Source of the DNA: Chloroflexota bacterium | GTDB taxonomy: Bacteria; Chloroflexota; Ktedonobacteria; Ktedonobacterales; Ktedonobacteraceae | Length of the DNA stretch: 64,000 bases | Reading direction: 5' to 3' | Assembly: GCA_902812455.1 (NCBI GenBank) | Contig: CADDZH010000014.1 | Coordinates: forward strand, 1-64,000 | Shown: one piece after another, positions 1 through 64,000 of the stretch | Position numbering within the stretch: the first letter of the stretch is position 1 | Layout: each line of letters begins with the position of its first letter | Notes under the pieces: generated by a model | What the model was told of the DNA's origin: nothing | Seen by the model: the letters and a program-made list of their open reading frames with translations, nothing else | Database searches by the model: none | Program-made: the position numbers and the translations under genes

Positions 1-2479
1 TCTGGCCGCTCAGTAAAGCAGCTCGCGCATCATTAATGCGCTTGCCGGTGATTGAACTGCGCACCTTATCGACTGAAATCTGCGGAGCTATCTGCCCGGC
101 AGCCGTGAAGGAGAGCGCGAGCGATTTCCCATCCTTCGATGGCGTATTCTTTACATTCGTTATTTCTACAGGCTGCTGTGGAACAAGCGCATAACCTGGT
201 TTCTGCTTTTTCAGCGCCTCGTTCATTTCTGCCGCCGCGGCTGCCTGTATGCTAGATGCACGCACAACCAGCACCGTCATATGCACCTGTACCGTTTCCT
301 TGAAAGTACCGTTAGTGGTAATACTTCCTACCGGAGGCAAGGCACGGGCGACTACAGTCACAAGCGGCTTTCCCTGCTGATCACCCGTGTGCACATGTTG
401 CTTGAGAAACGTGTTGATCTGGCCCTGCGCCTGAGCTGTCAGTACATCTTTTTCCGCATTCACATCGCTGCTGGCCACCGTTCTCGCCGTTCCTGCTCCC
501 CCTCCGCTCGTGGGTGCGGGATTAGTGACCGCCAGGATGACCTGGATGCCATTGTTGTAGCGCTGGATCGCACTCAAGCTGCTCGCCGGAATAACAGTGA
601 TTGTGCCTGCCGCTACATTCCCGCTCGTACCAGGATTTTGAGCTTGGACAGGAATCGGGACAGGATTGTTGTTCCCTGGCGCTACCAGGGCGTCGGCCGT
701 TGTCACAAACTGGATGCCGCTGCTTGTCGCGACAATCGTTCCGGTCGGAATATCTACCGGCTGCGGCCCGTTATTGGTAAACACGACGTTGCCTTTGGCC
801 GCTATTGTTCCCACAGTTGTCGTTCCGGTCGCATGCCCGGTGCCTTCCTTGCTCGTCGTGAAGGATAATTGCTCGGCAGGCAGCGTGTGAAGAACGATAT
901 CCTGGCGACTTGTAGCCGAGGCAGTCAATGTGATTGGCCGGCTATAGCTCTGGGAGGGTATAGTGATGGTCACGGTAGCCGATGGGGCAAAATAGGCAAG
1001 CAGGCCTAGCATGAGCAGGACAGCAATCAATCCAACCAGGATAGGCATTCCTGCAGTGCTCTTCCTCTGGCTTCTTTGTGAAGGCCCTGCTGGTCTTGCA
1101 CCCGGTCGTTGAAACGTGGTTCCTGCTGGACGAACTGGCGGAGCCGGTTTCTTTTTTCGTACAGGAGTTGATGGAGATGCCGTGGGACGCGCCTGAGGAA
1201 GAGGAACTGCCTGGGGAGGATGCTTGCCAGCTCCTGCTGTAGAAGGTAGCTTTCCCGACTGGCGCGCCGCTGGGCTTGCCGGCTCTGGTGGCATTGTGCG
1301 AGTTGGCTGATCGTAGATCGGTCGTGCGGTCTCTTCAACATCTTCACTCATAGGAGGCGTTGGAGGTACCGGCGGTACCAATTTGCCCGAACGGCTGGCA
1401 CGTGAGCGCAAGCCCTGCACGCGAGGTACAGCGGGCCTCTCCTCTTCATCGACGGTAAGCTCACTCCATGACTCTGGAGGAGAAACATCATCGGGCCTGA
1501 TCACAAAATCTCCCAGGTCGCCCTGATCTTCGATTTCAGCAGGAGTAGCAATATCTGCAGGGTAATCGCTGATATCCGCTATCGAGCTCTCCATCTCATC
1601 GACTGGAATCGAGCTACGGTGTTCTGCGATAGGAGGCGTTTCATCGTCCTCCATGTAAGTAAAAGGATTATCTTCTGGCGCTGGCTCAGCAGCGGCAGGT
1701 ATGATATTGCTCTGCGGCATTTCTTCTGCTGGTAGCTCTTCTTGAAGAGGTGGGAGCGATACATCTTCATCGGCCTGTCGTTGCCGTGCGGCATTGCGAA
1801 TGCTCTCTGCCTGCTCGAAGTCCTTGAGGAATAGATCTGGCTCTTCGTCTTCCTCGTGCGGTATTACCGGGCGCACGGGAGGCTGGGTGCCGATGCGATA
1901 ATCGAATTCCTGGCCAAACTGCTTGCCGGGCATCTCAAATGAGGATGAAGCGGGTGGCAGACCTTCGCCTGCGCCGAGATCATCTATGTGAAAATGCTCC
2001 TGCTCAACGTTTTGTTCCTTCACACGCTGGCTCGCCGCATATTCTTGCGTAGGTCGAACGTCCTCTGATTGGGGCCGCTCTGGGCGAAAGCCCCTCGTCT
2101 GCTGGCCCGGCATACTCCTGCCCGGCGGAGTACGAAGTCGCGATAGTGTTCTTCCACCTGAACCTGAACCGAGGCCTGTACGGCCCGGCCGGCTGCCAGG
2201 ACGAGTTTTTGAGGAGGAAGGAGATTCTAGCGAGTCTGCGACGCGGAATCCCGCGACTTTGGCTACTGAGCGGATCTGGCGATCATCGCTCACAACGAGG
2301 ATATCTTTAAGTAGTTCCCGCGCACGGGTATACAGTAATCTCCAGCTCAAGTGGCTACGCAACTGCGTTTGCCTGGGAACAACAAGGATGATACGCCTGG
2401 AAGGGATGCGCTCCAAACGCTCGCGAACACTTGTCAGATCTTCTTCCGGGCTGAGATAAATAATCTGCTCGTCAACCAT
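1..2479 (-). CDS. Membrane-anchored protein with baseplate-J-like extracellular region (3' partial)
   Basis: The reading frame stays open from an ATG at 2479 to the left edge (about 826 codons), so the C-terminus is missing. Residues 1-90 form a compact alpha/beta domain (starts MVDEQIIYLSPEEDL) of a kind I associate with the N-termini of such proteins. Residues about 90-470 are low-complexity, rich in Pro, Glu, Asp and Arg. One membrane helix lies near residues 475-497 (ILVGLIAVLLMLGLLAYF). The rest is an exported beta-rich region with segments such as VPIPVQAQNPGTSGNV that resemble proteins annotated as baseplate J/gp47 family in Ktedonobacteria. A GA-rich ribosome site precedes the ATG. 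It is the third gene after alaS and the FtsA-like ATPase on the same strand. The family assignment comes from memory and the function is unknown. Confidence 0.7.
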   Translation of the reverse strand, partial: MVDEQIIYLSPEEDLTSVRERLERIPSRRIILVVPRQTQLRSHLSWRLLYTRARELLKDILVVSDDRQIRSVAKVAGFRVADSLESPSSSKTRPGSRPGRTGLGSGSGGRTLSRLRTPPGRSMPGQQTRGFRPERPQSEDVRPTQEYAASQRVKEQNVEQEHFHIDDLGAGEGLPPASSSFEMPGKQFGQEFDYRIGTQPPVRPVIPHEEDEEPDLFLKDFEQAESIRNAARQRQADEDVSLPPLQEELPAEEMPQSNIIPAAAEPAPEDNPFTYMEDDETPPIAEHRSSIPVDEMESSIADISDYPADIATPAEIEDQGDLGDFVIRPDDVSPPESWSELTVDEEERPAVPRVQGLRSRASRSGKLVPPVPPTPPMSEDVEETARPIYDQPTRTMPPEPASPAARQSGKLPSTAGAGKHPPQAVPLPQARPTASPSTPVRKKKPAPPVRPAGTTFQRPGARPAGPSQRSQRKSTAGMPILVGLIAVLLMLGLLAYFAPSATVTITIPSQSYSRPITLTASATSRQDIVLHTLPAEQLSFTTSKEGTGHATGTTTVGTIAAKGNVVFTNNGPQPVDIPTGTIVATSSGIQFVTTADALVAPGNNNPVPIPVQAQNPGTSGNVAAGTITVIPASSLSAIQRYNNGIQVILAVTNPAPTSGGGAGTARTVASSDVNAEKDVLTAQAQGQINTFLKQHVHTGDQQGKPLVTVVARALPPVGSITTNGTFKETVQVHMTVLVVRASSIQAAAAAEMNEALKKQKPGYALVPQQPVEITNVKNTPSKDGKSLALSFTAAGQIAPQISVDKVRSSITGKRINDARAALLSGQ

Positions 2480-2584
2480 AGGCCCATTTGTCCCCCTCTC
2501 AAGTCAAGCTCCCCTAAAAAGGGCTTTTTGCCTTCTGTCGATCTTGCATATGATTGCAGGGATTGTATCGAAAAGCGCTCCTGA

Positions 2585-3916
2585 TCAAATGCGCATGTTG
2601 TGGATCACTTTATAGAGTGAACGCTCTAGAGCGCTGCCTTCATTTCGTAGTTCGAAAGCCTGGTAAGCCAGAGCCATGGGCGTGATATCCTGGGCGCTTT
2701 TCAGCAGGCCCTGTGGGTCTACGATGCTTGCCACCATGTTTGGCTCAACCGGCTGAATAAGTGGTGTGCGGGCAAACGGGAGCCGGTCAACCCAGGGGAA
2801 GCTTTCCAATTTCTGGCGTAGATCCGGCAGTGTCGATCCTCCGCCTACGGTGTAAATAGCAGGAGGCAATAACTCACCCTTTGACAGTTCTCCGATTAAT
2901 AACTCTACCGCATCCATCCAGGTCTGGCACTCTGGCGCAAAAATGTTGCGAATTTCATCTCGCCCGCTACCCTTTAGCTCTCCCCGGCTATAGCTTAATT
3001 TGAGCCTCTCAGCATCTTTGATAGGGAGACCCTTCGTTGTGGCCAGCCGCCGCGTAAAGGTGCGCCCGCCCAGGGCAAACATGCGCGTCTCCTCGATCCC
3101 TCCCTGCCGTACAAGCGCAATATCGGTCGTCCCGCCGCCTACATCGATGAAGATGGCCCCGCTATCGGCACCGGCATTCGTACTCAGGCAGCGTGCCAGG
3201 GCATAAGGCTCTACCACTATCGAGAGCAGCATCAAATCCAGGCCCTGAGCAACCGTCTCGAGCGCCCCTAGTTGCATCAAGGGCGCAAAGGCGCTGAAGA
3301 GGGTGAGCGAAAAATTTCGCCCCCGGAAATTGATGGGGTTCGTTACCTGCTGCCCATCGATGCGCACTGAAATGACGGCAGCATTGGTCAGGCGCACCTC
3401 AATGTTCTGGTAGCTGGTTTCAGCAGCAATACTTTCCTTTGCCTTCTTCAATAATTTCTGCTGTGCGGTGGTGATTAATCCTTCCAGTTCTTCAGGCGTA
3501 ATCGGCCTATCCGGATGCGATCGTTGCTTATTGACAGTGATCGAGCTACCTTTGACCAGTTCCCCGGCAATCCCAATGATAGCTTGTGGCGCAACAATGC
3601 CTCCTGCTGCCTTCTCCGCCTTGACCAGAGCCTCGTTACAGTTAGCCGTTACTCCCGCGATGTCCGTGACGATACCATCGGACATGTGGCTGTAACTCTG
3701 TTGATGCCGTCCTACTCCCAGCACCACTGCCTGGTCTTCCTGCAACTCCACAATGATGGCTTTCGCATAGGCCGTCCCAACATCAAGCGCGGTGAAAAGC
3801 TGCGGTTGATCGTCCCTCCCAGGAAATTGCTCTTCAGCGTATTCTTCCTGGCCGTAATAGCCGTTCCCTGCATGTCTTCTTTGAAAGAGGCTTCTTAGTT
3901 GTTGAAAAAGTTTCAT
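2585..3916 (-). CDS. FtsA/PilM-like actin-fold ATPase
   Basis: 443 residues with the three nucleotide-binding motifs of the actin/Hsp70/FtsA fold: phosphate-1 around residues 45-52 (DVGTAYAK), phosphate-2 at 258-267 (DVGGGTTDIA) and an adenosine motif at 356-362 (VGGGSTL). The region at 75-210 fits the SHS2/1C-type insertion of FtsA and PilM (HMSDGIVTDI, then a strand-rich stretch). There is no clear C-terminal amphipathic membrane helix like that of canonical FtsA, and no ftsZ nearby. It lies 105 bp upstream of the baseplate-J-like membrane protein and downstream of alaS, all on the minus strand. A plausible role is a cytoplasmic ATPase partner of that membrane protein. It may instead be a divergent FtsA, or a PilM relative of a pilus system encoded elsewhere. 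Confidence 0.8.
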   Translation of the reverse strand: MKLFQQLRSLFQRRHAGNGYYGQEEYAEEQFPGRDDQPQLFTALDVGTAYAKAIIVELQEDQAVVLGVGRHQQSYSHMSDGIVTDIAGVTANCNEALVKAEKAAGGIVAPQAIIGIAGELVKGSSITVNKQRSHPDRPITPEELEGLITTAQQKLLKKAKESIAAETSYQNIEVRLTNAAVISVRIDGQQVTNPINFRGRNFSLTLFSAFAPLMQLGALETVAQGLDLMLLSIVVEPYALARCLSTNAGADSGAIFIDVGGGTTDIALVRQGGIEETRMFALGGRTFTRRLATTKGLPIKDAERLKLSYSRGELKGSGRDEIRNIFAPECQTWMDAVELLIGELSKGELLPPAIYTVGGGSTLPDLRQKLESFPWVDRLPFARTPLIQPVEPNMVASIVDPQGLLKSAQDITPMALAYQAFELRNEGSALERSLYKVIHNMRI

Positions 3917-3993
3917 TATCAGTAGTAACCCTACCTATTGCGCAATGATCAAGCACTGCACTATGAACATGCCTCTATTACTATCGATCCTTG

Positions 3994-4013
3994 ACGCAAT
4001 GCATTGCGCCCTA
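3994..4013. repeat. Short relic of the GTAGGGGCGC palindrome family
   Basis: The gap between alaS and the FtsA-like gene contains the palindromic core GCAATGCATTGC followed by GCCCTAC, matching one half of the longer repeat at 9885-9912. Nothing else was recognised in this 209-bp gap. Confidence 0.5.
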
Positions 4014-4125
4014 CGCCTCGCACTTCTCACCCAAAAAGACGGTGAAACTCGCTGCATCGTCACCTATCAATGCATCTTCGCATGTAATACACTTTATATC
4101 ACAAAAGCACATGACTGGTAAAGTT

Positions 4126-6768
4126 TTACTTCAGATTATCCTTGACAAAGCGAGGTACAAGATCGAGCGCGGCACCAAGCTCATCTTTGTTCTTGCCTCC
4201 TCCTTGAGCCGATTCGGGCCGTCCACCGCCTTTGCCACCCAGCCGATCACCTACAGCAGCCGCGATTTTTCCTGCGTGGAGACCGCGCCTGGTCAAGGAT
4301 GAATCGACGCTCACCTGAATGCTGATACGTTCCCCCAGGTGCGCAGCCAGCACGACTACGCCAGGGTGATCCAGCTTCGTGCGCACCATATCACCCATCT
4401 CGCGCAGCACTTTGTCATCGGGTACGTCTACGGTTGCCGTCACAACGGCTACACCCGCAACATCTCGAGCCTGCCTGGCAAGCTCTCCCGCCTGCCTTAG
4501 AGCTGCTTCATGCTGGAACTGGTTCACAAGGCGGCGAGCGCTCGCAAGTTCCTGGGTCAGTTGCTCGATCCGCGCCTCAAGCATATCGGGCTGCGTTTGC
4601 ATCTTTGCTGACAAGGTATCGACCAGCGCGCTGCGTCGCCGTACATAGGCTTCGGCCCCGCGCCCGGTTAAGCCCTCGATGCGGCGAATGCCCGCTGCAA
4701 TACTCGTCTCCTGCACCGTAATATACAGCCCAATTTGCCCCGTCGCGAAACAATGCGTTCCACCGCACAACTCTTTACTGCTGCCCATCGAAACCACGCG
4801 CACGTACTCATCGTATTTCTCTCCAAAAAGGGCCATCGCGCCGGTGGTTAGCGCCTCTTCCAATGGCATGATATCTGTATGAACGGGGAAATCGGCTCGA
4901 ATCCAGCGGTTTACCAGCGCATCAACTTGCGCCAGCTCTGAAGAGGTCAACGCTCGCGGGCAGGTAAAATCAAAACGCAGGCGTTCTGGCTCAACCAGCG
5001 ATCCGCGCTGCTCTACCTGCGGGCCTATCACGTCACGCAGCGCCTTATGCAGCAGGTGCGTGGCGCTGTGGTTACGGATGGTATCTTCCCTGCGCTGCTC
5101 AATCACGCTGGCCTGCACCGCATCGCCCACGCGCATGTAGCCTTCTCGCATATAGCCGTAGTGAACAATCAGGCCCTTGACCGGGCGCTGCGTATCCTGC
5201 ACCTCGAACACACCCATTGGCCCGGTAATATCGCCCCGGTCACCTATCTGGCCGCCGCTCTCAGCATAGAATGGCGTCGAATCGAGCACCAGCAGTGCTC
5301 TTTGCGGCGCAGAGATGCTCTCAACTTCTGCTCCATCCACCACCAAACCCACAACCTTTCCACTTCCTGTAATACCTTCATAGCCGGTAAATTCCGTTGG
5401 GCCAACCCGCTTCAGCAATTCCGTTAAGGCCTCTTCATCCCGGCTCTGTGTGAAGGCCGCTGTAGCCCTGCTCCGCTCTTGCTGGCGCTGCATCGCCTGT
5501 TCAAAGCCGGCAACATCTACAGAAAGCTCGTGTTCGGCTGCAACTTCCTGCGTCAACTCCAACGGGAAGCCGTGCGTATCGTAGAGCTTGAAGGCATCTT
5601 CGCCAGAAATGGTATGGCGACCCTCTCGCTTTAACTCCTCAATAAGATTGTTCAGCAGGTACAACCCGGCATTGAGCGTCTGGTTGAACTTTTTCTCTTC
5701 CAGGCCCAAAATCTCTACAATCAGGTCGCGCCGCAAGGCCAGCTCAGCATAGTGATCCTTCATCAAGGTGATCACCGTATCGGCAGCCTCAGCAAGGAAT
5801 GGCTTATCCAGGCCAAGCAGTTTGCCGTGACGCACTGCCCGGCGCAAGAGACGGCGGAAGATGTAGCCGCGCCCCTCGTTGCTGGGCAAAACGCCATCGG
5901 CGGCCAGGAAGACCAGAGCGCGCCCGTGATCGGCGATCACGCGCAGTGAGACATCCTTTTTCGCATCGTCTCCATAGGTGGTATGAGCAAGCCCGGCAAA
6001 GCGATCGATAATGGCACGGAAGATATCCGTATCGAAAACCGATTCTTTCCCTTGCAGCACCATTGTGAGGCGCTCCAGGCCCATACCGGTATCGATATTT
6101 TTCTTCGGCAAGGGAGTGCGCGTGCCATCGAAGTCCTGGTAGTACTGCATGAATACCAGGTTCCAGAGTTCCAGGAAACGTTCGCATTCGCAGCCAGGTT
6201 TACAATCGGCCCTGCCGCAGCCATGCTCTATGCCGCGATCATAATAAATTTCGGAGTCGGGGCCACATGGACCGGACGCGCCCGGTGGCCCCCACCAGTT
6301 ATCCTCAAGGCGGACAATTGTCTCGTCTGGAATGCCTGCTATCTCACCCCAGTATACCGGCGCTTCATCATCTTCCGGGTGTACCGTCGGGTACAGGCGG
6401 CCAGCCGGCAATTTGAGCACCTGTGTTAAAAACTCCCAGGCGTAGGCAATCGCCTCACGTTTGAAGTAATCGCCGACCGAAAAGTTGCCGAGCATCTCAA
6501 AAAAGGTCAATGTACGCTCATTGCCCACCTGATCAATATCAGTCGTGCGGAAGCATTTCTGGGCTGAGGTCAAGCGCACCGCCGGCGGAGTCTCGCGACC
6601 CAGAAAGTACGGGATCATCTGTTGCATCCCGGCTGTCGTCAGCAGCACAGTTGGATCATTGCGTGGTATGAGCGATGAACTGGGCACCTTGAGATGGCCC
6701 TTGCTGGCAAAGTAGTCCAGGAAGAGCGTACGAATTTGGGTACTTGTAAGCTTCATTTCAACAGACAC
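4126..6768 (-). CDS. alaS: Alanine--tRNA ligase
   Basis: Full-length AlaRS (880 residues from GTG 6768, or 876 from the ATG at 6756). It charges tRNA-Ala in the cytosol. The N-terminal class II catalytic domain begins TSTQIRTLFLDYF and contains the motif 1 region (TVLLTTAGMQQM). The editing domain has the zinc/hydrolysis motifs HSATHLLH near residue 565 and CGGTH near residue 670. A C-terminal coiled coil and C-Ala domain end in the Gly-rich GDRLGGKGGGRPESAQGG signature typical of DHHA1 domains. A GTG start with AAAGGA upstream is usable, and the internal ATG is equally possible. No T-box was found in the 440 bp upstream. It may be co-transcribed with the FtsA-like gene 209 bp downstream. Confidence 0.97.
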   Translation of the reverse strand: MSVEMKLTSTQIRTLFLDYFASKGHLKVPSSSLIPRNDPTVLLTTAGMQQMIPYFLGRETPPAVRLTSAQKCFRTTDIDQVGNERTLTFFEMLGNFSVGDYFKREAIAYAWEFLTQVLKLPAGRLYPTVHPEDDEAPVYWGEIAGIPDETIVRLEDNWWGPPGASGPCGPDSEIYYDRGIEHGCGRADCKPGCECERFLELWNLVFMQYYQDFDGTRTPLPKKNIDTGMGLERLTMVLQGKESVFDTDIFRAIIDRFAGLAHTTYGDDAKKDVSLRVIADHGRALVFLAADGVLPSNEGRGYIFRRLLRRAVRHGKLLGLDKPFLAEAADTVITLMKDHYAELALRRDLIVEILGLEEKKFNQTLNAGLYLLNNLIEELKREGRHTISGEDAFKLYDTHGFPLELTQEVAAEHELSVDVAGFEQAMQRQQERSRATAAFTQSRDEEALTELLKRVGPTEFTGYEGITGSGKVVGLVVDGAEVESISAPQRALLVLDSTPFYAESGGQIGDRGDITGPMGVFEVQDTQRPVKGLIVHYGYMREGYMRVGDAVQASVIEQRREDTIRNHSATHLLHKALRDVIGPQVEQRGSLVEPERLRFDFTCPRALTSSELAQVDALVNRWIRADFPVHTDIMPLEEALTTGAMALFGEKYDEYVRVVSMGSSKELCGGTHCFATGQIGLYITVQETSIAAGIRRIEGLTGRGAEAYVRRRSALVDTLSAKMQTQPDMLEARIEQLTQELASARRLVNQFQHEAALRQAGELARQARDVAGVAVVTATVDVPDDKVLREMGDMVRTKLDHPGVVVLAAHLGERISIQVSVDSSLTRRGLHAGKIAAAVGDRLGGKGGGRPESAQGGGKNKDELGAALDLVPRFVKDNLK

Positions 6769-6834
6769 GTTATCACGTCCTTTGTATCTCTATTCCTTAA
6801 TGTAGGTAATCAACTATAACAAAATCATCCACCC

Positions 6835-6906
6835 ATGTCATGTTGAGCGAAGCGAAACATCTTTGTGCCCATTGAAAGAGATCCTTCGCTTCGCTCAGGA
6901 TGACAT
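6835..6906. repeat. Palindromic repeat, family A copy 1
   Basis: The left arm ATGTCATGTTGAGCGAAGCG and the right arm CTTCGCTTCGCTCAGGATGA are imperfect inverted copies around a short centre. Related copies occur at 13863-13958, 23715-23834, 28553-28622 and 38466-38587, all intergenic. Confidence 0.85.
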
Positions 6907-7111
6907 CCGATATGATCCTTAAAAAGGTTTTGCACATTGCCGGCCACCTTCAGTTCACAATGTTGTAAGATAATCTTAAAATGGAATCAAGCCCATCCTT
7001 TATAAAACAGCGCGTACCTATGCAAGCGCATTATACCAGAGAAGGGCCAGCATCGCAACAGGCAGCTACGGCTCCTTGCCTCACGGCAGGGTATATTAAC
7101 CAGATAAGGCT

Positions 7112-7137
7112 GTAGGGGTCGATAAAATCGGCCCCCA
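7112..7137. repeat. Palindromic repeat, family C variant
   Basis: GTAGGGGTCGATAAAATCGG followed by CCCC: a GTAGGGG start and a CCCC end around a CGAT/ATCG inner stem. It is a divergent member of the GTAGGGGCGC family. Confidence 0.6.
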
Positions 7138-7208
7138 TTCTGGTCATAGCCATTGCCGGAGCATTTTGCTAATAACCATCAGCACACTTGCGGAGAAGCA
7201 ACTCGTAT

Positions 7209-7721
7209 ATGCCATTAACCATACATTTGCCTTTTAGATCGCTCCTCGTTCTATGCGGGCCTGCCGGCTCAGGCAAAAGCACGTTCGCTGCCAAACGCTT
7301 CAGAAGAAGAACTATTATTGTCTCGTCCGATCATTGCCGCGAATTGATCTGCGACGATCCCACCAACCAGAGCGTCAACCGCGACACATTCGATCTCTTC
7401 TACTTTATTATCAATAAACGCATGTATAATAGCCGCTTTACTGTAGCAGATAGCACTGCTCTTCAGCCCGAGGCCCGCCGCAGATTGCTCGAACTCGCCC
7501 GCCGGCATGGATATCTTGCCTGCCTGCTCATCTTTAACGTTTCAGAAGCGACCGCCTTTGAACGCAACCAGCAACGGCCTCGCAAAGTCGAACCACATGT
7601 CATACCATACCATATCCAATTGCTGCAACAGACCTTGCTCGATGCTCCTCAAGAGGGATGGGACCGCTTGTATGTCTTGACTGAGGACAATATGGATGAT
7701 GTCGTGATTGCAATCGGATAA
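7209..7721 (+). CDS. P-loop kinase, polynucleotide-kinase-like (AAA_33 type)
   Basis: 170 residues from the ATG at 7209, preceded by GGAGAA. An upstream in-frame TTG at 7188 is a weaker start. The Walker A loop is at residues 17-25 (GPAGSGKST). Next come an SSDHCRELICDD segment and an ADSTALQPEARRRL segment, which match the layout of small kinases related to the 5'-kinase domain of Pnkp and T4 polynucleotide kinase (P-loop, substrate Asp, lid with Arg near ERNQQRPRKV). There is no phosphatase or ligase domain, so this is a stand-alone kinase-like protein. The substrate (nucleic acid end or small molecule) cannot be told from sequence. No partner gene is adjacent. Confidence 0.8.
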   Translation: MPLTIHLPFRSLLVLCGPAGSGKSTFAAKRFRRRTIIVSSDHCRELICDDPTNQSVNRDTFDLFYFIINKRMYNSRFTVADSTALQPEARRRLLELARRHGYLACLLIFNVSEATAFERNQQRPRKVEPHVIPYHIQLLQQTLLDAPQEGWDRLYVLTEDNMDDVVIAIG

Positions 7722-7799
7722 GAATACGCTATAATAATATTGTATTGTATAAAGTTGTGTCATGTGTACATTTCGTGAGTCTGCCTTAGTTCTACCAAA

Positions 7800-7860
7800 A
7801 ATCGGGGGATCGGCCCCCGTCAAGGGTAGGGGCGATGCTTGCCATCGCCCTGGCTCCCAG
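7800..7860. repeat. Double hairpin repeat
   Basis: Two adjacent palindromes: ATCGGGGGATCGGCCCCCGT, then a GGGGCGATG...CATCGCCC stem. An open frame that runs through this stretch into the next gene encodes an implausible N-terminus and is not used as the gene start. Confidence 0.6.
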
Positions 7861-7902
7861 CACCCAGAAGGTGGTGGAACCGCTGAAAGCGAGCAGGGCC
7901 AG

Positions 7903-8352
7903 ATGAAACGCCAGCGTAGATTAGCAAATAGCTATGCTTTTTATAGCCAGGCTACCGATCCCATACCGGTATACCGTGGCAATACCGGCCCGCTTTATCT
8001 CGGCACACTTCCCCATGAAACGTGGTCGCAGCGCGTAATGCGCCACATAGGCAACTTTTTTGCCGCTGTCATTAAGAAGATCAACCAGTTGCTGGCATTG
8101 GCCTTAACAGTGCTGATGTTGCTCCTCTTCACTCGTTTCCTGCTGCTCTTCTTCGGCTCTACCCATAGCCTGTTTGCCGGTTGGGTCTTCTGGCTAAGTT
8201 CACCCTTGATGACTCCCTTCAACAATCTCGCTCCGGCGCTACCATACAATGGCTTCAGTATCGATATATCTACGCTGGTGGCGATTATCGTGTACGCGCT
8301 GGCAGTAGCCCTTGTCCGCCAGTTTCTGAAGGTACTGGTGGCAAGACCTTGA
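7903..8352 (+). CDS. YggT-like integral membrane protein
   Basis: 149 residues from the ATG at 7903, the first start after the repeat at 7800-7860. A cytosolic N-terminus of about 45 residues is followed by a strong membrane helix (LLALALTVLMLLLFTRFLLL), a loop with a probable re-entrant part, and a second helix (ISTLVAIIVYALAVALV). The two-helix layout and the FDIS-like motif before helix 2 resemble the YggT family, whose members sit in the inner membrane and are linked to osmotic or cell-division functions. The stop overlaps the likely TTG start of the next gene, which suggests translational coupling. The family call rests on pattern only. Confidence 0.6.
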   Translation: MKRQRRLANSYAFYSQATDPIPVYRGNTGPLYLGTLPHETWSQRVMRHIGNFFAAVIKKINQLLALALTVLMLLLFTRFLLLFFGSTHSLFAGWVFWLSSPLMTPFNNLAPALPYNGFSIDISTLVAIIVYALAVALVRQFLKVLVARP

Positions 8353-9350
8353 GCCTTCAAGCCTCTTCAAGCAAGGTGCAGCCTCGCATCTGGAAACGGC
8401 CCGGCCTACAATTTCCTACCTCGCTTGATACGATCTTCTTCGATGTCGATGGTGTCTTGATCGACACAAGACAATCATTCCGTGCCACAGATATCGCTGT
8501 GGCAGAATACGTCGCCGGCACCATTTTTGGGCTGGACTGGGGCCAGCGAGAAGGCAAGCCCCTGGTCACGCTCGAAGATGTCAACGCCTTTAAGCAGGCG
8601 GGGGGCTACAATAACGACTGGGATATGTCTTACTTGCTCGCCTCGCTCTTCACCGCACGCCTGCGCGAGTGGAAAGGAACGCCGTTAGCTGGGCGCAGCA
8701 TCAGGGAATGGGCGGAACTCTCACGTGCTGCCAATCTGGCCGGACACGGCGGCGTCGAGTGGGTCAACGAAATCGTTCCGGCCAGCGCTCGCCTGGATTA
8801 CGATATAATTGGTGAGCTTTATCATGAGACGTATTGGGGAGCAGCAGAACTCCAGAAACGCTTCGGTCATCCTCCCCGCTATCTTCCCGGAGCTCCCGGC
8901 CTCGTTCATCGCGAAAAGATGCTCTACTCACCTGACTTCCCGGCACGCTTACGCAACAGGGGTATCCGCCATCTCGGCATGATTACGGGCCGTGTCGGGC
9001 CGGAGGTAGACATTGCCCTGGAGCGCATGGAGGCGTATAGTGGCTCGCGCTGGTGGGAAATCGTCATCTCCGCCAGCGAAAGCCCCAAGCCCAATGCTCG
9101 CGCCTTGCAGCTCGCCATAGAAGCTACCGGCTCTATGGGAGGCATGTATATCGGCGATACCGCCGACGATCACGACCTCGTCATCAATTACCGTGCTATC
9201 AAACAAGCCAGCGACCCCGAGATACTTGCAGTTATGCTCGTACACGGCGACGAAGTGGCAATTTATCAACAACGCGGCGCAGATATGATCATCAGCTCTG
9301 TCGAGGATGTGCTAAATCTGATAAACCTTGCCGATCAAGCGAGGGAATAA
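8349..9350 (+). CDS. HAD-superfamily phosphatase-like hydrolase
   Basis: The HAD nucleophile motif I is FFDVDGVLIDT (Asp 32 and Asp 34 if translation starts at the TTG at 8349). Motif II is probably the Thr in MITGR, a Lys lies in SESPKPNA (motif III), and motif IV is YIGDTADDHDLV. A large helical cap occupies the middle (residues about 45-190). The frame stays open further upstream, but that part overlaps the YggT-like gene in another frame, so the start must be near 8349 (TTG overlapping the upstream TGA) or the GTG at 8376. About 333 residues. The substrate is unknown. Cap size and motifs recall phosphoglycolate-phosphatase-like HADs, some of which are annotated HisB-like in Chloroflexota. 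Confidence 0.82.
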   Translation: MSLQASSSKVQPRIWKRPGLQFPTSLDTIFFDVDGVLIDTRQSFRATDIAVAEYVAGTIFGLDWGQREGKPLVTLEDVNAFKQAGGYNNDWDMSYLLASLFTARLREWKGTPLAGRSIREWAELSRAANLAGHGGVEWVNEIVPASARLDYDIIGELYHETYWGAAELQKRFGHPPRYLPGAPGLVHREKMLYSPDFPARLRNRGIRHLGMITGRVGPEVDIALERMEAYSGSRWWEIVISASESPKPNARALQLAIEATGSMGGMYIGDTADDHDLVINYRAIKQASDPEILAVMLVHGDEVAIYQQRGADMIISSVEDVLNLINLADQARE

Positions 9351-9417
9351 GGAACTGGATCTTACCTGATGAATTTTTCCGATTAAATAAGGCAATTGAG
9401 GAACTGAATCGCAGTCT

Positions 9418-9483
9418 GTAGGGGCAAGGGGCGGTAGGGATGCGGTGTGGGGGCCTTGTGCTTGCCCTCGTGCTCTGGCACTG
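9418..9483. repeat. GTAGGGGCAAGG repeat, family D copy 1
   Basis: GTAGGGGCAAGGGGCGG, a GATGCGG segment, then GGGGCCTTGTGCTTGCCCTC. A second copy with the same order of segments lies at 18680-18755, and a partial one is inside the glycosyltransferase gene near 17911. The 202-bp gap around it contains nothing else recognisable apart from the ribosome site of the next gene. Confidence 0.7.
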
Positions 9484-9552
9484 GTAATGAATTTTCCCAT
9501 TGACTTTCTCTAAATTCTGCTGTCTACTAATCCATACGAAGGGGGTGAATAT

Positions 9553-9852
9553 ATGCGCATAAAAACATTTTCAATTTCAGAAATCTCTGACATAATTACC
9601 CGGCTCCCAGAACGGCTCGAGCAGGAAGAAGTACAGCTCGTCACAGTTACACAGCACGGCAAACCAGTGATGACCATTCTGCCTTATAGCTCATTTAAGG
9701 AACTCACTGAAACCCTCGATTCGCTCCTGGAAACGATTGAGGTCATGCAAGACAAAGAACTGATGGCAGCCCTTTATCAGGGAATGAAAGACTTGGAGGA
9801 AGGTCGAGTGATACCCTGGGAACAGGTCAAGAAGGAACTTGGATGGGAATGA
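9553..9852 (+). CDS. Phd/YefM-type antitoxin-like protein, no adjacent toxin
   Basis: 99 residues after a good ribosome site (AAGGGGGTG). The N-terminal half reads ISEISDIITRLPERL, then VQLVTVTQHGKPVMTILPYSSFKEL, the beta-strand and helix pattern of the Phd/YefM DNA-binding domain. The C-terminal half is acidic and helical and ends in GRVIPWEQVKKELGWE, as in neutralising tails of RelB/YefM antitoxins. No RelE, Doc or PIN toxin lies next to it. The downstream gene is on the opposite strand and is an HTH protein. It is an orphan antitoxin or a stand-alone regulator. Confidence 0.75.
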   Translation: MRIKTFSISEISDIITRLPERLEQEEVQLVTVTQHGKPVMTILPYSSFKELTETLDSLLETIEVMQDKELMAALYQGMKDLEEGRVIPWEQVKKELGWE

Positions 9853-9884
9853 AAGGCTGGGCGCTCGGCATTTACCGATGAACT

Positions 9885-9912
9885 GTAGGGGCGCAATGCA
9901 TTGCGCCCCTAC
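9885..9912. repeat. Palindromic repeat, family C (perfect), supplies a stop codon
   Basis: A perfect 28-bp palindrome made of GTAGGGGCGCAATG and its reverse complement. On the minus strand, its first three bases after G give the TAG stop of the HTH gene that ends at 9909. Confidence 0.85.
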
Positions 9913-10388
9913 GATCTGTTTTCTGCTTCCTCGATCAGATCCACCAGGTATTGCAACTTCTTGATCGCGTGCTGCGCATTCTTCTTATTGCGCTCGTAGC
10001 CTTCGGGCGCGAGCTGGCGAAACCATTCCTGGATATCCTCTTCCGAGACATCATACCATTTCGCGTCAGCCTGCAGGCGCAGGTACACCCGCATCTGCGG
10101 GTCCTGCTTCTTACGCACGCCCACTTGTAGCGGCTGGCCTATCGCGCCAACATTGCCACCTTCGCGCTCGTTGGCAGCTATGGCTACCTCTGGATACAAT
10201 TCTTTATAGAGCGCCTCAACTTCTGCGGTCTTGAAAAACAGGTCTTTACCGGAGCCCCGGTAGGCTTTAATACGGCCTTCGCGCACCAAGCGGTCAAGTG
10301 TTGGACGATCTATTCTCAGGCGGCGTGCCGCCTCTCCCGCATCCATGAAGGCAAAGCGGCCACCTGAACCTGGCATATTTATCATCAT
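9909..10388 (-). CDS. Excisionase/MerR-like helix-turn-helix protein
   Basis: 159 residues after GAGGCGATAGCT and ATG. Residues 14-58 (FMDAGEAARRLRIDRPTLDRL, then VREGRIKAYRGSGKDLFF) are the winged HTH of the excisionase/MerR type. The rest is helical and charged, including a WYDVSEEDIQEWF segment and a C-terminal helix (ERNKKNAQHAIKKLQYLVDLI). No effector or metal-binding cysteines are seen. The stop codon TAG belongs to the repeat at 9885-9912, so the final residues may have been set by a repeat insertion. DNA-binding regulator of unknown target. Confidence 0.7.
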   Translation of the reverse strand: MMINMPGSGGRFAFMDAGEAARRLRIDRPTLDRLVREGRIKAYRGSGKDLFFKTAEVEALYKELYPEVAIAANEREGGNVGAIGQPLQVGVRKKQDPQMRVYLRLQADAKWYDVSEEDIQEWFRQLAPEGYERNKKNAQHAIKKLQYLVDLIEEAENRS

Positions 10389-10453
10389 AGCTATCGCCTC
10401 TTAAAAGTCAGTTCGCACCGGGCCTTCATCCTTTGAGGTGATTGACGAGGGCA

Positions 10454-10494
10454 AGCCGATAAATCGGCACTGGGCGCGATAAATCGGCCCCTAC
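10454..10494. repeat. Double palindrome, family C variant
   Basis: GCCGATAAATCGGC followed by GGGCGCGATAAATCGGCCCC and TAC: two nested or adjacent hairpins between the HTH gene and the VOC gene. A similar pair occurs at 13699-13740. Confidence 0.7.
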
Positions 10495-10525
10495 AATTCA
10501 CCCGCAAGGATGGAGGGCCTTCGCA

Positions 10526-10900
10526 TTATCTCTGTTGCAGGGTGATGCCCATCCCATCGGGATCGTGCAGCACGGCCAGCATTCTACCGGTAACTTGCTT
10601 CTCTGGTGGCATCGAGAACTGCACATCCTGTGCCTTCAGGGACTCGTATACCGATTGCAGATCATCGACGACGAAAGCCAGATGAGCCTGCCCGGCCGGT
10701 GGACGGCCCTGGGATGGTGGTAATGGCTTATCTCCTGCTTTATGCAAAGCCAGTGTTACTGTCCCTGTATCGAACTCAGTCCAACCAGGCGATGCGAATT
10801 TGAGCGGTATTCCCAGCACATCGCGGTAAAACTCGGTAGAACGCTGCATATCGCTGACATACACAACAATGTAATCAGGCTTCCCCAACTGTATCGACAT
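10526..10900 (-). CDS. VOC-family (glyoxalase/bleomycin-resistance-like) protein
   Basis: 124 residues forming a single vicinal-oxygen-chelate unit with two beta-alpha-beta-beta-beta modules: PDYIVVYVSDMQRSTEFYRD in the first, and AHLAFVVDDLQSVYESLKAQ then LHDPDGMGITLQQ in the second. The second-module metal-ligand position is present as His in QAHLAF, while the first-module strand lacks the usual H, so metal chemistry is uncertain. The ATG follows GAGGAGCAT and lies inside the 3' end of rsmD (26-bp overlap), indicating coupling in an operon of the 388-residue protein, rsmD and this gene. Substrate unknown. Confidence 0.85.
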   Translation of the reverse strand: MSIQLGKPDYIVVYVSDMQRSTEFYRDVLGIPLKFASPGWTEFDTGTVTLALHKAGDKPLPPSQGRPPAGQAHLAFVVDDLQSVYESLKAQDVQFSMPPEKQVTGRMLAVLHDPDGMGITLQQR

Positions 10901-11534
10901 CTATAGCATGCTCCTCATTCACTTTTATTTCATAAAACATCAATAGCGTACTGCCATAGCGCCGCTCGCGAGTAAGCGCCAGGCGCGCCAGCGGAACTGA
11001 CACTACACCAGCCCGCTCTTTCGGGTGAATCTGTATAATGACTATGCCCGTTTCAGCGACAAGCGGTGAGGCATCCAGCATTGCTAATACGCGCGCCGCC
11101 ATCTCCTGGTACTGCGGGGGCGCTACATAGATGATATCATACTGGCGCTGAGCATCGCTTGGCCCTTCTTCCTCGCCGTCCTTCTCACCCTTCTTATGTT
11201 TTTGTACATGGCCGTTAGCCTGCAAAAACTTAAAGACATCAGCATGGATAACCTCGGCTCGATCTGCCAGGCCTGTGATCTGCAGGTTTTCCCGCACCAC
11301 CTGCAACATCTTATAATTCATCTCGATAAATGTAGCGCTGGCAGCACCACGACTGAGCGCCTCTATACCAACGCTTCCCGTCCCAGCAAAAAGGTCCAGG
11401 AAACGCGCGTCTTCCACGCGCGTAGAAAGAATATTGAAGAGGGCTTGCTTCACGCGATCAATAATAGGGCGAGTGCCAGGAGACGGTGGGCCTTTGAGCC
11501 TGCGCCCCTTGGCCTCACCTGTCACTACGCGCAT
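10875..11534 (-). CDS. rsmD: 16S rRNA (guanine-N2)-methyltransferase RsmD-like
   Basis: 219 residues from the ATG at 11534, which has AGGAGG at ideal spacing. A longer frame upstream lies inside the preceding gene. The start MRVVTGEAKGRRLKGPP, then GTRPIIDRVKQALFNIL, is diagnostic for RsmD, which methylates G966 of 16S rRNA. The SAM-binding loop is LDLFAGTGSVGIEALSRGA. The catalytic (D/N)PP(Y/F) motif reads APPQY instead (in IIYVAPPQYQ). I believe this variant occurs in other Chloroflexota RsmD proteins, but it changes the acidic residue. A Lys/Glu-rich insertion (HKKGEKDGEEEG) precedes it. It overlaps the upstream gene by 20 bp and the downstream VOC gene by 26 bp. Confidence 0.88.
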   Translation of the reverse strand: MRVVTGEAKGRRLKGPPSPGTRPIIDRVKQALFNILSTRVEDARFLDLFAGTGSVGIEALSRGAASATFIEMNYKMLQVVRENLQITGLADRAEVIHADVFKFLQANGHVQKHKKGEKDGEEEGPSDAQRQYDIIYVAPPQYQEMAARVLAMLDASPLVAETGIVIIQIHPKERAGVVSVPLARLALTRERRYGSTLLMFYEIKVNEEHAIDVDTVGEA

Positions 11535-12681
11535 ACTGCTCCTCCTGCAACAGCGTAAGCACCATATCCACGTCGGCAATAAAATCATCCGATGTTTTTG
11601 CCCAGGAAATGAGCGCTTCAAGCTGGTCATTTTTCAATTTCTTCAGCGAGGTCGCGCCCCAGACGCCCTCTATCAGCTCCTCCATTCGATCATCGCTCAC
11701 CTGGTCATTGACCACGTTATGTAAGACCTTCAAACGGGCCTCACTGGCACCGGCAGAGCCGCGCGCTTCTCTCAATCTGGCTATGATATCTTCGGCCTGC
11801 TCGCGTTCCTGGTCTGTTAAATCCGGCAGGTAGTCCTCGCTGCCCGCATCGCCATCGAAATCAACCTCTTCGTCGAACACAGGAGCAGGCGGTTTCTCGC
11901 GCACCACAGCATTTTTAATCTCTTTGATGCCAGCCGGCATGGGCGCCGGTTCTGCCGCCGCTGGACTGCTTGAGTTAGAAGGCGCAGCCGGAAATGCTGA
12001 GGCAGGTGCTGGCGCAGGGGCAGATGGCGGCGTGCTCGCCTGCTCTTTCATAACGACCTGCTGCAATTCTTCGAGGGCTTCGCGGTAATTGAGGCCATTG
12101 AGGGATTTCACCCCCAGCAACTCCATGGCCTGCCTGGGTTCTAAACCATAACTTTCCTTAATGAAGCGGATAAACTGCTGGAGTGTAAGGCTGCCGCTCG
12201 CGTCTCCCGGTAACCCGGGTATACTGGGCATACTCGCGCCTATATTCGGGCGCGTCGGCGGCACCGTTACTTCTCTGCTTACAGGTGCGGGCGCCTGCAC
12301 TGCCTCGCGCTTCGTCCCCGTAGTTGTTGATGTCGTAGCAGCAGGAGCAGAAGCAGGGGCCGTCGAGGTTGGCGATTTACCGGCCAGCGGCCTGGGCTGA
12401 ACAGAAGGCGAAGGCACATGCTGTGATACCTGTCCCTGGCCGCGCAGCATCCGGGCGACCCGGCTCTCAACGTGTTTGGTCAACTGCTCCATGCCGTCCT
12501 CAGCTTCACGGATCAGTCGTTCGCGGGTCTCCGCGCTGGCCCCTAGCGGTACTGGAATACCTATATCAATGGTATGCGTGCGCTTACCATCCGTAAATTG
12601 CGTGGCATAGCGCAACCAGATATGGGAGCCTGTCACCTCCGGCCTGGCAGCCATATTCCCTATGTTCTCTCTATCGTCCAT
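11515..12681 (-). CDS. Uncharacterised low-complexity protein upstream of rsmD
   Basis: 388 residues from the ATG at 12681 (GAAAGGT upstream; GTG at 12696 is an alternative). An N-terminal conserved-looking part (GSHIWLRYATQFTDGKRTHT) is followed by a long Pro/Ala/Ser/Thr-rich linker. A helical domain near residues 165-215 (LTLQQFIRFIKESYGLEPRQ) is followed by a second low-complexity linker. The C-terminal helical domain has an acidic lead-in (DEEVDFDGDAGSEDYLPDL). No catalytic motif, signal peptide or membrane segment is visible. Operon position suggests a role linked to translation or nucleic acids, but this is only context. I do not recognise the family. Confidence 0.7.
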   Translation of the reverse strand: MDDRENIGNMAARPEVTGSHIWLRYATQFTDGKRTHTIDIGIPVPLGASAETRERLIREAEDGMEQLTKHVESRVARMLRGQGQVSQHVPSPSVQPRPLAGKSPTSTAPASAPAATTSTTTGTKREAVQAPAPVSREVTVPPTRPNIGASMPSIPGLPGDASGSLTLQQFIRFIKESYGLEPRQAMELLGVKSLNGLNYREALEELQQVVMKEQASTPPSAPAPAPASAFPAAPSNSSSPAAAEPAPMPAGIKEIKNAVVREKPPAPVFDEEVDFDGDAGSEDYLPDLTDQEREQAEDIIARLREARGSAGASEARLKVLHNVVNDQVSDDRMEELIEGVWGATSLKKLKNDQLEALISWAKTSDDFIADVDMVLTLLQEEQYARSDR

Positions 12682-12964
12682 GATCTGACCTTTCACTCAG
12701 CAGGCTATTCACAAGAAGGATCACCATAAAGCGGGTTGAAACGTTTGTACGCCCCTTATTATACCAGTTGGAGGAAGAACTGTACATCACTTTGCTCGGA
12801 TTTCATCAACAAGCGGGCGCTGGGGAATTGAAGAGGAATCCATAGCCGAAAAATGCAGTTTCACATCGTCTTCATCATGGGTGAAGTGGAGATCCACGCT
12901 TAAGGATGCTCCTAGAGGAAGGATTGCCTGGAGATAGGCAGGAGAGAAGCAAAGGAGACAGCAG

Positions 12965-13582
12965 ATGTCTTATCACGTGCCATTGCAAGTGGAGCCATCA
13001 TCCACAAGGTCACAGCGATACACTTCCGAAAGGCTGTGGCAGATGGGCAAACAGGCCGAGATGCTGTTGAGCTACTACAGCAGTCTAGAGACATATAAGC
13101 GCTCGATTGAGCGACAATTAGCTTTGATGGCTGCTCAGATACACGAAGAAGACGTATTACTCAGCCCTCGTAGCGTGTTCCTGCTGGTAGAGATTCGTGG
13201 CAGCGGAGGTCTGAGCGCTCGCCTCGAGCAAATTGCCCATATCCTGGGTGAGGTGGGATACTGGAAACCAGTGGTGAGCGGGAATAACTACCGTGGCCGG
13301 GATGTCTATCAACTCGGCAAGAGCGCCCAGAGGCTCTTCGACGACTACGCGCTATTAGACCGGCGAGTCAAGCAACTATACAGGCGCCTGCAATACATCA
13401 AGGAGCAGCGGCACATGGAGCTTGAGACAAGCCCACAAGAGGTCTTCGCAGCTCTTGCAACGGCTTCAGAGGGCATGCCGGTCCGGGAAGGGATCGACGC
13501 AGTTGCTGACCTACTTGAGCAGCCCGGCCATCCTGGGTGGCTCAAGCGGCTCTTCGTGCATCGTGGGAGCAAAAAGAGTTAG
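12965..13582 (+). CDS. Uncharacterised helical protein with internal duplication
   Basis: 205 residues after AAAGGAGACAGCAG and ATG. Two halves repeat: LWQMGKQAEMLLSYYSSLE with a following coiled-coil-like helix, and VYQLGKSAQRLFDDYALLD with an equivalent helix (RRVKQLYRRLQYI). Each is followed by a segment built as S-P-x-(S/E)-V-F (LSPRSVFLLVEI and TSPQEVFAALAT). The protein is rich in charged helices and has no signal or membrane segment. The two halves are offset by about 94 residues. I recognise no known family. It stands alone between a divergent operon and a repeat-rich gap. Confidence 0.7.
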   Translation: MSYHVPLQVEPSSTRSQRYTSERLWQMGKQAEMLLSYYSSLETYKRSIERQLALMAAQIHEEDVLLSPRSVFLLVEIRGSGGLSARLEQIAHILGEVGYWKPVVSGNNYRGRDVYQLGKSAQRLFDDYALLDRRVKQLYRRLQYIKEQRHMELETSPQEVFAALATASEGMPVREGIDAVADLLEQPGHPGWLKRLFVHRGSKKS

Positions 13583-13698
13583 CACTTGCCAAAAACCTCT
13601 TTCTAGTGTATGGTAGCATTACACTGATAAGAGTGTAGCAGTACGTATATTCATAAATATCGACAAATGAGTCCGCCAATGATGTGACCGGGATAGAG

Positions 13699-13740
13699 GC
13701 CGATCAATCGGCGGTGGGCGCGATCAATCGGCCCCTACTA
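13699..13740. repeat. Double palindrome, family C variant
   Basis: GCCGATCAATCGGC followed by GGGCGCGATCAATCGGCCCC and TAC. It has the same two-hairpin arrangement as 10454-10494. Confidence 0.7.
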
Positions 13741-13768
13741 GACTGTCAACCTTCATAGGATTGGTAAC

Positions 13769-13797
13769 ATGTAGTGGCCTCCCTTGCGGGGGCCAGG
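13769..13797. repeat. Palindromic repeat, family B copy
   Basis: ATGTAGTGGCCTCCCTTGCG followed by GGGGCCAGG: a GGCCTCC/GGGGGCC stem with a TTGC loop. Related copies are near 21975, 22050, 51171, 57415, 57461, 63240 and 63291. Confidence 0.8.
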
Positions 13798-13862
13798 CAG
13801 CATCGATCACATGAACCTTGACACAGTAGTATACTCATGGATATGAACAAAAAGATCCACCT

Positions 13863-13958
13863 ATGTCATGCTGAGCGAGTGCAGCCCAGCCCCGAGGAAC
13901 GAAGGGGAAGCATCTGCTGCCGATCGAATGAGATCCTTCGCTGCGCTCAGGATGACAT
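13863..13958. repeat. Palindromic repeat, family A copy 2
   Basis: Left end ATGTCATGCTGAGCGAGTGC, right end ATCCTTCGCTGCGCTCAGGA followed by TGACAT. The centre is longer than in copy 1 and carries an extra small palindrome (GAACGAAGGGGAAG). Confidence 0.8.
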
Positions 13959-14102
13959 GCGAGAAGGTGCTTAATTTGTTAAGATCCACTAATAAGCAGG
14001 CAAATCAGAACGTGCTTAGATATGGTATTATTTTTAGGTTAGCATCAGGCGTAAGCTATCCCGTTACGGATGCCGCGTAGAGAAAGGTGAGAAGCGAGAG
14101 CA

Positions 14103-14768
14103 ATGATCAGCCCAACACCAACGCAACAACAACCGCAAACCAACCAGAAGGTGGAACCAGAGGCTAAAAAAGCAGTCAAATCCACGCCTACCAGGAGAAG
14201 AGCGGGTCAGACTCCTGCCGCTCGTTTCGTGAAAGCCATCCTCCGCCCTATTTTCAAAGTTCTTTACTATATAATGCGGGCAATAGGCAGCCACAAGCTG
14301 CTAACGGCGGGAATTATCCTGCTCCTGCTGGCCAGCATTTTTGCCACTAACTACGCTACCACGGGCGAACTGCCACTAGGTATAGGAAGCGATCCGTTCA
14401 ACTTCCATGTGAACGGTGGCAATGGCGGCGGCGACCTGGTAAAAAACTGGCTCTATGCCCTGCGCGATGGGAATGCCGCCACCTTGCAGTTGTTGGACCA
14501 GAACATGTCGCAGCCGCCTAACCCAAGCCAGCTTGTAAGCCAGTACAGCCAGGCGCAGGCTCATCTCACCTGGAAATCCATCAACGTCATTGGAGTACAC
14601 AGTGAAGCCGATACCTCTGTTGATAGCTTCATTGAGGTGGATGTCTCTTCCCATGGGCCAGGTGGCGATACGACAGGCTTCATGATCTGGCACTTCGTCA
14701 CGATTAATGGACAAAACGGAGAACTCCTCCTTAATGTTAACCTCGTAGATTTCAGAGCGCCGCTCTAA
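14103..14768 (+). CDS. Membrane-anchored protein with exported lumazine/SnoaL-like domain
   Basis: 221 residues. A basic, Pro/Gln-rich cytosolic N-terminus of about 60 residues precedes a single membrane helix near 66-86 (LLTAGIILLLLASIFATNY). The exported part has a Gly-rich linker (NGGNGGGD), then VKNWLYALRDGNAATLQLLD and a beta-rich tail. This recalls NTF2/DUF4878-type small folds, but the likeness is weak. It ends 52 bp before the FtsH-like protease gene on the same strand, so it may be a partner or substrate adaptor of that protease. This is inference from position only. Confidence 0.65.
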   Translation: MISPTPTQQQPQTNQKVEPEAKKAVKSTPTRRRAGQTPAARFVKAILRPIFKVLYYIMRAIGSHKLLTAGIILLLLASIFATNYATTGELPLGIGSDPFNFHVNGGNGGGDLVKNWLYALRDGNAATLQLLDQNMSQPPNPSQLVSQYSQAQAHLTWKSINVIGVHSEADTSVDSFIEVDVSSHGPGGDTTGFMIWHFVTINGQNGELLLNVNLVDFRAPL

Positions 14769-14820
14769 TCGCGTAGCATGGTGTATTTTGTCTTACCCAG
14801 GACAGAAGGGACACACTATC

Positions 14821-16749
14821 ATGGCAGCAAAGATTCAAAAGCAAGAGAGTGACCTGGACAGGTCTATCGATCTCGGCATGGACCAGTTTGGACGTTTTAT
14901 AAAAACGCGCTGGTTCTGGCTGGTTCTCGCCGGTCTGATTATCTGGTTCTTCGTGAGTGGCGTCACTATAGGCCCATTCAACGCCGGCACAGTTCTGCTA
15001 TACGTTTTTGAAGTTGGCTTTGCCGTCTTCTACATCCTGATCCAGTTCATCGCGCTCTTCTGGTTTTTAGGCAGGCCCCGCCTCTACTGGGTCATGCCCG
15101 GTGAAACCGGTGTTGGCTTCGATGACTACAAAGGCAATCCTGAGGTGCTCGAGGCAGCCAAGCGTATAGTCATGCTCCTGCAGGGTGTGCAGGAATTCAG
15201 GGAGATGGGAGGGCAACCGGTGCGAGGCCTGCTGCTCTCTGGTCCTCCTGGAACCGGTAAGAGCTACCTGGCACAATGTATGAGCACAGAAGCTGGCGTT
15301 CCCTTTGCCTATGCCAGCGCCGCAAGCTTCCGCGCCATGTTCATTGGTATGGGCGTCCTCCAGATCAGGCGGATGTACAGCAAGGCACGCCGCCTGGCGC
15401 GCGAATATGGCGGATGCATCATCTTTATGGATGAATTTGATGCCATTGGCACAGCGCGCAGCAAAAGCGGTGGGGGCAATATGGCCATAGGCGGCGGTTT
15501 CTTCGGGCTAATGAACGGCACAGGTGAACTCAACCAACTGCTCATGGAAATGGACCCGCCCAATATCGAGATGGGCTGGTTCAAAAAAATCCTTCGTACC
15601 CTTGGACTCTACCATAGCCGTGTCCAGAATGAACCCGTCCTGACTGTCGGCGCCACGAACGTTCCTGATACGCTCGACCCGGCTCTCCTGCGGCCAGGAC
15701 GCTTTGATCGCCAGATCAATGTTGCTCCGCCTACCGATAAATATCGCCCCGAGGTGATCGAGTACTACCTGAACAAAGTGAAGCATGATCCGAACATCTC
15801 GATAGCCGCGCTCTCACAGCGCCTTGTGGATTACACTCCCGTCGCTATCAAGCACGTCATCAACGAGGCGGTAATTATCGCCCACTTCGACGGTCGTGAG
15901 CAGATCACCTACAAAGACCTGGTAGAAGCCCAGGACGTTCATGAATTTGGCCTGCGCCAGATCAGCGAGCTGACTCCTGTTGATCGCCGGCGCATTGCCT
16001 ACCACGAAGCCGGCCATGCTGTCGCTTCCTACTACCTCATGGATCGTTACTTCCCGGCCTATGTCACCATTCACCAGCGCAGCGATCTAGAAGGGGCCGC
16101 AGCCTTTGCCCTCCCTCGACCGAAAGAGTCGATCAAAACCATGAGCAAGGAAGATGTGCTGGCGCGCATCCAGGTTTCGCTGGCAGCCCGCGCATCCGAG
16201 GAACTGTTCCTCGATGTGAACATGACAGGCGTCACCGCTGACCTCGAACAGGCCACACGGCTGGCAGCAGCTTATGTCGGCGCCTTTGGCATGGATGGCA
16301 CGCTCATTTCATATGCTGCATTCGCCAATCCTCTCGTCGGAGGCGCGCCAGTAAGTGTGCCAGACCTGCCAGAACGCACTGAGGCAGTGCTCCAATCCCA
16401 GTTCAAAGCTGTCAAGAAGCTGCTGCAGGAGCATAGCGAAGCCCTTATCGCCGTCGCCGAAGCCCTGATCGAACGCGACGAGCTGGTTGCGGAAGAGATC
16501 AAGCAATTGATCGACGAGGCCGACGTAAAGCGCGTGACCAGTAAAGTGCTGGCCGACTTTGAGACTATCCTGGGAAATGGAAGCGGCAATGGCAAAGGCA
16601 ATGGGCATCGCAAGGATGGTAACGGCAAGAAGAGCTATGCCTCTGCCGGAGAGCGCGCGCATGAGGATGGCAGTAGCTCTGCTGGAGATGTGCCCGGAAT
16701 CGACATCTCTCCCTCGCAGTCCTCGTTGCCTCCTCATGACGAGAATTGA
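14821..16749 (+). CDS. FtsH-like membrane AAA protease lacking the usual ectodomain
   Basis: 642 residues from the ATG at 14821 (AAGGGAC upstream; an in-frame TTG at 14788 is weaker). Two membrane helices near residues 24-45 and 55-80 are separated by only about 10 residues, so the periplasmic FtsH_ext domain is missing. The AAA domain has Walker A at 141-148 (GPPGTGKS), Walker B IIFMDEFDAIG, and an SRH with LDPALLRPGRFDRQI. The M41 zinc site HEAGH is at 395-399, and GVTADLEQAT would provide the third ligand. The C-terminal 50 residues are Gly/Asn/Lys-rich and disordered. Expected role: ATP-driven degradation of membrane or misfolded proteins. Whether this is the housekeeping FtsH or a paralogue cannot be told here. 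Confidence 0.9.
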   Translation: MAAKIQKQESDLDRSIDLGMDQFGRFIKTRWFWLVLAGLIIWFFVSGVTIGPFNAGTVLLYVFEVGFAVFYILIQFIALFWFLGRPRLYWVMPGETGVGFDDYKGNPEVLEAAKRIVMLLQGVQEFREMGGQPVRGLLLSGPPGTGKSYLAQCMSTEAGVPFAYASAASFRAMFIGMGVLQIRRMYSKARRLAREYGGCIIFMDEFDAIGTARSKSGGGNMAIGGGFFGLMNGTGELNQLLMEMDPPNIEMGWFKKILRTLGLYHSRVQNEPVLTVGATNVPDTLDPALLRPGRFDRQINVAPPTDKYRPEVIEYYLNKVKHDPNISIAALSQRLVDYTPVAIKHVINEAVIIAHFDGREQITYKDLVEAQDVHEFGLRQISELTPVDRRRIAYHEAGHAVASYYLMDRYFPAYVTIHQRSDLEGAAAFALPRPKESIKTMSKEDVLARIQVSLAARASEELFLDVNMTGVTADLEQATRLAAAYVGAFGMDGTLISYAAFANPLVGGAPVSVPDLPERTEAVLQSQFKAVKKLLQEHSEALIAVAEALIERDELVAEEIKQLIDEADVKRVTSKVLADFETILGNGSGNGKGNGHRKDGNGKKSYASAGERAHEDGSSSAGDVPGIDISPSQSSLPPHDEN

Positions 16750-16790
16750 GTATTGCCGATCTTGGCCCTGAATTTTCATCATTGGCACGT

Positions 16791-16813
16791 TGACCTCCCA
16801 CAAGGAGGTCAGG
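16791..16813. repeat. Hairpin related to family B before the glycosyltransferase gene
   Basis: TGACCTCC and GGAGGTCA form a perfect 8-bp stem around a CACAA loop, followed by GG. It resembles the CTCCCTTGTGGAG core of family B. The GGAGGT lies about 17 bp before the ATG at 16827, too far for an ideal ribosome site. Confidence 0.55.
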
Positions 16814-16826
16814 CATTAATTTATTC

Positions 16827-18476
16827 ATGTCAACAACAATTTCACAAACGCATCCATCACGGGTAGCTAAGACCAAGCCTCGCTCCCCATACTGGCAGAC
16901 TGCTTTGATGTGGGGGGCAGTGCTGGCCCTCATTGTCGTTGCTATCGCTATGCGGCTGTATAACCTGGATAAACTCTTTGATTACGATGGATACGATGAG
17001 GGCGTTTACTGGCAAACTTTGCGCGCTATGAGCGCAGGCTATGGGCTTTATGGGCAGATATTTTATTCGCAGCCGCCATTCTTCCTGCTCTCCGTCTATC
17101 CCTTCTTTGTGCTTTTTGGCCACACTATCTGGTCTGCGCGGCTCGGCGTCGCCGTGGTGTCGCTGCTTGGCTTGCCCGGCGCCTATTTGCTCGGCAAGTC
17201 GTTAAGCGGGCGCGTTGGCGCTATCGCTGCTATGCTCTTGCTCATCGTAAATCCCCTCTACCTGGCCGAGTCCCAGATACTGCAGGCCGAAGCTTCATCA
17301 GTCGCGTTTTCACTGCTGGCAGTAGGCGCTGCCTACATGTGGTGGAAGCAGCCAGGCGGACGCAAAGGCATAGCCATGGCGATTCTCTGTGGTATTGCAC
17401 TTCCCCTCGGAATTTTGTGTAAGCTGCTCAGTATCACCACCATTGTCCCCACCGGCATGCTGCTGCTCGCTCGCCTGTGGCAAATCTGGCGCAAGCGGCC
17501 AGGCGCAACGACAGGCAGCCTTCGCTCTATTGTTATTGCCATTGCCGTGTGCATCGTTACCGCTCTTCTCGTGCTTCTCCCTTTTCTTGGCTCATATCAG
17601 GCGCTGTTGCAACAGGTAGTGGCCTTTCATGATACAGCCAAAACCGTGCTTATTAGCGAGCAGATAACAAATAAAACCACGTTGCGTCTCTTCCTGGCAT
17701 CAAACCTGCTGCTCGTGCTTACTGCCGCCTTCGGTAGCGTTGTGGCACTGCTTCGCCGTGACTGGCGCATCATCCCGCTGGTCGCCTGGTTCCTTGTGAC
17801 TTTCTACGTCCTCTGGATACAGGTTCCCCTCTTCTACCGCCATGCTATCGCCCTGATCCCAGCATTGATCGCCATGGCAGTTATAGGCATAGGAAACATA
17901 GCCAGCATAGCGGAAGGGACGAGGGCACAAGGGCAAGGCGCAAGGTTCCCACGCCACGTTACGCCACCCACGGCTTCGATACATCGAGCCTCTACTGCCC
18001 CTACGGGTGACGCTCCATCTCCCCTAAGAACACTCAATATTGCGGCTCCGCTGATAGCCATCGTCCTTATCTTGATCATCGCTGTATCCAGCATCCCGCA
18101 GGACTATAACCACTACCGGTCGCTTGCCCAGCAAGGCAGCAGCCTGTCCACGCAACTGGAGGCCCGCATCGCACACGATCTCCAGAACGCTACGAAACCT
18201 GGCCAGCTCGTTATCACCGATGGACAGTTTGTAGCCGGCCTGGCAGATCGCTCGACACCACCATTGCTCGTCGATACATCTACTGTACGTATCACCAGCG
18301 GCTACCTGACGCTGCAACAACTGATCTCCGCAGCCTCACAGCCGCAAGTTCAGGCCGTGCTGTTTTTTTCGTCTCGTCTTTCAGAAAAGCCCGTAGCAGC
18401 ATTCCATACCTGGGTTGCCCGGCACTTCCATCTCCTCCATAGATATGGGCCAGGCATAGAGCTATGGGTCAAATAA
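16827..18476 (+). CDS. GT39/ArnT-like membrane glycosyltransferase
   Basis: 549 residues with about 10 membrane helices. After the first helix comes RLYNLDKLFDYDGYDEGVYW, where the DYDGYDEG acidic motif matches the catalytic Asp-rich first loop of GT39/GT83 enzymes (protein mannosyltransferase and ArnT-like). These use polyprenyl-phosphate sugars and glycosylate targets outside the membrane. An exported C-terminal domain follows the last helix. Residues about 362-400 (starting GTRAQGQGARF) are basic and Pro/Thr-rich, unlike the rest, and coincide with a repeat-derived insertion at 17911-18026. Neighbours are the FtsH-like protease and an LCP-family protein, consistent with envelope assembly. 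Confidence 0.85.
   Translation: MSTTISQTHPSRVAKTKPRSPYWQTALMWGAVLALIVVAIAMRLYNLDKLFDYDGYDEGVYWQTLRAMSAGYGLYGQIFYSQPPFFLLSVYPFFVLFGHTIWSARLGVAVVSLLGLPGAYLLGKSLSGRVGAIAAMLLLIVNPLYLAESQILQAEASSVAFSLLAVGAAYMWWKQPGGRKGIAMAILCGIALPLGILCKLLSITTIVPTGMLLLARLWQIWRKRPGATTGSLRSIVIAIAVCIVTALLVLLPFLGSYQALLQQVVAFHDTAKTVLISEQITNKTTLRLFLASNLLLVLTAAFGSVVALLRRDWRIIPLVAWFLVTFYVLWIQVPLFYRHAIALIPALIAMAVIGIGNIASIAEGTRAQGQGARFPRHVTPPTASIHRASTAPTGDAPSPLRTLNIAAPLIAIVLILIIAVSSIPQDYNHYRSLAQQGSSLSTQLEARIAHDLQNATKPGQLVITDGQFVAGLADRSTPPLLVDTSTVRITSGYLTLQQLISAASQPQVQAVLFFSSRLSEKPVAAFHTWVARHFHLLHRYGPGIELWVK
17911..18026. repeat. Composite repeat inserted in the glycosyltransferase reading frame
   Basis: It begins GGGACGAGGGCACAAGGGCA, as in the family D repeats. 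It then has a CTTCGATACATCGAG palindrome and a CTACTGCCCCTACGGGTGA end like family C. The reading frame stays open through it. It falls in a loop after a membrane helix. Confidence 0.6.
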
Positions 18477-18497
18477 CATAGAGTAGGAGATTTCATC

Positions 18498-18620
18498 ATG
18501 CAGAGAAAAAGAACCTTTAGTCCTATGGAAATTGCGCTGCTCGTTGTCCTCGTTGGCTCGCTCATCATGTCCTTTTTACAGGCGCGCCGCGAGGAACAGG
18601 CACATAATAGAGAGCCGTAG
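18498..18620 (+). CDS. Small single-span membrane protein (40 aa)
   Basis: A short frame directly after the glycosyltransferase gene, with TAGGAGA at good spacing before the ATG. It reads MQRKRTFSPMEIALLVVLVG, continues as one hydrophobic helix to about residue 27, and ends in a charged tail (QARREEQAHNREP). The positive N-terminus and single helix suggest an inner-membrane microprotein, possibly a partner of the glycosyltransferase. The TAG stop is the first part of a GTAGGGA repeat start, so the tail may have been cut by a repeat. Confidence 0.55.
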   Translation: MQRKRTFSPMEIALLVVLVGSLIMSFLQARREEQAHNREP

Positions 18621-18866
18621 GGACGGGAGTGGATTTACAGGGGTAGGTTTTTACGTGGATCCGCCTGGGAAGGGATCGTACCCGTAGGGGCAAGGAGGGG
18701 ATGCGGACGGGTGGAAGGGGCCTTGCGCTTGCCCTCGCGCCCTCGTGCCCCCTCGCTGCTCCCTCCAAAAGTCCTAGAGCCGGAAGCAAACTCTCACAGA
18801 TAGTGATATTTCTGTTCCTCTGCTCGTTATAATGAGAGAAAACAATATCCTAAGAGGAATAGTTTT
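18621..18866. repeat. Intergenic region with family D repeat copy 2
   Basis: GTAGGGGCAAGGAGGGGATG at 18680, then GGGGCCTTGCGCTTGCCCTC to about 18755, the same segment order as 9418-9483. A TATAAT hexamer at 18828-18833 lies 34 bp before the LCP gene, but a good -35 box was not found. Confidence 0.65.
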
Positions 18867-20636
18867 ATGTCATTATATGCTTCTCAAGGCAATGAGAATC
18901 ATCCAGAGCAGCTATCATCGATCGATGACTGGTCGTCTGAGGACACACGATCAGATCTTCCGGTTGCACAGCTTCGAGAAGCACCCGCGCTACACATTAC
19001 GCACCGCTCCTGGGGTACCGGTCTCCTATCAAAATGGAAAGCCAGCCAGGCAAAACAATCCTATTCCAACGGGCACACAGCCCAGGCATCGCTGGCAGAG
19101 CAAGATACACTCGAACAGCCCTCTATTCAAGAGTCGCTTGTTCCCCTCAATATAGAGAGTGTACAACCGCTTTCGCAGGCTCAGGGGCCGGCACTAGCAT
19201 TTTACCCACAAGCAGCTTCTTTCTCCGGGCCGGCACCTGGTGCACCCGTGCTGGCTCCCCCGCGAGAAAACTGGCAAGTGATGCAACCTCTGGCAGGGCT
19301 TTCGCCTTTTACACAACCCCCTGCAGGCAATGGCCACTACCCGCAGAAAAGGGCGCACAAGAAAAAGAGACGTTTTCCAATCTGGGCACGAGTAGCAGTA
19401 GCCATGTTGCTGGTGTTGCTGGCTATAACCGGAAGCGGCCTATACTACTACTATGCGAACTTTGCTACTCCCCTTAGCCATATTACCGGCCAGACTGTCG
19501 TGCGTCTCAAAGGCGATAGCGCTCCTAACCAGCGAGGTGATAATACGAGCGGCAGCATCTTGAGTGGTGGTCGTATTAATATTCTCTTGCTGGGTAGCGA
19601 TGATGACTACAAAAGCGTGCATATCTATGGTGGCATCCTCTCCCAGACCGATATCGTCGTTTCCATCGATCCTACCACGAAGAGCGTCGCCATGCTCTCT
19701 ATTCCCCGCGATTCATGGGTCGATGTGCCTGGATTTGGCATGCATAAGCTCGACCAGGCATTCCTGCTAGGTGGAGGAGGAGCGCAAGGGGCAGCGCTGG
19801 TTATGGCCACGATTCACCAGAATTTTGGTATCTATATCGATCACTATGCCTGGGTTGGCCTTACCGGCTTCGTCAATGTGATTAATACCGTTGGCGGCAT
19901 CGATATTGACGTGCTCCACCCCATCACCGATGACTCTTATCCCGACGATATGGGCAAAGGCGCCAGCGATCCCTTTGCTTACAAGCGCCTCTATATTGCA
20001 CCCGGGCCCCAGCACCTGACGGGGCTGACCGCTCTGGAATACGTGCGTTCCCGGCATGCTGACCTTATCGGCGATTTTGGCCGCTCTGCCCGCCAGCAGC
20101 AGATACTCGATCAGCTCAAATATAAGCTAGATAACCCGGACATCCTGGGAGAGCTTCCTGCCATTGCTAAAGACCTGGATGGCTATGTCAAAACGGATAT
20201 GCAACTGCAAGATGTCTTCGATCTCGTCTACTTTGCAAAATCGCTCAACGAGAGTGGTATTGGGCGCTATACTCTTGGCCCTCCATATTCAACTACGGCC
20301 AATTTGAATACTTCAGCAGGCGTCCAGAGCGTTGTCATCCTGGATTGCTCAAAGGTTCAACCCCTGATCGCAAAGGTCTTTAATCTGGGCGATCAGGCAA
20401 CTTGCCAGCAGGTGGACCCAAACAATCCCGATGCGGTACCAGGCACATCACAGCCAGTGTCGTCAATGCCGCAGGCTTCTACCCCTGCCAGCAATCCTTT
20501 GCAGGTGGTAAACCAGGTGGCTCAAATCAGCACGCTGAGTATTGGCAGTGGCAACTACAATGTTCTGGGAATCCATAGCCTGCTCGATTTGCTCTTCCTG
20601 GTAGTCTTTGAATCACCGGCGGCGCTTGAAGTATGA
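18867..20636 (+). CDS. LytR-CpsA-Psr (LCP) family cell-wall ligase
   Basis: 589 residues after AAGAGGAATAG and ATG. A long Gln/Ser/Pro-rich cytosolic N-terminus (about 165 residues) ends in a basic stretch (KRAHKKKRRF). One membrane helix at about 172-195 is followed by the exported LCP domain. That domain shows NILLLGSDDD, then TDIVVSIDPTTKSVAMLSIPRDSWVDVPG with the conserved pyrophosphate-binding Arg, VGGIDIDV, and YVRSRHAD-x-x-GDFGRSARQQQIL. LCP enzymes transfer polyprenyl-linked glycopolymers onto peptidoglycan. A C-terminal region with CSKVQPLIAKV and a Ser/Pro-rich tail follows. The long N-terminal extension is unusual, although such extensions are common in this lineage. Confidence 0.93.
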   Translation: MSLYASQGNENHPEQLSSIDDWSSEDTRSDLPVAQLREAPALHITHRSWGTGLLSKWKASQAKQSYSNGHTAQASLAEQDTLEQPSIQESLVPLNIESVQPLSQAQGPALAFYPQAASFSGPAPGAPVLAPPRENWQVMQPLAGLSPFTQPPAGNGHYPQKRAHKKKRRFPIWARVAVAMLLVLLAITGSGLYYYYANFATPLSHITGQTVVRLKGDSAPNQRGDNTSGSILSGGRINILLLGSDDDYKSVHIYGGILSQTDIVVSIDPTTKSVAMLSIPRDSWVDVPGFGMHKLDQAFLLGGGGAQGAALVMATIHQNFGIYIDHYAWVGLTGFVNVINTVGGIDIDVLHPITDDSYPDDMGKGASDPFAYKRLYIAPGPQHLTGLTALEYVRSRHADLIGDFGRSARQQQILDQLKYKLDNPDILGELPAIAKDLDGYVKTDMQLQDVFDLVYFAKSLNESGIGRYTLGPPYSTTANLNTSAGVQSVVILDCSKVQPLIAKVFNLGDQATCQQVDPNNPDAVPGTSQPVSSMPQASTPASNPLQVVNQVAQISTLSIGSGNYNVLGIHSLLDLLFLVVFESPAALEV

Positions 20637-20692
20637 TCTTGTCTATCATTAAGGATAATCAGTATAAAATGGTTCTAGATTAAGAAGCGACA

Positions 20693-21943
20693 ATGAAAAA
20701 ATCTCATCTTTCCTGGCATATATTCCTCTTGCTTGCCCTGCTGGCAATCACCCTGCAAGGATGCCTCGGTATCGGTGGCAATAGCAACGGCAACTTTAAA
20801 CAGATCAATACCGGCAATAATCAAACCCTGGGCGTCAATAACCAGGCCCTCTTCAAAGGAAAAATTTACTTTACGCAGAATCGCCACCTGTTTGTGATTG
20901 ATGGCTCGCGCAATATCAAGCAGTTGACTTTCACGGGCGATGTGCGCGACCCCGCAGTTTCCCCCGATGGCAAATGGGTTGCTTTCATCCTTCGCTACTA
21001 CGACTACTCCAACCTGGAATATATGTCCACCAGCGGCGGCCCCTGGCACATACTGATGGATGGCAACGGCGCATTTATCCCCAATGGCAATTTTCCACCC
21101 AAGGCCACATACAACTGGTATGCTCAGCCCGCCTGGTCACCCGATGGCAAGACCATCATCTTCCTGAGCGACCTGCAAAAACTCTACGACTGGGCCAATT
21201 ATCCCTATGGCGACCTGGGACCGGATTTTGACCAGTCCCCTTTCCTCGATTTGCAGGTCTTCTCTATTCCGTTCCCCAATTCGCTATCCAGGCAATATGT
21301 GGAACAAAACAACATTGTCGCTTATGCCAGCTACGGTGATGGCGGAGACCGTGACCCCAGCTATCGCCCAGGCCACCCAGACCAGATCATCTATACTCAC
21401 TACACCTATGATACCTCGCGAACCCAGCAAGTCATCCAGCTCTATATGGAAGACCCGACCGCTATTGTCAATCATCCTGAGATGCACTACCATCCCGGCG
21501 ACCCCGGCCAGGAATTTAGCCCTGCCGTCGCCGTCACCCCTCCATCCACTTCGGTAGCCAATCTTGAGCCAGCCTTTTCGCCAGACGGCAAGCATATCGC
21601 TTATGTCCGCCGCATCGATGCGACGCATATGGGCCTCTACGTGATGCCGGTCCCGCCAGATAGTATCACCACAGACCCCAATAACCCTGCTGTGCAGCAA
21701 GAAGCCCTGCAGGCCTACCAAAAATCGAACCTGCTTGTCGAAAGCGAGTTCGTCAGCCAGCCGGTCTGGTCGCCAGATGGCACACAGCTCGCCTACGTAG
21801 CCTACAGCAACAACGAGTTCGATATCTGGCTGGCAAACCTGAGCTACAATGCCAAAACAGGCGCCTACAGCGTCAAAGGCAGCCTGATACCTCTCACCAG
21901 CGGGGGTATCGATGCCGATTCGCGCCCCTGCTGGATATCATAG
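20693..21943 (+). CDS. Lipoprotein with PD40/TolB-like beta-propeller
   Basis: 416 residues with a lipoprotein signal: KK at the start, a hydrophobic core, and the lipobox LQGC with Cys 24. The mature part carries repeated WD40-like (PD40) motifs: VSPDGKWVAFI, WSPDGKTIIFLSD, FSPDGKHIAYVRR and WSPDGTQLAYVAY, interrupted by longer loops. This points to a surface-anchored beta-propeller, structurally like the TolB C-terminal domain but without the TolB N-terminal domain, so it is probably a binding or scaffold protein. It follows the LCP gene by 56 bp on the same strand, with probable co-transcription. Confidence 0.85.
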   Translation: MKKSHLSWHIFLLLALLAITLQGCLGIGGNSNGNFKQINTGNNQTLGVNNQALFKGKIYFTQNRHLFVIDGSRNIKQLTFTGDVRDPAVSPDGKWVAFILRYYDYSNLEYMSTSGGPWHILMDGNGAFIPNGNFPPKATYNWYAQPAWSPDGKTIIFLSDLQKLYDWANYPYGDLGPDFDQSPFLDLQVFSIPFPNSLSRQYVEQNNIVAYASYGDGGDRDPSYRPGHPDQIIYTHYTYDTSRTQQVIQLYMEDPTAIVNHPEMHYHPGDPGQEFSPAVAVTPPSTSVANLEPAFSPDGKHIAYVRRIDATHMGLYVMPVPPDSITTDPNNPAVQQEALQAYQKSNLLVESEFVSQPVWSPDGTQLAYVAYSNNEFDIWLANLSYNAKTGAYSVKGSLIPLTSGGIDADSRPCWIS

Positions 21944-21974
21944 GGATCTGTCAATATTTATTGACTGATAAAAA

Positions 21975-22079
21975 CCTGGCCCCCACAAGGGAGGCCAACG
22001 TGCCAATGAATTGGCACTCTACTGCATCTCACACTTGCGATGAGGGGAAATGTAGTGACCCTCCTTGTGAGGGTCAGGT
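21975..22079. repeat. Two family B repeats between convergent genes
   Basis: CCTGGCCCCCACAAGGGAGG starts at 21975, and an inverted, diverged copy (ATGTAGTGACCCTCCTTGTG, then AGGGTCAGG) is at 22050-22079. They lie between the convergent lipoprotein gene and CoxG-like gene. No T-run follows either hairpin, so a terminator role is unproven. Confidence 0.75.
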
Positions 22080-22107
22080 ATGGGGTCAGGCCTGATCTGG
22101 TTTCCGA

Positions 22108-22563
22108 TTATGCAGTAACAGCGCTGACCTGCTTCTCAAAGTTCTGGAAGAACTGGTCAAGGCCCTTTTTCACTGCACCCTTGAGGATGAACTCAGGAGT
22201 AGCGGCGAGCTTGCCCTCTATTTCAGCATGCGCATTGTAGTTCAGATTAGTAAAGCCGGCTTCTTCCGCCAGGTCAACAGCACATCTTGCCGTGATAGAG
22301 CCTAGCGAACTCTTCGGCTCGGCAATATAGACAAGATGTGTTGGCGGAACAACCTCGGCCGTTTGCAAAAACACTCTGTAAGGCCCCTTGAAGCCAGGAA
22401 TGCCTGTCGTGATACGTAGTCTGAGTTGCTGGCCGGCCGGTGTATCCACCAGCTCGGCGCTCTCACACCCTGGGATGCTGTTCTTGAGCACCTCAGGATT
22501 GAGCAACGCTGCAAAAACTTGTGGACTGGATGCTTTAATCTTCTGGTTTCCTGCAATATCCAT
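22108..22563 (-). CDS. CoxG-like SRPBCC-family protein
   Basis: 151 residues forming one START/SRPBCC helix-grip unit: SPQVFAALLNPEVLKNSIPG, then beta strands and a long C-terminal helix (GAVKKGLDQFFQNFEKQVSA). The NPEVLKNSIPGCESAE pattern is typical of carbon monoxide dehydrogenase subunit G (CoxG) and relatives. No coxLMS genes are present, so a direct role in CO oxidation is not supported. CoxG-like proteins also occur as general lipid or membrane-associated factors. Single gene, transcribed toward the PD40 lipoprotein gene. Confidence 0.85.
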   Translation of the reverse strand: MDIAGNQKIKASSPQVFAALLNPEVLKNSIPGCESAELVDTPAGQQLRLRITTGIPGFKGPYRVFLQTAEVVPPTHLVYIAEPKSSLGSITARCAVDLAEEAGFTNLNYNAHAEIEGKLAATPEFILKGAVKKGLDQFFQNFEKQVSAVTA

Positions 22564-22724
22564 GTAACTTTTCTACCCTTTTCTATGTGTTTGTATTAAT
22601 CGCCTCGCTCCGCTGTCAAAAGGCAGCTTCGCGTGGGTCTATTATCCACGATATATCCGCACAGATCAATAGGATCGGGCGGGAAGTACTATAGCGGTAC
22701 TAAGCGGTACTATTAGAAGGATCG

Positions 22725-23669
22725 CTAGTGAACATTCTGCGCTGCTGAGATGATGATAGCAACGACGACGATCACCAGGGCGCAGGCAAGAACTAGCGCT
22801 ACGCCTATTGGAATAAGCACCACTGCTGAGGCCCGTCCACCAGTGAGGCGATGTACCGCCATGATGGCAAAGATCGCCAGGACGACATCGTAGATGTAGC
22901 CGGCTATAGCAAGGATGGGTCCGGCAAAAGGAATCAGGCCCACTATGGCTATAAGAATTCTCAGCGGCACATCAAAGAGCAGAATTGTGTAGCACTGGGT
23001 CACGAATCTGCCCTGACCCCCAAAGGCTCTGGCAAGTCCAAAGAGGATGCCCATCCCGATGAAGAAAAGCAATGGCACAAGAATAATGTTGCCAAGAGAA
23101 GAACCAAGTGTCAGGGCTTGAATGGCCTGCGCCATCGAGGGAGATAGAGCAGGGTTAGAAGTGGTGGTACCGAGTCCCAGGCCCCGGTTGATGAGAACGC
23201 CAAGATAAGAAAGCCCTGCTGTAACAATAGCCAGGAAAATGAGCTGCACCCAGACGATATCCCAGCTCGCCTTGCCCATCTCCGCAGCAAATGTCATAGC
23301 CCCCGGCCTTGTAAGCACCCTGAGATACTGTCCCGGCAACTGGCGAATAGCTTCTCCGAGAGGAAGTGGCCCCTGCGTAAAAGGCATATAGCCGCCTACG
23401 TAGTAGGGTTCACTCGCGGGTGTTGTCGCATACGGATTCTCCGGCGCGTTAGCATAAGGATTCTGCGGCGGCATAGCATACGGGTTCTCAGGTGGTGCCC
23501 CATAGGGATTCTCCGCTGGTGCAACATACAGATTTGGGGGCAGCCCTTCATAAAGAGGCTTGTCGGAGGGGCCAGAAGTATCAGGCGGATGGGCAGCACT
23601 GGGCGTTTCTGTAGGGGCGTTTTCAGGATTATTTGAACCAGGTTGCTCTTGTTCTGGATTCGAAGCCAT
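22725..23669 (-). CDS. Yip1-family membrane protein with NPY-repeat N-terminus
   Basis: 314 residues after GAGGAGGAATATGT and ATG. The N-terminal 105 residues are hydrophilic and contain a tandem repeat of (P/E)NPYAxPP units (residues about 47-85). Four to five membrane helices follow, separated by short loops (such as IVWVQLIFLAIVTAGLSYLG, and a Gly/Phe-rich central loop GLARAFGGQGRF). The RAFGGQGRF segment between helices 2 and 3 fits the Yip1 domain. Function in bacteria is not known. The Tyr-rich repeat may mediate protein contacts. It stands alone. Confidence 0.75.
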   Translation of the reverse strand: MASNPEQEQPGSNNPENAPTETPSAAHPPDTSGPSDKPLYEGLPPNLYVAPAENPYGAPPENPYAMPPQNPYANAPENPYATTPASEPYYVGGYMPFTQGPLPLGEAIRQLPGQYLRVLTRPGAMTFAAEMGKASWDIVWVQLIFLAIVTAGLSYLGVLINRGLGLGTTTSNPALSPSMAQAIQALTLGSSLGNIILVPLLFFIGMGILFGLARAFGGQGRFVTQCYTILLFDVPLRILIAIVGLIPFAGPILAIAGYIYDVVLAIFAIMAVHRLTGGRASAVVLIPIGVALVLACALVIVVVAIIISAAQNVH

Positions 23670-23714
23670 ACATATTCCTCCTCACGAATTGCTTATATTT
23701 GAGGACTTCTCTGC

Positions 23715-23834
23715 ATGTCATGCTGAGCGCGTATAGCTTTGTCATCCTGAACGCAGCGAAGGATCTCTTGATGGGCAGTGGATGCTTCCCCTTCACTGTG
23801 CTCAGGGCTTCAGCTCACGTGCTCAGGGTGACAT
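23715..23834. repeat. Palindromic repeat, family A copy 3 (long form)
   Basis: ATGTCATGCTGAGCGCG at the left and CTCAGGGTGACAT at the right, with an internal TGTCATCCTGAACGCAGCGA unit. It looks like two family A units, one nested in or fused to the other. Confidence 0.75.
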
Positions 23835-23936
23835 GTGATTTCTAGTAATTCCCGATCATGCCTGGTAATGTTCATAAAACCTCATACATGATAGCACAAC
23901 GCATATATCTTGTCGATTTAAAACCAGTTGAGTTGC

Positions 23937-23966
23937 TTGCGCTTCCTTCTAAAAGGTGCGTATAAT
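23937..23966 (+). promoter_or_regulatory. Candidate sigma-A promoter for the leu operon
   Basis: TTGCGC and a perfect TATAAT at 23961-23966 are separated by 18 bp, 75 bp before the leuA ATG. Only the -10 box is strong. Confidence 0.55.
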
Positions 23967-24040
23967 TTTCATAGCAGACAGATTAGATACACAGATCCTG
24001 AGCAGTCGAAACAAAGAAGTTTCGGAAGGAGCTATTGACG

Positions 24041-25243
24041 ATGGCGACAGAACCCCGCATCATCAAATTCTATGAAACGACTCTTCGCGATGGCGAACAA
24101 ACGCCCGGAGTCAACTATTTTCCAGAGGAAAAACTGCGCATTGCCCAGGCGCTGGCGGATATGGGCTTTGACACCATCGATTGTGGTTTCCCCATCTCCT
24201 CACTGGGGGAGTTTGAGGCTGTGCGCTTGATTGCCTCAAAGGTAGACAACGCTGAGATCCTCGCTATCGCACGTGCCAATCCCGTCGATATCGAGCGGGC
24301 CTGGGAAGCGGTGAAAATCGCCGCTCATCCTGCCATCGAGCCGTTTATCAGCACTTCTCCCCTGCACCGCAAAGTGAAGCTCGGCAAGACACGCGAAGAG
24401 GTGCTCGAACTGGCCAAAGCAGCCGTCGCGCAGGGCCGCTCCTATACCGAGAATGTCGACTTCGCCCTGGAAGATACCACGCGAACCGAGCATGACTTTA
24501 TCCTCGAAGTCTGTGAGGCCATTATTAAGGAGGGCGTGCGCTTCATCACCTTATGCGATACCGTTGGCTACGCGCTGCCCTGGGAGTTTGGGAAGCTGGT
24601 CGCTGATGTGAAGCGCGAATTTCCCAATGCCCGCATTTCCGCTCATTGCCACGACGACCTAGGGCTGGCTGTGGCTAATGCCATCGAAGGCCTGCGCAAT
24701 GGGGCTGAGCGGGTCGATACCTGTTTCAACGGCCTGGGCGAGCGGGCAGGCAATGCTGCTACCGAGGACGTTGTGATGGCCATTCGCACTCGCTCCGCCG
24801 ATCTGGGCATGGATGTCAGAGTGGATACAACGAAGATCATCCCCACCAGCCGCTTGATCGCACAGCTTTCGGGCATGGAGCCGCAGTGGACAAAATCGAT
24901 TGTTGGCCGCAACGCCTTTGCGCATGGCGGCGGCATTCACCAGGATGGCGTGCTCAAAGACGCCCGCACCTACGAGATCATGACGCCTGAATCCATTGGC
25001 CTGACTGCCGCAGACCGCCGTATGCACATGGGCAAGCTCTCGGGTCGCGCCGCTCTTGCTGCCCAGTTGCGCGATCTGGGCTACGAGCTGGAAAAAGAGC
25101 AATTGAACCAGGCCTTTGATATGGCAAAGCTACTCCTGGGCAAGAAGAAAGTTCTGGAGGAGATGGACCTGCGCTATATCGCTGAAACTGCTCAAGGCAA
25201 AACAGATGTAACAGTTATATCGGTGGAAACATCGATGAACTGA
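24041..25243 (+). CDS. leuA: 2-isopropylmalate synthase-like enzyme without regulatory domain
   Basis: 400 residues from the ATG at 24041 (GGAAGGA upstream; TTG at 24035 is too close to it). The TIM-barrel HMGL-like domain opens with YETTLRDGEQTPGV. It has the metal ligands in SAHCHDDLGLAVANAIEG and the CoA-side motif FAHGGGIHQDGVLKD, close to LeuA. Condenses acetyl-CoA with a 2-oxoacid, 2-oxoisovalerate in leucine synthesis. Canonical LeuA has about 510 residues with a C-terminal LeuA dimer domain for leucine feedback. That domain is absent, so the enzyme should be leucine-insensitive or act on another substrate, as in homocitrate or citramalate synthases. leuC and leuD follow, and leuB is not in the window. 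Confidence 0.85.
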   Translation: MATEPRIIKFYETTLRDGEQTPGVNYFPEEKLRIAQALADMGFDTIDCGFPISSLGEFEAVRLIASKVDNAEILAIARANPVDIERAWEAVKIAAHPAIEPFISTSPLHRKVKLGKTREEVLELAKAAVAQGRSYTENVDFALEDTTRTEHDFILEVCEAIIKEGVRFITLCDTVGYALPWEFGKLVADVKREFPNARISAHCHDDLGLAVANAIEGLRNGAERVDTCFNGLGERAGNAATEDVVMAIRTRSADLGMDVRVDTTKIIPTSRLIAQLSGMEPQWTKSIVGRNAFAHGGGIHQDGVLKDARTYEIMTPESIGLTAADRRMHMGKLSGRAALAAQLRDLGYELEKEQLNQAFDMAKLLLGKKKVLEEMDLRYIAETAQGKTDVTVISVETSMN

Positions 25244-25307
25244 TCGAGGTGATATAATTTCATTGATATGTTATGTAATGTGGAACGGAGGTTGTTTGAT
25301 ACAACAT

Positions 25308-25334
25308 GGAGGGGCGCAATACGTTGCGCTCCTC
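25308..25334. repeat. Palindromic repeat, family C, between leuA and leuC
   Basis: GGAGGGGCGCAATACGTTGC followed by GCTCCTC. It lies 41 bp before the leuC start, and an open frame through it gives an artefactual longer leuC N-terminus. Confidence 0.7.
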
Positions 25335-25374
25335 TATTATCCCATTGCGCTTGATTCAGACGGAGACCCCAACT

Positions 25375-26784
25375 ATGCCAAAAACCATGTTTGAAAAAAT
25401 CTGGGATGCGCACGTTGTACGTGACGCTCCAGGCGAAGACACTATTCTTTACATTGACCGCCACCTGGTGCATGAAGCCACGTCACCGGCAGCCTTCGCC
25501 GGATTGCGCGAGGCCCATCGTCAGGTGCGGCGACCCGATGCCACTATCGCAGTGCTTGATCACAATGTGCCCACAGTACCAGGGCGCAAGATGATCAACG
25601 TCGTTGACCAGGATAGCTCCCTCGTCATCACCACCATGGAGCAGAATGCGCAGGACTTTGGCCTGACCCTGTTCGACATGGATGACCCCCGCCAGGGCAT
25701 CGTGCATATCATCGGGCCTGAGCAGGGCATCACATTGCCTGGCATGACCATTGTCTGCGGCGACTCTCACACCTCCACGCATGGCGCGCTCGGCGCTCTA
25801 GCTTTTGGTATCGGCACCAGCGAAATTGAGCATGTCCTGGCTACTCAATGCCTGCTCCAGAAAAAGCCAAAGACCATGAATATCCGGGTCGAGGGAAAAC
25901 CAGGGCCGGGAGTTACCGCCAAAGATATTGCTTTGTATATCATCCGCCAGCTTGGCACGGGCGTGGGCACAGGGCACGTCATCGAATTCAGTGGCTCGAC
26001 GATTCGCTCGCTCTCGATGGAAGGGCGCATGACGCTCTGCAATATGGCGATTGAGGCAGGCGCTCGCGCGGGCATGGTTGCCCCCGACGATACCACCTTT
26101 GCCTATATCGAGGGACGCCCATTCGCCCCAAAGGGTGAAATGTTCGAGCAGGCAGTCGAGGCATGGCGGCAACTGGCCAGTGACCCTGATGCACACTTCG
26201 ACAAGGTCTATGAGATCAATGTCGAAGGGCTGGCGCCGCAGGTCACCTGGGGCATCAATCCCGGCATGACCGTTGATGTCACAGGCAGCGTGCCTGATCC
26301 CTCAGAACAAAAAGACCCCATAAAACGCGAGGCATATGAGCGCGCACTGAAATACATGGGGCTTGAACCAGGACAGAAAATTACCGATATTCGCCTGGAT
26401 ACCGTCTTTATCGGCTCCTGCACCAATTCGCGCCTGGAAGACTTACGTATGGCCGCGCAATATGTAAAGGGCAAGCATGTCGCGCCCGGTCTGCGAGCAA
26501 TCGTTGTACCCGGCTCGATGCGAGTTCGCCGCATGGCCGAGGAAGAGGGACTCGCTGATATCTTCCGCGAGGCGGGTTTTGACTGGCGCGCTTCTGGATG
26601 CAGCATGTGCATCGCCATGAATGGTGACAGGCTCTCCCCAGGCGAGCGCTGTGCTTCGACCAGCAACCGCAACTTCGAGGGTCGCCAGGGACGCGGCGGG
26701 CGCACGCATCTTGTCAGCCCTCCCATGGCTGCTGCTGCCGCTATTGCGGGCCACTTTGTGGACATTAGAGAATTGCAGGATTAA
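25375..26784 (+). CDS. leuC: 3-isopropylmalate dehydratase large subunit
   Basis: 469 residues from the ATG at 25375 (GGAGACC upstream). The longer frame to 25306 runs through a repeat and lacks family similarity. Start [14 protein letters not shown] is typical. The [4Fe-4S] ligands are Cys 349 (FIGSCTNSR), Cys 409 and Cys 412 ([10 protein letters not shown]), at the positions expected for Leu[21 protein letters not shown] and the [18 protein letters not shown] end are also present. With LeuD it isomerises 2-isopropylmalate to 3-isopropylmalate. It precedes leuD by 14 bp. Confidence 0.97.
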
Positions 26785-26798
26785 GGAGTTCGAGTACG

Positions 26799-27422
26799 AT
26801 GGAACCATTTACCACGCTGACGGGCCTGGTGATGCCGCTTGATCGCGCCAATGTCAACACCGATGAGATTACACCGGCCCGCTTCCTCAAATCGATCAAG
26901 CGCACGGGATTCGCTCATGCTCTCTTCGCCAACTGGCGCTACATTGGCGACACGATGGAGCCGAATCCAGATTTCGTGCTGAACCAGCCTCGCTACCAGG
27001 GAGCAACCATCTTGCTCACGGGCGATAATTTCGGCTGCGGCTCCTCACGCGAGCACGCGCCCTGGGCCATCCGCGATTACGGCTTCCGCTGCATCATCGC
27101 CCCCAGCTTTGCCGATATCTTCTACAACAACTGCTTCAACAACAGTATCTTGCCGGTCACGCTCGACGAATCTATCGTTCGAGAGCTCTTCGCTGAAGTT
27201 GAGGCAAATGAAGGCTATAAGCTCAGCGTTGACCTTGCTGCACAGACGGTGACCACCCCTGATGGACGTGTGCTGCACTTTGACATCGACAGCTTCAAGA
27301 AAAACGCGCTGCTGCAGGGCCTGGACAACATCGGCTGGACGCTCTCTCATGCCGGTGAAATTGCCGCTTATGAAGAGCGCCGGAAGAAAGAAGCACCCTG
27401 GGTTTTTGCCGGGCAACCATAA
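26799..27422 (+). CDS. leuD: 3-isopropylmalate dehydratase small subunit
   Basis: 207 residues after AAGGAGTTCGAG and ATG. It has the swivel-domain signature of Leu[15 protein letters not shown] near residue 20, [17 protein letters not shown] near residue 77, and [17 protein letters not shown]. Size matches bacterial LeuD (about 200). It forms the active heterodimer with LeuC. The pdhA start follows after 14 bp, so the leucine genes and the dehydrogenase genes are tightly joined. Confidence 0.97.
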
Positions 27423-27436
27423 AAGGAGAATCAGCC

Positions 27437-28522
27437 GTGACCACAAACGTAGGGGCGCGATTCATCGCGCCCAGCATGGATATAGAACCTTACCAGCTTC
27501 TTGACCCCGAAGGCAACCTGGTCGGTCCAATGCCCGATCTCAGCGCAGATCGGCTGTTGTCACTTTATCGCTTTATGCACATGGGCAGGGCGTTCTCCAA
27601 CAAGATCATTGCCTTGCAGCGCCAGGGACGCGCAACCACCTTTGGCTCGCTCGAGGGGCAGGAGGCAACCGCTGTGGGACTGGCTGCTCCCATGCGGCCA
27701 GAGGACTGGCTCGCCACATCATACCGTGAAATTGCTTCATTGATGGTGCGGGGCATTCCCCTTCCCACGCTCATTTACTCCTTTCGCGGCTTCACCCCTC
27801 AGAACTATCCGCGAGAATCACGCACCTTACCCATCCAGATTGTTATCGGCACGCAGGTGATTCATGCGGTTGGGCTGGCCATGGCGGCAAAGATAGCAGG
27901 TGACCCGGTGGTGGCTGTGGCTGTCTGTGGAGATGGCGCGACTTCCGAGGGCGATTTCAACGAAGCCTTGAATTTTGCCGGGGTTTACCAGGCTCCCGTT
28001 GTCATTGTCGTACAGAACAACGGCTGGGCCATCAGCGTGCCGCGCCACAAACAGAGCGCCGCTCAGACGCTAGCCGCTCGGGGCACCGGCTTCGGTCTTC
28101 CTTCTATCCTGGTGGATGGCAACGACATTCTCGCCGTCTACGATGTGATGCAGCAGGCTATTGAACGTGCCCGCTCCGGTCAAGGGCCGGCACTGGTGGA
28201 GACGCTCACCTACCGCATGGGGGCGCATACCACAGCAGACGATCCCACGCGCTACCGCGATCCCGCCGAGCTGGAGGCATGGCAGGCAAAAGATCCGATC
28301 AAGCGCTTTCGCATCTTCCTTATGCAGCGCGGCCTGCTCACGGAGGAACAGGATCAGCAGTTGATAGCTGCTATCGAAGAAGAACTTAACGAGGCTGTGC
28401 GCGAGGCTGAGAGCATGCCGGCGATGGCCCCCGATAGCTTCTTCGACTACATGTTTGCCGAACTTCCACCGCGCTTGCAGGAGCAACGTAATGATCTACT
28501 GCGCTACACAGGTGGCCGATGA
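27437..28522 (+). CDS. pdhA: 2-oxoacid (pyruvate) dehydrogenase E1 alpha subunit
   Basis: 361 residues starting at GTG 27437, which has AAAGGAGA at good spacing. The thiamine-diphosphate motif is GDGATSEGDFNEALNFAGVY ... NN (Gly 165 onwards). RGFTPQNYPRE and YRMGAHTTADDPTRYRD are typical of E1 alpha. It joins E1 beta to decarboxylate a 2-oxoacid and acylate the E2 lipoyl group. Residues 5-12 (VGARFIAP) are encoded by a family C palindrome placed just after the start codon. Homology would be expected to begin around MDIEPYQLL. GTG is the only start with a good ribosome site, so the repeat is probably translated. Pyruvate versus branched-chain specificity cannot be decided here. Confidence 0.92.
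   Translation: MTTNVGARFIAPSMDIEPYQLLDPEGNLVGPMPDLSADRLLSLYRFMHMGRAFSNKIIALQRQGRATTFGSLEGQEATAVGLAAPMRPEDWLATSYREIASLMVRGIPLPTLIYSFRGFTPQNYPRESRTLPIQIVIGTQVIHAVGLAMAAKIAGDPVVAVAVCGDGATSEGDFNEALNFAGVYQAPVVIVVQNNGWAISVPRHKQSAAQTLAARGTGFGLPSILVDGNDILAVYDVMQQAIERARSGQGPALVETLTYRMGAHTTADDPTRYRDPAELEAWQAKDPIKRFRIFLMQRGLLTEEQDQQLIAAIEEELNEAVREAESMPAMAPDSFFDYMFAELPPRLQEQRNDLLRYTGGR
27449..27472. repeat. Family C palindrome inside the pdhA reading frame
   Basis: GTAGGGGCGCGATTCATCGC followed by GCCC. It is read as V-G-A-R-F-I-A-P near the N-terminus of PdhA, in the same frame as the related element in murF-alr. Confidence 0.8.
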
Positions 28523-28552
28523 TGATTTTTAACAACCAGGATCGGTAATATT

Positions 28553-28622
28553 TGTCATCCTGAGCGAAGCGAAGGATCTCTGCCGATTGGCAGCGGATGT
28601 TTCGCGTCGCTCAACATGACAT
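28553..28622. repeat. Palindromic repeat, family A copy 4
   Basis: Left arm TGTCATCCTGAGCGAAGCGA, right arm TTTCGCGTCGCTCAACATGA followed by CAT. It fills most of the 192-bp gap between pdhA and pdhB. Confidence 0.85.
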
Positions 28623-28714
28623 GTCCCAGACCGGTTTTCCCGATCTTGACGGTCAAATTTCATTATCGGCCACCAGAACTCGATCGTGCGATCACCATAA
28701 GAGGATGATACATT

Positions 28715-29692
28715 ATGCAAATGACGATGATTGAAGCTTTGAACAAGGCTCTGACCCAGGAACTTGAGCGCGACGAGCGCGTTGTAGTCTTTGGGCAGGA
28801 TATAGGTGTCAACGGCGGCGTGTTCCGCGTGACCGAGCACCTGCAAAAGAAATTTGGCGAGCGCCGCGTTTTCGATACGCCACTGGCAGAATCGGCCATC
28901 ATCGGCAGCGCAATCGGCATGTCGGTCTACGGCCTGCGCCCCATTGCTGAGATTCAGTTTGCAGGCTTCCTCTTTTTATGTATGAGCCAGTTGGTGACGC
29001 AGGCTGCACGTATGCGCTTCCGCAGCGCGGGAGCGTTCACCTGCCCTATGGTCGTGCGCGCACCTTATGGCGGCGGCGTGCGCACCCCCGAACTGCACTC
29101 CGATAGTCTCGAAGGCGTCTTTTTGCAAACGCCAGGTCTAAAAGTTGTCATACCATCTAATCCTCGCGATGCCAAAGGGTTGCTCGCCTCGGCAGTTGCC
29201 GATCCCGACCCCGTTCTCTTCCTGGAAAACATCAAGCTCTATCGCTCGTTCCGCCAGGAGACGCCCGAGGAATACTACACCATTCCGCTTGGCAAGGCAA
29301 ACGTAGTGCAGGAGGGAACAGATGTGAGCCTCTTTGCCTACGGTGCAATGGTACCTGTGGCATTGGAGGCGGCAAAACAGGTGCAGCAAGAAAACGGCAC
29401 AAGCGTAGAGGTCATCGACCTGCGCACAGTCTGGCCGCTGGATGAAGAGGCTATCGTCAACTCGGTGACAAAAACAGGGCGGGCTGTCGTTGTGCATGAA
29501 GCCCCTCGCGCAGGCGGGGTAGGAGCAGAAGTGACAGCCATTATCAACGATCACTGCCTCTATTCCCTGCTGGCTCCGGTTGGGCGCGTGACCGGCTACG
29601 ACACGCCGTTTCCTGTTCCTGGCGTCGAAGATTATTACGTCCCGAATGTGCCGAAGGTGCTTACGGCTCTCAAACAGGTTATGGAGTCATAG
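28715..29692 (+). CDS. pdhB: 2-oxoacid (pyruvate) dehydrogenase E1 beta subunit
   Basis: 325 residues after AAGAGGATGATACATT and ATG. Typical E1 beta features: VFGQDIGVNGGVFRVTEHLQ, FDTPLAESAIIGSAIGMSVY, HSDSLEGVFLQTPGLKVVIPSNPRDAKGLL (read in segments) and VIDLRTVWPLDEEAIVNSV. It binds the pyrimidine side of ThDP and forms the alpha2beta2 E1 with PdhA. The next gene (E2) starts 2 bp after its stop, so the two are translationally close. The 192-bp gap to pdhA is unusually long for this operon and holds a family A repeat. Confidence 0.96.
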   Translation: MQMTMIEALNKALTQELERDERVVVFGQDIGVNGGVFRVTEHLQKKFGERRVFDTPLAESAIIGSAIGMSVYGLRPIAEIQFAGFLFLCMSQLVTQAARMRFRSAGAFTCPMVVRAPYGGGVRTPELHSDSLEGVFLQTPGLKVVIPSNPRDAKGLLASAVADPDPVLFLENIKLYRSFRQETPEEYYTIPLGKANVVQEGTDVSLFAYGAMVPVALEAAKQVQQENGTSVEVIDLRTVWPLDEEAIVNSVTKTGRAVVVHEAPRAGGVGAEVTAIINDHCLYSLLAPVGRVTGYDTPFPVPGVEDYYVPNVPKVLTALKQVMES

Positions 29693-29694
29693 CT

Positions 29695-30987
29695 ATGTAC
29701 GAATTCAAACTAGCAGACCTCGGCGAGGGGATGCACGAGGCCGAGATAGCTGAATGGCTGGTAAAGGTAGGCGATACGCTCAAACTCGATCAGCCGATGG
29801 TCAAGGTCGAAACTGACAAGGCCCTTGTGGAGATACCTTCGCCTGTAGCCGGTCGTATCAGCGAGATTCGTGTCAACAGCGGGGAGAAAGCAAAAGTAGG
29901 CGACGTGCTGGCTGTGCTGGAGACACCTGCAGGCGGGAATGGTGCGGCGCAACAGAGAGCTACGGAGACAACCCCGCCGGCAGCGGCGGCACCATCTCCT
30001 ACACCGCCATCGCCGCCAGCGCAAAAGACAACACTGGCTGCGCCCACCTCGACAACCGCTACAAAATCGCGCGTGCTGGCTGCTCCCGCTGTGCGCAAGC
30101 TGGCATTCGAGCTGGGCGTCGATCTCGAAAAGGTTACTCCAACCGGCTACAACGGGCGCATCTCTCTCGAAGATGTGAGGGCCTACGCCGAACGCATGAA
30201 AGCTGAGCCTGCGCCCGCACCAACTCAGGCAGAACAACCTGCTCCTGCTGTTGAACAGGCACGCGAACAGCCTGTTCCAGCACCGCAAGGTGAACGCCAA
30301 CCCTTGACAGGCCTGCGCAAGCGCATTGCCGAACACATGGAGCGCTCATGGCGCACCGTTCCACACGCGGTCGCCTTTGATGAAGTGGATGGCGCTGCCT
30401 TGATAGCCCTGCGCCAGGCATTGAAACCCATCGCGGAGCAGCGCGGCGTTCGCCTGACCTATGTGCCGATCCTCGTTAAGCTGCTCATCCCGGTGCTCAA
30501 AGAATTCCCTATCTTCAATGCCAGCCTGGATGAAGAGAAACGTGAGATCGTCTACAAGCGCTCGTACCATATCGGCGTGGCTACCGACTCGCCCGAAGGC
30601 TTACTCGTCCCTGTCTTGCGCGATGCCGACCGCCTGACGCTGCTCCAGGTTGCGGGCAAGCTCGAAAAACTCATCGAGGGAGCTCGCCAGCGCACGCTCT
30701 CCCTTCCCGAACTGAGCGGCAGTACCTTCACCCTCAACAATGTTGGCAGTTTTGGCGGCAGTAGCGGCGTCCCCATCATCAATTATCCTGAAGTTGCCAT
30801 CCTTGCCGTTGGACGACTACAAGAAAAAGCCGTCGCCCAGAATGGCGCAGTCATGGTCAGGCCGGTGATGCCGCTCACCCTCTCCTTTGACCATCGCCTG
30901 ATCGATGGCACGGCGGCAGGCAAATTCCTGGCCCGTTTCAAAGAACTGGTCGAGAATCCCCAGCAACTGATGCTGGATATGGTTTAA
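29695..30987 (+). CDS. pdhC: Dihydrolipoyl acyltransferase (E2)
   Basis: 430 residues. There is one N-terminal lipoyl domain (residues 1-77) with the lipoylated Lys 42 in VETDKALVEIPSP, then an Ala/Pro/Thr-rich linker. A peripheral-subunit-binding domain lies near 125-160 (APAVRKLAFELGVDLEKV, then GRISLEDV), followed by a second linker. The catalytic domain from about 200 has SFDHRLIDGTAAGKFL with catalytic His 400. It transfers the acyl group from lipoyl to CoA and forms the complex core. The ribosome site GGAG lies inside the end of pdhB. A Uma2-like gene separates it from the E3 gene. Confidence 0.96.
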   Translation: MYEFKLADLGEGMHEAEIAEWLVKVGDTLKLDQPMVKVETDKALVEIPSPVAGRISEIRVNSGEKAKVGDVLAVLETPAGGNGAAQQRATETTPPAAAAPSPTPPSPPAQKTTLAAPTSTTATKSRVLAAPAVRKLAFELGVDLEKVTPTGYNGRISLEDVRAYAERMKAEPAPAPTQAEQPAPAVEQAREQPVPAPQGERQPLTGLRKRIAEHMERSWRTVPHAVAFDEVDGAALIALRQALKPIAEQRGVRLTYVPILVKLLIPVLKEFPIFNASLDEEKREIVYKRSYHIGVATDSPEGLLVPVLRDADRLTLLQVAGKLEKLIEGARQRTLSLPELSGSTFTLNNVGSFGGSSGVPIINYPEVAILAVGRLQEKAVAQNGAVMVRPVMPLTLSFDHRLIDGTAAGKFLARFKELVENPQQLMLDMV

Positions 30988-31113
30988 AATGGCCTGGCTT
31001 GTAGAGGCAGCGGAGCTATGGTATCATAGAGGTGTAATTTTTGAGATGAGGTGAGGGGTACAGCAATGGAGGTAAGCACCCGCGAAGACCAGAGGCAAGG
31101 AGGAACAACATAG

Positions 31114-31806
31114 ATGGCACAGCCGATGCGAGACGAGGTGGTGTACTACTACGATGTCCATCCCACCGAGGAGGACTTGATGGGGGAAGCGCCACCACAT
31201 GCGCAATTGGTGCACTATTTGATGGAGGTGCTCACCTGGTTGCTGCGCGAGCAGGTCTGCGCCATCTACGAGAACTGCAACTTTTACCAGTCACCAGATA
31301 TCTATGAGTATCCACTGGCCCCCGATATCGCCATCATTAAAGGCCCGAGTCAGCCAATCCGTCGTAGTTACCGGGTGCGAGTTGATGGGCCTGCGCCCCA
31401 GGTCGTGTTTGAGATTGCCTCTGATGAGACGTGGGAACGGGACCTGGAGGAGAAACCGGGCAAGTATGCCATAATGGGTGTGCAGGAGTACTACGCCTAT
31501 GATCCTTCTCAGCCCATGTTGTCTCCCAGTCGGAAGAGAGGGCGGCGCTTGTTTGGCTGGCAGCGCGATGCGGAGACTGGCTTCCTGCGCGAGGGAGCTC
31601 TAGGGCCGCTGGGGATGTGGAGTCCGCAGTTGGAGAGCTACCTAGTGCCCGATGGCAGCTTGCTGCGCCTCTATGATCGCTTTGGCCGCCCTCGCCGTAC
31701 CGAAGCCGAGGAAGTGGCTCGCATAGCTGAGGAAGCGACCCAACGTGCGAAAATACTGGAAGAAAAACTCCGCTCACTGGGTATAGACCCCGACCAGCCC
31801 CTATAA
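31114..31806 (+). CDS. Uma2-family (DUF820) putative restriction-endonuclease-fold protein
   Basis: 230 residues after AGGAGGAACAACATAG and ATG. It matches the Uma2 pattern: HPTEEDLMGEAPPHAQLVHY near the start, then a PD-(D/E)XK-like core with APDIAIIKGP (the P-D), VFEIASDETWERDLEEKPGKY (the E-x-x-S and a Lys) and MGVQEYYAYDP. The C-terminus is a coiled coil (AEEVARIAEEATQRAKILEEKL). Uma2 genes are expanded in Chloroflexota and Cyanobacteria, and their function is unknown. It sits between E2 and E3 of the dehydrogenase operon, 126 bp after the former and 13 bp before the latter, which suggests insertion into a standing operon. Confidence 0.88.
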   Translation: MAQPMRDEVVYYYDVHPTEEDLMGEAPPHAQLVHYLMEVLTWLLREQVCAIYENCNFYQSPDIYEYPLAPDIAIIKGPSQPIRRSYRVRVDGPAPQVVFEIASDETWERDLEEKPGKYAIMGVQEYYAYDPSQPMLSPSRKRGRRLFGWQRDAETGFLREGALGPLGMWSPQLESYLVPDGSLLRLYDRFGRPRRTEAEEVARIAEEATQRAKILEEKLRSLGIDPDQPL

Positions 31807-31819
31807 AAAGAGAATCAGC

Positions 31820-33196
31820 ATGGTTGTTGGAGACGTTACTACCGCCGTCGATGTGCTGGTGCTGGGCGCCGGACCCGGCGGCTATGTCGCAGCCATTCGC
31901 GCTGCTCAACAAGGGCGGCATGTCACGCTTGTTGACCTCGGCCCTCCCGGCGGCACCTGCTTGAAGCGCGGCTGCATCCCGCTCAAAGCGCTGCTTTCTG
32001 CCACTGAGCGCTACCAGCAAGCGCAGCCAGCAGAGCTAGCCTCGATGGGCATTGCCGCCGAAACCGTTACGTTCGATTGGCCACATATGCAGGCCTGGAA
32101 GCAGGGAATCGTCGATCGCCTGATTCAAGGAGTGCAGCGGCTCCTTTCTGGTAATCACATCGAATACGTACAGGGAACAGGCTGGTTCATCAATGCCCAG
32201 GAAGTGCGCGTCGAAGGTGAATATGGCTCGCACCGTTTCAAGTTTGAGCACTGTGTGCTCGCCGTTGGCGCCGATCCCGCTCCTCTGCCCAATCTCTCCT
32301 ATGACGGCAAAGAAGTATTGACACCCGAACAGGCGCTAGCGCTATCTGACCTACCACCAAACCTCAGTTTATTTGGCTCTGACTATATCGCGCTGGAACT
32401 GGCAACCATCTTCGCCAGGCTAGGCGTCAAAGTCAAACTCTTTTCTCCTGCTGAGCAGATACTTCCCGGCATCGATCCTGCGGCACTGCGGCTGGTACAG
32501 GCTGGTCTACGCAAGCTGGGCATCCAGGTAACAACAAAAGCTTCCGCAAAACACATTGATGATCGCCCGCTGGTCGTTTCCAACGGTGTGCGCCCGCATA
32601 CAAGCGAGCTGCACCTGGACAATGTTGGCATCCAGATCACCGAACACGGCAGCATCCTCGTCAATGCCATGCAACAAAGCAGCATCCCCCACATCTATGC
32701 TGTCGGCGATTGTACGATAGGCAGCACAAATGAACCTGCTTTAGCCAGCGCCGCTATCAAGCAGGGCAAGGTAGCGGCTGAAGCGCTGTGCGGCCAGCGT
32801 GTCCAGTTTGCTCCGCTCGTCACGCCAATGGTTGTACATACCACACCCGAACTGGCAACTGCTGGCTACTCGGCAGAGGAAGCGACGAAAGTAGGCTATA
32901 GCGTCGTCACCGGGCGATTCCCGCTAGCAGCTAACGGGCGTGCATTGACGCTGGGAAGCGATAATGGCCTGGCTCTGGTAATTGCCAATGCCGAGGATGG
33001 CATCGTGCTGGGCGCTACACTGGTAGGGCCACGCGCCGGTGATCTTATTGGCCAGATTGCTCTCGCCATCGAAATGGGTGCCACGCTCACCGATCTCTCC
33101 GAAATTCTCTATGCCCACCCCGGCCTCAGCGAGATGATCCTGGAAAGCGCCGAAAGCGCGCTAGGCAAAGTGATCCATATTATGGGAAAGAGCTAA
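31820..33196 (+). CDS. lpdA: Dihydrolipoyl dehydrogenase (E3)
   Basis: 458 residues. FAD-binding motif VLGAGPGGYVAAIRAAQ near residue 13, redox disulfide Cys 47/Cys 52 in GGTCLKRGCIPLKALL, NAD-binding region NLSLFGSDYIALELATIFARLG (a divergent second Rossmann motif with GSDYIALE), and C-terminal YAHPGLSEMILESAE with the catalytic His-Pro and Glu pair. It reoxidises dihydrolipoamide of E2 with NAD. Its ribosome site (AAAAAGAGAATCAGC) is weak. The second dinucleotide motif lacks the usual G-x-G-x-x-G (it reads F-G-S-D-Y-I), which deserves a check of cofactor binding. Confidence 0.93.
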   Translation: MVVGDVTTAVDVLVLGAGPGGYVAAIRAAQQGRHVTLVDLGPPGGTCLKRGCIPLKALLSATERYQQAQPAELASMGIAAETVTFDWPHMQAWKQGIVDRLIQGVQRLLSGNHIEYVQGTGWFINAQEVRVEGEYGSHRFKFEHCVLAVGADPAPLPNLSYDGKEVLTPEQALALSDLPPNLSLFGSDYIALELATIFARLGVKVKLFSPAEQILPGIDPAALRLVQAGLRKLGIQVTTKASAKHIDDRPLVVSNGVRPHTSELHLDNVGIQITEHGSILVNAMQQSSIPHIYAVGDCTIGSTNEPALASAAIKQGKVAAEALCGQRVQFAPLVTPMVVHTTPELATAGYSAEEATKVGYSVVTGRFPLAANGRALTLGSDNGLALVIANAEDGIVLGATLVGPRAGDLIGQIALAIEMGATLTDLSEILYAHPGLSEMILESAESALGKVIHIMGKS

Positions 33197-33368
33197 CTGA
33201 CCTGGACCTGTGCCAAATACTCTCAACACGCTATCAATGTACCTGGCCCAAGCGTGCTGCAGAGGAAATCATCAGGGTTCTCTCAATGAGGTAACCCTTG
33301 GAGTTACCGCAGATTGTGGGGGTCAGGAATATGAACAGGAGCATGAATAAGAAACAGGTAATCATATA

Positions 33369-34976
33369 ATGTCGAATCTATTAGCCCTCTATGCCGCCAG
33401 TCGCGATGCCCTCTTAGCACAGATCACTTCAACTCTCAAAAACGATGAGCGCTCCGTGGCAGCCTGGCTCACGGGCAGCTTCGGGCGCGGTGAGCAGGAC
33501 AATTATAGTGACCTTGACCTCAGGGTGGTCGTGGCAGATCAGTACAGTGAGACACTGTGTACTCGTCCCTGGCCGTATGGCGCTCGTACAACCACTGAGC
33601 GGCTAGCTTTCTTCAGCCAGTTTGGCAAGCCATCTGTGATTTACGATGCTCATGGCAACGCTCCCGAAGGTGGTAGCTTCACGTATGTTCTCTACCTGGA
33701 TACCGCGCTCAACGTTGACTGGATTCTGGTTCCAAAGGCATTAGCTCGGCGCGGGGAGAAGACCTTCCTGCTTTTTGATAAAGCCGGCATCCCAATGGAA
33801 GAGCCATCAGCGCCAGCAAGTAGAGAGCAGCGCGCCCAGGAAGCATCGGTTCAGATCGGCTTCTTCTGGCTGATGACGCCTGTCGCTATCAAATATATGC
33901 TTCGTAACGAGCCGGTCGCCTTTCAGGATTTTCTTGAAACGCTGCATGAAGCAGTGGAAACCATCAAAGGGCTGATCGCCGGTGAGCCTGTAGCATATCG
34001 TGGCAGCTCGTATGCCCCGCTATGCGTGACCCAGGGCGAGCGCATTGCCGCCGTCCGTAGCCTTTGCGAGACCGTGCAGCAACTCATGCCAGAGGTTGTA
34101 CAGATGGGCGGCTATATTCCTCCATCACCTATGCCCGTTGTGAATACCTGGCTGGCGATGGCCGGGCATCCTGAGCTACGAAAAGCATATGCCGCAAACC
34201 GCGAGGCCATGCTGGGGCGAATCGTGGAAACGCTGCAACAGGATGAACGTTTCACTGCTGCCTGGCTGGCCGGTAGTTATGCACGTGGTGAGCAAGATGA
34301 CCTCAGCGATCTCGATCTGAGAATCGTCGTAGCAGAGCCCTATATTGAGCAGTTCTGTGCCGTACCCTGGGAATCAGCCGTAGCAAAGACAACACCGGAG
34401 CGCCTGGCCTTTGTAAGCCAGTTCGGCAATCCTGGCATCGTCTGGGAATCGAAAAGCTGGGTAGCAGAGAACAGTTGCTTCATTCTCACACTCGACGAAC
34501 ATACCGGCCTGCATATCGATTGGGTATTTGTGCCGCAGGCGAATGCGCGGCAAGAGCGGGAATCTGTTGTACTGTTTGATAAGGCTGGCATTCCGGTAGA
34601 GCCTGCACCTGAGCCGGAGAGCCAGGAACAACGAGCGATTGCAGCCTCGGATAAAGTTGGCTTCTTCTGGATGATTGCCGCGAGCTGCATCAAATACTTG
34701 ATACGAAGTGACCTCAGCAGGTTCCACATCCTGCTCGACTGGCTGCACAATAGCCTGTATGAAGTGAAGAGCATCCTGGACGGCATACCGGAAGCATCTC
34801 TCCAGTACCATCGAGGAGCAAAGCTTGTATTAACACGCGAGGAGCAAATTGCCGCACTTCGCGATCTCTGCCACCGCATGCTAGCACTGATGCCCGAAGT
34901 GGTGCAACTCGGCGGCTATATCCCCGAATCGCCCATGATCGTTGTCGAAAAGAGACTGGCAATAGCCCGTGATTAA
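33369..34976 (+). CDS. Tandem-duplicated nucleotidyltransferase (two NTase domains fused)
   Basis: 535 residues made of two homologous halves about 266 residues apart. Half 1 has AAWLTGSFGRGEQDNYSDLD (Gly 36-Ser 37, Asp 48, Asp 50). Half 2 has AAWLAGSYARGEQDDLSDLD (Gly 302-Ser 303, Asp 314, Asp 316). Both keep the NTase G-S and D-x-D metal site, as well as a later Asp in DWILVPKA and DWVFVPQA. Each half ends in a helical domain (GFFWLMTPVAIKYMLR and GFFWMIAASCIKYLIR) with the same QMGGYIPPSPM / QLGGYIPESPM tail. The fold resembles aminoglycoside nucleotidyltransferases, which add AMP to drug hydroxyls. The substrate is unknown. It stands alone, convergent with the next gene. Confidence 0.85.
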   Translation: MSNLLALYAASRDALLAQITSTLKNDERSVAAWLTGSFGRGEQDNYSDLDLRVVVADQYSETLCTRPWPYGARTTTERLAFFSQFGKPSVIYDAHGNAPEGGSFTYVLYLDTALNVDWILVPKALARRGEKTFLLFDKAGIPMEEPSAPASREQRAQEASVQIGFFWLMTPVAIKYMLRNEPVAFQDFLETLHEAVETIKGLIAGEPVAYRGSSYAPLCVTQGERIAAVRSLCETVQQLMPEVVQMGGYIPPSPMPVVNTWLAMAGHPELRKAYAANREAMLGRIVETLQQDERFTAAWLAGSYARGEQDDLSDLDLRIVVAEPYIEQFCAVPWESAVAKTTPERLAFVSQFGNPGIVWESKSWVAENSCFILTLDEHTGLHIDWVFVPQANARQERESVVLFDKAGIPVEPAPEPESQEQRAIAASDKVGFFWMIAASCIKYLIRSDLSRFHILLDWLHNSLYEVKSILDGIPEASLQYHRGAKLVLTREEQIAALRDLCHRMLALMPEVVQLGGYIPESPMIVVEKRLAIARD

Positions 34977-34978
34977 AG

Positions 34979-35776
34979 CTACTCCATCTCGTTTTCTAGT
35001 GAAATGATGTAGGCATCATCGCCCTCAATACCGGCAAAACATGGTGGGGCTTCCTCTGCAAGAAAACCTGCTGTGCCGCCGAAGGCTTTCAATTGGGGCG
35101 TAACCTCATCGAGCCATTGCTGCATCGCTGGCCTTCTCTTCATACCTGGAAAGACCACAGTTCTACCTTGATCGATCACGAAAGGATCGATACCGCTGAG
35201 CGCCCTAAAATGATATCCCATCAAAGCCCAGTCTTCCTCAGCTTGACCGGACTGCCATCGAACAAGGGTTTTCGTGTGATGGTTGTTGCCACACCAGACA
35301 AGGAGCTTTGCATCGCCTGACAGCTCATTAAGAGCACTTATCAGGTTGCGGGCCTGCATCTCTTCGCGCCAGTTGTTTTTCCCGCGCTCGGAAAGATTTG
35401 GAGGCTCTTGGCTAAAGTCAGCTTCATATGGAACGAGCGTCCATCCAAGATCAAGAGCTTCTTGCACGAACGCCCTCATCTCTGGTTGCGCCAGATGGCC
35501 CAACTCTTGCTCTGGATGTTCTGTCTCCGGCTCTGGAAGCTGCCGGGTGCGATTTGCCTCTTCAGCGAACTCAGGATAGAGTGCTTCCATCGCAAGATGG
35601 CGCACTCCTAGCCGGTGTGCCGTAGGAAGTATACTCCGCCCTATTATGCGCGTTCGAACGCAGCGCAGCAAGCCCCTATGCACCTCGTTCATCATCATCA
35701 CTCGCGAGCGACTAAAACCAATCTCGACGAGTTCTTCAACCGGGCGCCAGGGGCGCGCTTCCGACCTGTCCTGCAT
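34979..35776 (-). CDS. Uncharacterised protein, possibly Tiki/ChaN/EreA-like
   Basis: 265 residues after AGGAGGGTAGAT and ATG. NEVHRG near residue 30, RHLAMEAL near 60, LGWTLVPYEAD near 110 and LVWCGNNHHTKT near 160 give a pattern of an early E-x-H-x-G, a mid E and a late H-H that resembles the Tiki/TraB, ChaN and EreA superfamily. Those are metal or haem-binding, esterase or protease-like. No signal peptide or membrane helix is seen. It ends 2 bp from the NTase gene on the opposite strand. The assignment is tentative, and no function can be stated. Confidence 0.5.
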   Translation of the reverse strand: MQDRSEARPWRPVEELVEIGFSRSRVMMMNEVHRGLLRCVRTRIIGRSILPTAHRLGVRHLAMEALYPEFAEEANRTRQLPEPETEHPEQELGHLAQPEMRAFVQEALDLGWTLVPYEADFSQEPPNLSERGKNNWREEMQARNLISALNELSGDAKLLVWCGNNHHTKTLVRWQSGQAEEDWALMGYHFRALSGIDPFVIDQGRTVVFPGMKRRPAMQQWLDEVTPQLKAFGGTAGFLAEEAPPCFAGIEGDDAYIISLENEME

Positions 35777-35826
35777 ATCTACCCTCCTGCATATTTGGTG
35801 TAAATGATGGGCCGTCTCCCAGGTTG

Positions 35827-36972
35827 CTACAACTTGGAAGAGGAAACATGCTCATATTCAAGGACCACGTTCATCTTGAAGAAGTTCCTGAGCCGCTCCA
35901 CTTCGGCTTCAATCCCTTTATGGATCAGGGTAGTGGGTGAGCAGAAGAGGCGAACATTGACGACCGTTTGGGAGCGCCGCTTTGTATACTGCCAGATGCC
36001 TTGAATGGAGCCGTTGACCAGAATGACCGCAAAGGTCCACCCCTGCAGGTTGAAGACCTGGCGCTTGTAGGCTGGCGCGAGCAGGGGTTCGCGACCGCGC
36101 GGCGGTGCCCCGATCGTATAGGCATCGAATAATGGGAGCAGGTGAACCGCCTCTACTGGTTCAACGCTTTGCATGAGCGGAAGGGTTGTACGCAGGGCGA
36201 AGGCTCGCCACCCTTCTACCTCGACTTCTTCCAACTCCTCCGCTATCGATTGGAAGAGTTTTTTGGCGATGGTTTTCCCACATCCCCACCAGAAAGCAAA
36301 ATCGTCTGGGGTCGCCGGGCCATAAGCCCACAGATACCGGCGGGCTATTTCCTGAAGCGCCAGCTTTGGCTCGATTGGCTGCCATGTCTCAATCCATCCT
36401 CTGGGGTTCATGAAGGTCACATTCTGACCCTGGCCTGGCCCGAAACAGAGCTCCCCGCGATAGGCCGATGGCTTCAAGGGAGACCCCCAGCTCTCCGAGA
36501 GGATCAAATCGCGCACGCGAGCAGCACCTGTGTGCTTTGCAACAGCGTCTGCAAGTTGCACACGAGTCAGTGGCCCCTGCTCCAATACATGGGGAATAGC
36601 CAGGAGTAAGGCCTCCTGTTGCGCTCTTGAGAGGCCGAACTCAGCGAAATAATTCGACCAGCGCGCCGTAAGCTGCCAGTCACACGCCGATACATACAGA
36701 GGGAGATCTCTTGTAGCGAGGAAGTGTAGGGTACCGCGCATGGCCCAGGTTCTCACCAGACTGTGCTCGTGCCACAGAGCGGATCTGACATCTTGCGCCG
36801 AGATTCCTTCCACACGGGTACACAGCGCCAGTTCGGAAGCAGACATCACCTGTGCCTGAATCCCAGCGGTGCGCATCACCGCCCCAACGACATCCCCAGA
36901 GGAGAGACGCGGGGAGAGGCCATGTTGCGACAAACGCCAGGCATGCACCTGGTGCCATTGCAATGTTGTCAA
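35827..36972 (-). CDS. AlkZ-type winged-helix DNA glycosylase (HTH_42)
   Basis: 381 residues from a TTG at 36972 with AAAGGA at good spacing. An ATG at 37014 in the same frame has no ribosome site. The catalytic Q-x-Q motif of the AlkZ family is at residues 39-41 (AGIQAQVMSAS), followed by the family features TRVEGISAQDVRSAL, HSLVRTWAMRGTLHFL, AYGPATPDDFAFWWG and HLLPLFDAYTIG. AlkZ proteins (YcaQ, Streptomyces AlkZ) remove alkylated bases and unhook interstrand cross-links such as those of azinomycin B. Neighbours are DinB and other detoxification-like genes. Which lesion is repaired is unknown. Confidence 0.85.
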   Translation of the reverse strand: MTTLQWHQVHAWRLSQHGLSPRLSSGDVVGAVMRTAGIQAQVMSASELALCTRVEGISAQDVRSALWHEHSLVRTWAMRGTLHFLATRDLPLYVSACDWQLTARWSNYFAEFGLSRAQQEALLLAIPHVLEQGPLTRVQLADAVAKHTGAARVRDLILSESWGSPLKPSAYRGELCFGPGQGQNVTFMNPRGWIETWQPIEPKLALQEIARRYLWAYGPATPDDFAFWWGCGKTIAKKLFQSIAEELEEVEVEGWRAFALRTTLPLMQSVEPVEAVHLLPLFDAYTIGAPPRGREPLLAPAYKRQVFNLQGWTFAVILVNGSIQGIWQYTKRRSQTVVNVRLFCSPTTLIHKGIEAEVERLRNFFKMNVVLEYEHVSSSKL

Positions 36973-37036
36973 CTTCGTTCCTTTCAATCCACTCAACGTC
37001 TGGATGAGCAGCATACTCGTGTTCAGCGCTTACCGC

Positions 37037-37597
37037 TTACTCACCGCCCGCACCGGCTTTCGCCCACGGGACCCAATCGAGCGCCTCATCCGGGATGCCG
37101 TGCTGTCCGAGAAAGAGGCTCAGTTGGGCCGCATGTTCCTGCACGTGGCGCATGTTGTACAACTGGAGCTCGAAAAAGCTTATGGACGTTCCTCCGGGCC
37201 AGGGGAAAGTGAACTGTTGATGCGCTTTCTCGTCTGACAACTCAGTAATCGTTGCCTGGCACTTCTTGCGCAGGTGCAGCAGATAAGCATGCAGCTCTTC
37301 CCTGGTATAGGGCCGTTCGAGAAGGGCACCTGCCGGGTCAAGCTCAGCCCGGGTGAAGGGCGGAGGGGGAACGAATTCTTCTTCACGTGAGCCTGTAAGA
37401 TACAAGTCGAGCCAGAAGAGGCAGTGATAGGTGATATACCAGAATGCTGCGAATTCTGGTGGCAGAGAGGGGTCTGAGCGATTGCCCCAGAGGCGCTCTC
37501 TCCACAGCGAGGCGGGGCAGGCCAGCAGAGCGTTTTCAAGCATATCGATGGCCGCGCCGAACTGCTGCCAGAGGGCAGTTTTCCATAAGGAATCCAT
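37037..37597 (-). CDS. DinB-family four-helix metal-binding protein
   Basis: 186 residues after TTGGAGGTATACAC and ATG. The DinB/YfiT metal triad is present: His 58 in WYITYHCLFWLD and the His pair of MRHVQEHAAQL near residue 150. Length and spacing fit the DinB superfamily, whose members include thiol-dependent S-transferases and DNA-damage-induced proteins of unknown activity. It lies between the AlkZ-like gene and a dienelactone hydrolase, all on the minus strand, consistent with a damage or xenobiotic response. The substrate is unknown. Confidence 0.85.
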   Translation of the reverse strand: MDSLWKTALWQQFGAAIDMLENALLACPASLWRERLWGNRSDPSLPPEFAAFWYITYHCLFWLDLYLTGSREEEFVPPPPFTRAELDPAGALLERPYTREELHAYLLHLRKKCQATITELSDEKAHQQFTFPWPGGTSISFFELQLYNMRHVQEHAAQLSLFLGQHGIPDEALDWVPWAKAGAGGE

Positions 37598-37677
37598 GTG
37601 TATACCTCCAAGTGTAATAATGATTGACCGGTTTGTTCGAGCAGATCTCGCAGCGACACATTCTCTAGCGAGAGCGC

Positions 37678-38328
37678 TTAATCAAGCCGCTCGTGCAAAA
37701 ACTGGATGGTGCGCTGCCAGGCCAGGCGAGCAGCCTGGGCATCATACTCCGGGCGATTCTCCTCGAAAAACCAGTGGTGCGTTCCTGGATACAGAAAGAA
37801 TGTGATTTGCCTGCCAGGGGAGCTGATAGCTTCCTCGAATTGACGAACCTGCTCGACCGGTTCAAAATCGTCATGCTCGGCAAAATGACCTAGAATATCG
37901 GCCTGCGCCTGGACCCTTTCGGGTGCCGTGGTTCCATAGAAGGTAACAATAGCAGCCATGTGGTCCTTCAATCCCAGCGCCCAGAAGCCCCCTAACGAGA
38001 ACCCGACTACACCAAGAGCCTTTCCACGCCTGCCCGGCTGGTTAAACAAGTAGTCAATGGACGCGGCAATATCCTGGGAAGTTTGCTCACTCTGTATCAG
38101 TTCTGAGGCAAACTGGTCGGCCTCATCGATTGAGGTGGTGGTCTTTCCGTGATAGAGGTCGGGAGCAAGAGCGATGAAGCCCTCTTGCGCGAGACGGTCG
38201 CAGACCTGTTTGAAGAAATCGTTGAGACCCCACCATGCGTGCAGGACCAGCACACCTGGTCCACTACCAGTCTCGGGAACGGCCAGATAGCTGCTAACCG
38301 TTCTCTCATCAACTTGAAATTCTATCAT
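37678..38328 (-). CDS. Dienelactone hydrolase-family alpha/beta hydrolase
   Basis: 216 residues after TAAGGAGAGCAAT and ATG. GVLVLHAWWGLNDFFKQVCD near residue 30 and the FIALAPDLYHGKTT segment are typical of the DLH family. The nucleophile elbow reads GFSLGG (Ser) rather than the Cys-containing GFCxGG of classical dienelactone hydrolase. The acid and His follow in FAEHDDFEP and YPGTHHWFFEE. Probable carboxylic-ester or lactone hydrolase, cytosolic. Diverges from the ArsR-DUF2087 gene. Confidence 0.9.
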   Translation of the reverse strand: MIEFQVDERTVSSYLAVPETGSGPGVLVLHAWWGLNDFFKQVCDRLAQEGFIALAPDLYHGKTTTSIDEADQFASELIQSEQTSQDIAASIDYLFNQPGRRGKALGVVGFSLGGFWALGLKDHMAAIVTFYGTTAPERVQAQADILGHFAEHDDFEPVEQVRQFEEAISSPGRQITFFLYPGTHHWFFEENRPEYDAQAARLAWQRTIQFLHERLD

Positions 38329-38465
38329 ATTGCTCTCCTTAACAACTCAAGAAACGCTGTGCTTCAAGCAGTATAGCGCAGATGTTCTGTTCTGTATACC
38401 CTAACTTTCTTCCTGTTGCCTGGATATTCGGAAATAAGGCTTGCCCTGTGAGTGCCATCTTGGAT

Positions 38466-38587
38466 TGTCATGCTGAGCGAGTGAGCCGTAGCCCTGAACG
38501 CGCGTGAAGGGGAAGCATCCGCTGCCTCAAGACAGAGATCCTTCGCGGAGTTTCCCCTGAGCGAAGCGAATGGGCTCAGGATGCCAT
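38466..38587. repeat. Palindromic repeat, family A copy 5 (long form)
   Basis: TGTCATGCTGAGCGAGTGAG at the left; GAGATCCTTCGCGGAG and CTGAGCGAAGCGAATGGGCT with CAGGATGCCAT at the right. It carries an extra CGCGTGAAGGGGAAGCATCC segment, also present in copies 2 and 3 in variant form. Confidence 0.75.
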
Positions 38588-38641
38588 GCTTGGCACCCTT
38601 TGCTAAAGCGTAGCAGCACCTCTCGCGGTTGTCTTGATCTC

Positions 38642-38697
38642 TTGACAAATTTAGTCTTCTTCGATATGTTTCTAATTAGGTAGAAATCTACGTAGAT
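38642..38697 (+). promoter_or_regulatory. Sigma-A promoter and palindromic operator for the ArsR-type gene
   Basis: TTGACA at 38642-38647 and TATGTT at 38665-38670 are 17 bp apart. Just after the -10 box, ATCTACGTAGAT at 38686-38697 is a perfect 12-bp palindrome, well placed for autorepression by the regulator encoded 34 bp downstream. Confidence 0.75.
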
Positions 38698-38730
38698 CTT
38701 GGTCTCGGTATGAGGGGGGGTGAAAGAATC

Positions 38731-39306
38731 ATGCCTGAGGAAGACTTTCAAACATTGCTACAATTCTTTAAAGCCCTGGCCGATGAGAACCGGCTCAAAT
38801 TGCTCGGTATCCTGGCCAATGGAGAAAAGAGCGTCGAGGAGCTAGCAGCGCTGCTAGAGTTGAGGGCGCCGACGGTGTCGCATCACCTGGCAAAGTTGCG
38901 AGAGCTTGACCTTGTGGGTATGCGTCCGGAGGGAAATACACACATCTACTGGCTCAATGCCGAGGCTCTGCGGAACACCAGCAAAGGTCTGCTCTCTTCT
39001 GAGAAAATGGCCTCGCTGGTCGATGGCGTGGAGGGTGATGCCTGGGAACGCAAAGTGCTGAAAGATTTCTTTGAAGGTACGCGCCTGAAGGAGATTCCGG
39101 CCAGCCGCAAGAAGCGCTCGGTTATTATCAAGTGGCTGGCGAACCAGTTCGAGCCGGGTGTTCTTTACAAAGAATCCCAGGTGAACGAGATTCTCGAGCG
39201 CTACCATCCCGATACGGCCTTCCTGCGTCGCGAGTTGATCGCCGAGAAACTCATGCAGCGCGAGAACGGCATGTACTGGCGAGCCTCGATACCATTGCTC
39301 AGGTGA
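38731..39306 (+). CDS. ArsR-family HTH regulator fused to DUF2087
   Basis: 191 residues from the ATG at 38731 (GGGGTGAAAGAATC upstream; ATG at 38710 is an alternative). Residues about 5-90 are an ArsR winged helix: FFKALADENRLKLLGILANG, then APTVSHHLAKLRELDLV. No metal-binding cysteines are seen, so it is not a classical metal sensor. The C-terminal part (KVLKDFFEGTRLKEIPASRK, then YKESQVNEILERYHPDTAFL) fits DUF2087, a domain often attached to such regulators. It is preceded by a sigma-A promoter and a palindrome, suggesting autoregulation. Its stop overlaps a short open frame described separately. Confidence 0.88.
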   Translation: MPEEDFQTLLQFFKALADENRLKLLGILANGEKSVEELAALLELRAPTVSHHLAKLRELDLVGMRPEGNTHIYWLNAEALRNTSKGLLSSEKMASLVDGVEGDAWERKVLKDFFEGTRLKEIPASRKKRSVIIKWLANQFEPGVLYKESQVNEILERYHPDTAFLRRELIAEKLMQRENGMYWRASIPLLR

Positions 39307-39440
39307 CAGGCGAATATGGCTACCTGGAAGCGATCGGTGAGACAGCCCATACTATGGCGGCAAAGCTGCGTGCGCTCTGGCCTCTAGAAGCAGGCGAGAT
39401 GCAGTATTACCCGGCGTTTCAAGGAAATACAGAGGCTTGA
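39303..39440 (+). pseudogene. Short coding-like remnant overlapping the ArsR-DUF2087 stop
   Basis: A GTG at 39303 overlaps the TGA of the regulator and opens 45 codons (TGEYGYLEAIGETAHTMAAK, then a tail ending YYPAFQGNTEA). Composition looks coding, and the frame reads sensibly even a little upstream (SLDTIAQV), so it may be the C-terminal remnant of a lost gene or a frameshifted extension. It stops 5 bp before the Mop gene on the other strand. No family is recognised. Confidence 0.35.
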
Positions 39441-39445
39441 TCGGC

Positions 39446-39655
39446 TTATTCCTTCCCGATCATCACCTCGGTGGACTTAATGATCGCAATCACATCGTCC
39501 CCGGTCTTCAGGTTCAGAGCCTCGGCTGAACTCAGCGTGATGGCTGAAACGATCTCCTGCCCGTCCGGCAGTTCGACCACCACTTCGGCCATTACGCTGC
39601 CCTGCTTGACCGATTTGACTTTGCCCCTCAACTGGTTGCGTGCGCTCATCTTCAT
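39446..39655 (-). CDS. Mop/TOBE-domain molybdate-binding protein
   Basis: 69 residues forming a single Mop domain: SARNQLRGKVKSVKQGSVMA, then EVVVELPDGQEIVSAITLSS and the ending DDVIAIIKSTEVMIGKE. These molbindin-like proteins oligomerise and bind molybdate or tungstate in the cytosol. The start ATGA overlaps the stop of the HEAT-repeat gene by 4 bp, so the two are translated together. No modABC genes are nearby. Confidence 0.9.
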   Translation of the reverse strand: MKMSARNQLRGKVKSVKQGSVMAEVVVELPDGQEIVSAITLSSAEALNLKTGDDVIAIIKSTEVMIGKE

Positions 39656-40341
39656 AGGAGTTCACGTCCTTTCGTCACATTTGCTTGTAAATCTGATTCC
39701 AGATCCTTGAACTGTCCCACATATTGTACCACCACCTCTGCCACCTTTCTCCTTTTCTCATCCCCCAGCCACGCTTCCAGCACCGGTCTGACTTGCTCCG
39801 GCTTGCGGCGTGCCAGGTTGCGCATGGCAGAGGCGGCGGCCCGCCAGACAAAGCGCCGATCATCGGCAGCCAGCTTCCCCAGGATGGGCAGTGCAGCCTC
39901 GATATATGTTGCGCCGCTAGCAGCAGAGAAGACCATGGCCACATTCCAGCGCACCTGCTCATCCTCTTGATCCGCCCATTGCTCCAATCGCCTCAACGTC
40001 AAATCTGGATAATAGCGCAGTAGTCCATCGCCAATCGCAAAAGGGCCAAGATTTTTACGCACGTATACGCTGCGATCGCTCATCAGCGGCTCTATGAGAT
40101 CAAGAAACTTCTCGCCCCAGCCAGGTTTGCGCGCTTTGGCCGCCACCTTCATGCCTACCACTACGGCCCGGCGCACATTCTCTGAAGGATGATGTACCCA
40201 TTCCAGGCACCTGGCATATATTTCATCGAAGTCTGTCACAAGCAGTTCACTAAGCAAGACTGCCGCACGCTCGCGCACTTCCCAATCAGCATCATCGGCC
40301 ATTTTTAGAAAAACGGTGATGACATCTTCTCTCTCATCCAT
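39652..40341 (-). CDS. HEAT-repeat protein
   Basis: 229 residues composed of about six HEAT-like helix pairs: DADWEVRERAAVLLSELL, HPSENVRRAVVVGMKVAA, SDRSVYVRKNLGPFAIGD, DQEDEQVRWNVAMVFSAA and DDRRFVWRAAASAMRNLA show the D-x-x-x-x-V-R-x-x-A spacing. This resembles the DNA-alkylation-repair (AlkD-like) HEAT proteins, but the catalytic residues cannot be verified. Translationally coupled to the Mop protein through ATGA. Probably a protein-protein or DNA-binding scaffold. Confidence 0.8.
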   Translation of the reverse strand: MDEREDVITVFLKMADDADWEVRERAAVLLSELLVTDFDEIYARCLEWVHHPSENVRRAVVVGMKVAAKARKPGWGEKFLDLIEPLMSDRSVYVRKNLGPFAIGDGLLRYYPDLTLRRLEQWADQEDEQVRWNVAMVFSAASGATYIEAALPILGKLAADDRRFVWRAAASAMRNLARRKPEQVRPVLEAWLGDEKRRKVAEVVVQYVGQFKDLESDLQANVTKGRELL

Positions 40342-40377
40342 AATGTCATATGCTCAGAGCACATTCACCTGGTTGAA

Positions 40378-40827
40378 TTAGCTGGCAGGTTGGTAATCAC
40401 CCAAGTTGCGCACCCAGGGAAGCCTCCCTTGTAATGTATTTAAGAGGCGCGCATCCGCTGTCCAATACTCGCAGTTTTTGCGCTCCGCAAAAGCAAGGTA
40501 ATGGGCATCATAGGCAGCAGGCAATGAAAACTGCTGGGCGAATCTTACTGCTCTTATACTGTGAGCATACTCATATGAAGCATCTAGCCTGACAGCATTT
40601 AGAAGCACATAGGTAAAAAGCTGCTCTGCTTCATCAGCATAAATGTTACCGCGACGAAGGCGCTGGTAGAGTGCATTTGCCAACTCATAAGCGAGCAGGA
40701 TGGGAGCAAGTATAACCACATCATCAAAGACCCACTGGGTCAATAGTGCGATCGCTTTTTCAGAATCTACCTCTTCAATAATCCACTTGATAACAATGCT
40801 TGCATCTACAACTACAGTCTTGTTCAT
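40378..40827 (-). CDS. PIN-domain VapC-like toxin
   Basis: 149 residues with the PIN acidic residues: Asp 8 in VVVDASIVIKW, Glu in AYELANALYQRL, Asp in AYDAHYLAFAE and Asp in WTADARLLNTL. PIN toxins are Mg-dependent ribonucleases that cut tRNA or rRNA when released from their antitoxin. The gene starts 12 bp after the antitoxin-like gene on the same strand, the usual VapBC order. Confidence 0.88.
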   Translation of the reverse strand: MNKTVVVDASIVIKWIIEEVDSEKAIALLTQWVFDDVVILAPILLAYELANALYQRLRRGNIYADEAEQLFTYVLLNAVRLDASYEYAHSIRAVRFAQQFSLPAAYDAHYLAFAERKNCEYWTADARLLNTLQGRLPWVRNLGDYQPAS

Positions 40828-40839
40828 ATGCAGTCCTGT

Positions 40840-41361
40840 TCATAAATCTGCCAGATATTGAGAACGCTCTTCGCGCATCTGCCTGATAATTTCGGTAGAA
40901 TCATCAAGGACTTGACCAGGATGATTTTTCTTAAACTGCTCCCGTAACTCAAGGAGTTTTTCTAATGCCTCGCGAGTCATAGGAGTGCGTTCCTGTTGAA
41001 GTGCGCTGGTACCAGCAGATATAGTTTGTTCTAATTCCTTATCGCGTTCTTCACGGACCTGATGCAGCGTTTCGACAGAATCATACGTTTCATTGGGATG
41101 CCTGCGCATAATCTCATCCCTTGTCCGCAGCAAATCTTCTACCGCCTCTGGATTAAGTCCATGTCGTCGCTCTACCAGACTTGCCTCCGAGGGAACGGCT
41201 TTTTCAAGAATTTCTCCGACATACTCATAGACTGAGAGATCTTTTTGTGCAGCAGCCATCTTGATACGCCGGCGAAGCTCAGGACTTATATCGATCATGA
41301 GCCGCGAGCGCTTTCTAGAAGTCCGGGAATTATCATCTTCATAAGGTTGCCGTACTGCCAT
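40840..41361 (-). CDS. Antitoxin-like ribbon-helix-helix protein with duplicated C-terminal modules
   Basis: 173 residues after AAAAAGAGGTGAAACG and ATG, far longer than a standard VapB (about 80). Residues 18-55 (KRSRLMIDISPELRRRIKMA, then DLSVYEYVGEILEKAV) form an RHH DNA-binding motif. The C-terminal part holds two repeats of about 45 residues: VEDLLRTRDEIMRRHPNETY with DSVETLHQVREERDKEL, and LEKLLELREQFKKNHPGQVL with DSTEIIRQMREERSQYL. The repeats could be two toxin-wrapping arms. It is followed directly by the PIN toxin gene. Confidence 0.75.
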   Translation of the reverse strand: MAVRQPYEDDNSRTSRKRSRLMIDISPELRRRIKMAAAQKDLSVYEYVGEILEKAVPSEASLVERRHGLNPEAVEDLLRTRDEIMRRHPNETYDSVETLHQVREERDKELEQTISAGTSALQQERTPMTREALEKLLELREQFKKNHPGQVLDDSTEIIRQMREERSQYLADL

Positions 41362-41463
41362 CGTTTCACCTCTTTTTCATCATTTCACTTCGTTCTTCTT
41401 TAGAAAGAAACGCCGAACGGACTACGCAACCAATTATATGCTAATGGCGACAAGGATACAAGC

Positions 41464-44136
41464 TCAGTCCACCCTGGGCACGCGAGCCAGAATAGCTGAG
41501 ACCACCTCGTAGTTGCTGGTGCCCAGGCGGCGGGCCACCTCTTCGGCGCTCAGCACCGCGTTCCCTTGCCGTCCAATCAACACCACTTCATCACCTACCC
41601 GCGTTTGAGGGATGTGCGTGACATCGATCATGCACTGATCCATGCAGACGCGACCCAGAATTGGCGCTTCCTGCCCATGGATCAAGACCGTTCCCCAGTT
41701 GTATGGCCCTCGCCTGAATCCATCGGCGTAGCCCACCGGCAACGTCGCCACCAGCGTTGGCCGCTCCGTCACGTACTGGCAGCCATAACTGATACACTCT
41801 CCGGCCGGCACCAGCTTCACCTGCGCCACCTGCGTCTTGAAGGAGAGGGCAGGCCGGAATCCTTCCGGCAAAGGCAACTCCGGTGATGGATCGAGTCCAT
41901 AGAGCGCAATGCCTGGCCGCACCATGTCAAAATGCGCTTCTGGGAGCGTGAGCAGCGCCGCGCTGTTGGCCGCGTGCACCAGAGGAGGGCGCAGACCCTG
42001 CTGGTCAAGCGCATGCAACACCCACTGGAAGCGCTCAAGCTGCAGCCGCACATGTGTTTGATCTACAGTATCGGCCATCGCAAAATGGGTAAAGATGCCC
42101 TCGAATTGCAGCCCTGGCAGCGCTACAATCTCGCGCGCCAGCGCAATCACTTCCTCAACCTGCTCTGCCCGTATGCCGAGTCGCCCCATACCTGTATCGA
42201 CCTTGACATGGACATTGACAGCTTGCCCGAGGGCCTGCGCCGCTCGCGAAAGCGCCTGCGCTGCCTCGATAGAATAGAGCGTCACAGTCAGGCCCAGCCG
42301 CACAGCTTCACGCATCTGCCATGCCGGAACATAGCCAAAAACAAGGATAGGAGCGCTTACACCTGCTTCGCGTAACGGCGTCGCCTCGCTCACAGTTGCC
42401 ACACCCAGCATACTCGCTCCGTTGTGCAAGACGGTTCGCGCTACCTTCACAGCGCCATGCCCGTAAGCATCGGCCTTCAGACTGGCCAGTACGCGCACCT
42501 CCGGCCCCACAATACCTTTGATCAGCCGTGTATTGTTGGCTATTGCGCTCAGGTCGATTTCGACCCATGTTGGTCGTTCGGGCCGCATGACAACGATCTG
42601 CTTCCAGCCCGGTGTCTGCCTCACCAGTTGCTCCGGCGCCTGTGCGGGCTGCGCCATGAGCATCTCTGTCACCCGCTCCATGCGCATCTCCTCAGAGCCT
42701 TTGATGAGTATTGTGGCAGCCGGTACTCCCTCTGGCGATTTCACAGCCAGCGCTAGCGTCTCAACCAGTTGGCGGGCTACCTGAGCTGCATCTTCATGCG
42801 TTGCAGTGGTAATAATCCGTTCTGACGCAAGTCCGGCCCTGCGAGCCGATTCCGCAATCAAATCGGCTCGCTCTCCTCGCGTGATCAGGTAATCGACGCA
42901 CGAAGCTACTTCCAGCCCAACCAGGCGATGAGCTTCCTCCTCGTAATCGCCCAGGCGCAGCATATCGCCCAGGACCGCTATGCGACCGCCTGTGGGAAGG
43001 GCTTTCAGTGTCTCCAATCCCGCGATCATCGAAGCCGGCGTCGCATTATGGGTATCGTCAAGCAGCATCGTACCACCTATACCTGGAAGCGGGTTGAGCC
43101 TGCCCGGCAGGGGTTTCACGTTCTCCAGAGCGCGCTGTATCTCTCCTGTATGCAAGCCACAATATCTACCTACTATGTACGCAGCCAGCATCGTCGAAAC
43201 ATGATGCGCCCCCAACAAATGAGAGAAGAGATATGTAGGAGCCTGATTTATCACGCCCTCGCTCACGCCCTCAACCAGTGAATCGACCTGAGATGATGTG
43301 ATGTCAATGGTCGAGGATGAGGGCGCATTAAATTGCGCTCCTACGCCATCCCATGTGACCTGCACGTCCTTTGCCCTCGAAGGGAAAAACGGGGTGATGG
43401 GGGCGCTAATGGACTCAATAAATTGCGGCCCTATATCATCGCCATTGGCAATGGCCATGCCATCTTCGGGAAGGCTCACCAGCAGCATAAGCAGTTCTTC
43501 CGCCAATCGCTCGAGGCTGCCGAAATATTGCAATTGGGCCGGGCTGATGTTGGTAAGGACGCCAATGCGCGGGCGCGTGATTTGACAAAGATCGCGAATT
43601 TCACCCGGGTGATCGCAACTCAGCTCCAGCACAGCATATTCATGGCGTTCTTCCAGGCGACCGAGTGAAAGTGGTATACCAAGCAGGTCGTTGTAGTTCT
43701 GCCAGCTACGAAAGGTAGCGAAAGTGCCGGAAAGCACCGAGGCAATGCCCTCTTTTGTGCTGGTCTTGCCCGTGCTGCCGGTAACGGCAATTACCGTGGG
43801 ATGCCAGCGCCCCAGGATGTAGCGGGCATAGTGCTGTAAAGCGATGCGGGTATCGGGTACAATAATCGTAGCGACGCCCGATCGCGCCAAAATTGCCCTC
43901 GTCTCTTCAGCCAGCGCGTTCATTACTCGCGCCTCGACCAGCAAACCCGTTGCTCCACGACCGGCTGCATCCAGCAGGTAATCATGTCCATCACCATGCT
44001 CACCGCGCACCGCGACAAACAGTTCTCCTGGGATCAACTGGCGCGTATCCTGGTTAAACGTATCAAAATGGGTCTGTTTGCCTGGAAATGTAAGAACGCC
44101 TTGCGTGGCCTCAAGCAAGTGATCGAGATATATCAT
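41464..44136 (-). CDS. MurF-alanine racemase fusion protein
   Basis: 890 residues from the ATG at 44136 (MIYLDHLLEATQG). A longer frame passes through a hairpin and is not favoured. Residues 1-460 are UDP-MurNAc-tripeptide:D-Ala-D-Ala ligase (MurF), with the ATP loop TGSTGKTSTKEG near residue 115, LLDDTHNATPASM and AVLGDML. Residues about 530-890 are alanine racemase: the PLP Lys lies in ASLKADAYGHGA near 553, then VKVDTGMGRLGIR, HAANSAALL, ISYGCQY with the catalytic Tyr, and GRVCMDQCMIDV. The fusion makes D-Ala and adds D-Ala-D-Ala in one polypeptide. Family C palindromes at 43321-43434 are translated in the MurF middle domain. MurF-Alr fusions are known in Bacteroidota. Confidence 0.93.
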   Translation of the reverse strand: MIYLDHLLEATQGVLTFPGKQTHFDTFNQDTRQLIPGELFVAVRGEHGDGHDYLLDAAGRGATGLLVEARVMNALAEETRAILARSGVATIIVPDTRIALQHYARYILGRWHPTVIAVTGSTGKTSTKEGIASVLSGTFATFRSWQNYNDLLGIPLSLGRLEERHEYAVLELSCDHPGEIRDLCQITRPRIGVLTNISPAQLQYFGSLERLAEELLMLLVSLPEDGMAIANGDDIGPQFIESISAPITPFFPSRAKDVQVTWDGVGAQFNAPSSSTIDITSSQVDSLVEGVSEGVINQAPTYLFSHLLGAHHVSTMLAAYIVGRYCGLHTGEIQRALENVKPLPGRLNPLPGIGGTMLLDDTHNATPASMIAGLETLKALPTGGRIAVLGDMLRLGDYEEEAHRLVGLEVASCVDYLITRGERADLIAESARRAGLASERIITTATHEDAAQVARQLVETLALAVKSPEGVPAATILIKGSEEMRMERVTEMLMAQPAQAPEQLVRQTPGWKQIVVMRPERPTWVEIDLSAIANNTRLIKGIVGPEVRVLASLKADAYGHGAVKVARTVLHNGASMLGVATVSEATPLREAGVSAPILVFGYVPAWQMREAVRLGLTVTLYSIEAAQALSRAAQALGQAVNVHVKVDTGMGRLGIRAEQVEEVIALAREIVALPGLQFEGIFTHFAMADTVDQTHVRLQLERFQWVLHALDQQGLRPPLVHAANSAALLTLPEAHFDMVRPGIALYGLDPSPELPLPEGFRPALSFKTQVAQVKLVPAGECISYGCQYVTERPTLVATLPVGYADGFRRGPYNWGTVLIHGQEAPILGRVCMDQCMIDVTHIPQTRVGDEVVLIGRQGNAVLSAEEVARRLGTSNYEVVSAILARVPRVD
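43321..43434. repeat. Two family C palindromes inside the murF part
   Basis: 43321-43344 (minus strand GTAGGAGCGCAATTTAATGC, GCCC) reads V-G-A-Q-F-N-A-P. 43399-43434 is a longer degenerate copy that reads I-G-P-Q-F-I, then AP after an insertion. Both use the same frame relative to the palindrome as the pdhA copy. Confidence 0.6.
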
Positions 44137-44148
44137 AAAAACCTGTCT

Positions 44149-44242
44149 AGTGAGCATGAGAGGGGCAAGCCCTCTCACTACTATATATGTGCAGAACCGA
44201 ATTGCATTTGTATATACTAGTGATGACCCTTGCGGTCATCAT
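44149..44242. repeat. Two hairpins upstream of murF-alr
   Basis: GTGAGAGGGCTTGCCCCTCTC-like arms at 44149-44180 and AGTGATGACCCTTGCGGTCA followed by TCAT at 44219-44242. Both share the CCCTTGCGG/CTTGCCCC theme with family B. The 285-bp gap to the next gene has no other recognised feature. Confidence 0.5.
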
Positions 44243-44421
44243 GTTTGCACTCATTATGCCCTACAAACCTCTCGCACCCTCTCTTGCAGGCAGTATAGCA
44301 TACCGGTGAAACCCATACAGCTATGCAATCGTGTAACCCTCAGTTGTGTGTCTGAACGCCGCTCTCTTCCTGTCTGGAAGTGGAGCAGGCGCAATACAGG
44401 TACTGAGAAAGAGGTGATAAT

Positions 44422-44586
44422 ATGCCTATACTGCAATTGATTATACTCATCATTGTGGTAATTTTATTGCTGAGTGTGCTTTTTGCTCCATATGGAGGAA
44501 CGTATGCCACATACCGCTATCCAGGTTCGATTATTCTCTTCATTATTGCAGTCATTGTATTACTCTGGCTGCTTGGAGTGATATAA
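44422..44586 (+). CDS. Small two-helix membrane protein (54 aa)
   Basis: A short frame with AGAGGTGATAAT directly before the ATG. Two hydrophobic helices (PILQLIILIIVVILLLSVLF and the IIAVIVLLWLLGV end) flank a short polar loop with PYGGTYATYRYPG. The layout is that of DUF3309-type microproteins (about 50 residues, two helices with a Gly/Tyr-rich loop), though I cannot confirm the family. It is transcribed divergently from murF-alr. A strong terminator-like hairpin follows 57 bp downstream. Function unknown. Confidence 0.6.
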   Translation: MPILQLIILIIVVILLLSVLFAPYGGTYATYRYPGSIILFIIAVIVLLWLLGVI

Positions 44587-44643
44587 CAGGGCCGGTATCA
44601 ATCGAAGACAACCTCAATAAAAACCTGGTAACGCTTCTTCAAC

Positions 44644-44729
44644 TTCCGGCAGCACCCTTTGCATCGTAATCTGTTCCGGTATCAATAACCACAGGTTGAG
44701 ATGCAGGGGTGCTGCCGGAAAATTTTTTT
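44644..44729 (+). terminator. Long-stem rho-independent terminator
   Basis: TTCCGGCAGCACCC with TTTGCATC pairs with GATGCAGG plus GGTGCTGCCGGAA (about 21 bp, one or two imperfect pairs) around a loop of about 33 nt. AATTTTTTT follows. It ends transcription after the 54-residue membrane protein. The long loop leaves room for a small RNA. Confidence 0.8.
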
Positions 44730-44753
44730 GCTTTCCACTTTTCCTACCAGCTT

Positions 44754-44771
44754 TTGTGAACTTTTTCACAA
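44754..44771. promoter_or_regulatory. Perfect 7-bp inverted repeat, possible operator
   Basis: TTGTGAA-CTTT-TTCACAA in an AT-rich setting about 190 bp before the DUF2690 gene. It could be a repressor site or just part of the terminator's flank. Confidence 0.35.
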
Positions 44772-44958
44772 TCAGCATTTTTTAATTTTTTTGCCCTCAA
44801 AACGTCTAGATTTGTAGAGGTTTTTGTTTTAAACTCTAGTTGAGAGGGATTTAAAAAGCTGTAGACCAATTTGAGTAGTTGTTCCACATTCTGGTAGTCA
44901 GGCTCTTCTTAAGATCGTCCTTCAACAAGAGATTGTCCTTCAACAAGGAGGAAACATC

Positions 44959-45426
44959 ATGCGGCGAATCCGGCTACTTCTTGTCTCAGTTGCCCTGCTC
45001 ACCATCCTGGTTGGCATAACAGTCCTTAGCGGGTGGAAGATAGCCTCTGCGCAGGCAACGCATACCCAGGCGGCTGCACACCCAGCGAAGCAGCATGTCA
45101 GTTGCTCAGGGGAGGGATGCGACGGCCTCAATCCTGAAACGGCAGGTTGCGCAGCGGATGCCTACACCGTGCAAACAGCGGTCTTCGCCAACTCTTTTGT
45201 CCAGTTGCGCTACTCTCCCACCTGCGGAGCCAACTGGGGACGAGTGATAAGCAGGGTTGGCCTTGCCTATCTCGTCATCAGAAGCCAGCGCATTGATGGA
45301 CTTACGTATACGTTTGGCGGCGGCAACTATTACTATGCATGGTCTGCAATGGTCTATGCACCAACAGTGCAAGCGCGAGCATGCGGAGGTGTCAATGCTA
45401 TCAGTGGCTGCACCGCTTATGTCTAG
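44959..45426 (+). CDS. Secreted DUF2690-domain protein
   Basis: 155 residues after AACAAGGAGGAAACATC and ATG. A clear signal peptide (RR, then LLLVSVALLTILVGITVLSG, and an A-S-A cleavage region near residue 31) precedes an exported domain with CSGEGCDGLNPETAGCAADA and then QLRYSPTCGANWGRV. This is the Cys-rich DUF2690 pattern. The mature protein has six or more cysteines that could form disulfides. DUF2690 proteins are secreted by Actinobacteria and Chloroflexota, and no function is known. Convergent with dprA, 5 bp apart. Confidence 0.87.
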   Translation: MRRIRLLLVSVALLTILVGITVLSGWKIASAQATHTQAAAHPAKQHVSCSGEGCDGLNPETAGCAADAYTVQTAVFANSFVQLRYSPTCGANWGRVISRVGLAYLVIRSQRIDGLTYTFGGGNYYYAWSAMVYAPTVQARACGGVNAISGCTAYV

Positions 45427-45431
45427 TTTTG

Positions 45432-46580
45432 CTATCTTGCCAGCACATACTGCATATTGCCGACCTGCCGGATCATGCCCTTGATCTCCATCATCATGAG
45501 GGTCGATGTGACGATCATGGTGGGCAACTCCGAGTCCCTGATAATCTCATCGACCTGGCGTGGCTCGTGACTGATCAGCCCGAGCAGCAGGCGCTCTTCT
45601 TCATTCTCAGGAAGCACAGCCTGCATCTCAATCTGCTGTGGAACCATGAACAGGTTGAGCGCCATCAGGATATCGTTGATATTCGTCACCAGGTGAGCGC
45701 CATCCTGGATAAGTTTGTTCACGCCTACGCTTCCTGGCGAGTAGATGCTGTTTGGTACGGCAAAGACTTCGCGTCCCTGTTCGAGCGCGAAGTTAGCTGT
45801 GATGAGCGCCCCGCTTTGTTGTGGGGCCTCAGTAACGAGCACGCCCAGCGAGAGACCAGATATAATACGGTTGCGGGCCGGGAAATTCCTGGCATCAGGC
45901 TTCACGCCCAGCGGGAACTCGGTGATCAGCGCTCCCTGCTCCGATTCGACAATGCGCCGCGCCAGGCCGAGATTGGCCGCCGGGTAGATGGCATCCAGCC
46001 CGTTCGCCAGTACGGCTATTGTGCGCCCACCGGCATCCAGGGCCGCCGTATGGGCAATCGTATCGATGCCTTGAGCCAGCCCGCTCACCACAGTCACTTT
46101 TCCCTCCGCCAGCTCCTTCACGAATTGTTCGGTGACCTGCCGGCCATAGGTAGAGACCTTGCGCGTGCCAACCACGCCGAGCGCGAAGCGGTCTTCGTCA
46201 TACTTCAGCGTACCGGCCACGTAGAGCACCGGCGGGGCATTGATCAGCTCCTTGAGCAGGGGTGGATAATCCCTATCCTTGATGGTAATCACGCGCACCC
46301 GCAGTCGTTGCAGTCGCTCCAGCTCTCGCTGTGGGTCGATCCCGGCGCGCTGCTTAAGAAAGCCATCTATCGTCTTTTGATCCAGGCCGGCCTGCGCCAG
46401 TTCTTTGCTATCTGCCCTCCAGGCTGCCGCGATATCATCGTGAAAGTAGCCACGCAGGGTATTGAAACGCATTGGCCCGATGCCCAGGACACGACTGAAC
46501 GCAACCCAGTACGATAGTTCTTCCAGCGAAAGGGCATCGGACTGGTAATAGTGGGCGGGCCAATCAAATACTTTCATCAT
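45432..46580 (-). CDS. dprA: DNA-processing protein DprA
   Basis: 382 residues after TAAAGGATCATAG and ATG. The Rossmann-like DprA core shows VGTRKVSTYGRQVTEQFVKE, VSGLAQGIDTIAHTAALDAG, AVLANGLDAIYPAAN, FPARNRIISGLSLGVLVTEA and SGALITANFALEQGREVFAV. An N-terminal helical (SAM-like) region of about 90 residues is present, and a C-terminal winged-helix (about 70 residues) ends the protein. DprA loads RecA on incoming single-stranded DNA during natural transformation. No other competence gene is in the window. Confidence 0.97.
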   Translation of the reverse strand: MMKVFDWPAHYYQSDALSLEELSYWVAFSRVLGIGPMRFNTLRGYFHDDIAAAWRADSKELAQAGLDQKTIDGFLKQRAGIDPQRELERLQRLRVRVITIKDRDYPPLLKELINAPPVLYVAGTLKYDEDRFALGVVGTRKVSTYGRQVTEQFVKELAEGKVTVVSGLAQGIDTIAHTAALDAGGRTIAVLANGLDAIYPAANLGLARRIVESEQGALITEFPLGVKPDARNFPARNRIISGLSLGVLVTEAPQQSGALITANFALEQGREVFAVPNSIYSPGSVGVNKLIQDGAHLVTNINDILMALNLFMVPQQIEMQAVLPENEEERLLLGLISHEPRQVDEIIRDSELPTMIVTSTLMMMEIKGMIRQVGNMQYVLAR

Positions 46581-46602
46581 CTATGATCCTTTACCTATTT
46601 CA

Positions 46603-48075
46603 TTATTCTTGCGGGGCTTGCTTTTGTGGCAGGTTCACATCTTCCCGGAATCCTTGAAATGGTTCCTGCGCGGGCACTTGCCCTGCGGGTTTGTGCGCAT
46701 TTTGTGTGCCATTACCATCAACTTTCCTATCTAGCGTGGCATAATCTTGCAGCCATAGTTCTCCTGTGCCCTGCTTGCGCCTCTGGTACACAATAATTGC
46801 TACAATGCCCATCAAGGGAAACACGATCAGCAAAACCCCAATCGTGGTCAGGATAGGGATGGTACCATCGCTGGCCGCTGGCCGCTGCCCCCCATTCACC
46901 GGCGACGATGAGCGGGGGGTCGGAGTTATCTGGTCCGGGCTGAGCACTCCCGGCTGGCCGAGAGAAAGACGCCATTGATTCTCGAGGTAAAGTGTGTTTT
47001 CTCCCAGCACCCGTTGCAAATCGCTATCAAAATCGATAGCCGGATCGTTCATGTTCCCGATAAGTCGCACCATTTTCGCCAGCCCAAAAGTCTTGTACAT
47101 ATAGGTAATGAGCTGCCAACTCTCAGCATATGCCAGGTAGGCCTGGCCGGCATCGGCGGGAAAATTGAGCGTGATATCGGCGAGCCGGAGCAGCGAGTGC
47201 GTCATGAGCGCCTCCTGAAAACGCGCTTCCATTTCTGGCTCATGGTAGAACTGGTTATAGACCGCCAATCCCTCATCAAACCATGTAGGAACTGCCTGCC
47301 CTTGAGCTATCAATTGATGGAAAACCAGGTGCGCCAGCTCATGCGGCATATCACGAACAAGTGTGGGGTCCTGGCTATCAAGGGCGCTGATGAACGCCTC
47401 GTTAAGGGGAGGAACTGCTTCGCCGCCTACCCATTCGTAGGAGCCAGGCGGGAGAGCGCCATGGAAATCGCCTTCGCTGGCATAAACCCATAAATTGATC
47501 GGGTGGAGCAGCCCGCCGCCCAGGTTACTACTGATATGGTTCAAGCTATTGACGGCATCCTGGAGCAACAATTGGCCAAAGGCCTGCGAGCGAGTATACC
47601 AGTACACATGTAACATTCCTTGTGACAGGTTCTGCCAGGAAAAACGAGTGTCTATAATCGTGAAATACTGCGTGGCCTGCGTATGCTGGTACCCACTGCT
47701 ATCCTGGATGACCCAATAGTACTGTACAGGGGTTCCCGGCATCAGGAAATTATTCCCACTGGTATTTTCCTGCCAGCTCACCGTGATACTTCTTGCAGGC
47801 TTACTGATAGATATAGGATGCAGGGTTGGATACGTGTCAGGCCCGGCGTCGTATGCTATGTAAATAATCGCCTCGGTAATAGGGCTGCTGGAGTCAACTG
47901 CGCTCATTTGAAAGTCGATAGAATCAGGAAAATGCATAGAATCGCTTTCTGAAGTCACAGTAATGGGGTCGCTACGAACATGAGCATAGGCCGCCGGAGA
48001 GAAGATCATCAATATGAGAAATATGCTGAAAACAGAAAGGAATAGAAGCCGGAACAGGTAGTTAAGCCGAGACAT
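46603..48075 (-). CDS. Exported gluzincin metallopeptidase (peptidase MA-like)
   Basis: 490 residues after GGGGAGGAATCTAGCTC and ATG. A signal peptide (LFRLLFLSVFSIFLILMIFS, cleaved after AYA) is followed by a beta-rich N-domain of about 150 residues. A metallopeptidase domain has the zinc motif HELAH at 245-249 and the third ligand Glu in WFDEGLAVYNQ near 267. A C-terminal membrane helix (ILTTIGVLLIVFPLMGIVAI) and a short basic cytosolic tail follow. The protein is thus an outward-facing, C-terminally anchored peptidase. Target unknown. It lies upstream of dprA on the same strand and diverges from the PBP gene. Confidence 0.85.
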   Translation of the reverse strand: MSRLNYLFRLLFLSVFSIFLILMIFSPAAYAHVRSDPITVTSESDSMHFPDSIDFQMSAVDSSSPITEAIIYIAYDAGPDTYPTLHPISISKPARSITVSWQENTSGNNFLMPGTPVQYYWVIQDSSGYQHTQATQYFTIIDTRFSWQNLSQGMLHVYWYTRSQAFGQLLLQDAVNSLNHISSNLGGGLLHPINLWVYASEGDFHGALPPGSYEWVGGEAVPPLNEAFISALDSQDPTLVRDMPHELAHLVFHQLIAQGQAVPTWFDEGLAVYNQFYHEPEMEARFQEALMTHSLLRLADITLNFPADAGQAYLAYAESWQLITYMYKTFGLAKMVRLIGNMNDPAIDFDSDLQRVLGENTLYLENQWRLSLGQPGVLSPDQITPTPRSSSPVNGGQRPAASDGTIPILTTIGVLLIVFPLMGIVAIIVYQRRKQGTGELWLQDYATLDRKVDGNGTQNAHKPAGQVPAQEPFQGFREDVNLPQKQAPQE

Positions 48076-48314
48076 GAGCTAGATTCCTCCCCAATCATTC
48101 GAGGTATGTTGCCCCTATTGTACATGATTTTGCATGGCCTGAACAGGTAGTCCTGTTAATATACTATCCCTTATGCGTTCAGGTAAGTGAGTGAAGATGT
48201 TATGTGGATTTATGGCTGTTGGACGGTGTCTTTCCAATCCCTCTGAAAACGATGGTATATCTCGTTCTTTCTTATACCGGAAGAACTAATGTCAAAAAGG
48301 ATGTACAGCGCTAT

Positions 48315-51164
48315 ATGAGCAATGATTTCTGGAGTCAGGAACAACAGCAACAAAATGGGCATAGACCCGGTTCATATCACGATAACCAGCGGGCAGGTAG
48401 CCTGCTGCGCGATTATCGCCAGCACATGCGGCAGCAGCAATCACCTGCAGAATTTCAGCAATATTCTCCTTCTCCACTCCCTGCGGTTGAAGAGGGCTGG
48501 CCTTCTCCACTGTCGCCAACGCAAGGCCCTCCTCCTTACTCGCCTATACCTGAGGAGGGCAGAGCATCTCCTGATTACCAGCAGGCCTGGCCTGCGGCAC
48601 AAAGCTGGGTCTCACCGAAACCTTCCGTGCAGCATTGGGTCTCAAATACCATGCAAAAAGTTCGCCGCTGGTCCGGTCGCATGGCAGCCGTGCCTCGTGT
48701 GGAGCAGGAACCACTGGTGCTGTATCACCCTAGTACTCCAGCCACAGCAACTAAATATAAACCCTGGAAGCGCTCGCGCACTCTACGCATCGCTATGATG
48801 ATGAAGCACCGCCGCCAGCGCTGGCAGCAAGTGCATCTCAATGGCGCAAAGATCTGGTCGCGTGTACTTATTGCCTGTTTACTCTTCCTGGTAGTCCTTT
48901 CCTCTGCCAGCACAGCCTATGCCTACAGCTACTACCAGAGCCAGTTGCCTCGCCTGCAAAGCCTGGCCAACCAGCAGGTCGAGCAGACGACCCGCATTTA
49001 CGACCGGCATGGCCAGCTTCTTTATGAGGTGTATGATAATCAGAGCGGAGGCGGGCGCCGTACTCCCGTCTCTTACCAGTACATCCCACAGGTGATGCAA
49101 GACGCCATGATTGCCGCAGAAGATCATACCTTCTGGACAAACGCTGGCATAGACCCGCAAGGTATTGTGCGCGCTGCCATCGAATACTTACAACATCATG
49201 CTGTCCAGAGCGGTGGAAGTACCATCACGCAGCAGTTGATCAAGAATCTTACCGGTGATACGCAGATCTCGCTCACGCGCAAAATCCCGGAAGCCGCGCT
49301 GGCCATTGGCCTGACACAGGAGTATCCCAAGTGGAAAATCCTGGAGATGTATTTCAATATTTCTCCCTTTGGCGCCCAGGACCTCGGAATCGAGGCGGCC
49401 GTCGAAGATTATTTCCACCTATCCCAGCAGTGCGATAGCAATTTCAACTGTATCCCTGCTGTTTATTATCTCAACTGTGATTCTGCCCACCAGTCGCAAT
49501 GCGATCCCGCTCATTGCGCTACCTCAAAATATTGCGATCCCCTGCTGGGCCTGGCCCGTGCCTCACTGCTGGCCGGTATACCGCAAAACCCTCCAACCTA
49601 CGATCCCACCCTGGGCATTGTTGACCAGAGCACAGGACAGAAATACTACCTGGAACGCCAGCAATATGTCCTCCAGCAAATGCTAAGTCTGGGCATGCAG
49701 GTACAGGGAGTGGGACCTCTCACGCAGGACATGGTGAACCAGGTGGAGGCAATGACTGCCAGGATGGCCTTTACTCCCTACGGCCACCAGTATTATCACG
49801 GTGACCAGCATTTTGTGAACTGGGTTATCTCACAACTGGAGCAGCAGTTGGGCGTAGAGACGTTCCTCACCGGTGGCTTCAATATCTACACCACTATCGA
49901 TACCAACCTCGAGCACTATGTCGAAGCAGCCGTCTATCGCCACCTTGATTTGCCAGAACAGCAGTACTTTGGAGGCGGTGATGGCCCGCTGAACACAGTG
50001 AATAATGTCAACGATGCGGCAGTGGTCGTAGAAGATGCCAAAACGGGTGAAATCCTGGCCATGGATGGCAGCGCGAACTGGAATGATAGCTCTCGTGCCG
50101 TGTCGGGGAATATCAATATGGCAATTCAGCCACGCCAGCCAGGCTCGACCATCAAGCCGATTGTGTATACAGCCGCATTTGAAGCCGGTTGGTATCCCGG
50201 CATGGTCATTCCTGACCAGAAAACCTACTTCCCTATGCAGGACAGCCCATTACCCGCAACCTGCAATACGAGTGCCTATTGCCCGGTCGATTACGGCGGT
50301 GGTTACACAAACACCACGATCCCTATTCGCAATGCCCTGGCAAACTCTCGCAATATCCCGGCGATACGGGCATCTCTCTATGCCGGACTGAATAACGTGA
50401 TCGATACGGCCCAGCGCTTTGGTATCACAACACTCAGCCAGCAGCAGGATGCCAATGATTCGTTTGCCCTCGGTACATCCGCTATTCCTTTGACTCAACT
50501 GGTAGGCGCCTACCAGGTCTTCGCAGACAACGGCGTGCGCGTCCTGCCTCACTATGTGCTCGACATCTGGGATAATTACGGTCATCACCTCTACCACTTC
50601 GATCCCAACAATCCCGGTGGCACGCAGGTCATCAGTCCCCAGCTCGCCTTCCTGATGACCTCGATGCTATCCGACGAAAACGCTCGCAAAGCTGAGTTCT
50701 GGCCCGATCACGATCTCTCATTCTGGAGCCCTCCCGGTTGGGGTGCGCAGCCCGATCCAGGATATCCCGATGTTGCGGCTAAAACGGGAACAACCGATAA
50801 TTTTAAGGACAACCTCACCATTGGTTATACGACCTCCGTTGTGGTCGGAGTATGGGCCGGCAATGCCGATGACACACCCATGCAAAACGTGATCGGTATC
50901 ACGGGCGCCGCACCTATCTGGCATAGCGTCATGACCTATATTAGCGGCATGTGCAACGAGCAGTATGATCAGGTCCCCTGTGGGAACCCGGATATGACCT
51001 TCAAGCCACAGACCTTTACACCCCCACCCGGCGTGGTCCAGCAGTGTGTCTCCGCCACAAACGGTCTAGAGGGCAATGGGAGCTGCGACTGGATGCTCGA
51101 CGGCGAGCAGCCCCAGCAAGCGGGCTTCTCTTCTACAAGCAGCAACCCGCCCCCGGACAAGTAG
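48315..51164 (+). CDS. Class A penicillin-binding protein (transglycosylase-transpeptidase)
   Basis: 949 residues from the ATG at 48315. The frame is open from 48204, but that part has no good start. A Gln/Pro-rich cytosolic tail of about 180 residues, basic region and membrane helix (VLIACLLFLVVLSSASTAYA) precede the GT51 domain with IAAEDHTFWTNAGIDPQGIV and GGSTITQQLIKNL. The transpeptidase has SxxK in QPGSTIKP, an SRN motif in ANSRNIPA, and KTGT in AAKTGTTDNF. An insertion with six cysteines lies near residues 373-409, after the AAVEDYF segment of GT51. Makes and cross-links peptidoglycan on the outer face. No recognisable FN3 or PASTA domain at the C-terminus, which has four more Cys. Confidence 0.95.
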   Translation: MSNDFWSQEQQQQNGHRPGSYHDNQRAGSLLRDYRQHMRQQQSPAEFQQYSPSPLPAVEEGWPSPLSPTQGPPPYSPIPEEGRASPDYQQAWPAAQSWVSPKPSVQHWVSNTMQKVRRWSGRMAAVPRVEQEPLVLYHPSTPATATKYKPWKRSRTLRIAMMMKHRRQRWQQVHLNGAKIWSRVLIACLLFLVVLSSASTAYAYSYYQSQLPRLQSLANQQVEQTTRIYDRHGQLLYEVYDNQSGGGRRTPVSYQYIPQVMQDAMIAAEDHTFWTNAGIDPQGIVRAAIEYLQHHAVQSGGSTITQQLIKNLTGDTQISLTRKIPEAALAIGLTQEYPKWKILEMYFNISPFGAQDLGIEAAVEDYFHLSQQCDSNFNCIPAVYYLNCDSAHQSQCDPAHCATSKYCDPLLGLARASLLAGIPQNPPTYDPTLGIVDQSTGQKYYLERQQYVLQQMLSLGMQVQGVGPLTQDMVNQVEAMTARMAFTPYGHQYYHGDQHFVNWVISQLEQQLGVETFLTGGFNIYTTIDTNLEHYVEAAVYRHLDLPEQQYFGGGDGPLNTVNNVNDAAVVVEDAKTGEILAMDGSANWNDSSRAVSGNINMAIQPRQPGSTIKPIVYTAAFEAGWYPGMVIPDQKTYFPMQDSPLPATCNTSAYCPVDYGGGYTNTTIPIRNALANSRNIPAIRASLYAGLNNVIDTAQRFGITTLSQQQDANDSFALGTSAIPLTQLVGAYQVFADNGVRVLPHYVLDIWDNYGHHLYHFDPNNPGGTQVISPQLAFLMTSMLSDENARKAEFWPDHDLSFWSPPGWGAQPDPGYPDVAAKTGTTDNFKDNLTIGYTTSVVVGVWAGNADDTPMQNVIGITGAAPIWHSVMTYISGMCNEQYDQVPCGNPDMTFKPQTFTPPPGVVQQCVSATNGLEGNGSCDWMLDGEQPQQAGFSSTSSNPPPDK

Positions 51165-51170
51165 TGAAAG

Positions 51171-51230
51171 CCTGGCCCCCACAAGGGAGGCCACGACATG
51201 GTATCGGTCACATCAAGCTTGACGGAGTAC
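51171..51230. repeat. Family B repeat with extended flank
   Basis: CCTGGCCCCCACAAGGGAGG, then a flank with GGTCACATCAAGCTTGACGG. The 60 bp match 57461-57520 with about eight differences, so this family has a conserved tail beyond the hairpin. Confidence 0.8.
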
Positions 51231-51260
51231 TATTTACAAGGGCAGGCTTTTCCCACCTAC

Positions 51261-51290
51261 TTGACAATCCTTCCTGCTGAGTGCTATGCT
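51261..51290 (+). promoter_or_regulatory. Sigma-A promoter of the hrcA-grpE-dnaK-dnaJ operon
   Basis: TTGACA at 51261-51266 and TATGCT at 51285-51290 with an 18-bp spacer, just upstream of the CIRCE element, so that HrcA bound there would block initiation. Confidence 0.85.
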
Positions 51291-51293
51291 GTA

Positions 51294-51320
51294 CTTGCAC
51301 TCTTGTGACGAGAGTGCTAG
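51294..51320 (+). promoter_or_regulatory. CIRCE operator (HrcA binding site)
   Basis: CTTGCACTC, nine bases, GAGTGCTAG. This differs from the consensus TTAGCACTC-N9-GAGTGCTAA at a few outer bases and keeps the inner GCACTC/GAGTGC. HrcA represses the heat-shock operon here until it is inactivated at high temperature. Confidence 0.92.
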
Positions 51321-51392
51321 CAATCACACGTGACAAATGATGTATCATAACCGGCAACTGCGGTGGTGTACCGGGAAGGGTGCGCAGGAAGC

Positions 51393-52451
51393 ATGATATC
51401 ACTGAGCGAACGCAAACAGCAGATTCTGCGGGCACTTGTTGAAGAGTATATTCACACAGCCATACCAGTTGCTTCTGAAACGCTGGTACGCAAGTATCGC
51501 TTCAGCTTTAGCTCTGCTACCGTTCGTCACGAACTGGCCGGATTGGAAGAGGCCGGGCTGATCTATCAACCACATACCTCAGCCGGGCGTGTTCCAACCG
51601 ATCTCGGATATCGCTACTTCGTCGAGCATCTCATGCAGGAGTCCGCTCTTTCGCTCGATGAGCAGCGCCTTATCCGTCACCAGTTCTACCAGGTGCAGGA
51701 TCAACTGGACCAGTGGGTTCGCCTCACTGCTTCGGTCATGGCCCGCTTACTGCATAGCGCCGCCATCATGACACCCCCGCGCGCCGCAGAAGGTCGCTTT
51801 AAACATTTTGAGGTGCTTTCGGTCACCGACTTCTCGGCTCACCTGGTGCTCGTCCTGGCAGACGGAACGGTGAGACAGCAGAGGCTGCTGCTGGAAGAGC
51901 CAATCCAGCAGGAAGCGTTAAGCGCTATGGCTTTTCACTTGAACGAACTCTTCCAGCATAAAAGTGCGGCAGAAGTCGAGGCTATCCTGCGGCAGCGCGA
52001 CCTTTCGCCGGTTGAACACCTCATTGGCACGACGATCGCACGTATCCTGGAGCAACATGGTGACCCGCTGGGGGATGTCTTCTACCGCGAGGGCGTGATC
52101 AATATTCTGGAGCAGCCCGAATATAGCCGTATAGGCCCCGAAGAGGAGCGCAACGAGCGCGTGCGCAAGGTCATCGAGGTCCTCGAACAGAATCGCTTCT
52201 TGCCGGTGCTGGCTTCGCAACTTCGCCAATCCGACGGCGTACAAGTAATTATCGGGGGCGAAAATGAGTGGGACGAGATGAAGGATGTCAGCCTGGTGGT
52301 GGCTCGTTATGGCCACGAGGGCAAGGTTGGCGGGCTGCTTGGCGTTATCGGGCCAACCCGCATGCAATATGGGCGAGCGATCGCCGTGGTACGCTACATG
52401 TCACAGGTGATGAATGAATTGCTGGCAGAAGTCTATGGATTTGATGAATAA
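51393..52451 (+). CDS. hrcA: Heat-inducible transcription repressor HrcA
   Basis: 352 residues from the ATG at 51393 (MISLSERKQQILRALVEEY); an upstream in-frame start at 51363 lacks family similarity. The N-terminal winged helix contains SSATVRHELAGLEEAGLIYQ and PHTSAGRVPTDLGYRYFVEH, diagnostic for HrcA. A GAF-like dimerisation and regulatory domain follows. It binds the CIRCE site 73 bp upstream and represses its own operon, folding correctly only with GroE help. It starts the hrcA-grpE-dnaK-dnaJ order typical of Gram-positive-type bacteria. Confidence 0.97.
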   Translation: MISLSERKQQILRALVEEYIHTAIPVASETLVRKYRFSFSSATVRHELAGLEEAGLIYQPHTSAGRVPTDLGYRYFVEHLMQESALSLDEQRLIRHQFYQVQDQLDQWVRLTASVMARLLHSAAIMTPPRAAEGRFKHFEVLSVTDFSAHLVLVLADGTVRQQRLLLEEPIQQEALSAMAFHLNELFQHKSAAEVEAILRQRDLSPVEHLIGTTIARILEQHGDPLGDVFYREGVINILEQPEYSRIGPEEERNERVRKVIEVLEQNRFLPVLASQLRQSDGVQVIIGGENEWDEMKDVSLVVARYGHEGKVGGLLGVIGPTRMQYGRAIAVVRYMSQVMNELLAEVYGFDE

Positions 52452-52468
52452 TTTTGAGGGGTGACGAT

Positions 52469-53146
52469 ATGGCGGATCAGGAAGAGCAGCAAGCTGAACA
52501 GCCAGTTGAAACTGAACTAACTTCACGAGCTACCGAAGAATCGCAGGCCTCGGCTCAAAAAGGTGAAACAACGCAAGAACGCGAGACGCCTATTGAGCAG
52601 ATCCGGCAGCTCAAGGTGCGTATTGAGGCGCTTGAGAAAGAACTGGCAGAAGAGCGCGAGAAAGCGACTGACTATATGAACCGGGCGATGCGAGCGCAGG
52701 CCGACCTCTCGAACATGCGCAAGCGCATGCAGCAGGAAATGACTGCGGCTCTCAAAGAGGCAATGAAGCCCCTTATCTATGAGGAACTGGCAGTCCTTGA
52801 TAACTTTGATCGCGCATTTATGGCGCTGCCCAAAGAATTTGAGCATTTCACCTGGGTGGAGGGCATCGCCTTGATCCAGACCCAGTTATTTGGTATCTTG
52901 CACCGCGCTGGTATCACACCGATTGAGACGATAGGCAAGAGCTACAACCCTATTGAACACGAGCCTGTCGCCTACGATGAGACCAGCAACTATCCAGAAG
53001 ATACTGTTACCGCTGAACTGCAGCGTGGTTATAAACTGTACGACCAGGTGCTGCGCCCTGCCCTTGTCAAACTTGCCCGCGCGCCTCAATCTGTGGCCTC
53101 GGGGGCGGGAGAAACAGCAGAAAGCGGCACGACAACTTCAGAATAA
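52469..53146 (+). CDS. grpE: Nucleotide exchange factor GrpE
   Basis: 225 residues from the ATG at 52469 (GAGGGGTGACGAT upstream). An acidic, disordered N-terminus and a long coiled coil ([20 protein letters not shown], then [15 protein letters not shown]) lead to the C-terminal beta domain with [20 protein letters not shown]. The ending [10 protein letters not shown] fits GrpE. It forms a dimer that releases ADP from DnaK and acts as a thermosensor. 17 bp after hrcA and 22 bp before dnaK. Confidence 0.97.
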
Positions 53147-53168
53147 GAATTTGTTAGAGGAGGCAACA

Positions 53169-55064
53169 GTGCCAAAAGTTATCGGAATCGATTTAGGAAC
53201 AACGAACTCGTGTGTTGCAGTGATGGAAGGCGGCGAACCCGTTGTTATTCCCAACGCGGAAGGTTCACGCACCACACCTTCGGTCGTTGCGATCAACAAG
53301 AATGGTGAGCGTCTTGTCGGTGAGGTTGCCAAGCGCCAGGCCATCACCAACCCTGAAAATACCATCTACTCCATCAAGCGCTTCATGGGCCGCAAATATG
53401 ACGACCCCGAAGTAGACAGGGACAGGCGTATCGTGCCCTACAAAGTGGTGCGGGCCAGCAATGGCGACGCCTGGGTAGAGGTACAGGGCAAGCAGTACAG
53501 CCCACCTGAAATCTCCGCCATGATCTTGCAAAAGCTCAAGACCGATGCCGAAGCATACCTGGGCGAGCGCGTGATCCAGGCCGTGATCACCGTACCGGCT
53601 TACTTCAATGACGCCCAGCGCCAGGCCACCAGGGACGCCGGCAAAATTGCCGGGCTTGATGTGCTACGCATTATCAATGAGCCAACGGCAGCATCCCTCG
53701 CCTATGGCCTGGATAAGAAGCGAGATGAGCGTATTGCTGTCTATGATCTGGGTGGTGGCACCTTCGATATCTCCATCCTGGAACTGGGCGAAGGCGTCTT
53801 TGAGGTCAAGAGCACCAACGGGGACACCCACCTGGGTGGCGATGACTTCGACCAGCGCATTATCAACTGGCTGGCCGACGAATTCCGCAAAGAGCATGGC
53901 ATCGACCTGCGGCAGGATCGCATGGCCCTGCAGCGCTTGAAAGAGGCAGCAGAGAAGGCCAAGAAAGAGCTGTCCAGCTCGATGCAGACGGAGATCAACC
54001 TGCCCTTCATTACAGCAGATGCCAGCGGGCCTAAACATCTCAATATGACTCTGACGCGCTCAAAACTTGAGCAACTGGTCGAGGATTTGATAGAGAAGAC
54101 TCGTGGCCCTGTCATGAAGGCGCTAGCAGATGCCGGTGTGCGCCCGGGCGATGTCAACGAGGTTGTGCTCGTCGGCGGTCAAACGCGTATGCCTGCTGTG
54201 CAAACAATGGTGCGCCGCATCTTTGATCGTGACCCGCATCGCGGTGTGAACCCCGATGAAGTGGTTGCTGTGGGCGCGGCTATCCAGGCGGGCGTCTTAA
54301 CGGGTGACGTAAAAGACGTGCTCTTGCTGGATGTCACCCCGCTCTCGCTTGGCATCGAGACGCTGGGCGGCGTCTTCACACGCCTGATCGATCGCAATAC
54401 GACGATCCCAACCCAGAAGAGCCAGGTCTTCTCAACGGCCAGCGACAACCAGCCAAGCGTTGAGATCAACGTTCTGCAGGGCGAGCGCGAATTCGCGAAG
54501 GACAATCGCTCGCTGGGCAGCTTCATTCTCGATGGCATTCCACCCGCTCCACGCGGCGTGCCTCAAATTGAGGTCACCTTCGATATCGATGCCAATGGCA
54601 TCGTCAATGTCTCAGCACGGGATAAAGGGACGGGACGCGAGCAAAAGATCACCGTCGTGCCATCGAGCGGCCTGTCAAAAGACCAGATCGATCGCATGGT
54701 GCGCGATGCCGAGGCTCACGCCGCCGAGGATAGGCGCCGCAAGGAAGAGGTCGAAGAGCGCAACCTGGCCGACAGCGCGGCCTATCGCGCCGAAAAGAGT
54801 ATGGCCGATCTCGGCGATAAGCTCACTTCCGAGCAGAAGGGCGAGCTGGAGACCAAGATCGCTGATGTACGCGCCGCTCTTGCGACCGATGACGTCTCCC
54901 GCATCAAATCCGCTCGCGAGGCGCTCGAGCAGGCCTTCTACAGGGTCAGCGAGTCAATCTATCGCCAGGGCGCAGCTACCGGCGCATATACGAACCCGGA
55001 GTCGCAGCCTGGCTCTGAAGGCCCCGGCGACGAGACCATCGAGGGCGAATACAGGGAAACATGA
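53169..55064 (+). CDS. dnaK: Chaperone DnaK (Hsp70)
   Basis: 631 residues from the GTG at 53169, with AGGAGG at ideal spacing. Longer in-frame readings run inside grpE and are rejected. ATPase motifs: [19 protein letters not shown] at the start, [15 protein letters not shown], and [16 protein letters not shown]. The linker is [18 protein letters not shown], and the substrate-binding domain and helical lid follow. The C-terminus is short and ends [12 protein letters not shown], close to the usual EEVD-type Gly/Glu end. Central ATP-driven folding chaperone with DnaJ and GrpE. Confidence 0.99.
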
Positions 55065-55211
55065 TGAGTGCCAACTTTGGCTATACCCTTGCGGAGAGCC
55101 TCTGGCACAACGTAACATAGATGAATACAGGGGAAGCAGTTTACTATTGAAAGCGGGAATGGGGGAGCTTATCGCATCCGTTCCCTTCCTGGAACAATAA
55201 AGGACCAGCCA

Positions 55212-56360
55212 ATGGCTACTAGTAAACGAGATTATTACGAAGTACTGGGTGTATCGCGTAATGCAAGCGACGAAGAGTTGAAACGAGCTTTTCGTCGCCT
55301 TGCCAAGCAGTACCATCCAGATGCCAATAAAGAGCCGGGGGCGGAAGCCCGCTTCATTGAAATCAAAGAAGCATACGAGGTATTGAGCGATCCTCAAAAG
55401 CGTGAGGCCTATGATCGCTATGGTCATGCTGGTCTTGGAAACGGTCTGGGTGCGGGCGGTTTTAGCGATTTCGGTGGATTTGGGAGTTTCAGCAATCTCA
55501 ACGATATCTTCGAATCCATCTTTGGTGGAGCGACCAGCGCGCAGCGACGTACCGGCACGCAGCGAGGGGCGGATATCCGTTATGAGCTGACCATCTCGTT
55601 TGAGGAGGCTGTCTTCGGCTGCCAGAAAGAGATAGAATTGCCGCGCTGGGAAACCTGCCCCAACTGTCGAGGCAGTGGGGCGCAGCCCGGCACATCTACC
55701 GCGCGCTGTTCTGCCTGCCAGGGAACTGGTGAGATACGCCGCGTGCAGCAATCCATCTTTGGACAGTTCGTTAATGTCTCCATCTGTGAACGTTGCCGTG
55801 GAGAAGGGCGAGTCATCACCACGCCGTGCGAGAAATGTCGCGGCCAGGGCCGCGTGCGCAACGTGCGGCGCGTAGTCGTCAACATCCCTGCCGGGGTCGA
55901 TGATGGCATCAATGTGAGAGTGACCGGCGAAGGCGAAGTGAGCACGCGCGGCGGCACACCGGGTAACCTGTATGTCGTCCTGACGGTCAAACCTCACCAG
56001 TTCTTCAAGCGCCAGGGCAACGATCTCATCTACGAGCTGCCTATCAGCTTCACGCAGGCAGCCCTTGGCGACGAGGTTGAGGTTCCGACTATAGACGGGA
56101 AGTCAGTGGCGCTCAAGATTCCGCCCGGCACACAAACTAACCGCTCATTCCGCCTCAAAGGCCTGGGCGTACCCGTCGTACACAGCAGCGCTCGCGGCGA
56201 TCAGCACGTCATCGTCAAGGTCGTCATTCCGACCAGCCTGACCGCCGAACAAAAACACTTGCTCGAGGAATTTGCTCGCCTCGAACGCGAACAAAGCGAG
56301 CAAAACGACAAAAACATCTTCCGCAGCTTCTTTGAAAAAACAAAAGACGTATTCCAGTAG
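55212..56360 (+). CDS. dnaJ: Chaperone DnaJ (Hsp40)
   Basis: 382 residues. The J-domain has HPD in [13 protein letters not shown] Gly/Phe-rich region follows ([18 protein letters not shown]). The zinc domain has four C-x-x-C-x-G-x-G units: [24 protein letters not shown] and CEKCRGQG. Two C-terminal substrate domains complete it. Stimulates DnaK ATPase and delivers substrates. The TAG stop is the second to fourth base of a family C palindrome (56357-56384), and the same hairpin followed by T5 serves as terminator. 147 bp separate it from dnaK. Confidence 0.98.
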
Positions 56361-56391
56361 GGGCGCGATAAATCGCGCCCCTACTGTTTTT
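56355..56391 (+). terminator. dnaJ terminator made by a family C palindrome
   Basis: CAGTAGGGGCGCGAT and its perfect reverse complement form a 15-bp stem with a tiny loop (14 bp plus a 4-nt loop in practice), then TTTTT. It includes the dnaJ stop codon TAG. On the minus strand there is no T-run, so it acts for the dnaJ side. Confidence 0.85.
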
Positions 56392-57367
56392 ATTGCGCCC
56401 TTGCTTGCCCTATTGCATAGAATGCTGGCTTTCCCTCTGCCATCCCGACCTTTTCCCCGAATTCGGCCACGACCGGCAGGTGATCGCTGGCGTCTTCGGC
56501 CCATACTCCATCACCTTGAGAAACGGCGTAGCAGGCGGAGAGGCTCTCTGCCAGCTCCGGGCTGGCAAAGATAAAATCAATGCGACCTGCTGGCGAGGCA
56601 GATGGGCAGGTAAAGCCTTCAGCCTCTGGATTGAGCACGCGGAAGCAGTCCACATAGCCCGCGTTGCGCAGCATGTTAATGCTCCCTCGTGGCGCATAGA
56701 AAGCAGCGGCTTTATCAAAGACCTTAGAAAGCAAGCGGCTGCGTGGAATGAGACACAGCAGCGGATTGAAAAGGCGCAATGGCTTCGGTACGACAAAATC
56801 CAGATTCGGGTGTCCTATAAACGCCTGGCTATATTGCTGGCGCTTTCTATCTAAATCCACAATATATTGCAAGAGGGCGCTCGCCCGGAAGGGGTCACCA
56901 GGCGCGAGCGCATTGAAATCCCCCATCACCACGTGCGGCGTTCCTCGTTTTGCCGCCGTTATGCGAAGAAGCTCGCGCACCTCGCGCCGCCGGATGGCAT
57001 TCCCTGCCCATCCATGACTGAAAGCGGCTGAGAGATGAACCACAAACAGGGTGATCTGCCGGCCTCCTGGCTCCTCTACACAGGCCTCCAGTACCGGCTC
57101 CGACAAGCCACAGGGATGATAGTGCGTCTGGGAATATACTATAGGCCAACGGCTCAATACTGCAATTCCCCAATCCTTTGGTCGCCGGGCAGCCCCGCTG
57201 ATCACATACTGCATATCGAGCCGCCGCGCCAGCTCTTCAACAACCTGTGGATCTGATGCCTCGACCAGCCCCACCACATCAGGATTTACCGCTTGAATGA
57301 TACGAGCTACTTGATCAGCCCGCCGGGTAGCCCCCGACAGGATATTATAGGAAAGAATACGTGTCAT
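56390..57367 (-). CDS. Endonuclease/exonuclease/phosphatase-family protein
   Basis: 325 residues with the EEP fold signatures: RILSYNILSGATRRADQVAR at the start, DVVGLVEASD (the metal Glu), LFVVHLSAAFSHG, VVMGDFNALAPGDPF and the C-terminal DHLPVVAEF with His. Glu, Asn, Asp and His of the DNase I-like active site are all visible. No signal peptide or membrane helix. Substrate (DNA, phosphoester or lipid) is not known. Convergent with dnaJ, and its upstream side holds a repeat cluster. Confidence 0.9.
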   Translation of the reverse strand: MTRILSYNILSGATRRADQVARIIQAVNPDVVGLVEASDPQVVEELARRLDMQYVISGAARRPKDWGIAVLSRWPIVYSQTHYHPCGLSEPVLEACVEEPGGRQITLFVVHLSAAFSHGWAGNAIRRREVRELLRITAAKRGTPHVVMGDFNALAPGDPFRASALLQYIVDLDRKRQQYSQAFIGHPNLDFVVPKPLRLFNPLLCLIPRSRLLSKVFDKAAAFYAPRGSINMLRNAGYVDCFRVLNPEAEGFTCPSASPAGRIDFIFASPELAESLSACYAVSQGDGVWAEDASDHLPVVAEFGEKVGMAEGKPAFYAIGQARAQ

Positions 57368-57414
57368 TGATATAGCTACATCCTTTTACACAAACTGTCT
57401 TCATAGTAGCAGGC

Positions 57415-57520
57415 CTGGCCCCCACAAGGGAGGCCACTACATGGTGCCTGTCAATTGAGACCTGGCCCCCACAAGGGAGGCCACTACATGTTATTGGTCA
57501 CATGAAGCTTGGCGGACTAG
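57415..57520. repeat. Two tandem family B repeats
   Basis: Both copies start CCTGGCCCCCACAAGGGAGG and continue CCACTACATG. The second has the extended flank shared with 51171-51230 (GGTCACATGAAGCTTGGCGG). Confidence 0.85.
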
Positions 57521-57590
57521 CAGGCTAATTCTTTTGTATACACTATACCAGACGGATACGAAAGCTCATAAGGCACATACCAATACTGAC

Positions 57591-57708
57591 ATTCACTCAT
57601 AATTATTTTGGCGGGCCTGCGGCCCGCTGTAGGGAGAGGGTGAGCGCGGGGACACCCCGCACCCCGGCAGGGGACAGAGTCCCCTGCACCTCTGAATTAT
57701 GAGTGGAT
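57591..57708. mobile_element. MITE-like element with 14-bp inverted ends
   Basis: ATTCACTCATAATT at the left and AATTATGAGTGGAT at the right are inverted copies with one mismatch. Inside are three hairpins: GCGGGCCTGCGGCCCGC, GCGGGGACACCCCGC and CAGGGGACAGAGTCCCCTG. It has no coding capacity. A target duplication was not recognised. It lies 16 bp before the -35 box of padR. Confidence 0.6.
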
Positions 57709-57723
57709 CTCAGACCAATATGC

Positions 57724-57752
57724 TTGACAAGTTTCCTTTCCCATGTTATTAT
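57724..57752 (+). promoter_or_regulatory. Sigma-A promoter of padR
   Basis: TTGACA (57724-57729), 17-bp spacer, TATTAT (57747-57752), 52 bp before the ATG at 57804. Confidence 0.85.
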
Positions 57753-57803
57753 ACCCACATCGGTTATAGTCCATGTGAATATATCATGCTCAAAGAGGAA
57801 ACA

Positions 57804-58196
57804 ATGTCATCTCCCACACGTGATCCTGAAGCGATGCTGCCGCTCACGCCGGCGGTCTTCCACATCTTGCTTGCCCTGGCAGATGGCGAGCGGCATGGCT
57901 ACGGCATTATGCAGGAAATCATTGCGCACAGCGGAGGCAAGATGCGCATCGGGCCAACCACACTTTATCGCTCCATCAAGCATATGCTGGCCAGCGGCTT
58001 GATAGTAGAAACGGATGAGCGCCCAGACCCGGCGTTAGATGACGAGCGGCGTCGCTACTACCGGCTCACGCCGTTCGGGCAACAGGTCGCTCTCGCCGAA
58101 ACCGAGCGCCTGGAGCAAGCGCTGCATGTAGCCCGCACAAAGCCATTATTGCGCAGCTTGAAGCAGGCCTCCCCAGTTCATGGAGTATCACGATGA
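57804..58196 (+). CDS. PadR-family transcriptional regulator
   Basis: 130 residues from the ATG at 57804 (AAAGAGGAAACA upstream). Winged helix with LTPAVFHILLALADGERHGY, then GGKMRIGPTTLYRSIKHMLA and DERRRYYRLTPFGQQVA, diagnostic for PadR. It has a C-terminal helix for dimerisation. The stop overlaps the start of the next gene (ATGA), so both are co-translated. PadR proteins next to membrane proteins usually control efflux or permease genes. Confidence 0.95.
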   Translation: MSSPTRDPEAMLPLTPAVFHILLALADGERHGYGIMQEIIAHSGGKMRIGPTTLYRSIKHMLASGLIVETDERPDPALDDERRRYYRLTPFGQQVALAETERLEQALHVARTKPLLRSLKQASPVHGVSR

Positions 58197-59233
58197 ATGC
58201 ATCTTTGCCGCGCATCATTGCGCTCTCCATCCGTATCTACCGGTGGCTGCTCTTGCTAGGGCCTGTAGAATTCCGCAGGGAGTACGGAGAGCAGGCAATC
58301 CAGGTTTTTCGCCAGTGCTGCCGCGATGCCTACCGCAGCAGGGGAACATTTGGCGTCATATCGCTGTGGCCTGCCACATTTAGCGAGGCCATTATTGAAA
58401 TGACTGCCGAACATCTCTTTCCGAGTGGAGGAATACATCGTATGCTGCCCACTATGCGCCGCTCAATGATCGCCACCTTCTGGGCTTTTGTCCTCTTCAC
58501 GATGGCTTACACTGCTCTTGGACACACGACCGATCCCAGGGCTCCGTTCGACGCCGTTGGGTCTGCTCACCCGGAGGTCGCCTACGCCTATGCCATCGTA
58601 TCCTATAGCGGGGAGATCGCCTTGCTGGCAATTGCGCTGGGTGGATTGCCTATCCTGTTCACGGCTGTGAAACATGCCATTCCAGGCGGGCTGCGAAACG
58701 TGGTGAAACTGTTCGCGATCAAGCCGAAACAGGTGCTGCTCCTGTTCGGTGCCGCGCTGCTCATCACCATCTGCTTCCTGGGCTATCTCCTGGCAACAGA
58801 GTTCATTTTTACTGCGCCTTCAACAACATGCCAGCCGGGCGTCTGTGTTGCTGGAGAGCCATTTCTCCTGCTTGCGCTTGCCTTCATTGCACTCGTTGCC
58901 GGCATCACGCTCTTCGTCTACCTGATCCTGGTGATCACTGCTGCCTTCTCGCTGGCCGTCTTGCGCAGCGAGTTCAATGCGGCGTTGTTACGCTTCGCGC
59001 TTGTGCCTATTGCCATGCTTACCCTTGTAATGGGTGCGGCCACAATAGCAGCCGCCTTCTGGCTCATCAGGTTGTGGATGGTCGCGCCACAGTTTGCGAC
59101 AAGCCCTTCTGGCCTGGGCAACGGGCAGACGGCCTGGGTTGTAGCGATTATCGCCGCGATGGCCCTGGCAACATTCGTGACAGCGAGCGCATTCAGGAAT
59201 GGATTTCGTTCAAGCCGTCTTAGTACAGTATAG
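58193..59233 (+). CDS. Membrane protein translationally coupled to PadR
   Basis: 346 residues with about seven membrane helices. The N-terminal segment RWLLLLGPVEFRREYGEQAI, then QVFRQCCRDAYRSRG, resembles the permease-prefix region that follows PadR regulators in many bacteria. It precedes a helix-rich domain (MIATFWAFVLFTMAYTAL onwards) with no ABC-2 or FtsX core motif that I can name. Probably an integral protein whose level is set by PadR. Its 3' end overlaps the HIT gene on the opposite strand by 14 bp. Confidence 0.7.
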   Translation: MNASLPRIIALSIRIYRWLLLLGPVEFRREYGEQAIQVFRQCCRDAYRSRGTFGVISLWPATFSEAIIEMTAEHLFPSGGIHRMLPTMRRSMIATFWAFVLFTMAYTALGHTTDPRAPFDAVGSAHPEVAYAYAIVSYSGEIALLAIALGGLPILFTAVKHAIPGGLRNVVKLFAIKPKQVLLLFGAALLITICFLGYLLATEFIFTAPSTTCQPGVCVAGEPFLLLALAFIALVAGITLFVYLILVITAAFSLAVLRSEFNAALLRFALVPIAMLTLVMGAATIAAAFWLIRLWMVAPQFATSPSGLGNGQTAWVVAIIAAMALATFVTASAFRNGFRSSRLSTV

Positions 59234-59633
59234 TAGAAAAGAAAGGGCGAAGCTGCTGTGCTTGCTCTTCTAGCTCTGCCTCAGAGAGATAATGCACGTA
59301 CTTGAGCGAGTCAACCAGCACCTGAGGATCATCGTGGGGAACCAGGTGAAGGTGCGCATGAGGGAGGCCACTGCCGAAAGCGGTGTAGCCGATGGCTCTG
59401 GCTCCCGTCGCTGCTTTCAAACGAGCCGCAATAGCTTTGGCAAGCAGGAAGAGAGCCACATACGCTTCTTGACCGAGTTCGTAAACCTCGACTACATGCT
59501 GCCTGGGAATGATCATGCAGTGACCGAAGCCCAACGACGCCTTATCAAGAATGACGATAAACTCAGCATCCTCATATAGGCCGTGCGCAGGAAGCCCTTC
59601 GGCAGCGATCTGGCAAAAAGGGCAAGACGACAT
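59220..59633 (-). CDS. HIT-family hydrolase
   Basis: 137 residues from the ATG at 59633 with AAGAGGAGGAGCC directly before it; a longer frame runs into glyS. Signature histidine triad: LPHAHLHLVPHD near residue 97. CPFCQIAAEG at the start is typical of HIT proteins. These hydrolyse nucleoside phosphoramidates or dinucleoside polyphosphates. It follows glyS by 14 bp and is probably co-transcribed, and so is under the same T-box. Its 3' end overlaps a gene on the other strand. Confidence 0.93.
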   Translation of the reverse strand: MSSCPFCQIAAEGLPAHGLYEDAEFIVILDKASLGFGHCMIIPRQHVVEVYELGQEAYVALFLLAKAIAARLKAATGARAIGYTAFGSGLPHAHLHLVPHDDPQVLVDSLKYVHYLSEAELEEQAQQLRPFFSTILY

Positions 59634-59647
59634 GGCTCCTCCTCTTG

Positions 59648-61012
59648 TTATTTCCAGGTCACGCGTTCCCACAGGTACATGGGCAGATCAGCGATAGCCA
59701 CGCGCACCTGGGACATGGTGTCGCGATCGCGCACCGTGACTGTGTTATCGTCCAGGGTCTGGAAATCGACGGTGACGCAATAGGGCGTCCCGATCTCGTC
59801 CTGGCGGCGATAGCGACGACCAATGTTCGCCACGTCGTCATACTGAGCAACCATCAAGCGCTTCAGCGTCTCGTGGATGCTCTTTGCCGTCGTTAGCAGC
59901 TCCTCTTTGTTCTTTTGCAGCGGCAACACTGCCACTTTCACCGGGGCGATCCACGGGTGCAGGTGTAAAACCGTGCGGATATCTTTGCCATTCGGCTCCA
60001 GCTCCTCATCATAGGCGTCTATCAGCAAGTTCAGGAATGTGCGATCCACGCCGCCCGATGTCTCGACGATCCAGGGGATGTAGCGTTCTTTTGTGATCGG
60101 GTCGGTGTAGCTCAAGTCCTGGCCGCTGAACGCGCTGTGGCGCGAGAGGTCCCAGTCCTGTCGCCAGTGGATGCCTTCCCATTCCTGCCAGCCGAGGATG
60201 GTCTGGTACTCGATGTCGAAGGCCTGCTTCGCATAGTGTGCCAGCTCATCAGGGCCGTGCTCGCGGAAGCGCAGGCGATCCTTGTGATTGATCAGCCCTT
60301 TGTACCAGTCGAAGCGGCGCTCCTTCCAGTAGTCGAACCACTCCTGCATCTCGCCTGGATGTACGAAGAACTGCAAGTCCCACTGCTCGAATTCGCGCTG
60401 GCGGAACAGGAAGTTGCCAGGCGTGACCTCGTTGCGGAAGGCTTTCCCGATCTGGCAGATACCGAACGGAATCTGCATGCGCGAAGACTTCAGCACGTTG
60501 TCATAGTCCAGGTAAATGTTCTGGCAGGCTTCCCCGCGCAGGTACGTCTTCATGCGCTCGTCCTCAACCACACCCAGGTATGTCTCCATCAGCAAATTGA
60601 ACTTGCGTGGCTCCATCAACTCGCCGCCACATACCGGGCACTTATTCTGTAGCAGATTCTCTTCAGGCAGTTGATCGACGCGGAAGCGCCGCTTGCATTT
60701 TTTGCACTGGACCAGCCGGTCAACGAAATTCTCGACATGACCGCTGGCTTCCCATACGCGCGGATGGGTAATGATCGCGCCTTCGATACCCACCACGTTA
60801 TCGTTGAGCTGTACCATCGACCACCACCAGTAGCGTCGAATGTTGTTGCGCAACTCCACGCCGAGCGGCCCGAAGTCATAGATGCCGGCAACGCCCCCGT
60901 AGATTTCTGAGTTGGGATAGACGAAGCCACGCCGCTTGCACAAGGAAACAATCTTCTCCATCGGTACAAATGGAGTTTCACTGGTTGCCGGTTTGTTCTC
61001 AACCTGTGTCAT
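59648..61012 (-). CDS. glyS: Glycine--tRNA ligase (single-subunit, alpha2 type)
   Basis: 454 residues from the ATG at 61012 (GAGGAGGACACTC upstream). A longer frame goes into the T-box leader. Class II motifs: KRRGFVYPNSEIYGGVAGIY at the N-terminus, motif 2 FRNEVTPGNFLFRQREFEQW, and motif 3 IVETSGGVDRTFLNLLI. The insertion has VQCKKCKRRF and NKCPVCGGE, two CxxC pairs that would bind zinc. The C-terminal anticodon domain starts after HPWIAPVKVAVLPL. Of the two unrelated bacterial GlyRS types, this is the eukaryote/archaeal-like alpha2 form. Regulation is by a T-box riboswitch. Confidence 0.97.
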   Translation of the reverse strand: MTQVENKPATSETPFVPMEKIVSLCKRRGFVYPNSEIYGGVAGIYDFGPLGVELRNNIRRYWWWSMVQLNDNVVGIEGAIITHPRVWEASGHVENFVDRLVQCKKCKRRFRVDQLPEENLLQNKCPVCGGELMEPRKFNLLMETYLGVVEDERMKTYLRGEACQNIYLDYDNVLKSSRMQIPFGICQIGKAFRNEVTPGNFLFRQREFEQWDLQFFVHPGEMQEWFDYWKERRFDWYKGLINHKDRLRFREHGPDELAHYAKQAFDIEYQTILGWQEWEGIHWRQDWDLSRHSAFSGQDLSYTDPITKERYIPWIVETSGGVDRTFLNLLIDAYDEELEPNGKDIRTVLHLHPWIAPVKVAVLPLQKNKEELLTTAKSIHETLKRLMVAQYDDVANIGRRYRRQDEIGTPYCVTVDFQTLDDNTVTVRDRDTMSQVRVAIADLPMYLWERVTWK

Positions 61013-61030
61013 AATGAGTGTCCTCCTCAT

Positions 61031-61078
61031 AAAAAATCGCCCCAGGCGTCTCAGTGTTCTTTCATGACGCCAGGGACG
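61031..61078 (-). terminator. Terminator hairpin of the glyS T-box
   Basis: CCCTGGCGTC pairs with GACGCC-T-GGG (one mismatch) around a loop of about 15 nt, then TTTTTT. It competes with the antiterminator that includes the T-box sequence. Confidence 0.85.
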
Positions 61079-61320
61079 AAAATACGCTCGCGCAGGCCCG
61101 GGGCAACTACGTCTTACAGCATATTGCGCGGTTCCACCCTGCTTCTCCACGATCCGATTTGCTCGTGAAGCCACTCATTATGGAATATCCAACTCCGAAG
61201 CGCCCTTCACCCGTTACAGATTGCCGGCCTCGCACCCTCTACCGGCTCGCTGCCATCCCTCGCGGGCTACTCCTCTTCATCGCCGTTGGAGCATATGCAT
61301 TTTTGAACAATACCAGTATA
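61031..61320 (-). promoter_or_regulatory. T-box riboswitch (glycine) upstream of glyS
   Basis: On the minus strand: the stem I start has GATGAAGAGGAGTAG, followed by AGCGAGCCGGTAGAGGGTGC and GAGGCCGG, matching the conserved AG-box and GGTG elements. A specifier region GAAGGGCGCTTC can read GGC (Gly). The T-box AGGGTGGAACCGCGC is at 61126-61140, and a terminator hairpin follows. Uncharged tRNA-Gly would bind and allow transcription of glyS and the HIT gene. The exact 5' end is not certain. Confidence 0.93.
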
Positions 61321-61333
61321 TCAAATACGTCAA
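61307..61333 (-). promoter_or_regulatory. Possible promoter of the glyS leader
   Basis: Minus strand TTGACG (-35) with TATTGT (-10) only 15 bp apart, shorter than ideal. It lies after the stop of the ABC permease gene and before the T-box stem I, so it is the best-placed candidate. Confidence 0.4.
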
Positions 61334-61342
61334 GAGCGTGTT

Positions 61343-62161
61343 TTATTGCAAAATCAAATCTCTTTTCCTCATCCAGTACTCGGCCAGCAGCGTCAATCCC
61401 ACAATGTACCCCACCACGATCACCAGCGCCACGATACCTTGCCAGCCCATAGAGCCTGTCGTGCCAAGATTGTAACATATGATGAGGGGAATAAGCGGGA
61501 TGCGCGTCACTCCGAGAATGGCTGCCAGGGGGCCAGGGCTATTGGAATAAAGCATAGCCGCCAGCCAGGCCAGCAAGAGGATACGAGCACCTCGCGTGGC
61601 AATTGGCCTTGAGAAGGCCACTACCAGCGTGGAGATCACCATGCAATTCGCGAGCAGTCCTAGCGTGCCCGGCAGCATATTGCTCAGTGTGGCCCCCTCG
61701 ATACATCCTCCGATACCATCACACGGCGGCGGCGAAAATTTGTGGTAGCTGGCCGCCAGCACCAGCAGCATGAGAAACAGGGGCACACGCAGCACAGCCG
61801 CCGCTATGACCAGGCCCCGGATATACGATGCACGCGAGGTCAGCCGGGCAAGCGGCAGGTAGACGCGAGCGCTCAAGGCTCGCTGCGCCATGATCACCGT
61901 TCCCAGTATGGCTACAGCGCCCAGCCCCTGCCCACTCGTTCCATAAAAATAGGCCACGTTGCCGCCAAACTCAAAGAAGAAGATCGCGTACAGCAGCCAG
62001 ACGAGCACGATATCAACCAGAATCCAGCCGCTCCGTATATAGCTGAGCAGCGTAAAACGGGCAACCGTCATGCCCGGCAAGCGCCAGAAGCCCTTGAGCG
62101 CCTGCGAGATATCGAGCACTGGCAGGGGTTCGGGCCGGGTCTCATAACTTTTCATGCTCAT
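61343..62161 (-). CDS. ABC transporter permease
   Basis: 272 residues with six membrane helices, from SGWILVDIVLVWLLYAIFFF to VALVIVVGYIVGLTLLAEYW. The pattern of two helices, a cytosolic loop (RALSARVYLPLARLTSRASY), and four more helices fits the ABC-2 type permease of a drug or lipid exporter. The start ATGA overlaps the ATPase gene by 4 bp, so the two subunits are translated in step. Substrate not known. Confidence 0.82.
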   Translation of the reverse strand: MSMKSYETRPEPLPVLDISQALKGFWRLPGMTVARFTLLSYIRSGWILVDIVLVWLLYAIFFFEFGGNVAYFYGTSGQGLGAVAILGTVIMAQRALSARVYLPLARLTSRASYIRGLVIAAAVLRVPLFLMLLVLAASYHKFSPPPCDGIGGCIEGATLSNMLPGTLGLLANCMVISTLVVAFSRPIATRGARILLLAWLAAMLYSNSPGPLAAILGVTRIPLIPLIICYNLGTTGSMGWQGIVALVIVVGYIVGLTLLAEYWMRKRDLILQ

Positions 62162-63117
62162 GGCCTCTCTCCTTGCCCGCTTACGCTCATAGAAGTGACC
62201 GAGGAAGTTCTATCAACCTCCTGCGTCGCCTGCACATACACATCTTCCAGCGTGCGGCTTAGCGGATTGAGCGACGTAATAGCGATATTTGCCTCCACCA
62301 GTGCCGCCAGTATTGCAGCTTGCTCCTTGCCGGAAATACGCAGTACGTTGCCCTGCGCCTCGATCACCTGCTCAGCGATGCCCAACTGCGCCACGATATC
62401 GCTAACAGAGCGGTCATGTGCCAGCACGATCTCAACCACGTCCTGTGAGTGCAGCAAATCGCCAACCGCCCCGCTCAATATGAGTTCGCCTCGCCGCAAA
62501 ATACCCACGCTATCGCACAGCATCTCTACCTCTGCCAGGTAATGGGAGCAGAGCAGCACCGTTTTGCCCTGTCTGCGTAGCCCAGCGATCACCTGCCGGA
62601 TCTCCCACTGGCTGCGCGGATCAAGCCCGCTGGCCGGCTCATCCAGGATCAGCAGTTCGGGATCGGTCATCAGTGCCTGGGCAATCGCCAGCCGTTGCAG
62701 CATCCCTTTAGAATATCCCCCAATGACTCGATCTGCTACCTCCTGCAAATTGACCTGCTCCAACACCTCGTCGATGCGCCTGCTGTTTGCTTTCCCCCAT
62801 AATCCTGCCAGCTTGCCCAGATAGGTCAGGTATGCCCTACCCGAAAAGCGCGTCTCGAAGATGGGTCGCTCGTGTACATAGCCAATCCGCGAGTGCGCCC
62901 GCGCAACCTGCTCCTCACCCAGCACGCGCACTCGCCCCGCCGTTGGGTAAATAAAGCCCATCAGCAGCTTCACCAGCGTCGACTTCCCGGCCCCATTCTC
63001 GCCCAGCAGCCCAAAAGAAGTCCCTTCCTGAATCGTCAGATTGAGGTTATTGAGCGCCACGATGCGCCTATCATAGGCTTTGGTGAGATCGATACATTCA
63101 ATAACAGCTATGGACAT
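62158..63117 (-). CDS. ABC transporter ATP-binding protein
   Basis: 319 residues from the ATG at 63117 (GGTGGAGGCCAT upstream). Walker A GENGAGKST near residue 38, a signature loop reading YSKGMLQRLAIA (K in place of the usual G/S-G-Q), Walker B LLILDEPASGLDP, and the H-loop His in LLCSHYLAEVEML. The C-terminal 80 residues form an extra domain (ISGKEQAAILAALVEA) as in ABC-2 drug and bacitracin-type exporters. It pairs with the coupled permease gene to form a 2+2 exporter. Substrate unknown. Confidence 0.95.
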   Translation of the reverse strand: MSIAVIECIDLTKAYDRRIVALNNLNLTIQEGTSFGLLGENGAGKSTLVKLLMGFIYPTAGRVRVLGEEQVARAHSRIGYVHERPIFETRFSGRAYLTYLGKLAGLWGKANSRRIDEVLEQVNLQEVADRVIGGYSKGMLQRLAIAQALMTDPELLILDEPASGLDPRSQWEIRQVIAGLRRQGKTVLLCSHYLAEVEMLCDSVGILRRGELILSGAVGDLLHSQDVVEIVLAHDRSVSDIVAQLGIAEQVIEAQGNVLRISGKEQAAILAALVEANIAITSLNPLSRTLEDVYVQATQEVDRTSSVTSMSVSGQGERP

Positions 63118-63239
63118 ATGGCCTCCACCTCTGAATTGGCTGGTGATGTTGTCATGATATTGCCCCTTTACTTTTGGGGCCATTTTCTCCATTATGCTCT
63201 ATATTGAGACAAAACACAACAGAAAAACTTGAACATGTG

Positions 63240-63319
63240 CCTGATGCCCACAAGGGGCATCACTACATTTTGTCCCGTTCGCAACCAGAAATGTAGTGGC
63301 CTCCCTTGTGGAGGCCAGG
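63240..63319. repeat. Two inverted family B repeats before the dehydratase gene
   Basis: CCTGATGCCCACAAGGGGCA, then TCACTACAT, at 63240-63268, and ATGTAGTGGCCTCCCTTGTG, then GAGGCCAGG, at 63291-63319. The two copies face each other with 22 bp between them and could form a large cruciform. Confidence 0.8.
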
Positions 63320-63342
63320 AATGCAAAGGAGCCTGTTTAGCC

Positions 63343-64000
63343 ATGAACGATATCCCGACCTTCACCGATGTCCTGCTGGCCCGGCGGCAGATTCGCCCGT
63401 ATTTGCAGCGCACGCCCATGCACAGCTATCCGGCCATGAACGATCTTATCGGCACCCAAGTCTACATCAAACACGAGAATTATTTACCTGTCGGAGCTTT
63501 CAAAGTGCGGGGCGGCGTCAACCTTGTCTCTCAACTGAGTCCCCAGGAGCGCGAGCGCGGCGTTATTGCGGCCTCGACCGGCAATCATGGGCAATCGGTT
63601 GCCTATGCCGCCCGTCTCTTCGGCGTCAGAGCTATCATCGTCGTGCCCGAAAATGCCAACCCTGGCAAAGTAGCAGCCATGCAGGGCATGGGAGCCGAGG
63701 TCATATTCCACGGCGCGATCTACGATGAGGCCAAAGCTTACTGCGAATCCCTGGCGCAAGAGCATGGCTATCGCTACATCCATTCCGGCAACGAACCGCT
63801 GCTCATTGCAGGCGTCGCCACTGGCCCTCTGGAAATGCTGGAGGATGAACCCGAACTCGATGTCATCATCGTTCCCATCGGCGGTGGTTCGGGCGCGGCA
63901 GGAGCCTGCATTGTTGCCCGCGCCATCAATCCGCGCATTCGTGTCATCGGCGTGCAATCCGAAGCTGCACCCGCCGCCTATGAATCCTGGAAACAGCATC
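63343..64000 (+). CDS. Threonine/serine dehydratase-like PLP enzyme (3' partial)
   Basis: 219 codons are present, and the frame runs off the right edge. AAAGGAGCC precedes the ATG at 63343. Fold type II PLP motifs: the Schiff-base Lys in VGAFKVRGG, the Asn loop STGNHGQSVAYAA, and the phosphate-binding Gly loop PIGGGSGAAGA. This fits biosynthetic threonine ammonia-lyase or serine/threonine dehydratase (threonine to 2-oxobutyrate, toward isoleucine). Whether a C-terminal ACT domain follows cannot be seen. Confidence 0.9.
   Translation, partial: MNDIPTFTDVLLARRQIRPYLQRTPMHSYPAMNDLIGTQVYIKHENYLPVGAFKVRGGVNLVSQLSPQERERGVIAASTGNHGQSVAYAARLFGVRAIIVVPENANPGKVAAMQGMGAEVIFHGAIYDEAKAYCESLAQEHGYRYIHSGNEPLLIAGVATGPLEMLEDEPELDVIIVPIGGGSGAAGACIVARAINPRIRVIGVQSEAAPAAYESWKQH

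Follow-up and report, generated by a model that had tools for sequence, protein, structure and literature searches.

The window analysed here comprises 64,000 nt from a Chloroflexota bacterium of the Ktedonobacteraceae (GCA_902812455.1, contig CADDZH010000014.1, positions 1 to 64,000). It carries pdhA (pyruvate dehydrogenase E1 alpha), whose product, like its homologues, matches PF00676, as well as a murF-alr fusion gene (Table 1). Both genes contain a palindrome, as an earlier note on this DNA had proposed: GTAGGGGCGCGATTCATCGCGCCC lies in frame in the pdhA ORF, and GTAGGAGCGCAATTTAATGCGCCC is present on the minus strand within murF-alr. The note's further statement that the palindrome sits between genes is borne out by two complete 28-nt copies at gene ends or in intergenic DNA. 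In addition to these copies, we found a diverged palindrome at the start of an ORF which we take to be leuC-like. Since an in-frame ATG at 25375 is the likelier start, this copy probably belongs to the leader.

Table 1. Positions of the genes and palindromic elements in the window.
Feature	Position	Strand	Description
Complete 28-nt palindrome	9885..9912		Minus-strand GTAG is the stop codon of ORF 9909-10388 (-)
Diverged palindrome	25308..25335		Start of ORF 25306-26784
Ribosome site and start of pdhA	27423..27439	+	AAGGAG and GTG, 5' of the REP
pdhA	27437..28522	+	361 aa
REP in pdhA	27449..27472	+	24 nt, 8 codons (VGARFIAP), same orientation, codon-aligned with GTA
murF-alr	41464..44178	-	904 aa; Mur_ligase and Ala_racemase Pfam matches
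REPIN-like inverted REP pair	43235..43344	-	110 nt, in frame in murF-alr (VGAQFNAP...EGVINQAPT)
Pair arm 1	43321..43344	-	REP, 1 mismatch, gene orientation, offset 0
Pair arm 2	43235..43258	+	REP, 3 mismatches, opposite to gene, offset 2 (EGVINQAPT)
Probable old degenerate REP	43411..43434	-	4 mismatches, offset 0 (IGPQFIES)
Complete 28-nt palindrome	56357..56384		GTAG is the stop codon of ORF 55212-56360 (+)

The description that fits the palindrome best is that of a 24-nt GTAG-tagged REP, which consists of GTAG plus a hairpin and spans eight codons. Copies carry the GTAG tetranucleotide at one end, and the element folds into a GC-rich stem-loop with an 8-bp stem, a 4-nt loop and unpaired GTAG (z -5.6); for the pdhA copy, the single-strand DNA hairpin reaches -11.1 kcal/mol (z -5.6). 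We followed the element in the relatives G001, G014, G018, G019 and G047, where G019 also holds copies with GTAT or GTAC heads. As many copies in relatives finish at GCGCCC without CTAC, 24 nt is the likely REP unit and the pdhA element need not be truncated. In G018 and G047, GTAG is often preceded by a pyrimidine, from which we conclude nothing on a target site.

With complete palindromes counted in both directions, the 24-nt consensus occurs in the window five times without mismatch and six times with at most one mismatch; at the latter threshold, neither the 60 shuffles nor the reversed control gave any match. The idea that the similarity reflects chance or low-complexity GC-rich coding sequence could draw on a looser pattern (GGGGCGC-N8-GCGCCCC, without GTAG and centre), which does not exceed chance in the window (11 matches versus a mean of 7.95), was noisy in G018 and G019, and was dropped in favour of the consensus. 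Against the counts for the full consensus and the absence of the element from orthologues, this idea is hardly conceivable: the palindrome is genuine and greatly exceeds chance expectation.

In all 16 close Ktedonobacterales orthologues of pdhA, the ribosome site and start codon 5' of the element position are kept and the REP is absent. A REP-type peptide was found at the same position of PdhA in ten of 119 homologues, among those listed; in four of these ten, a Met lies a few residues past the element, ahead of the conserved YQ, whereas the other six have no Met in this interval. These data bear on the alternative that the N-terminal copy is an untranslated leader hairpin and that the true start is the ATG at 27476, a start at MDIEPY which, according to the earlier note, would overturn a mobile-peptide reading. 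This ATG follows 3 nt past the element, a codon-score gene caller placed the start there, the four Met-containing carriers would allow it, and Di Nocera et al. (2013, PMC3733652) caution that N-terminal cases may often be mis-annotated starts. Nevertheless, the conserved upstream signals, the six Met-free carriers and the lack of a visible ribosome site directly 5' of 27476 make this alternative quite unlikely. Translation of in-gene copies is thus a well-supported reading of the sequence comparisons. Besides, the PdhA peptide is better conserved (mean pairwise identity 93%) than the six residues following it (63%) and the remaining sequence (85%), more so than simple drift would predict. Its carriers are dispersed on the PdhA tree, with five changes, four of them forced by starred branches (a quick tree, in which 43 of 113 branches are open). 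Both observations weigh against a purely neutral reading.

In murF-alr, the element forms part of a larger structure. Two inverted REPs separated by a short spacer, the second of which the earlier note had overlooked, are arranged as in a REPIN, and the diverged pair folds into one long hairpin (z -5.6). Six out of six aligned orthologues (12 loci tried) lack this loop insert, which is not a clean addition, as part of the native loop seems to have been lost. The strict arm-1 peptide occurs in nine of 119 listed homologues, always in the same MurF loop, and several homologues carry REP-type peptides from several REP types there. Strict counts were used, as looser peptide expressions (15, 24 and 9 of 120; 25 of 120) overlook some carriers and wrongly include others. 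Aligning PdhA and MurF-Alr with relatives, as the note had advised, confirmed that orthologues without the repeat also lack the peptide. In the predicted MurF-Alr structure, pLDDT falls below 50 at residues 284-304 of 897, within the pair-encoded stretch, in a model with further low-confidence stretches (mean pLDDT 73.8, pTM 0.58). The third, longer copy of the note (43399-43434) was redrawn to 24 nt. Its REP likeness is probably real, because only 0.017 matches with up to four mismatches are expected per shuffled window; but it is not a clean insertion, since the six aligned orthologues hold a similarly long stretch at this site. It falls within the Mur_ligase_M match.

The proposal that the in-gene copies are read in one fixed frame fails, because the overlooked murF-alr arm uses another frame, and relatives show three combinations of orientation and frame. 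Among 22 supported intragenic copies from six genomes, all nine in the same orientation as the gene have offset 0, and those in opposite orientation have offset 2 (nine copies) or offset 0 (four copies). In this count, which drew on 29 gene-internal sites, five GNAT copies (three in L204, one each in L214 and L241) were taken as one event. Six of the 29 sites, without family or orthologue support, were dropped: L216 (opposite 1), two in L236 (both opposite 1), L238 (opposite 0), L255 (same 2; this copy is GTAT-headed and its ORF has 47 aa) and L269 (same 0). Also kept out of the count were the window's degenerate copy in MurF and 10 and 9 sites lying inside only the longest possible ORF. The note's argument from stop codons is right in part: a copy in the same orientation yields TAG in the third frame, and in 11 of 105 GTAG-headed matches the element provides the stop codon for a gene that reads into it. 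The open frame at offset 1 is used by none of the nine same-orientation copies. Peptide chemistry was rejected as the cause of this missing frame, as offset 1 in the same orientation would yield nearly the peptide of the opposite orientation at offset 2.

The exact pattern occurs in 6 of 47 genomes from the same order, with up to 23 matches on both strands, and in 75 of 400 genomes of the phylum. Sampled sites are dispersed and mostly intergenic (114 of 176, according to the gene caller of this analysis), and inverted pairs in G047 and G001 have starts about 38-52 bp apart. G031 has exact matches too, with another centre. In-frame insertion into unrelated genes was also observed: an insert in CarA of G018 is absent from all 15 usable relatives (17 fetched), and the VGARLIAP stretch in LeuRS of G019 is absent in four of five relatives covering the site, the fifth having a shorter, different stretch. 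UvrA of G018 was not upheld as a clean insert. A GNAT-like gene, compared across 22 relatives (one not counted), carries one copy in G014, one in G001 and three in tandem with a 42-nt period in G047.

These cases allow us to weigh the possibility that selection acts on the peptides or hairpins within their host genes, for example for translation control near the pdhA start or as a useful linker, and that copies have been kept or repeatedly re-acquired. The conservation of the PdhA peptide above its flank together with its dispersed carriers, the several REP types in one MurF loop and the tandem copies in the GNAT linker would fit such a scenario. However, the GNAT peptide grades into many variants (e.g. 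VGGQLMAPN, AEAQITAPG), and the REP is carried by many unrelated host proteins. The identity of the G014 copy to two of the three G047 copies (0/24 changes versus about 3 expected from 12.3% over the gene) is a weak sign, the third copy having 3 changes. We therefore consider selection for host function unlikely. Possible, though doubtful, is the more specific idea that the VGARFIAP cassette of PdhA and the REPIN cassette of MurF are kept or exchanged between lineages as units, with the hairpin beside the start codon tuning translation or the peptide acting as a linker module. REPs would then continually supply new protein segments that are under selection.

Concerning the position within proteins, none of the 19 copies tested, from 17 proteins, overlaps the best Pfam stretches, which alone were used for this test; given the domain coverage, the probability of this by chance is about 2e-10. 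The set excludes SMC, whose Pfam match covers almost the whole protein, and the degenerate MurF copy, which lies inside a Pfam match. In-gene copies are usually located in joints between protein domains. An excess of DNA repair genes among the hosts is probable: repair or replication proteins make up 6 of 13 hosts compared to 2 of 40 neighbour proteins. As all 13 hosts are Pfam-supported and 12 of the 40 controls are without a family at their stricter cut-off, we also compared hosts to controls with a family (6/13 versus 2/28, p 0.007). The excess persists with FtsK counted as repair (p 0.018) or without SMC (5/13 versus 2/40, p 0.007).

No RAYT-like gene was found within the window. In relatives, there are three ORFs with RAYT motifs, one of which (L159 in G001) lies about 190 bp from a family copy and has its own, different hairpins; the other two have no such copy nearby. 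A fourth RAYT-like ORF recognized by eye (L167) has no family copy within 700 bp, and the RAYT-like gene of G008 is flanked by a different GTAG REP family. PF01797 matches were discarded as RAYT candidates: most of those inspected look IS200-type by motif, so that their counts are uninformative on RAYTs.

Like the palindromic elements (RPE) of Rickettsia, to which the note had compared it, our element is a palindrome in frame in unrelated genes, but its copies also serve as stop codons, which sets them apart by description. RPE-1 is also longer than the REP unit found here. According to Di Nocera, De Gregorio and Rocco (2013, PMC3733652), who likewise call RPE-1 longer, RPE sequences of R. conorii end in CGTC; our copies carry GTAG instead, which argues against membership in the RPE group. 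The same paper already describes GTAG REPs within genes, REP dimers or groups encoding 20-30 residues, and GTAG repeats in Chloroflexi. Shared with these REPs, as described there, are the GTAG at one end, the GC-rich stem-loop, the occurrence as singles and inverted pairs, the use of the TAG as stop codon and copies in ORFs. The Ktedonobacterales REP differs by description in its stem (GGGCGCGA/TCGCGCCC, 4-nt loop), though it may be kin to one of the 24 families of that work. In addition, we document the peptide across homologue sets, a decay series and tandem growth within a gene. The inverted pairs resemble REPINs as outlined by Bertels and Rainey (2011, PMC3116915). Enterobacterial RU/ERIC-like sequences are described (PMC2759123) as small mobile repeats with open frames in genes as well, but with MITE-like units of 103-168 bp they are unlike the 24-nt REP.

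Taken together, the REP/REPIN family of Ktedonobacterales is most probably small mobile DNA whose in-gene survivors are translated and harmless. The GTAG-tagged elements would spread as non-autonomous units, presumably mobilised by a RAYT-type enzyme, and most insertions in genes would be lost. Survivors would be those which keep the frame, owing to the 24-nt unit, arrive in a stop-free orientation and frame, and avoid folded domains by lying in linkers or at protein ends. Such copies would be translated as a harmless peptide of eight residues, VGARFIAP or, from the other strand, GAINRAPT, and a REP pair as about 30 residues or more; once inserted, they may pass to descendants, diverge and occasionally multiply in tandem. 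REPs that arrive close to the end of a gene and are read as TAG would become the stop codon of that gene. The sequences and frames, the linker position, the lack of the element in relatives and its occurrence in some of the homologues are observed directly; translation in the living cell and near-neutrality of the peptides we infer. There is good evidence for inheritance and for repeated colonisation of the same linkers.

As an instance in which proteins have taken up mobile DNA, this case appears unusually clear but not unprecedented. The bias of intragenic GTAG REPs towards repair genes, reported in 2013 (PMC3733652), would recur here in another phylum. At the same positions of core genes, the system combines empty sites with fresh, decaying and tandem copies. 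Counts of changes at these sites can therefore address the old question whether mobile palindromes in genes are junk that is tolerated or a substrate from which proteins evolve.

The palindrome described earlier in pdhA and murF-alr does stand in frame within both genes (see the table). Scoring both strands of the window against the consensus GTAGGRGCGCRATNNATYGCGCCC, with complete palindromes scored in both directions, we found five matches without mismatch, six with at most one, nine with at most three and eleven with at most four; 60 dinucleotide shuffles of the window gave means of 0, 0, 0 and 0.017 at these thresholds. The family belongs with the GTAG-REPs described by Di Nocera et al. 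(2013; PMC3733652). Since numerous copies in relatives terminate at GCGCCC, the unit is probably GTAG plus a hairpin, 24 nt in all, and it is found both singly and as inverted pairs. Within the order, 6 of 47 genomes contain the exact pattern, and within the phylum 75 of 400. Di Nocera et al. already report GTAG repeats from Chloroflexi, as well as copies within ORFs, dimers or groups encoding 20-30 residues, element-derived TAG stops and many repair genes among the hosts. At the level of listings, literature searches for an earlier description in Ktedonobacter, or of RAYT/REP in Chloroflexi, gave nothing more specific. In the window, both genes that run into complete 28-nt palindromes (n = 2) receive their TAG stop from them.

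Coordinates of repeat copies and associated genes (window positions unless a locus is named)
Feature	Position	Strand	Sequence or remark
REP in pdhA	27449-27472		GTAGGGGCGCGATTCATCGCGCCC, in the gene's frame
REP in murF-alr, arm 1	43321-43344	minus	GTAGGAGCGCAATTTAATGCGCCC
REP in murF-alr, arm 2	43235-43258	plus	overlooked in the earlier note
REP in murF-alr, third copy	43411-43434	minus	4 mismatches
ORF with TAG stop from palindrome	55212-56360	plus	
ORF with TAG stop from palindrome	9909-10388	minus	
Second palindromic family	21971-21997; 51167-51229; 57410-57519; 13734-13797; 63291-63319		CCTGGCCCCCACAAGGGAGGCCA; copies at 57414 and 57461 are 47 nt apart
Third repeat family	6834-6922; 13863-13974; 23715-23796; 28551-28603; 38465-38577		built on GTCATCCTGAGCGAAGCGAAGGATCTC
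40-nt composites	10455-10494; 13699-13738		GCCGATAAATCGGC...GGGCGCGATAAATCGGCCCCTAC
UvrD-like helicase of relative G018	L197:323-3673	minus	

The window also holds two further repeat families and composites that seemingly join half of this REP to another palindrome. In the relative G019 (loci L249-L308), variant copies have GTAT or GTAC heads, often after a CGATCCTT-like stretch, and a further palindrome, GGCGGACAGGAATGTCCGCCCCAC, lies near several of them and is read in frame in LeuRS as ALADRNVRPT.

The earlier reading of the PdhA peptide as an addition is borne out by alignment: in 16 close Ktedonobacterales orthologues, from 23 loci inspected, a ribosome site and a start precede V-T-I-Q-Q-I-D-P-G-M-V-x-Y/F-Q or similar, with no VGARFIAP; the window gene shares this ribosome site and start and continues with VTTN-VGARFIAP-SMDIEPYQ. 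This reading would fail if PdhA started behind the element, at MDIEPY, where a codon-score gene caller did set the start; we judge this call a weakness of the caller, yet it counts against the upstream start. Against a downstream start stand the signals shared with the 16 orthologues and the lack of any Met between the element and the conserved YQ in 6 of the 10 listed carriers; the other 4 have one. These ten, among 119 listed homologues, have VGARFIAP or a near form, preceded by ATN, at the equivalent place. With the window included (11 carriers), mean identity is 93% over the eight element residues, 63% over the next six and 85% over the rest. The carriers are confined to one 48-row group of a quick tree and require five changes, four of them forced by starred branches, a scatter that may reflect either repeated insertion or one insertion combined with exchange or loss.

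In murF-alr, arms 1 and 2 make up a 110-nt inverted pair whose GTAG ends point outward; the pair folds into one hairpin (z -5.6) and is read as VGAQFNAP...EGVINQAPT. The two arms are in different frames, and the claim of one fixed frame therefore fails in its own example. The proposed third copy is unlikely to be a chance match (0.017 per shuffled window at ≤4 mismatches), but it adds no extra stretch relative to six aligned orthologues. Many MurF homologues have a short loop between QVTW and SHLL; in others it is filled. By strict strings, the arm-1 peptide occurs in 9 of 119 listed homologues, always within this loop, and the arm-2 peptide in the loop of six, five of which also have the arm-1 peptide; GRDKSRPY-type strings occur in 3 and GDREGRP-type strings in 14, anywhere in the protein. 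From these peptide types, the loop is used by different frames and by another REP family. The GTAG REP family GTAGGGGCGACCCTCGCGGTCGCCC, which flanks a RAYT-like gene of the relative G008 (L143) on both sides, fits as the source of GDREGRPY, judging by sequence. GDREGRPY lies in the loop of the homologues P0159, P0168, P0169, P0192 and others. In the predicted MurF-Alr structure, pLDDT is below 50 at residues 284-304 of 897, within the loop, and is also low elsewhere.

Supported copies, tallied as independent events across six genomes, likewise speak against a single frame. All nine same-orientation copies begin on codon GTA or GTG (offset 0); opposite copies split into nine at offset 2 (GAMNRAPT type) and four at offset 0 (GRDESRPY type). 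As the earlier note held, one frame is closed by TAG (same orientation, offset 2); at opposite offset 1, the centre often supplies TGA or TAA. Same-orientation offset 1, though open, was used by none of the nine (chance 0.002 if two open frames are equally likely). Stop avoidance accounts for most, not all, of the pattern. Tandem array periods are 21 and 42 in genes and 20 (three), 21, 27 and 45 outside, which, from few cases, hints at frame selection. In G018, at L171, L173, L184 and L185 and in the PheT gene (L174), a REP precedes tandem 20-21-nt arrays which end in CATCGCGCCC and have a spacer specific to each array; the PheT unit is 21 nt long and reads GAMATEK.

In relatives, 140 stretches around copies in G018, G047, G014, G001 and G019 were picked for few mismatches, and so represent a sample only; genes were called with a simple codon model. 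Of 176 REP sites, 29 lay inside called genes, 14 over a gene end and 114 between genes, even though called genes take up 76-82% of the sampled DNA; the other 19 fell solely within the longest possible ORF. Pfam-supported hosts are a FAD/Oxidored_FMN protein, PheT, CarA, UvrA, MutL, a chlorite-dismutase/Rieske fusion, UvrD with an intein match and a PolA-type exonuclease in G018; LeuRS, RecG, CheA (two copies), HemA and SMC in G019; and a GNAT-like protein (match barely over the cut-off), a NuoE-like protein, a glycosyltransferase and a FAA hydrolase in G001, G014 and G047. All 19 copies tested in 17 proteins fall outside the best Pfam stretches (~2e-10 by coverage); this set takes in both murF-alr arms and excludes SMC and the degenerate MurF copy. 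In the UvrD-like helicase, intein match and REP sit between the two helicase halves, so that the REP may lie within the intein. Of the 13 hosts in G018 and G019, 6 are repair or replication proteins, versus 2 among 40 neighbouring proteins with a length of 380 aa or more (one-sided p 0.0016, or 0.004 with FtsK counted; 0.007 against the 28 neighbours with a family). These 40 controls have a mean length below that of the hosts, and 12 lack a family.

Filled sites were set against empty ones in relatives. QGAINCAPT in CarA of G018 has no counterpart in any of the 15 usable relatives, including one at 83% identity. Opposite the VGARLIAP stretch in LeuRS of G019, three relatives have a 28-residue gap and a fourth a 22-residue gap; a fifth (73% identical) has a different, shorter stretch. 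In the GNAT-like gene, VGAQFIAPS is single in G014 and G001 and in three tandem copies with a 42-nt period in G047; among 120 listed homologues, ten have exact VGAQFIAP, five have two or three near copies, and others form a graded series of variants.

The likeness to the Rickettsia in-frame elements drawn earlier holds for the way of working, in frame within genes; the tag of the window REPs speaks against counting them among those elements. We infer the enzymatic step: the window showed no RAYT-like gene, and among three RAYT-like ORFs of relatives just one lies near a copy. The observation is real and well explained as intragenic GTAG REPs: the hairpins would most likely be spread by a RAYT-type enzyme, harmful insertions would be purged by selection, and in-frame insertions in linkers would be tolerated, translated and inherited.
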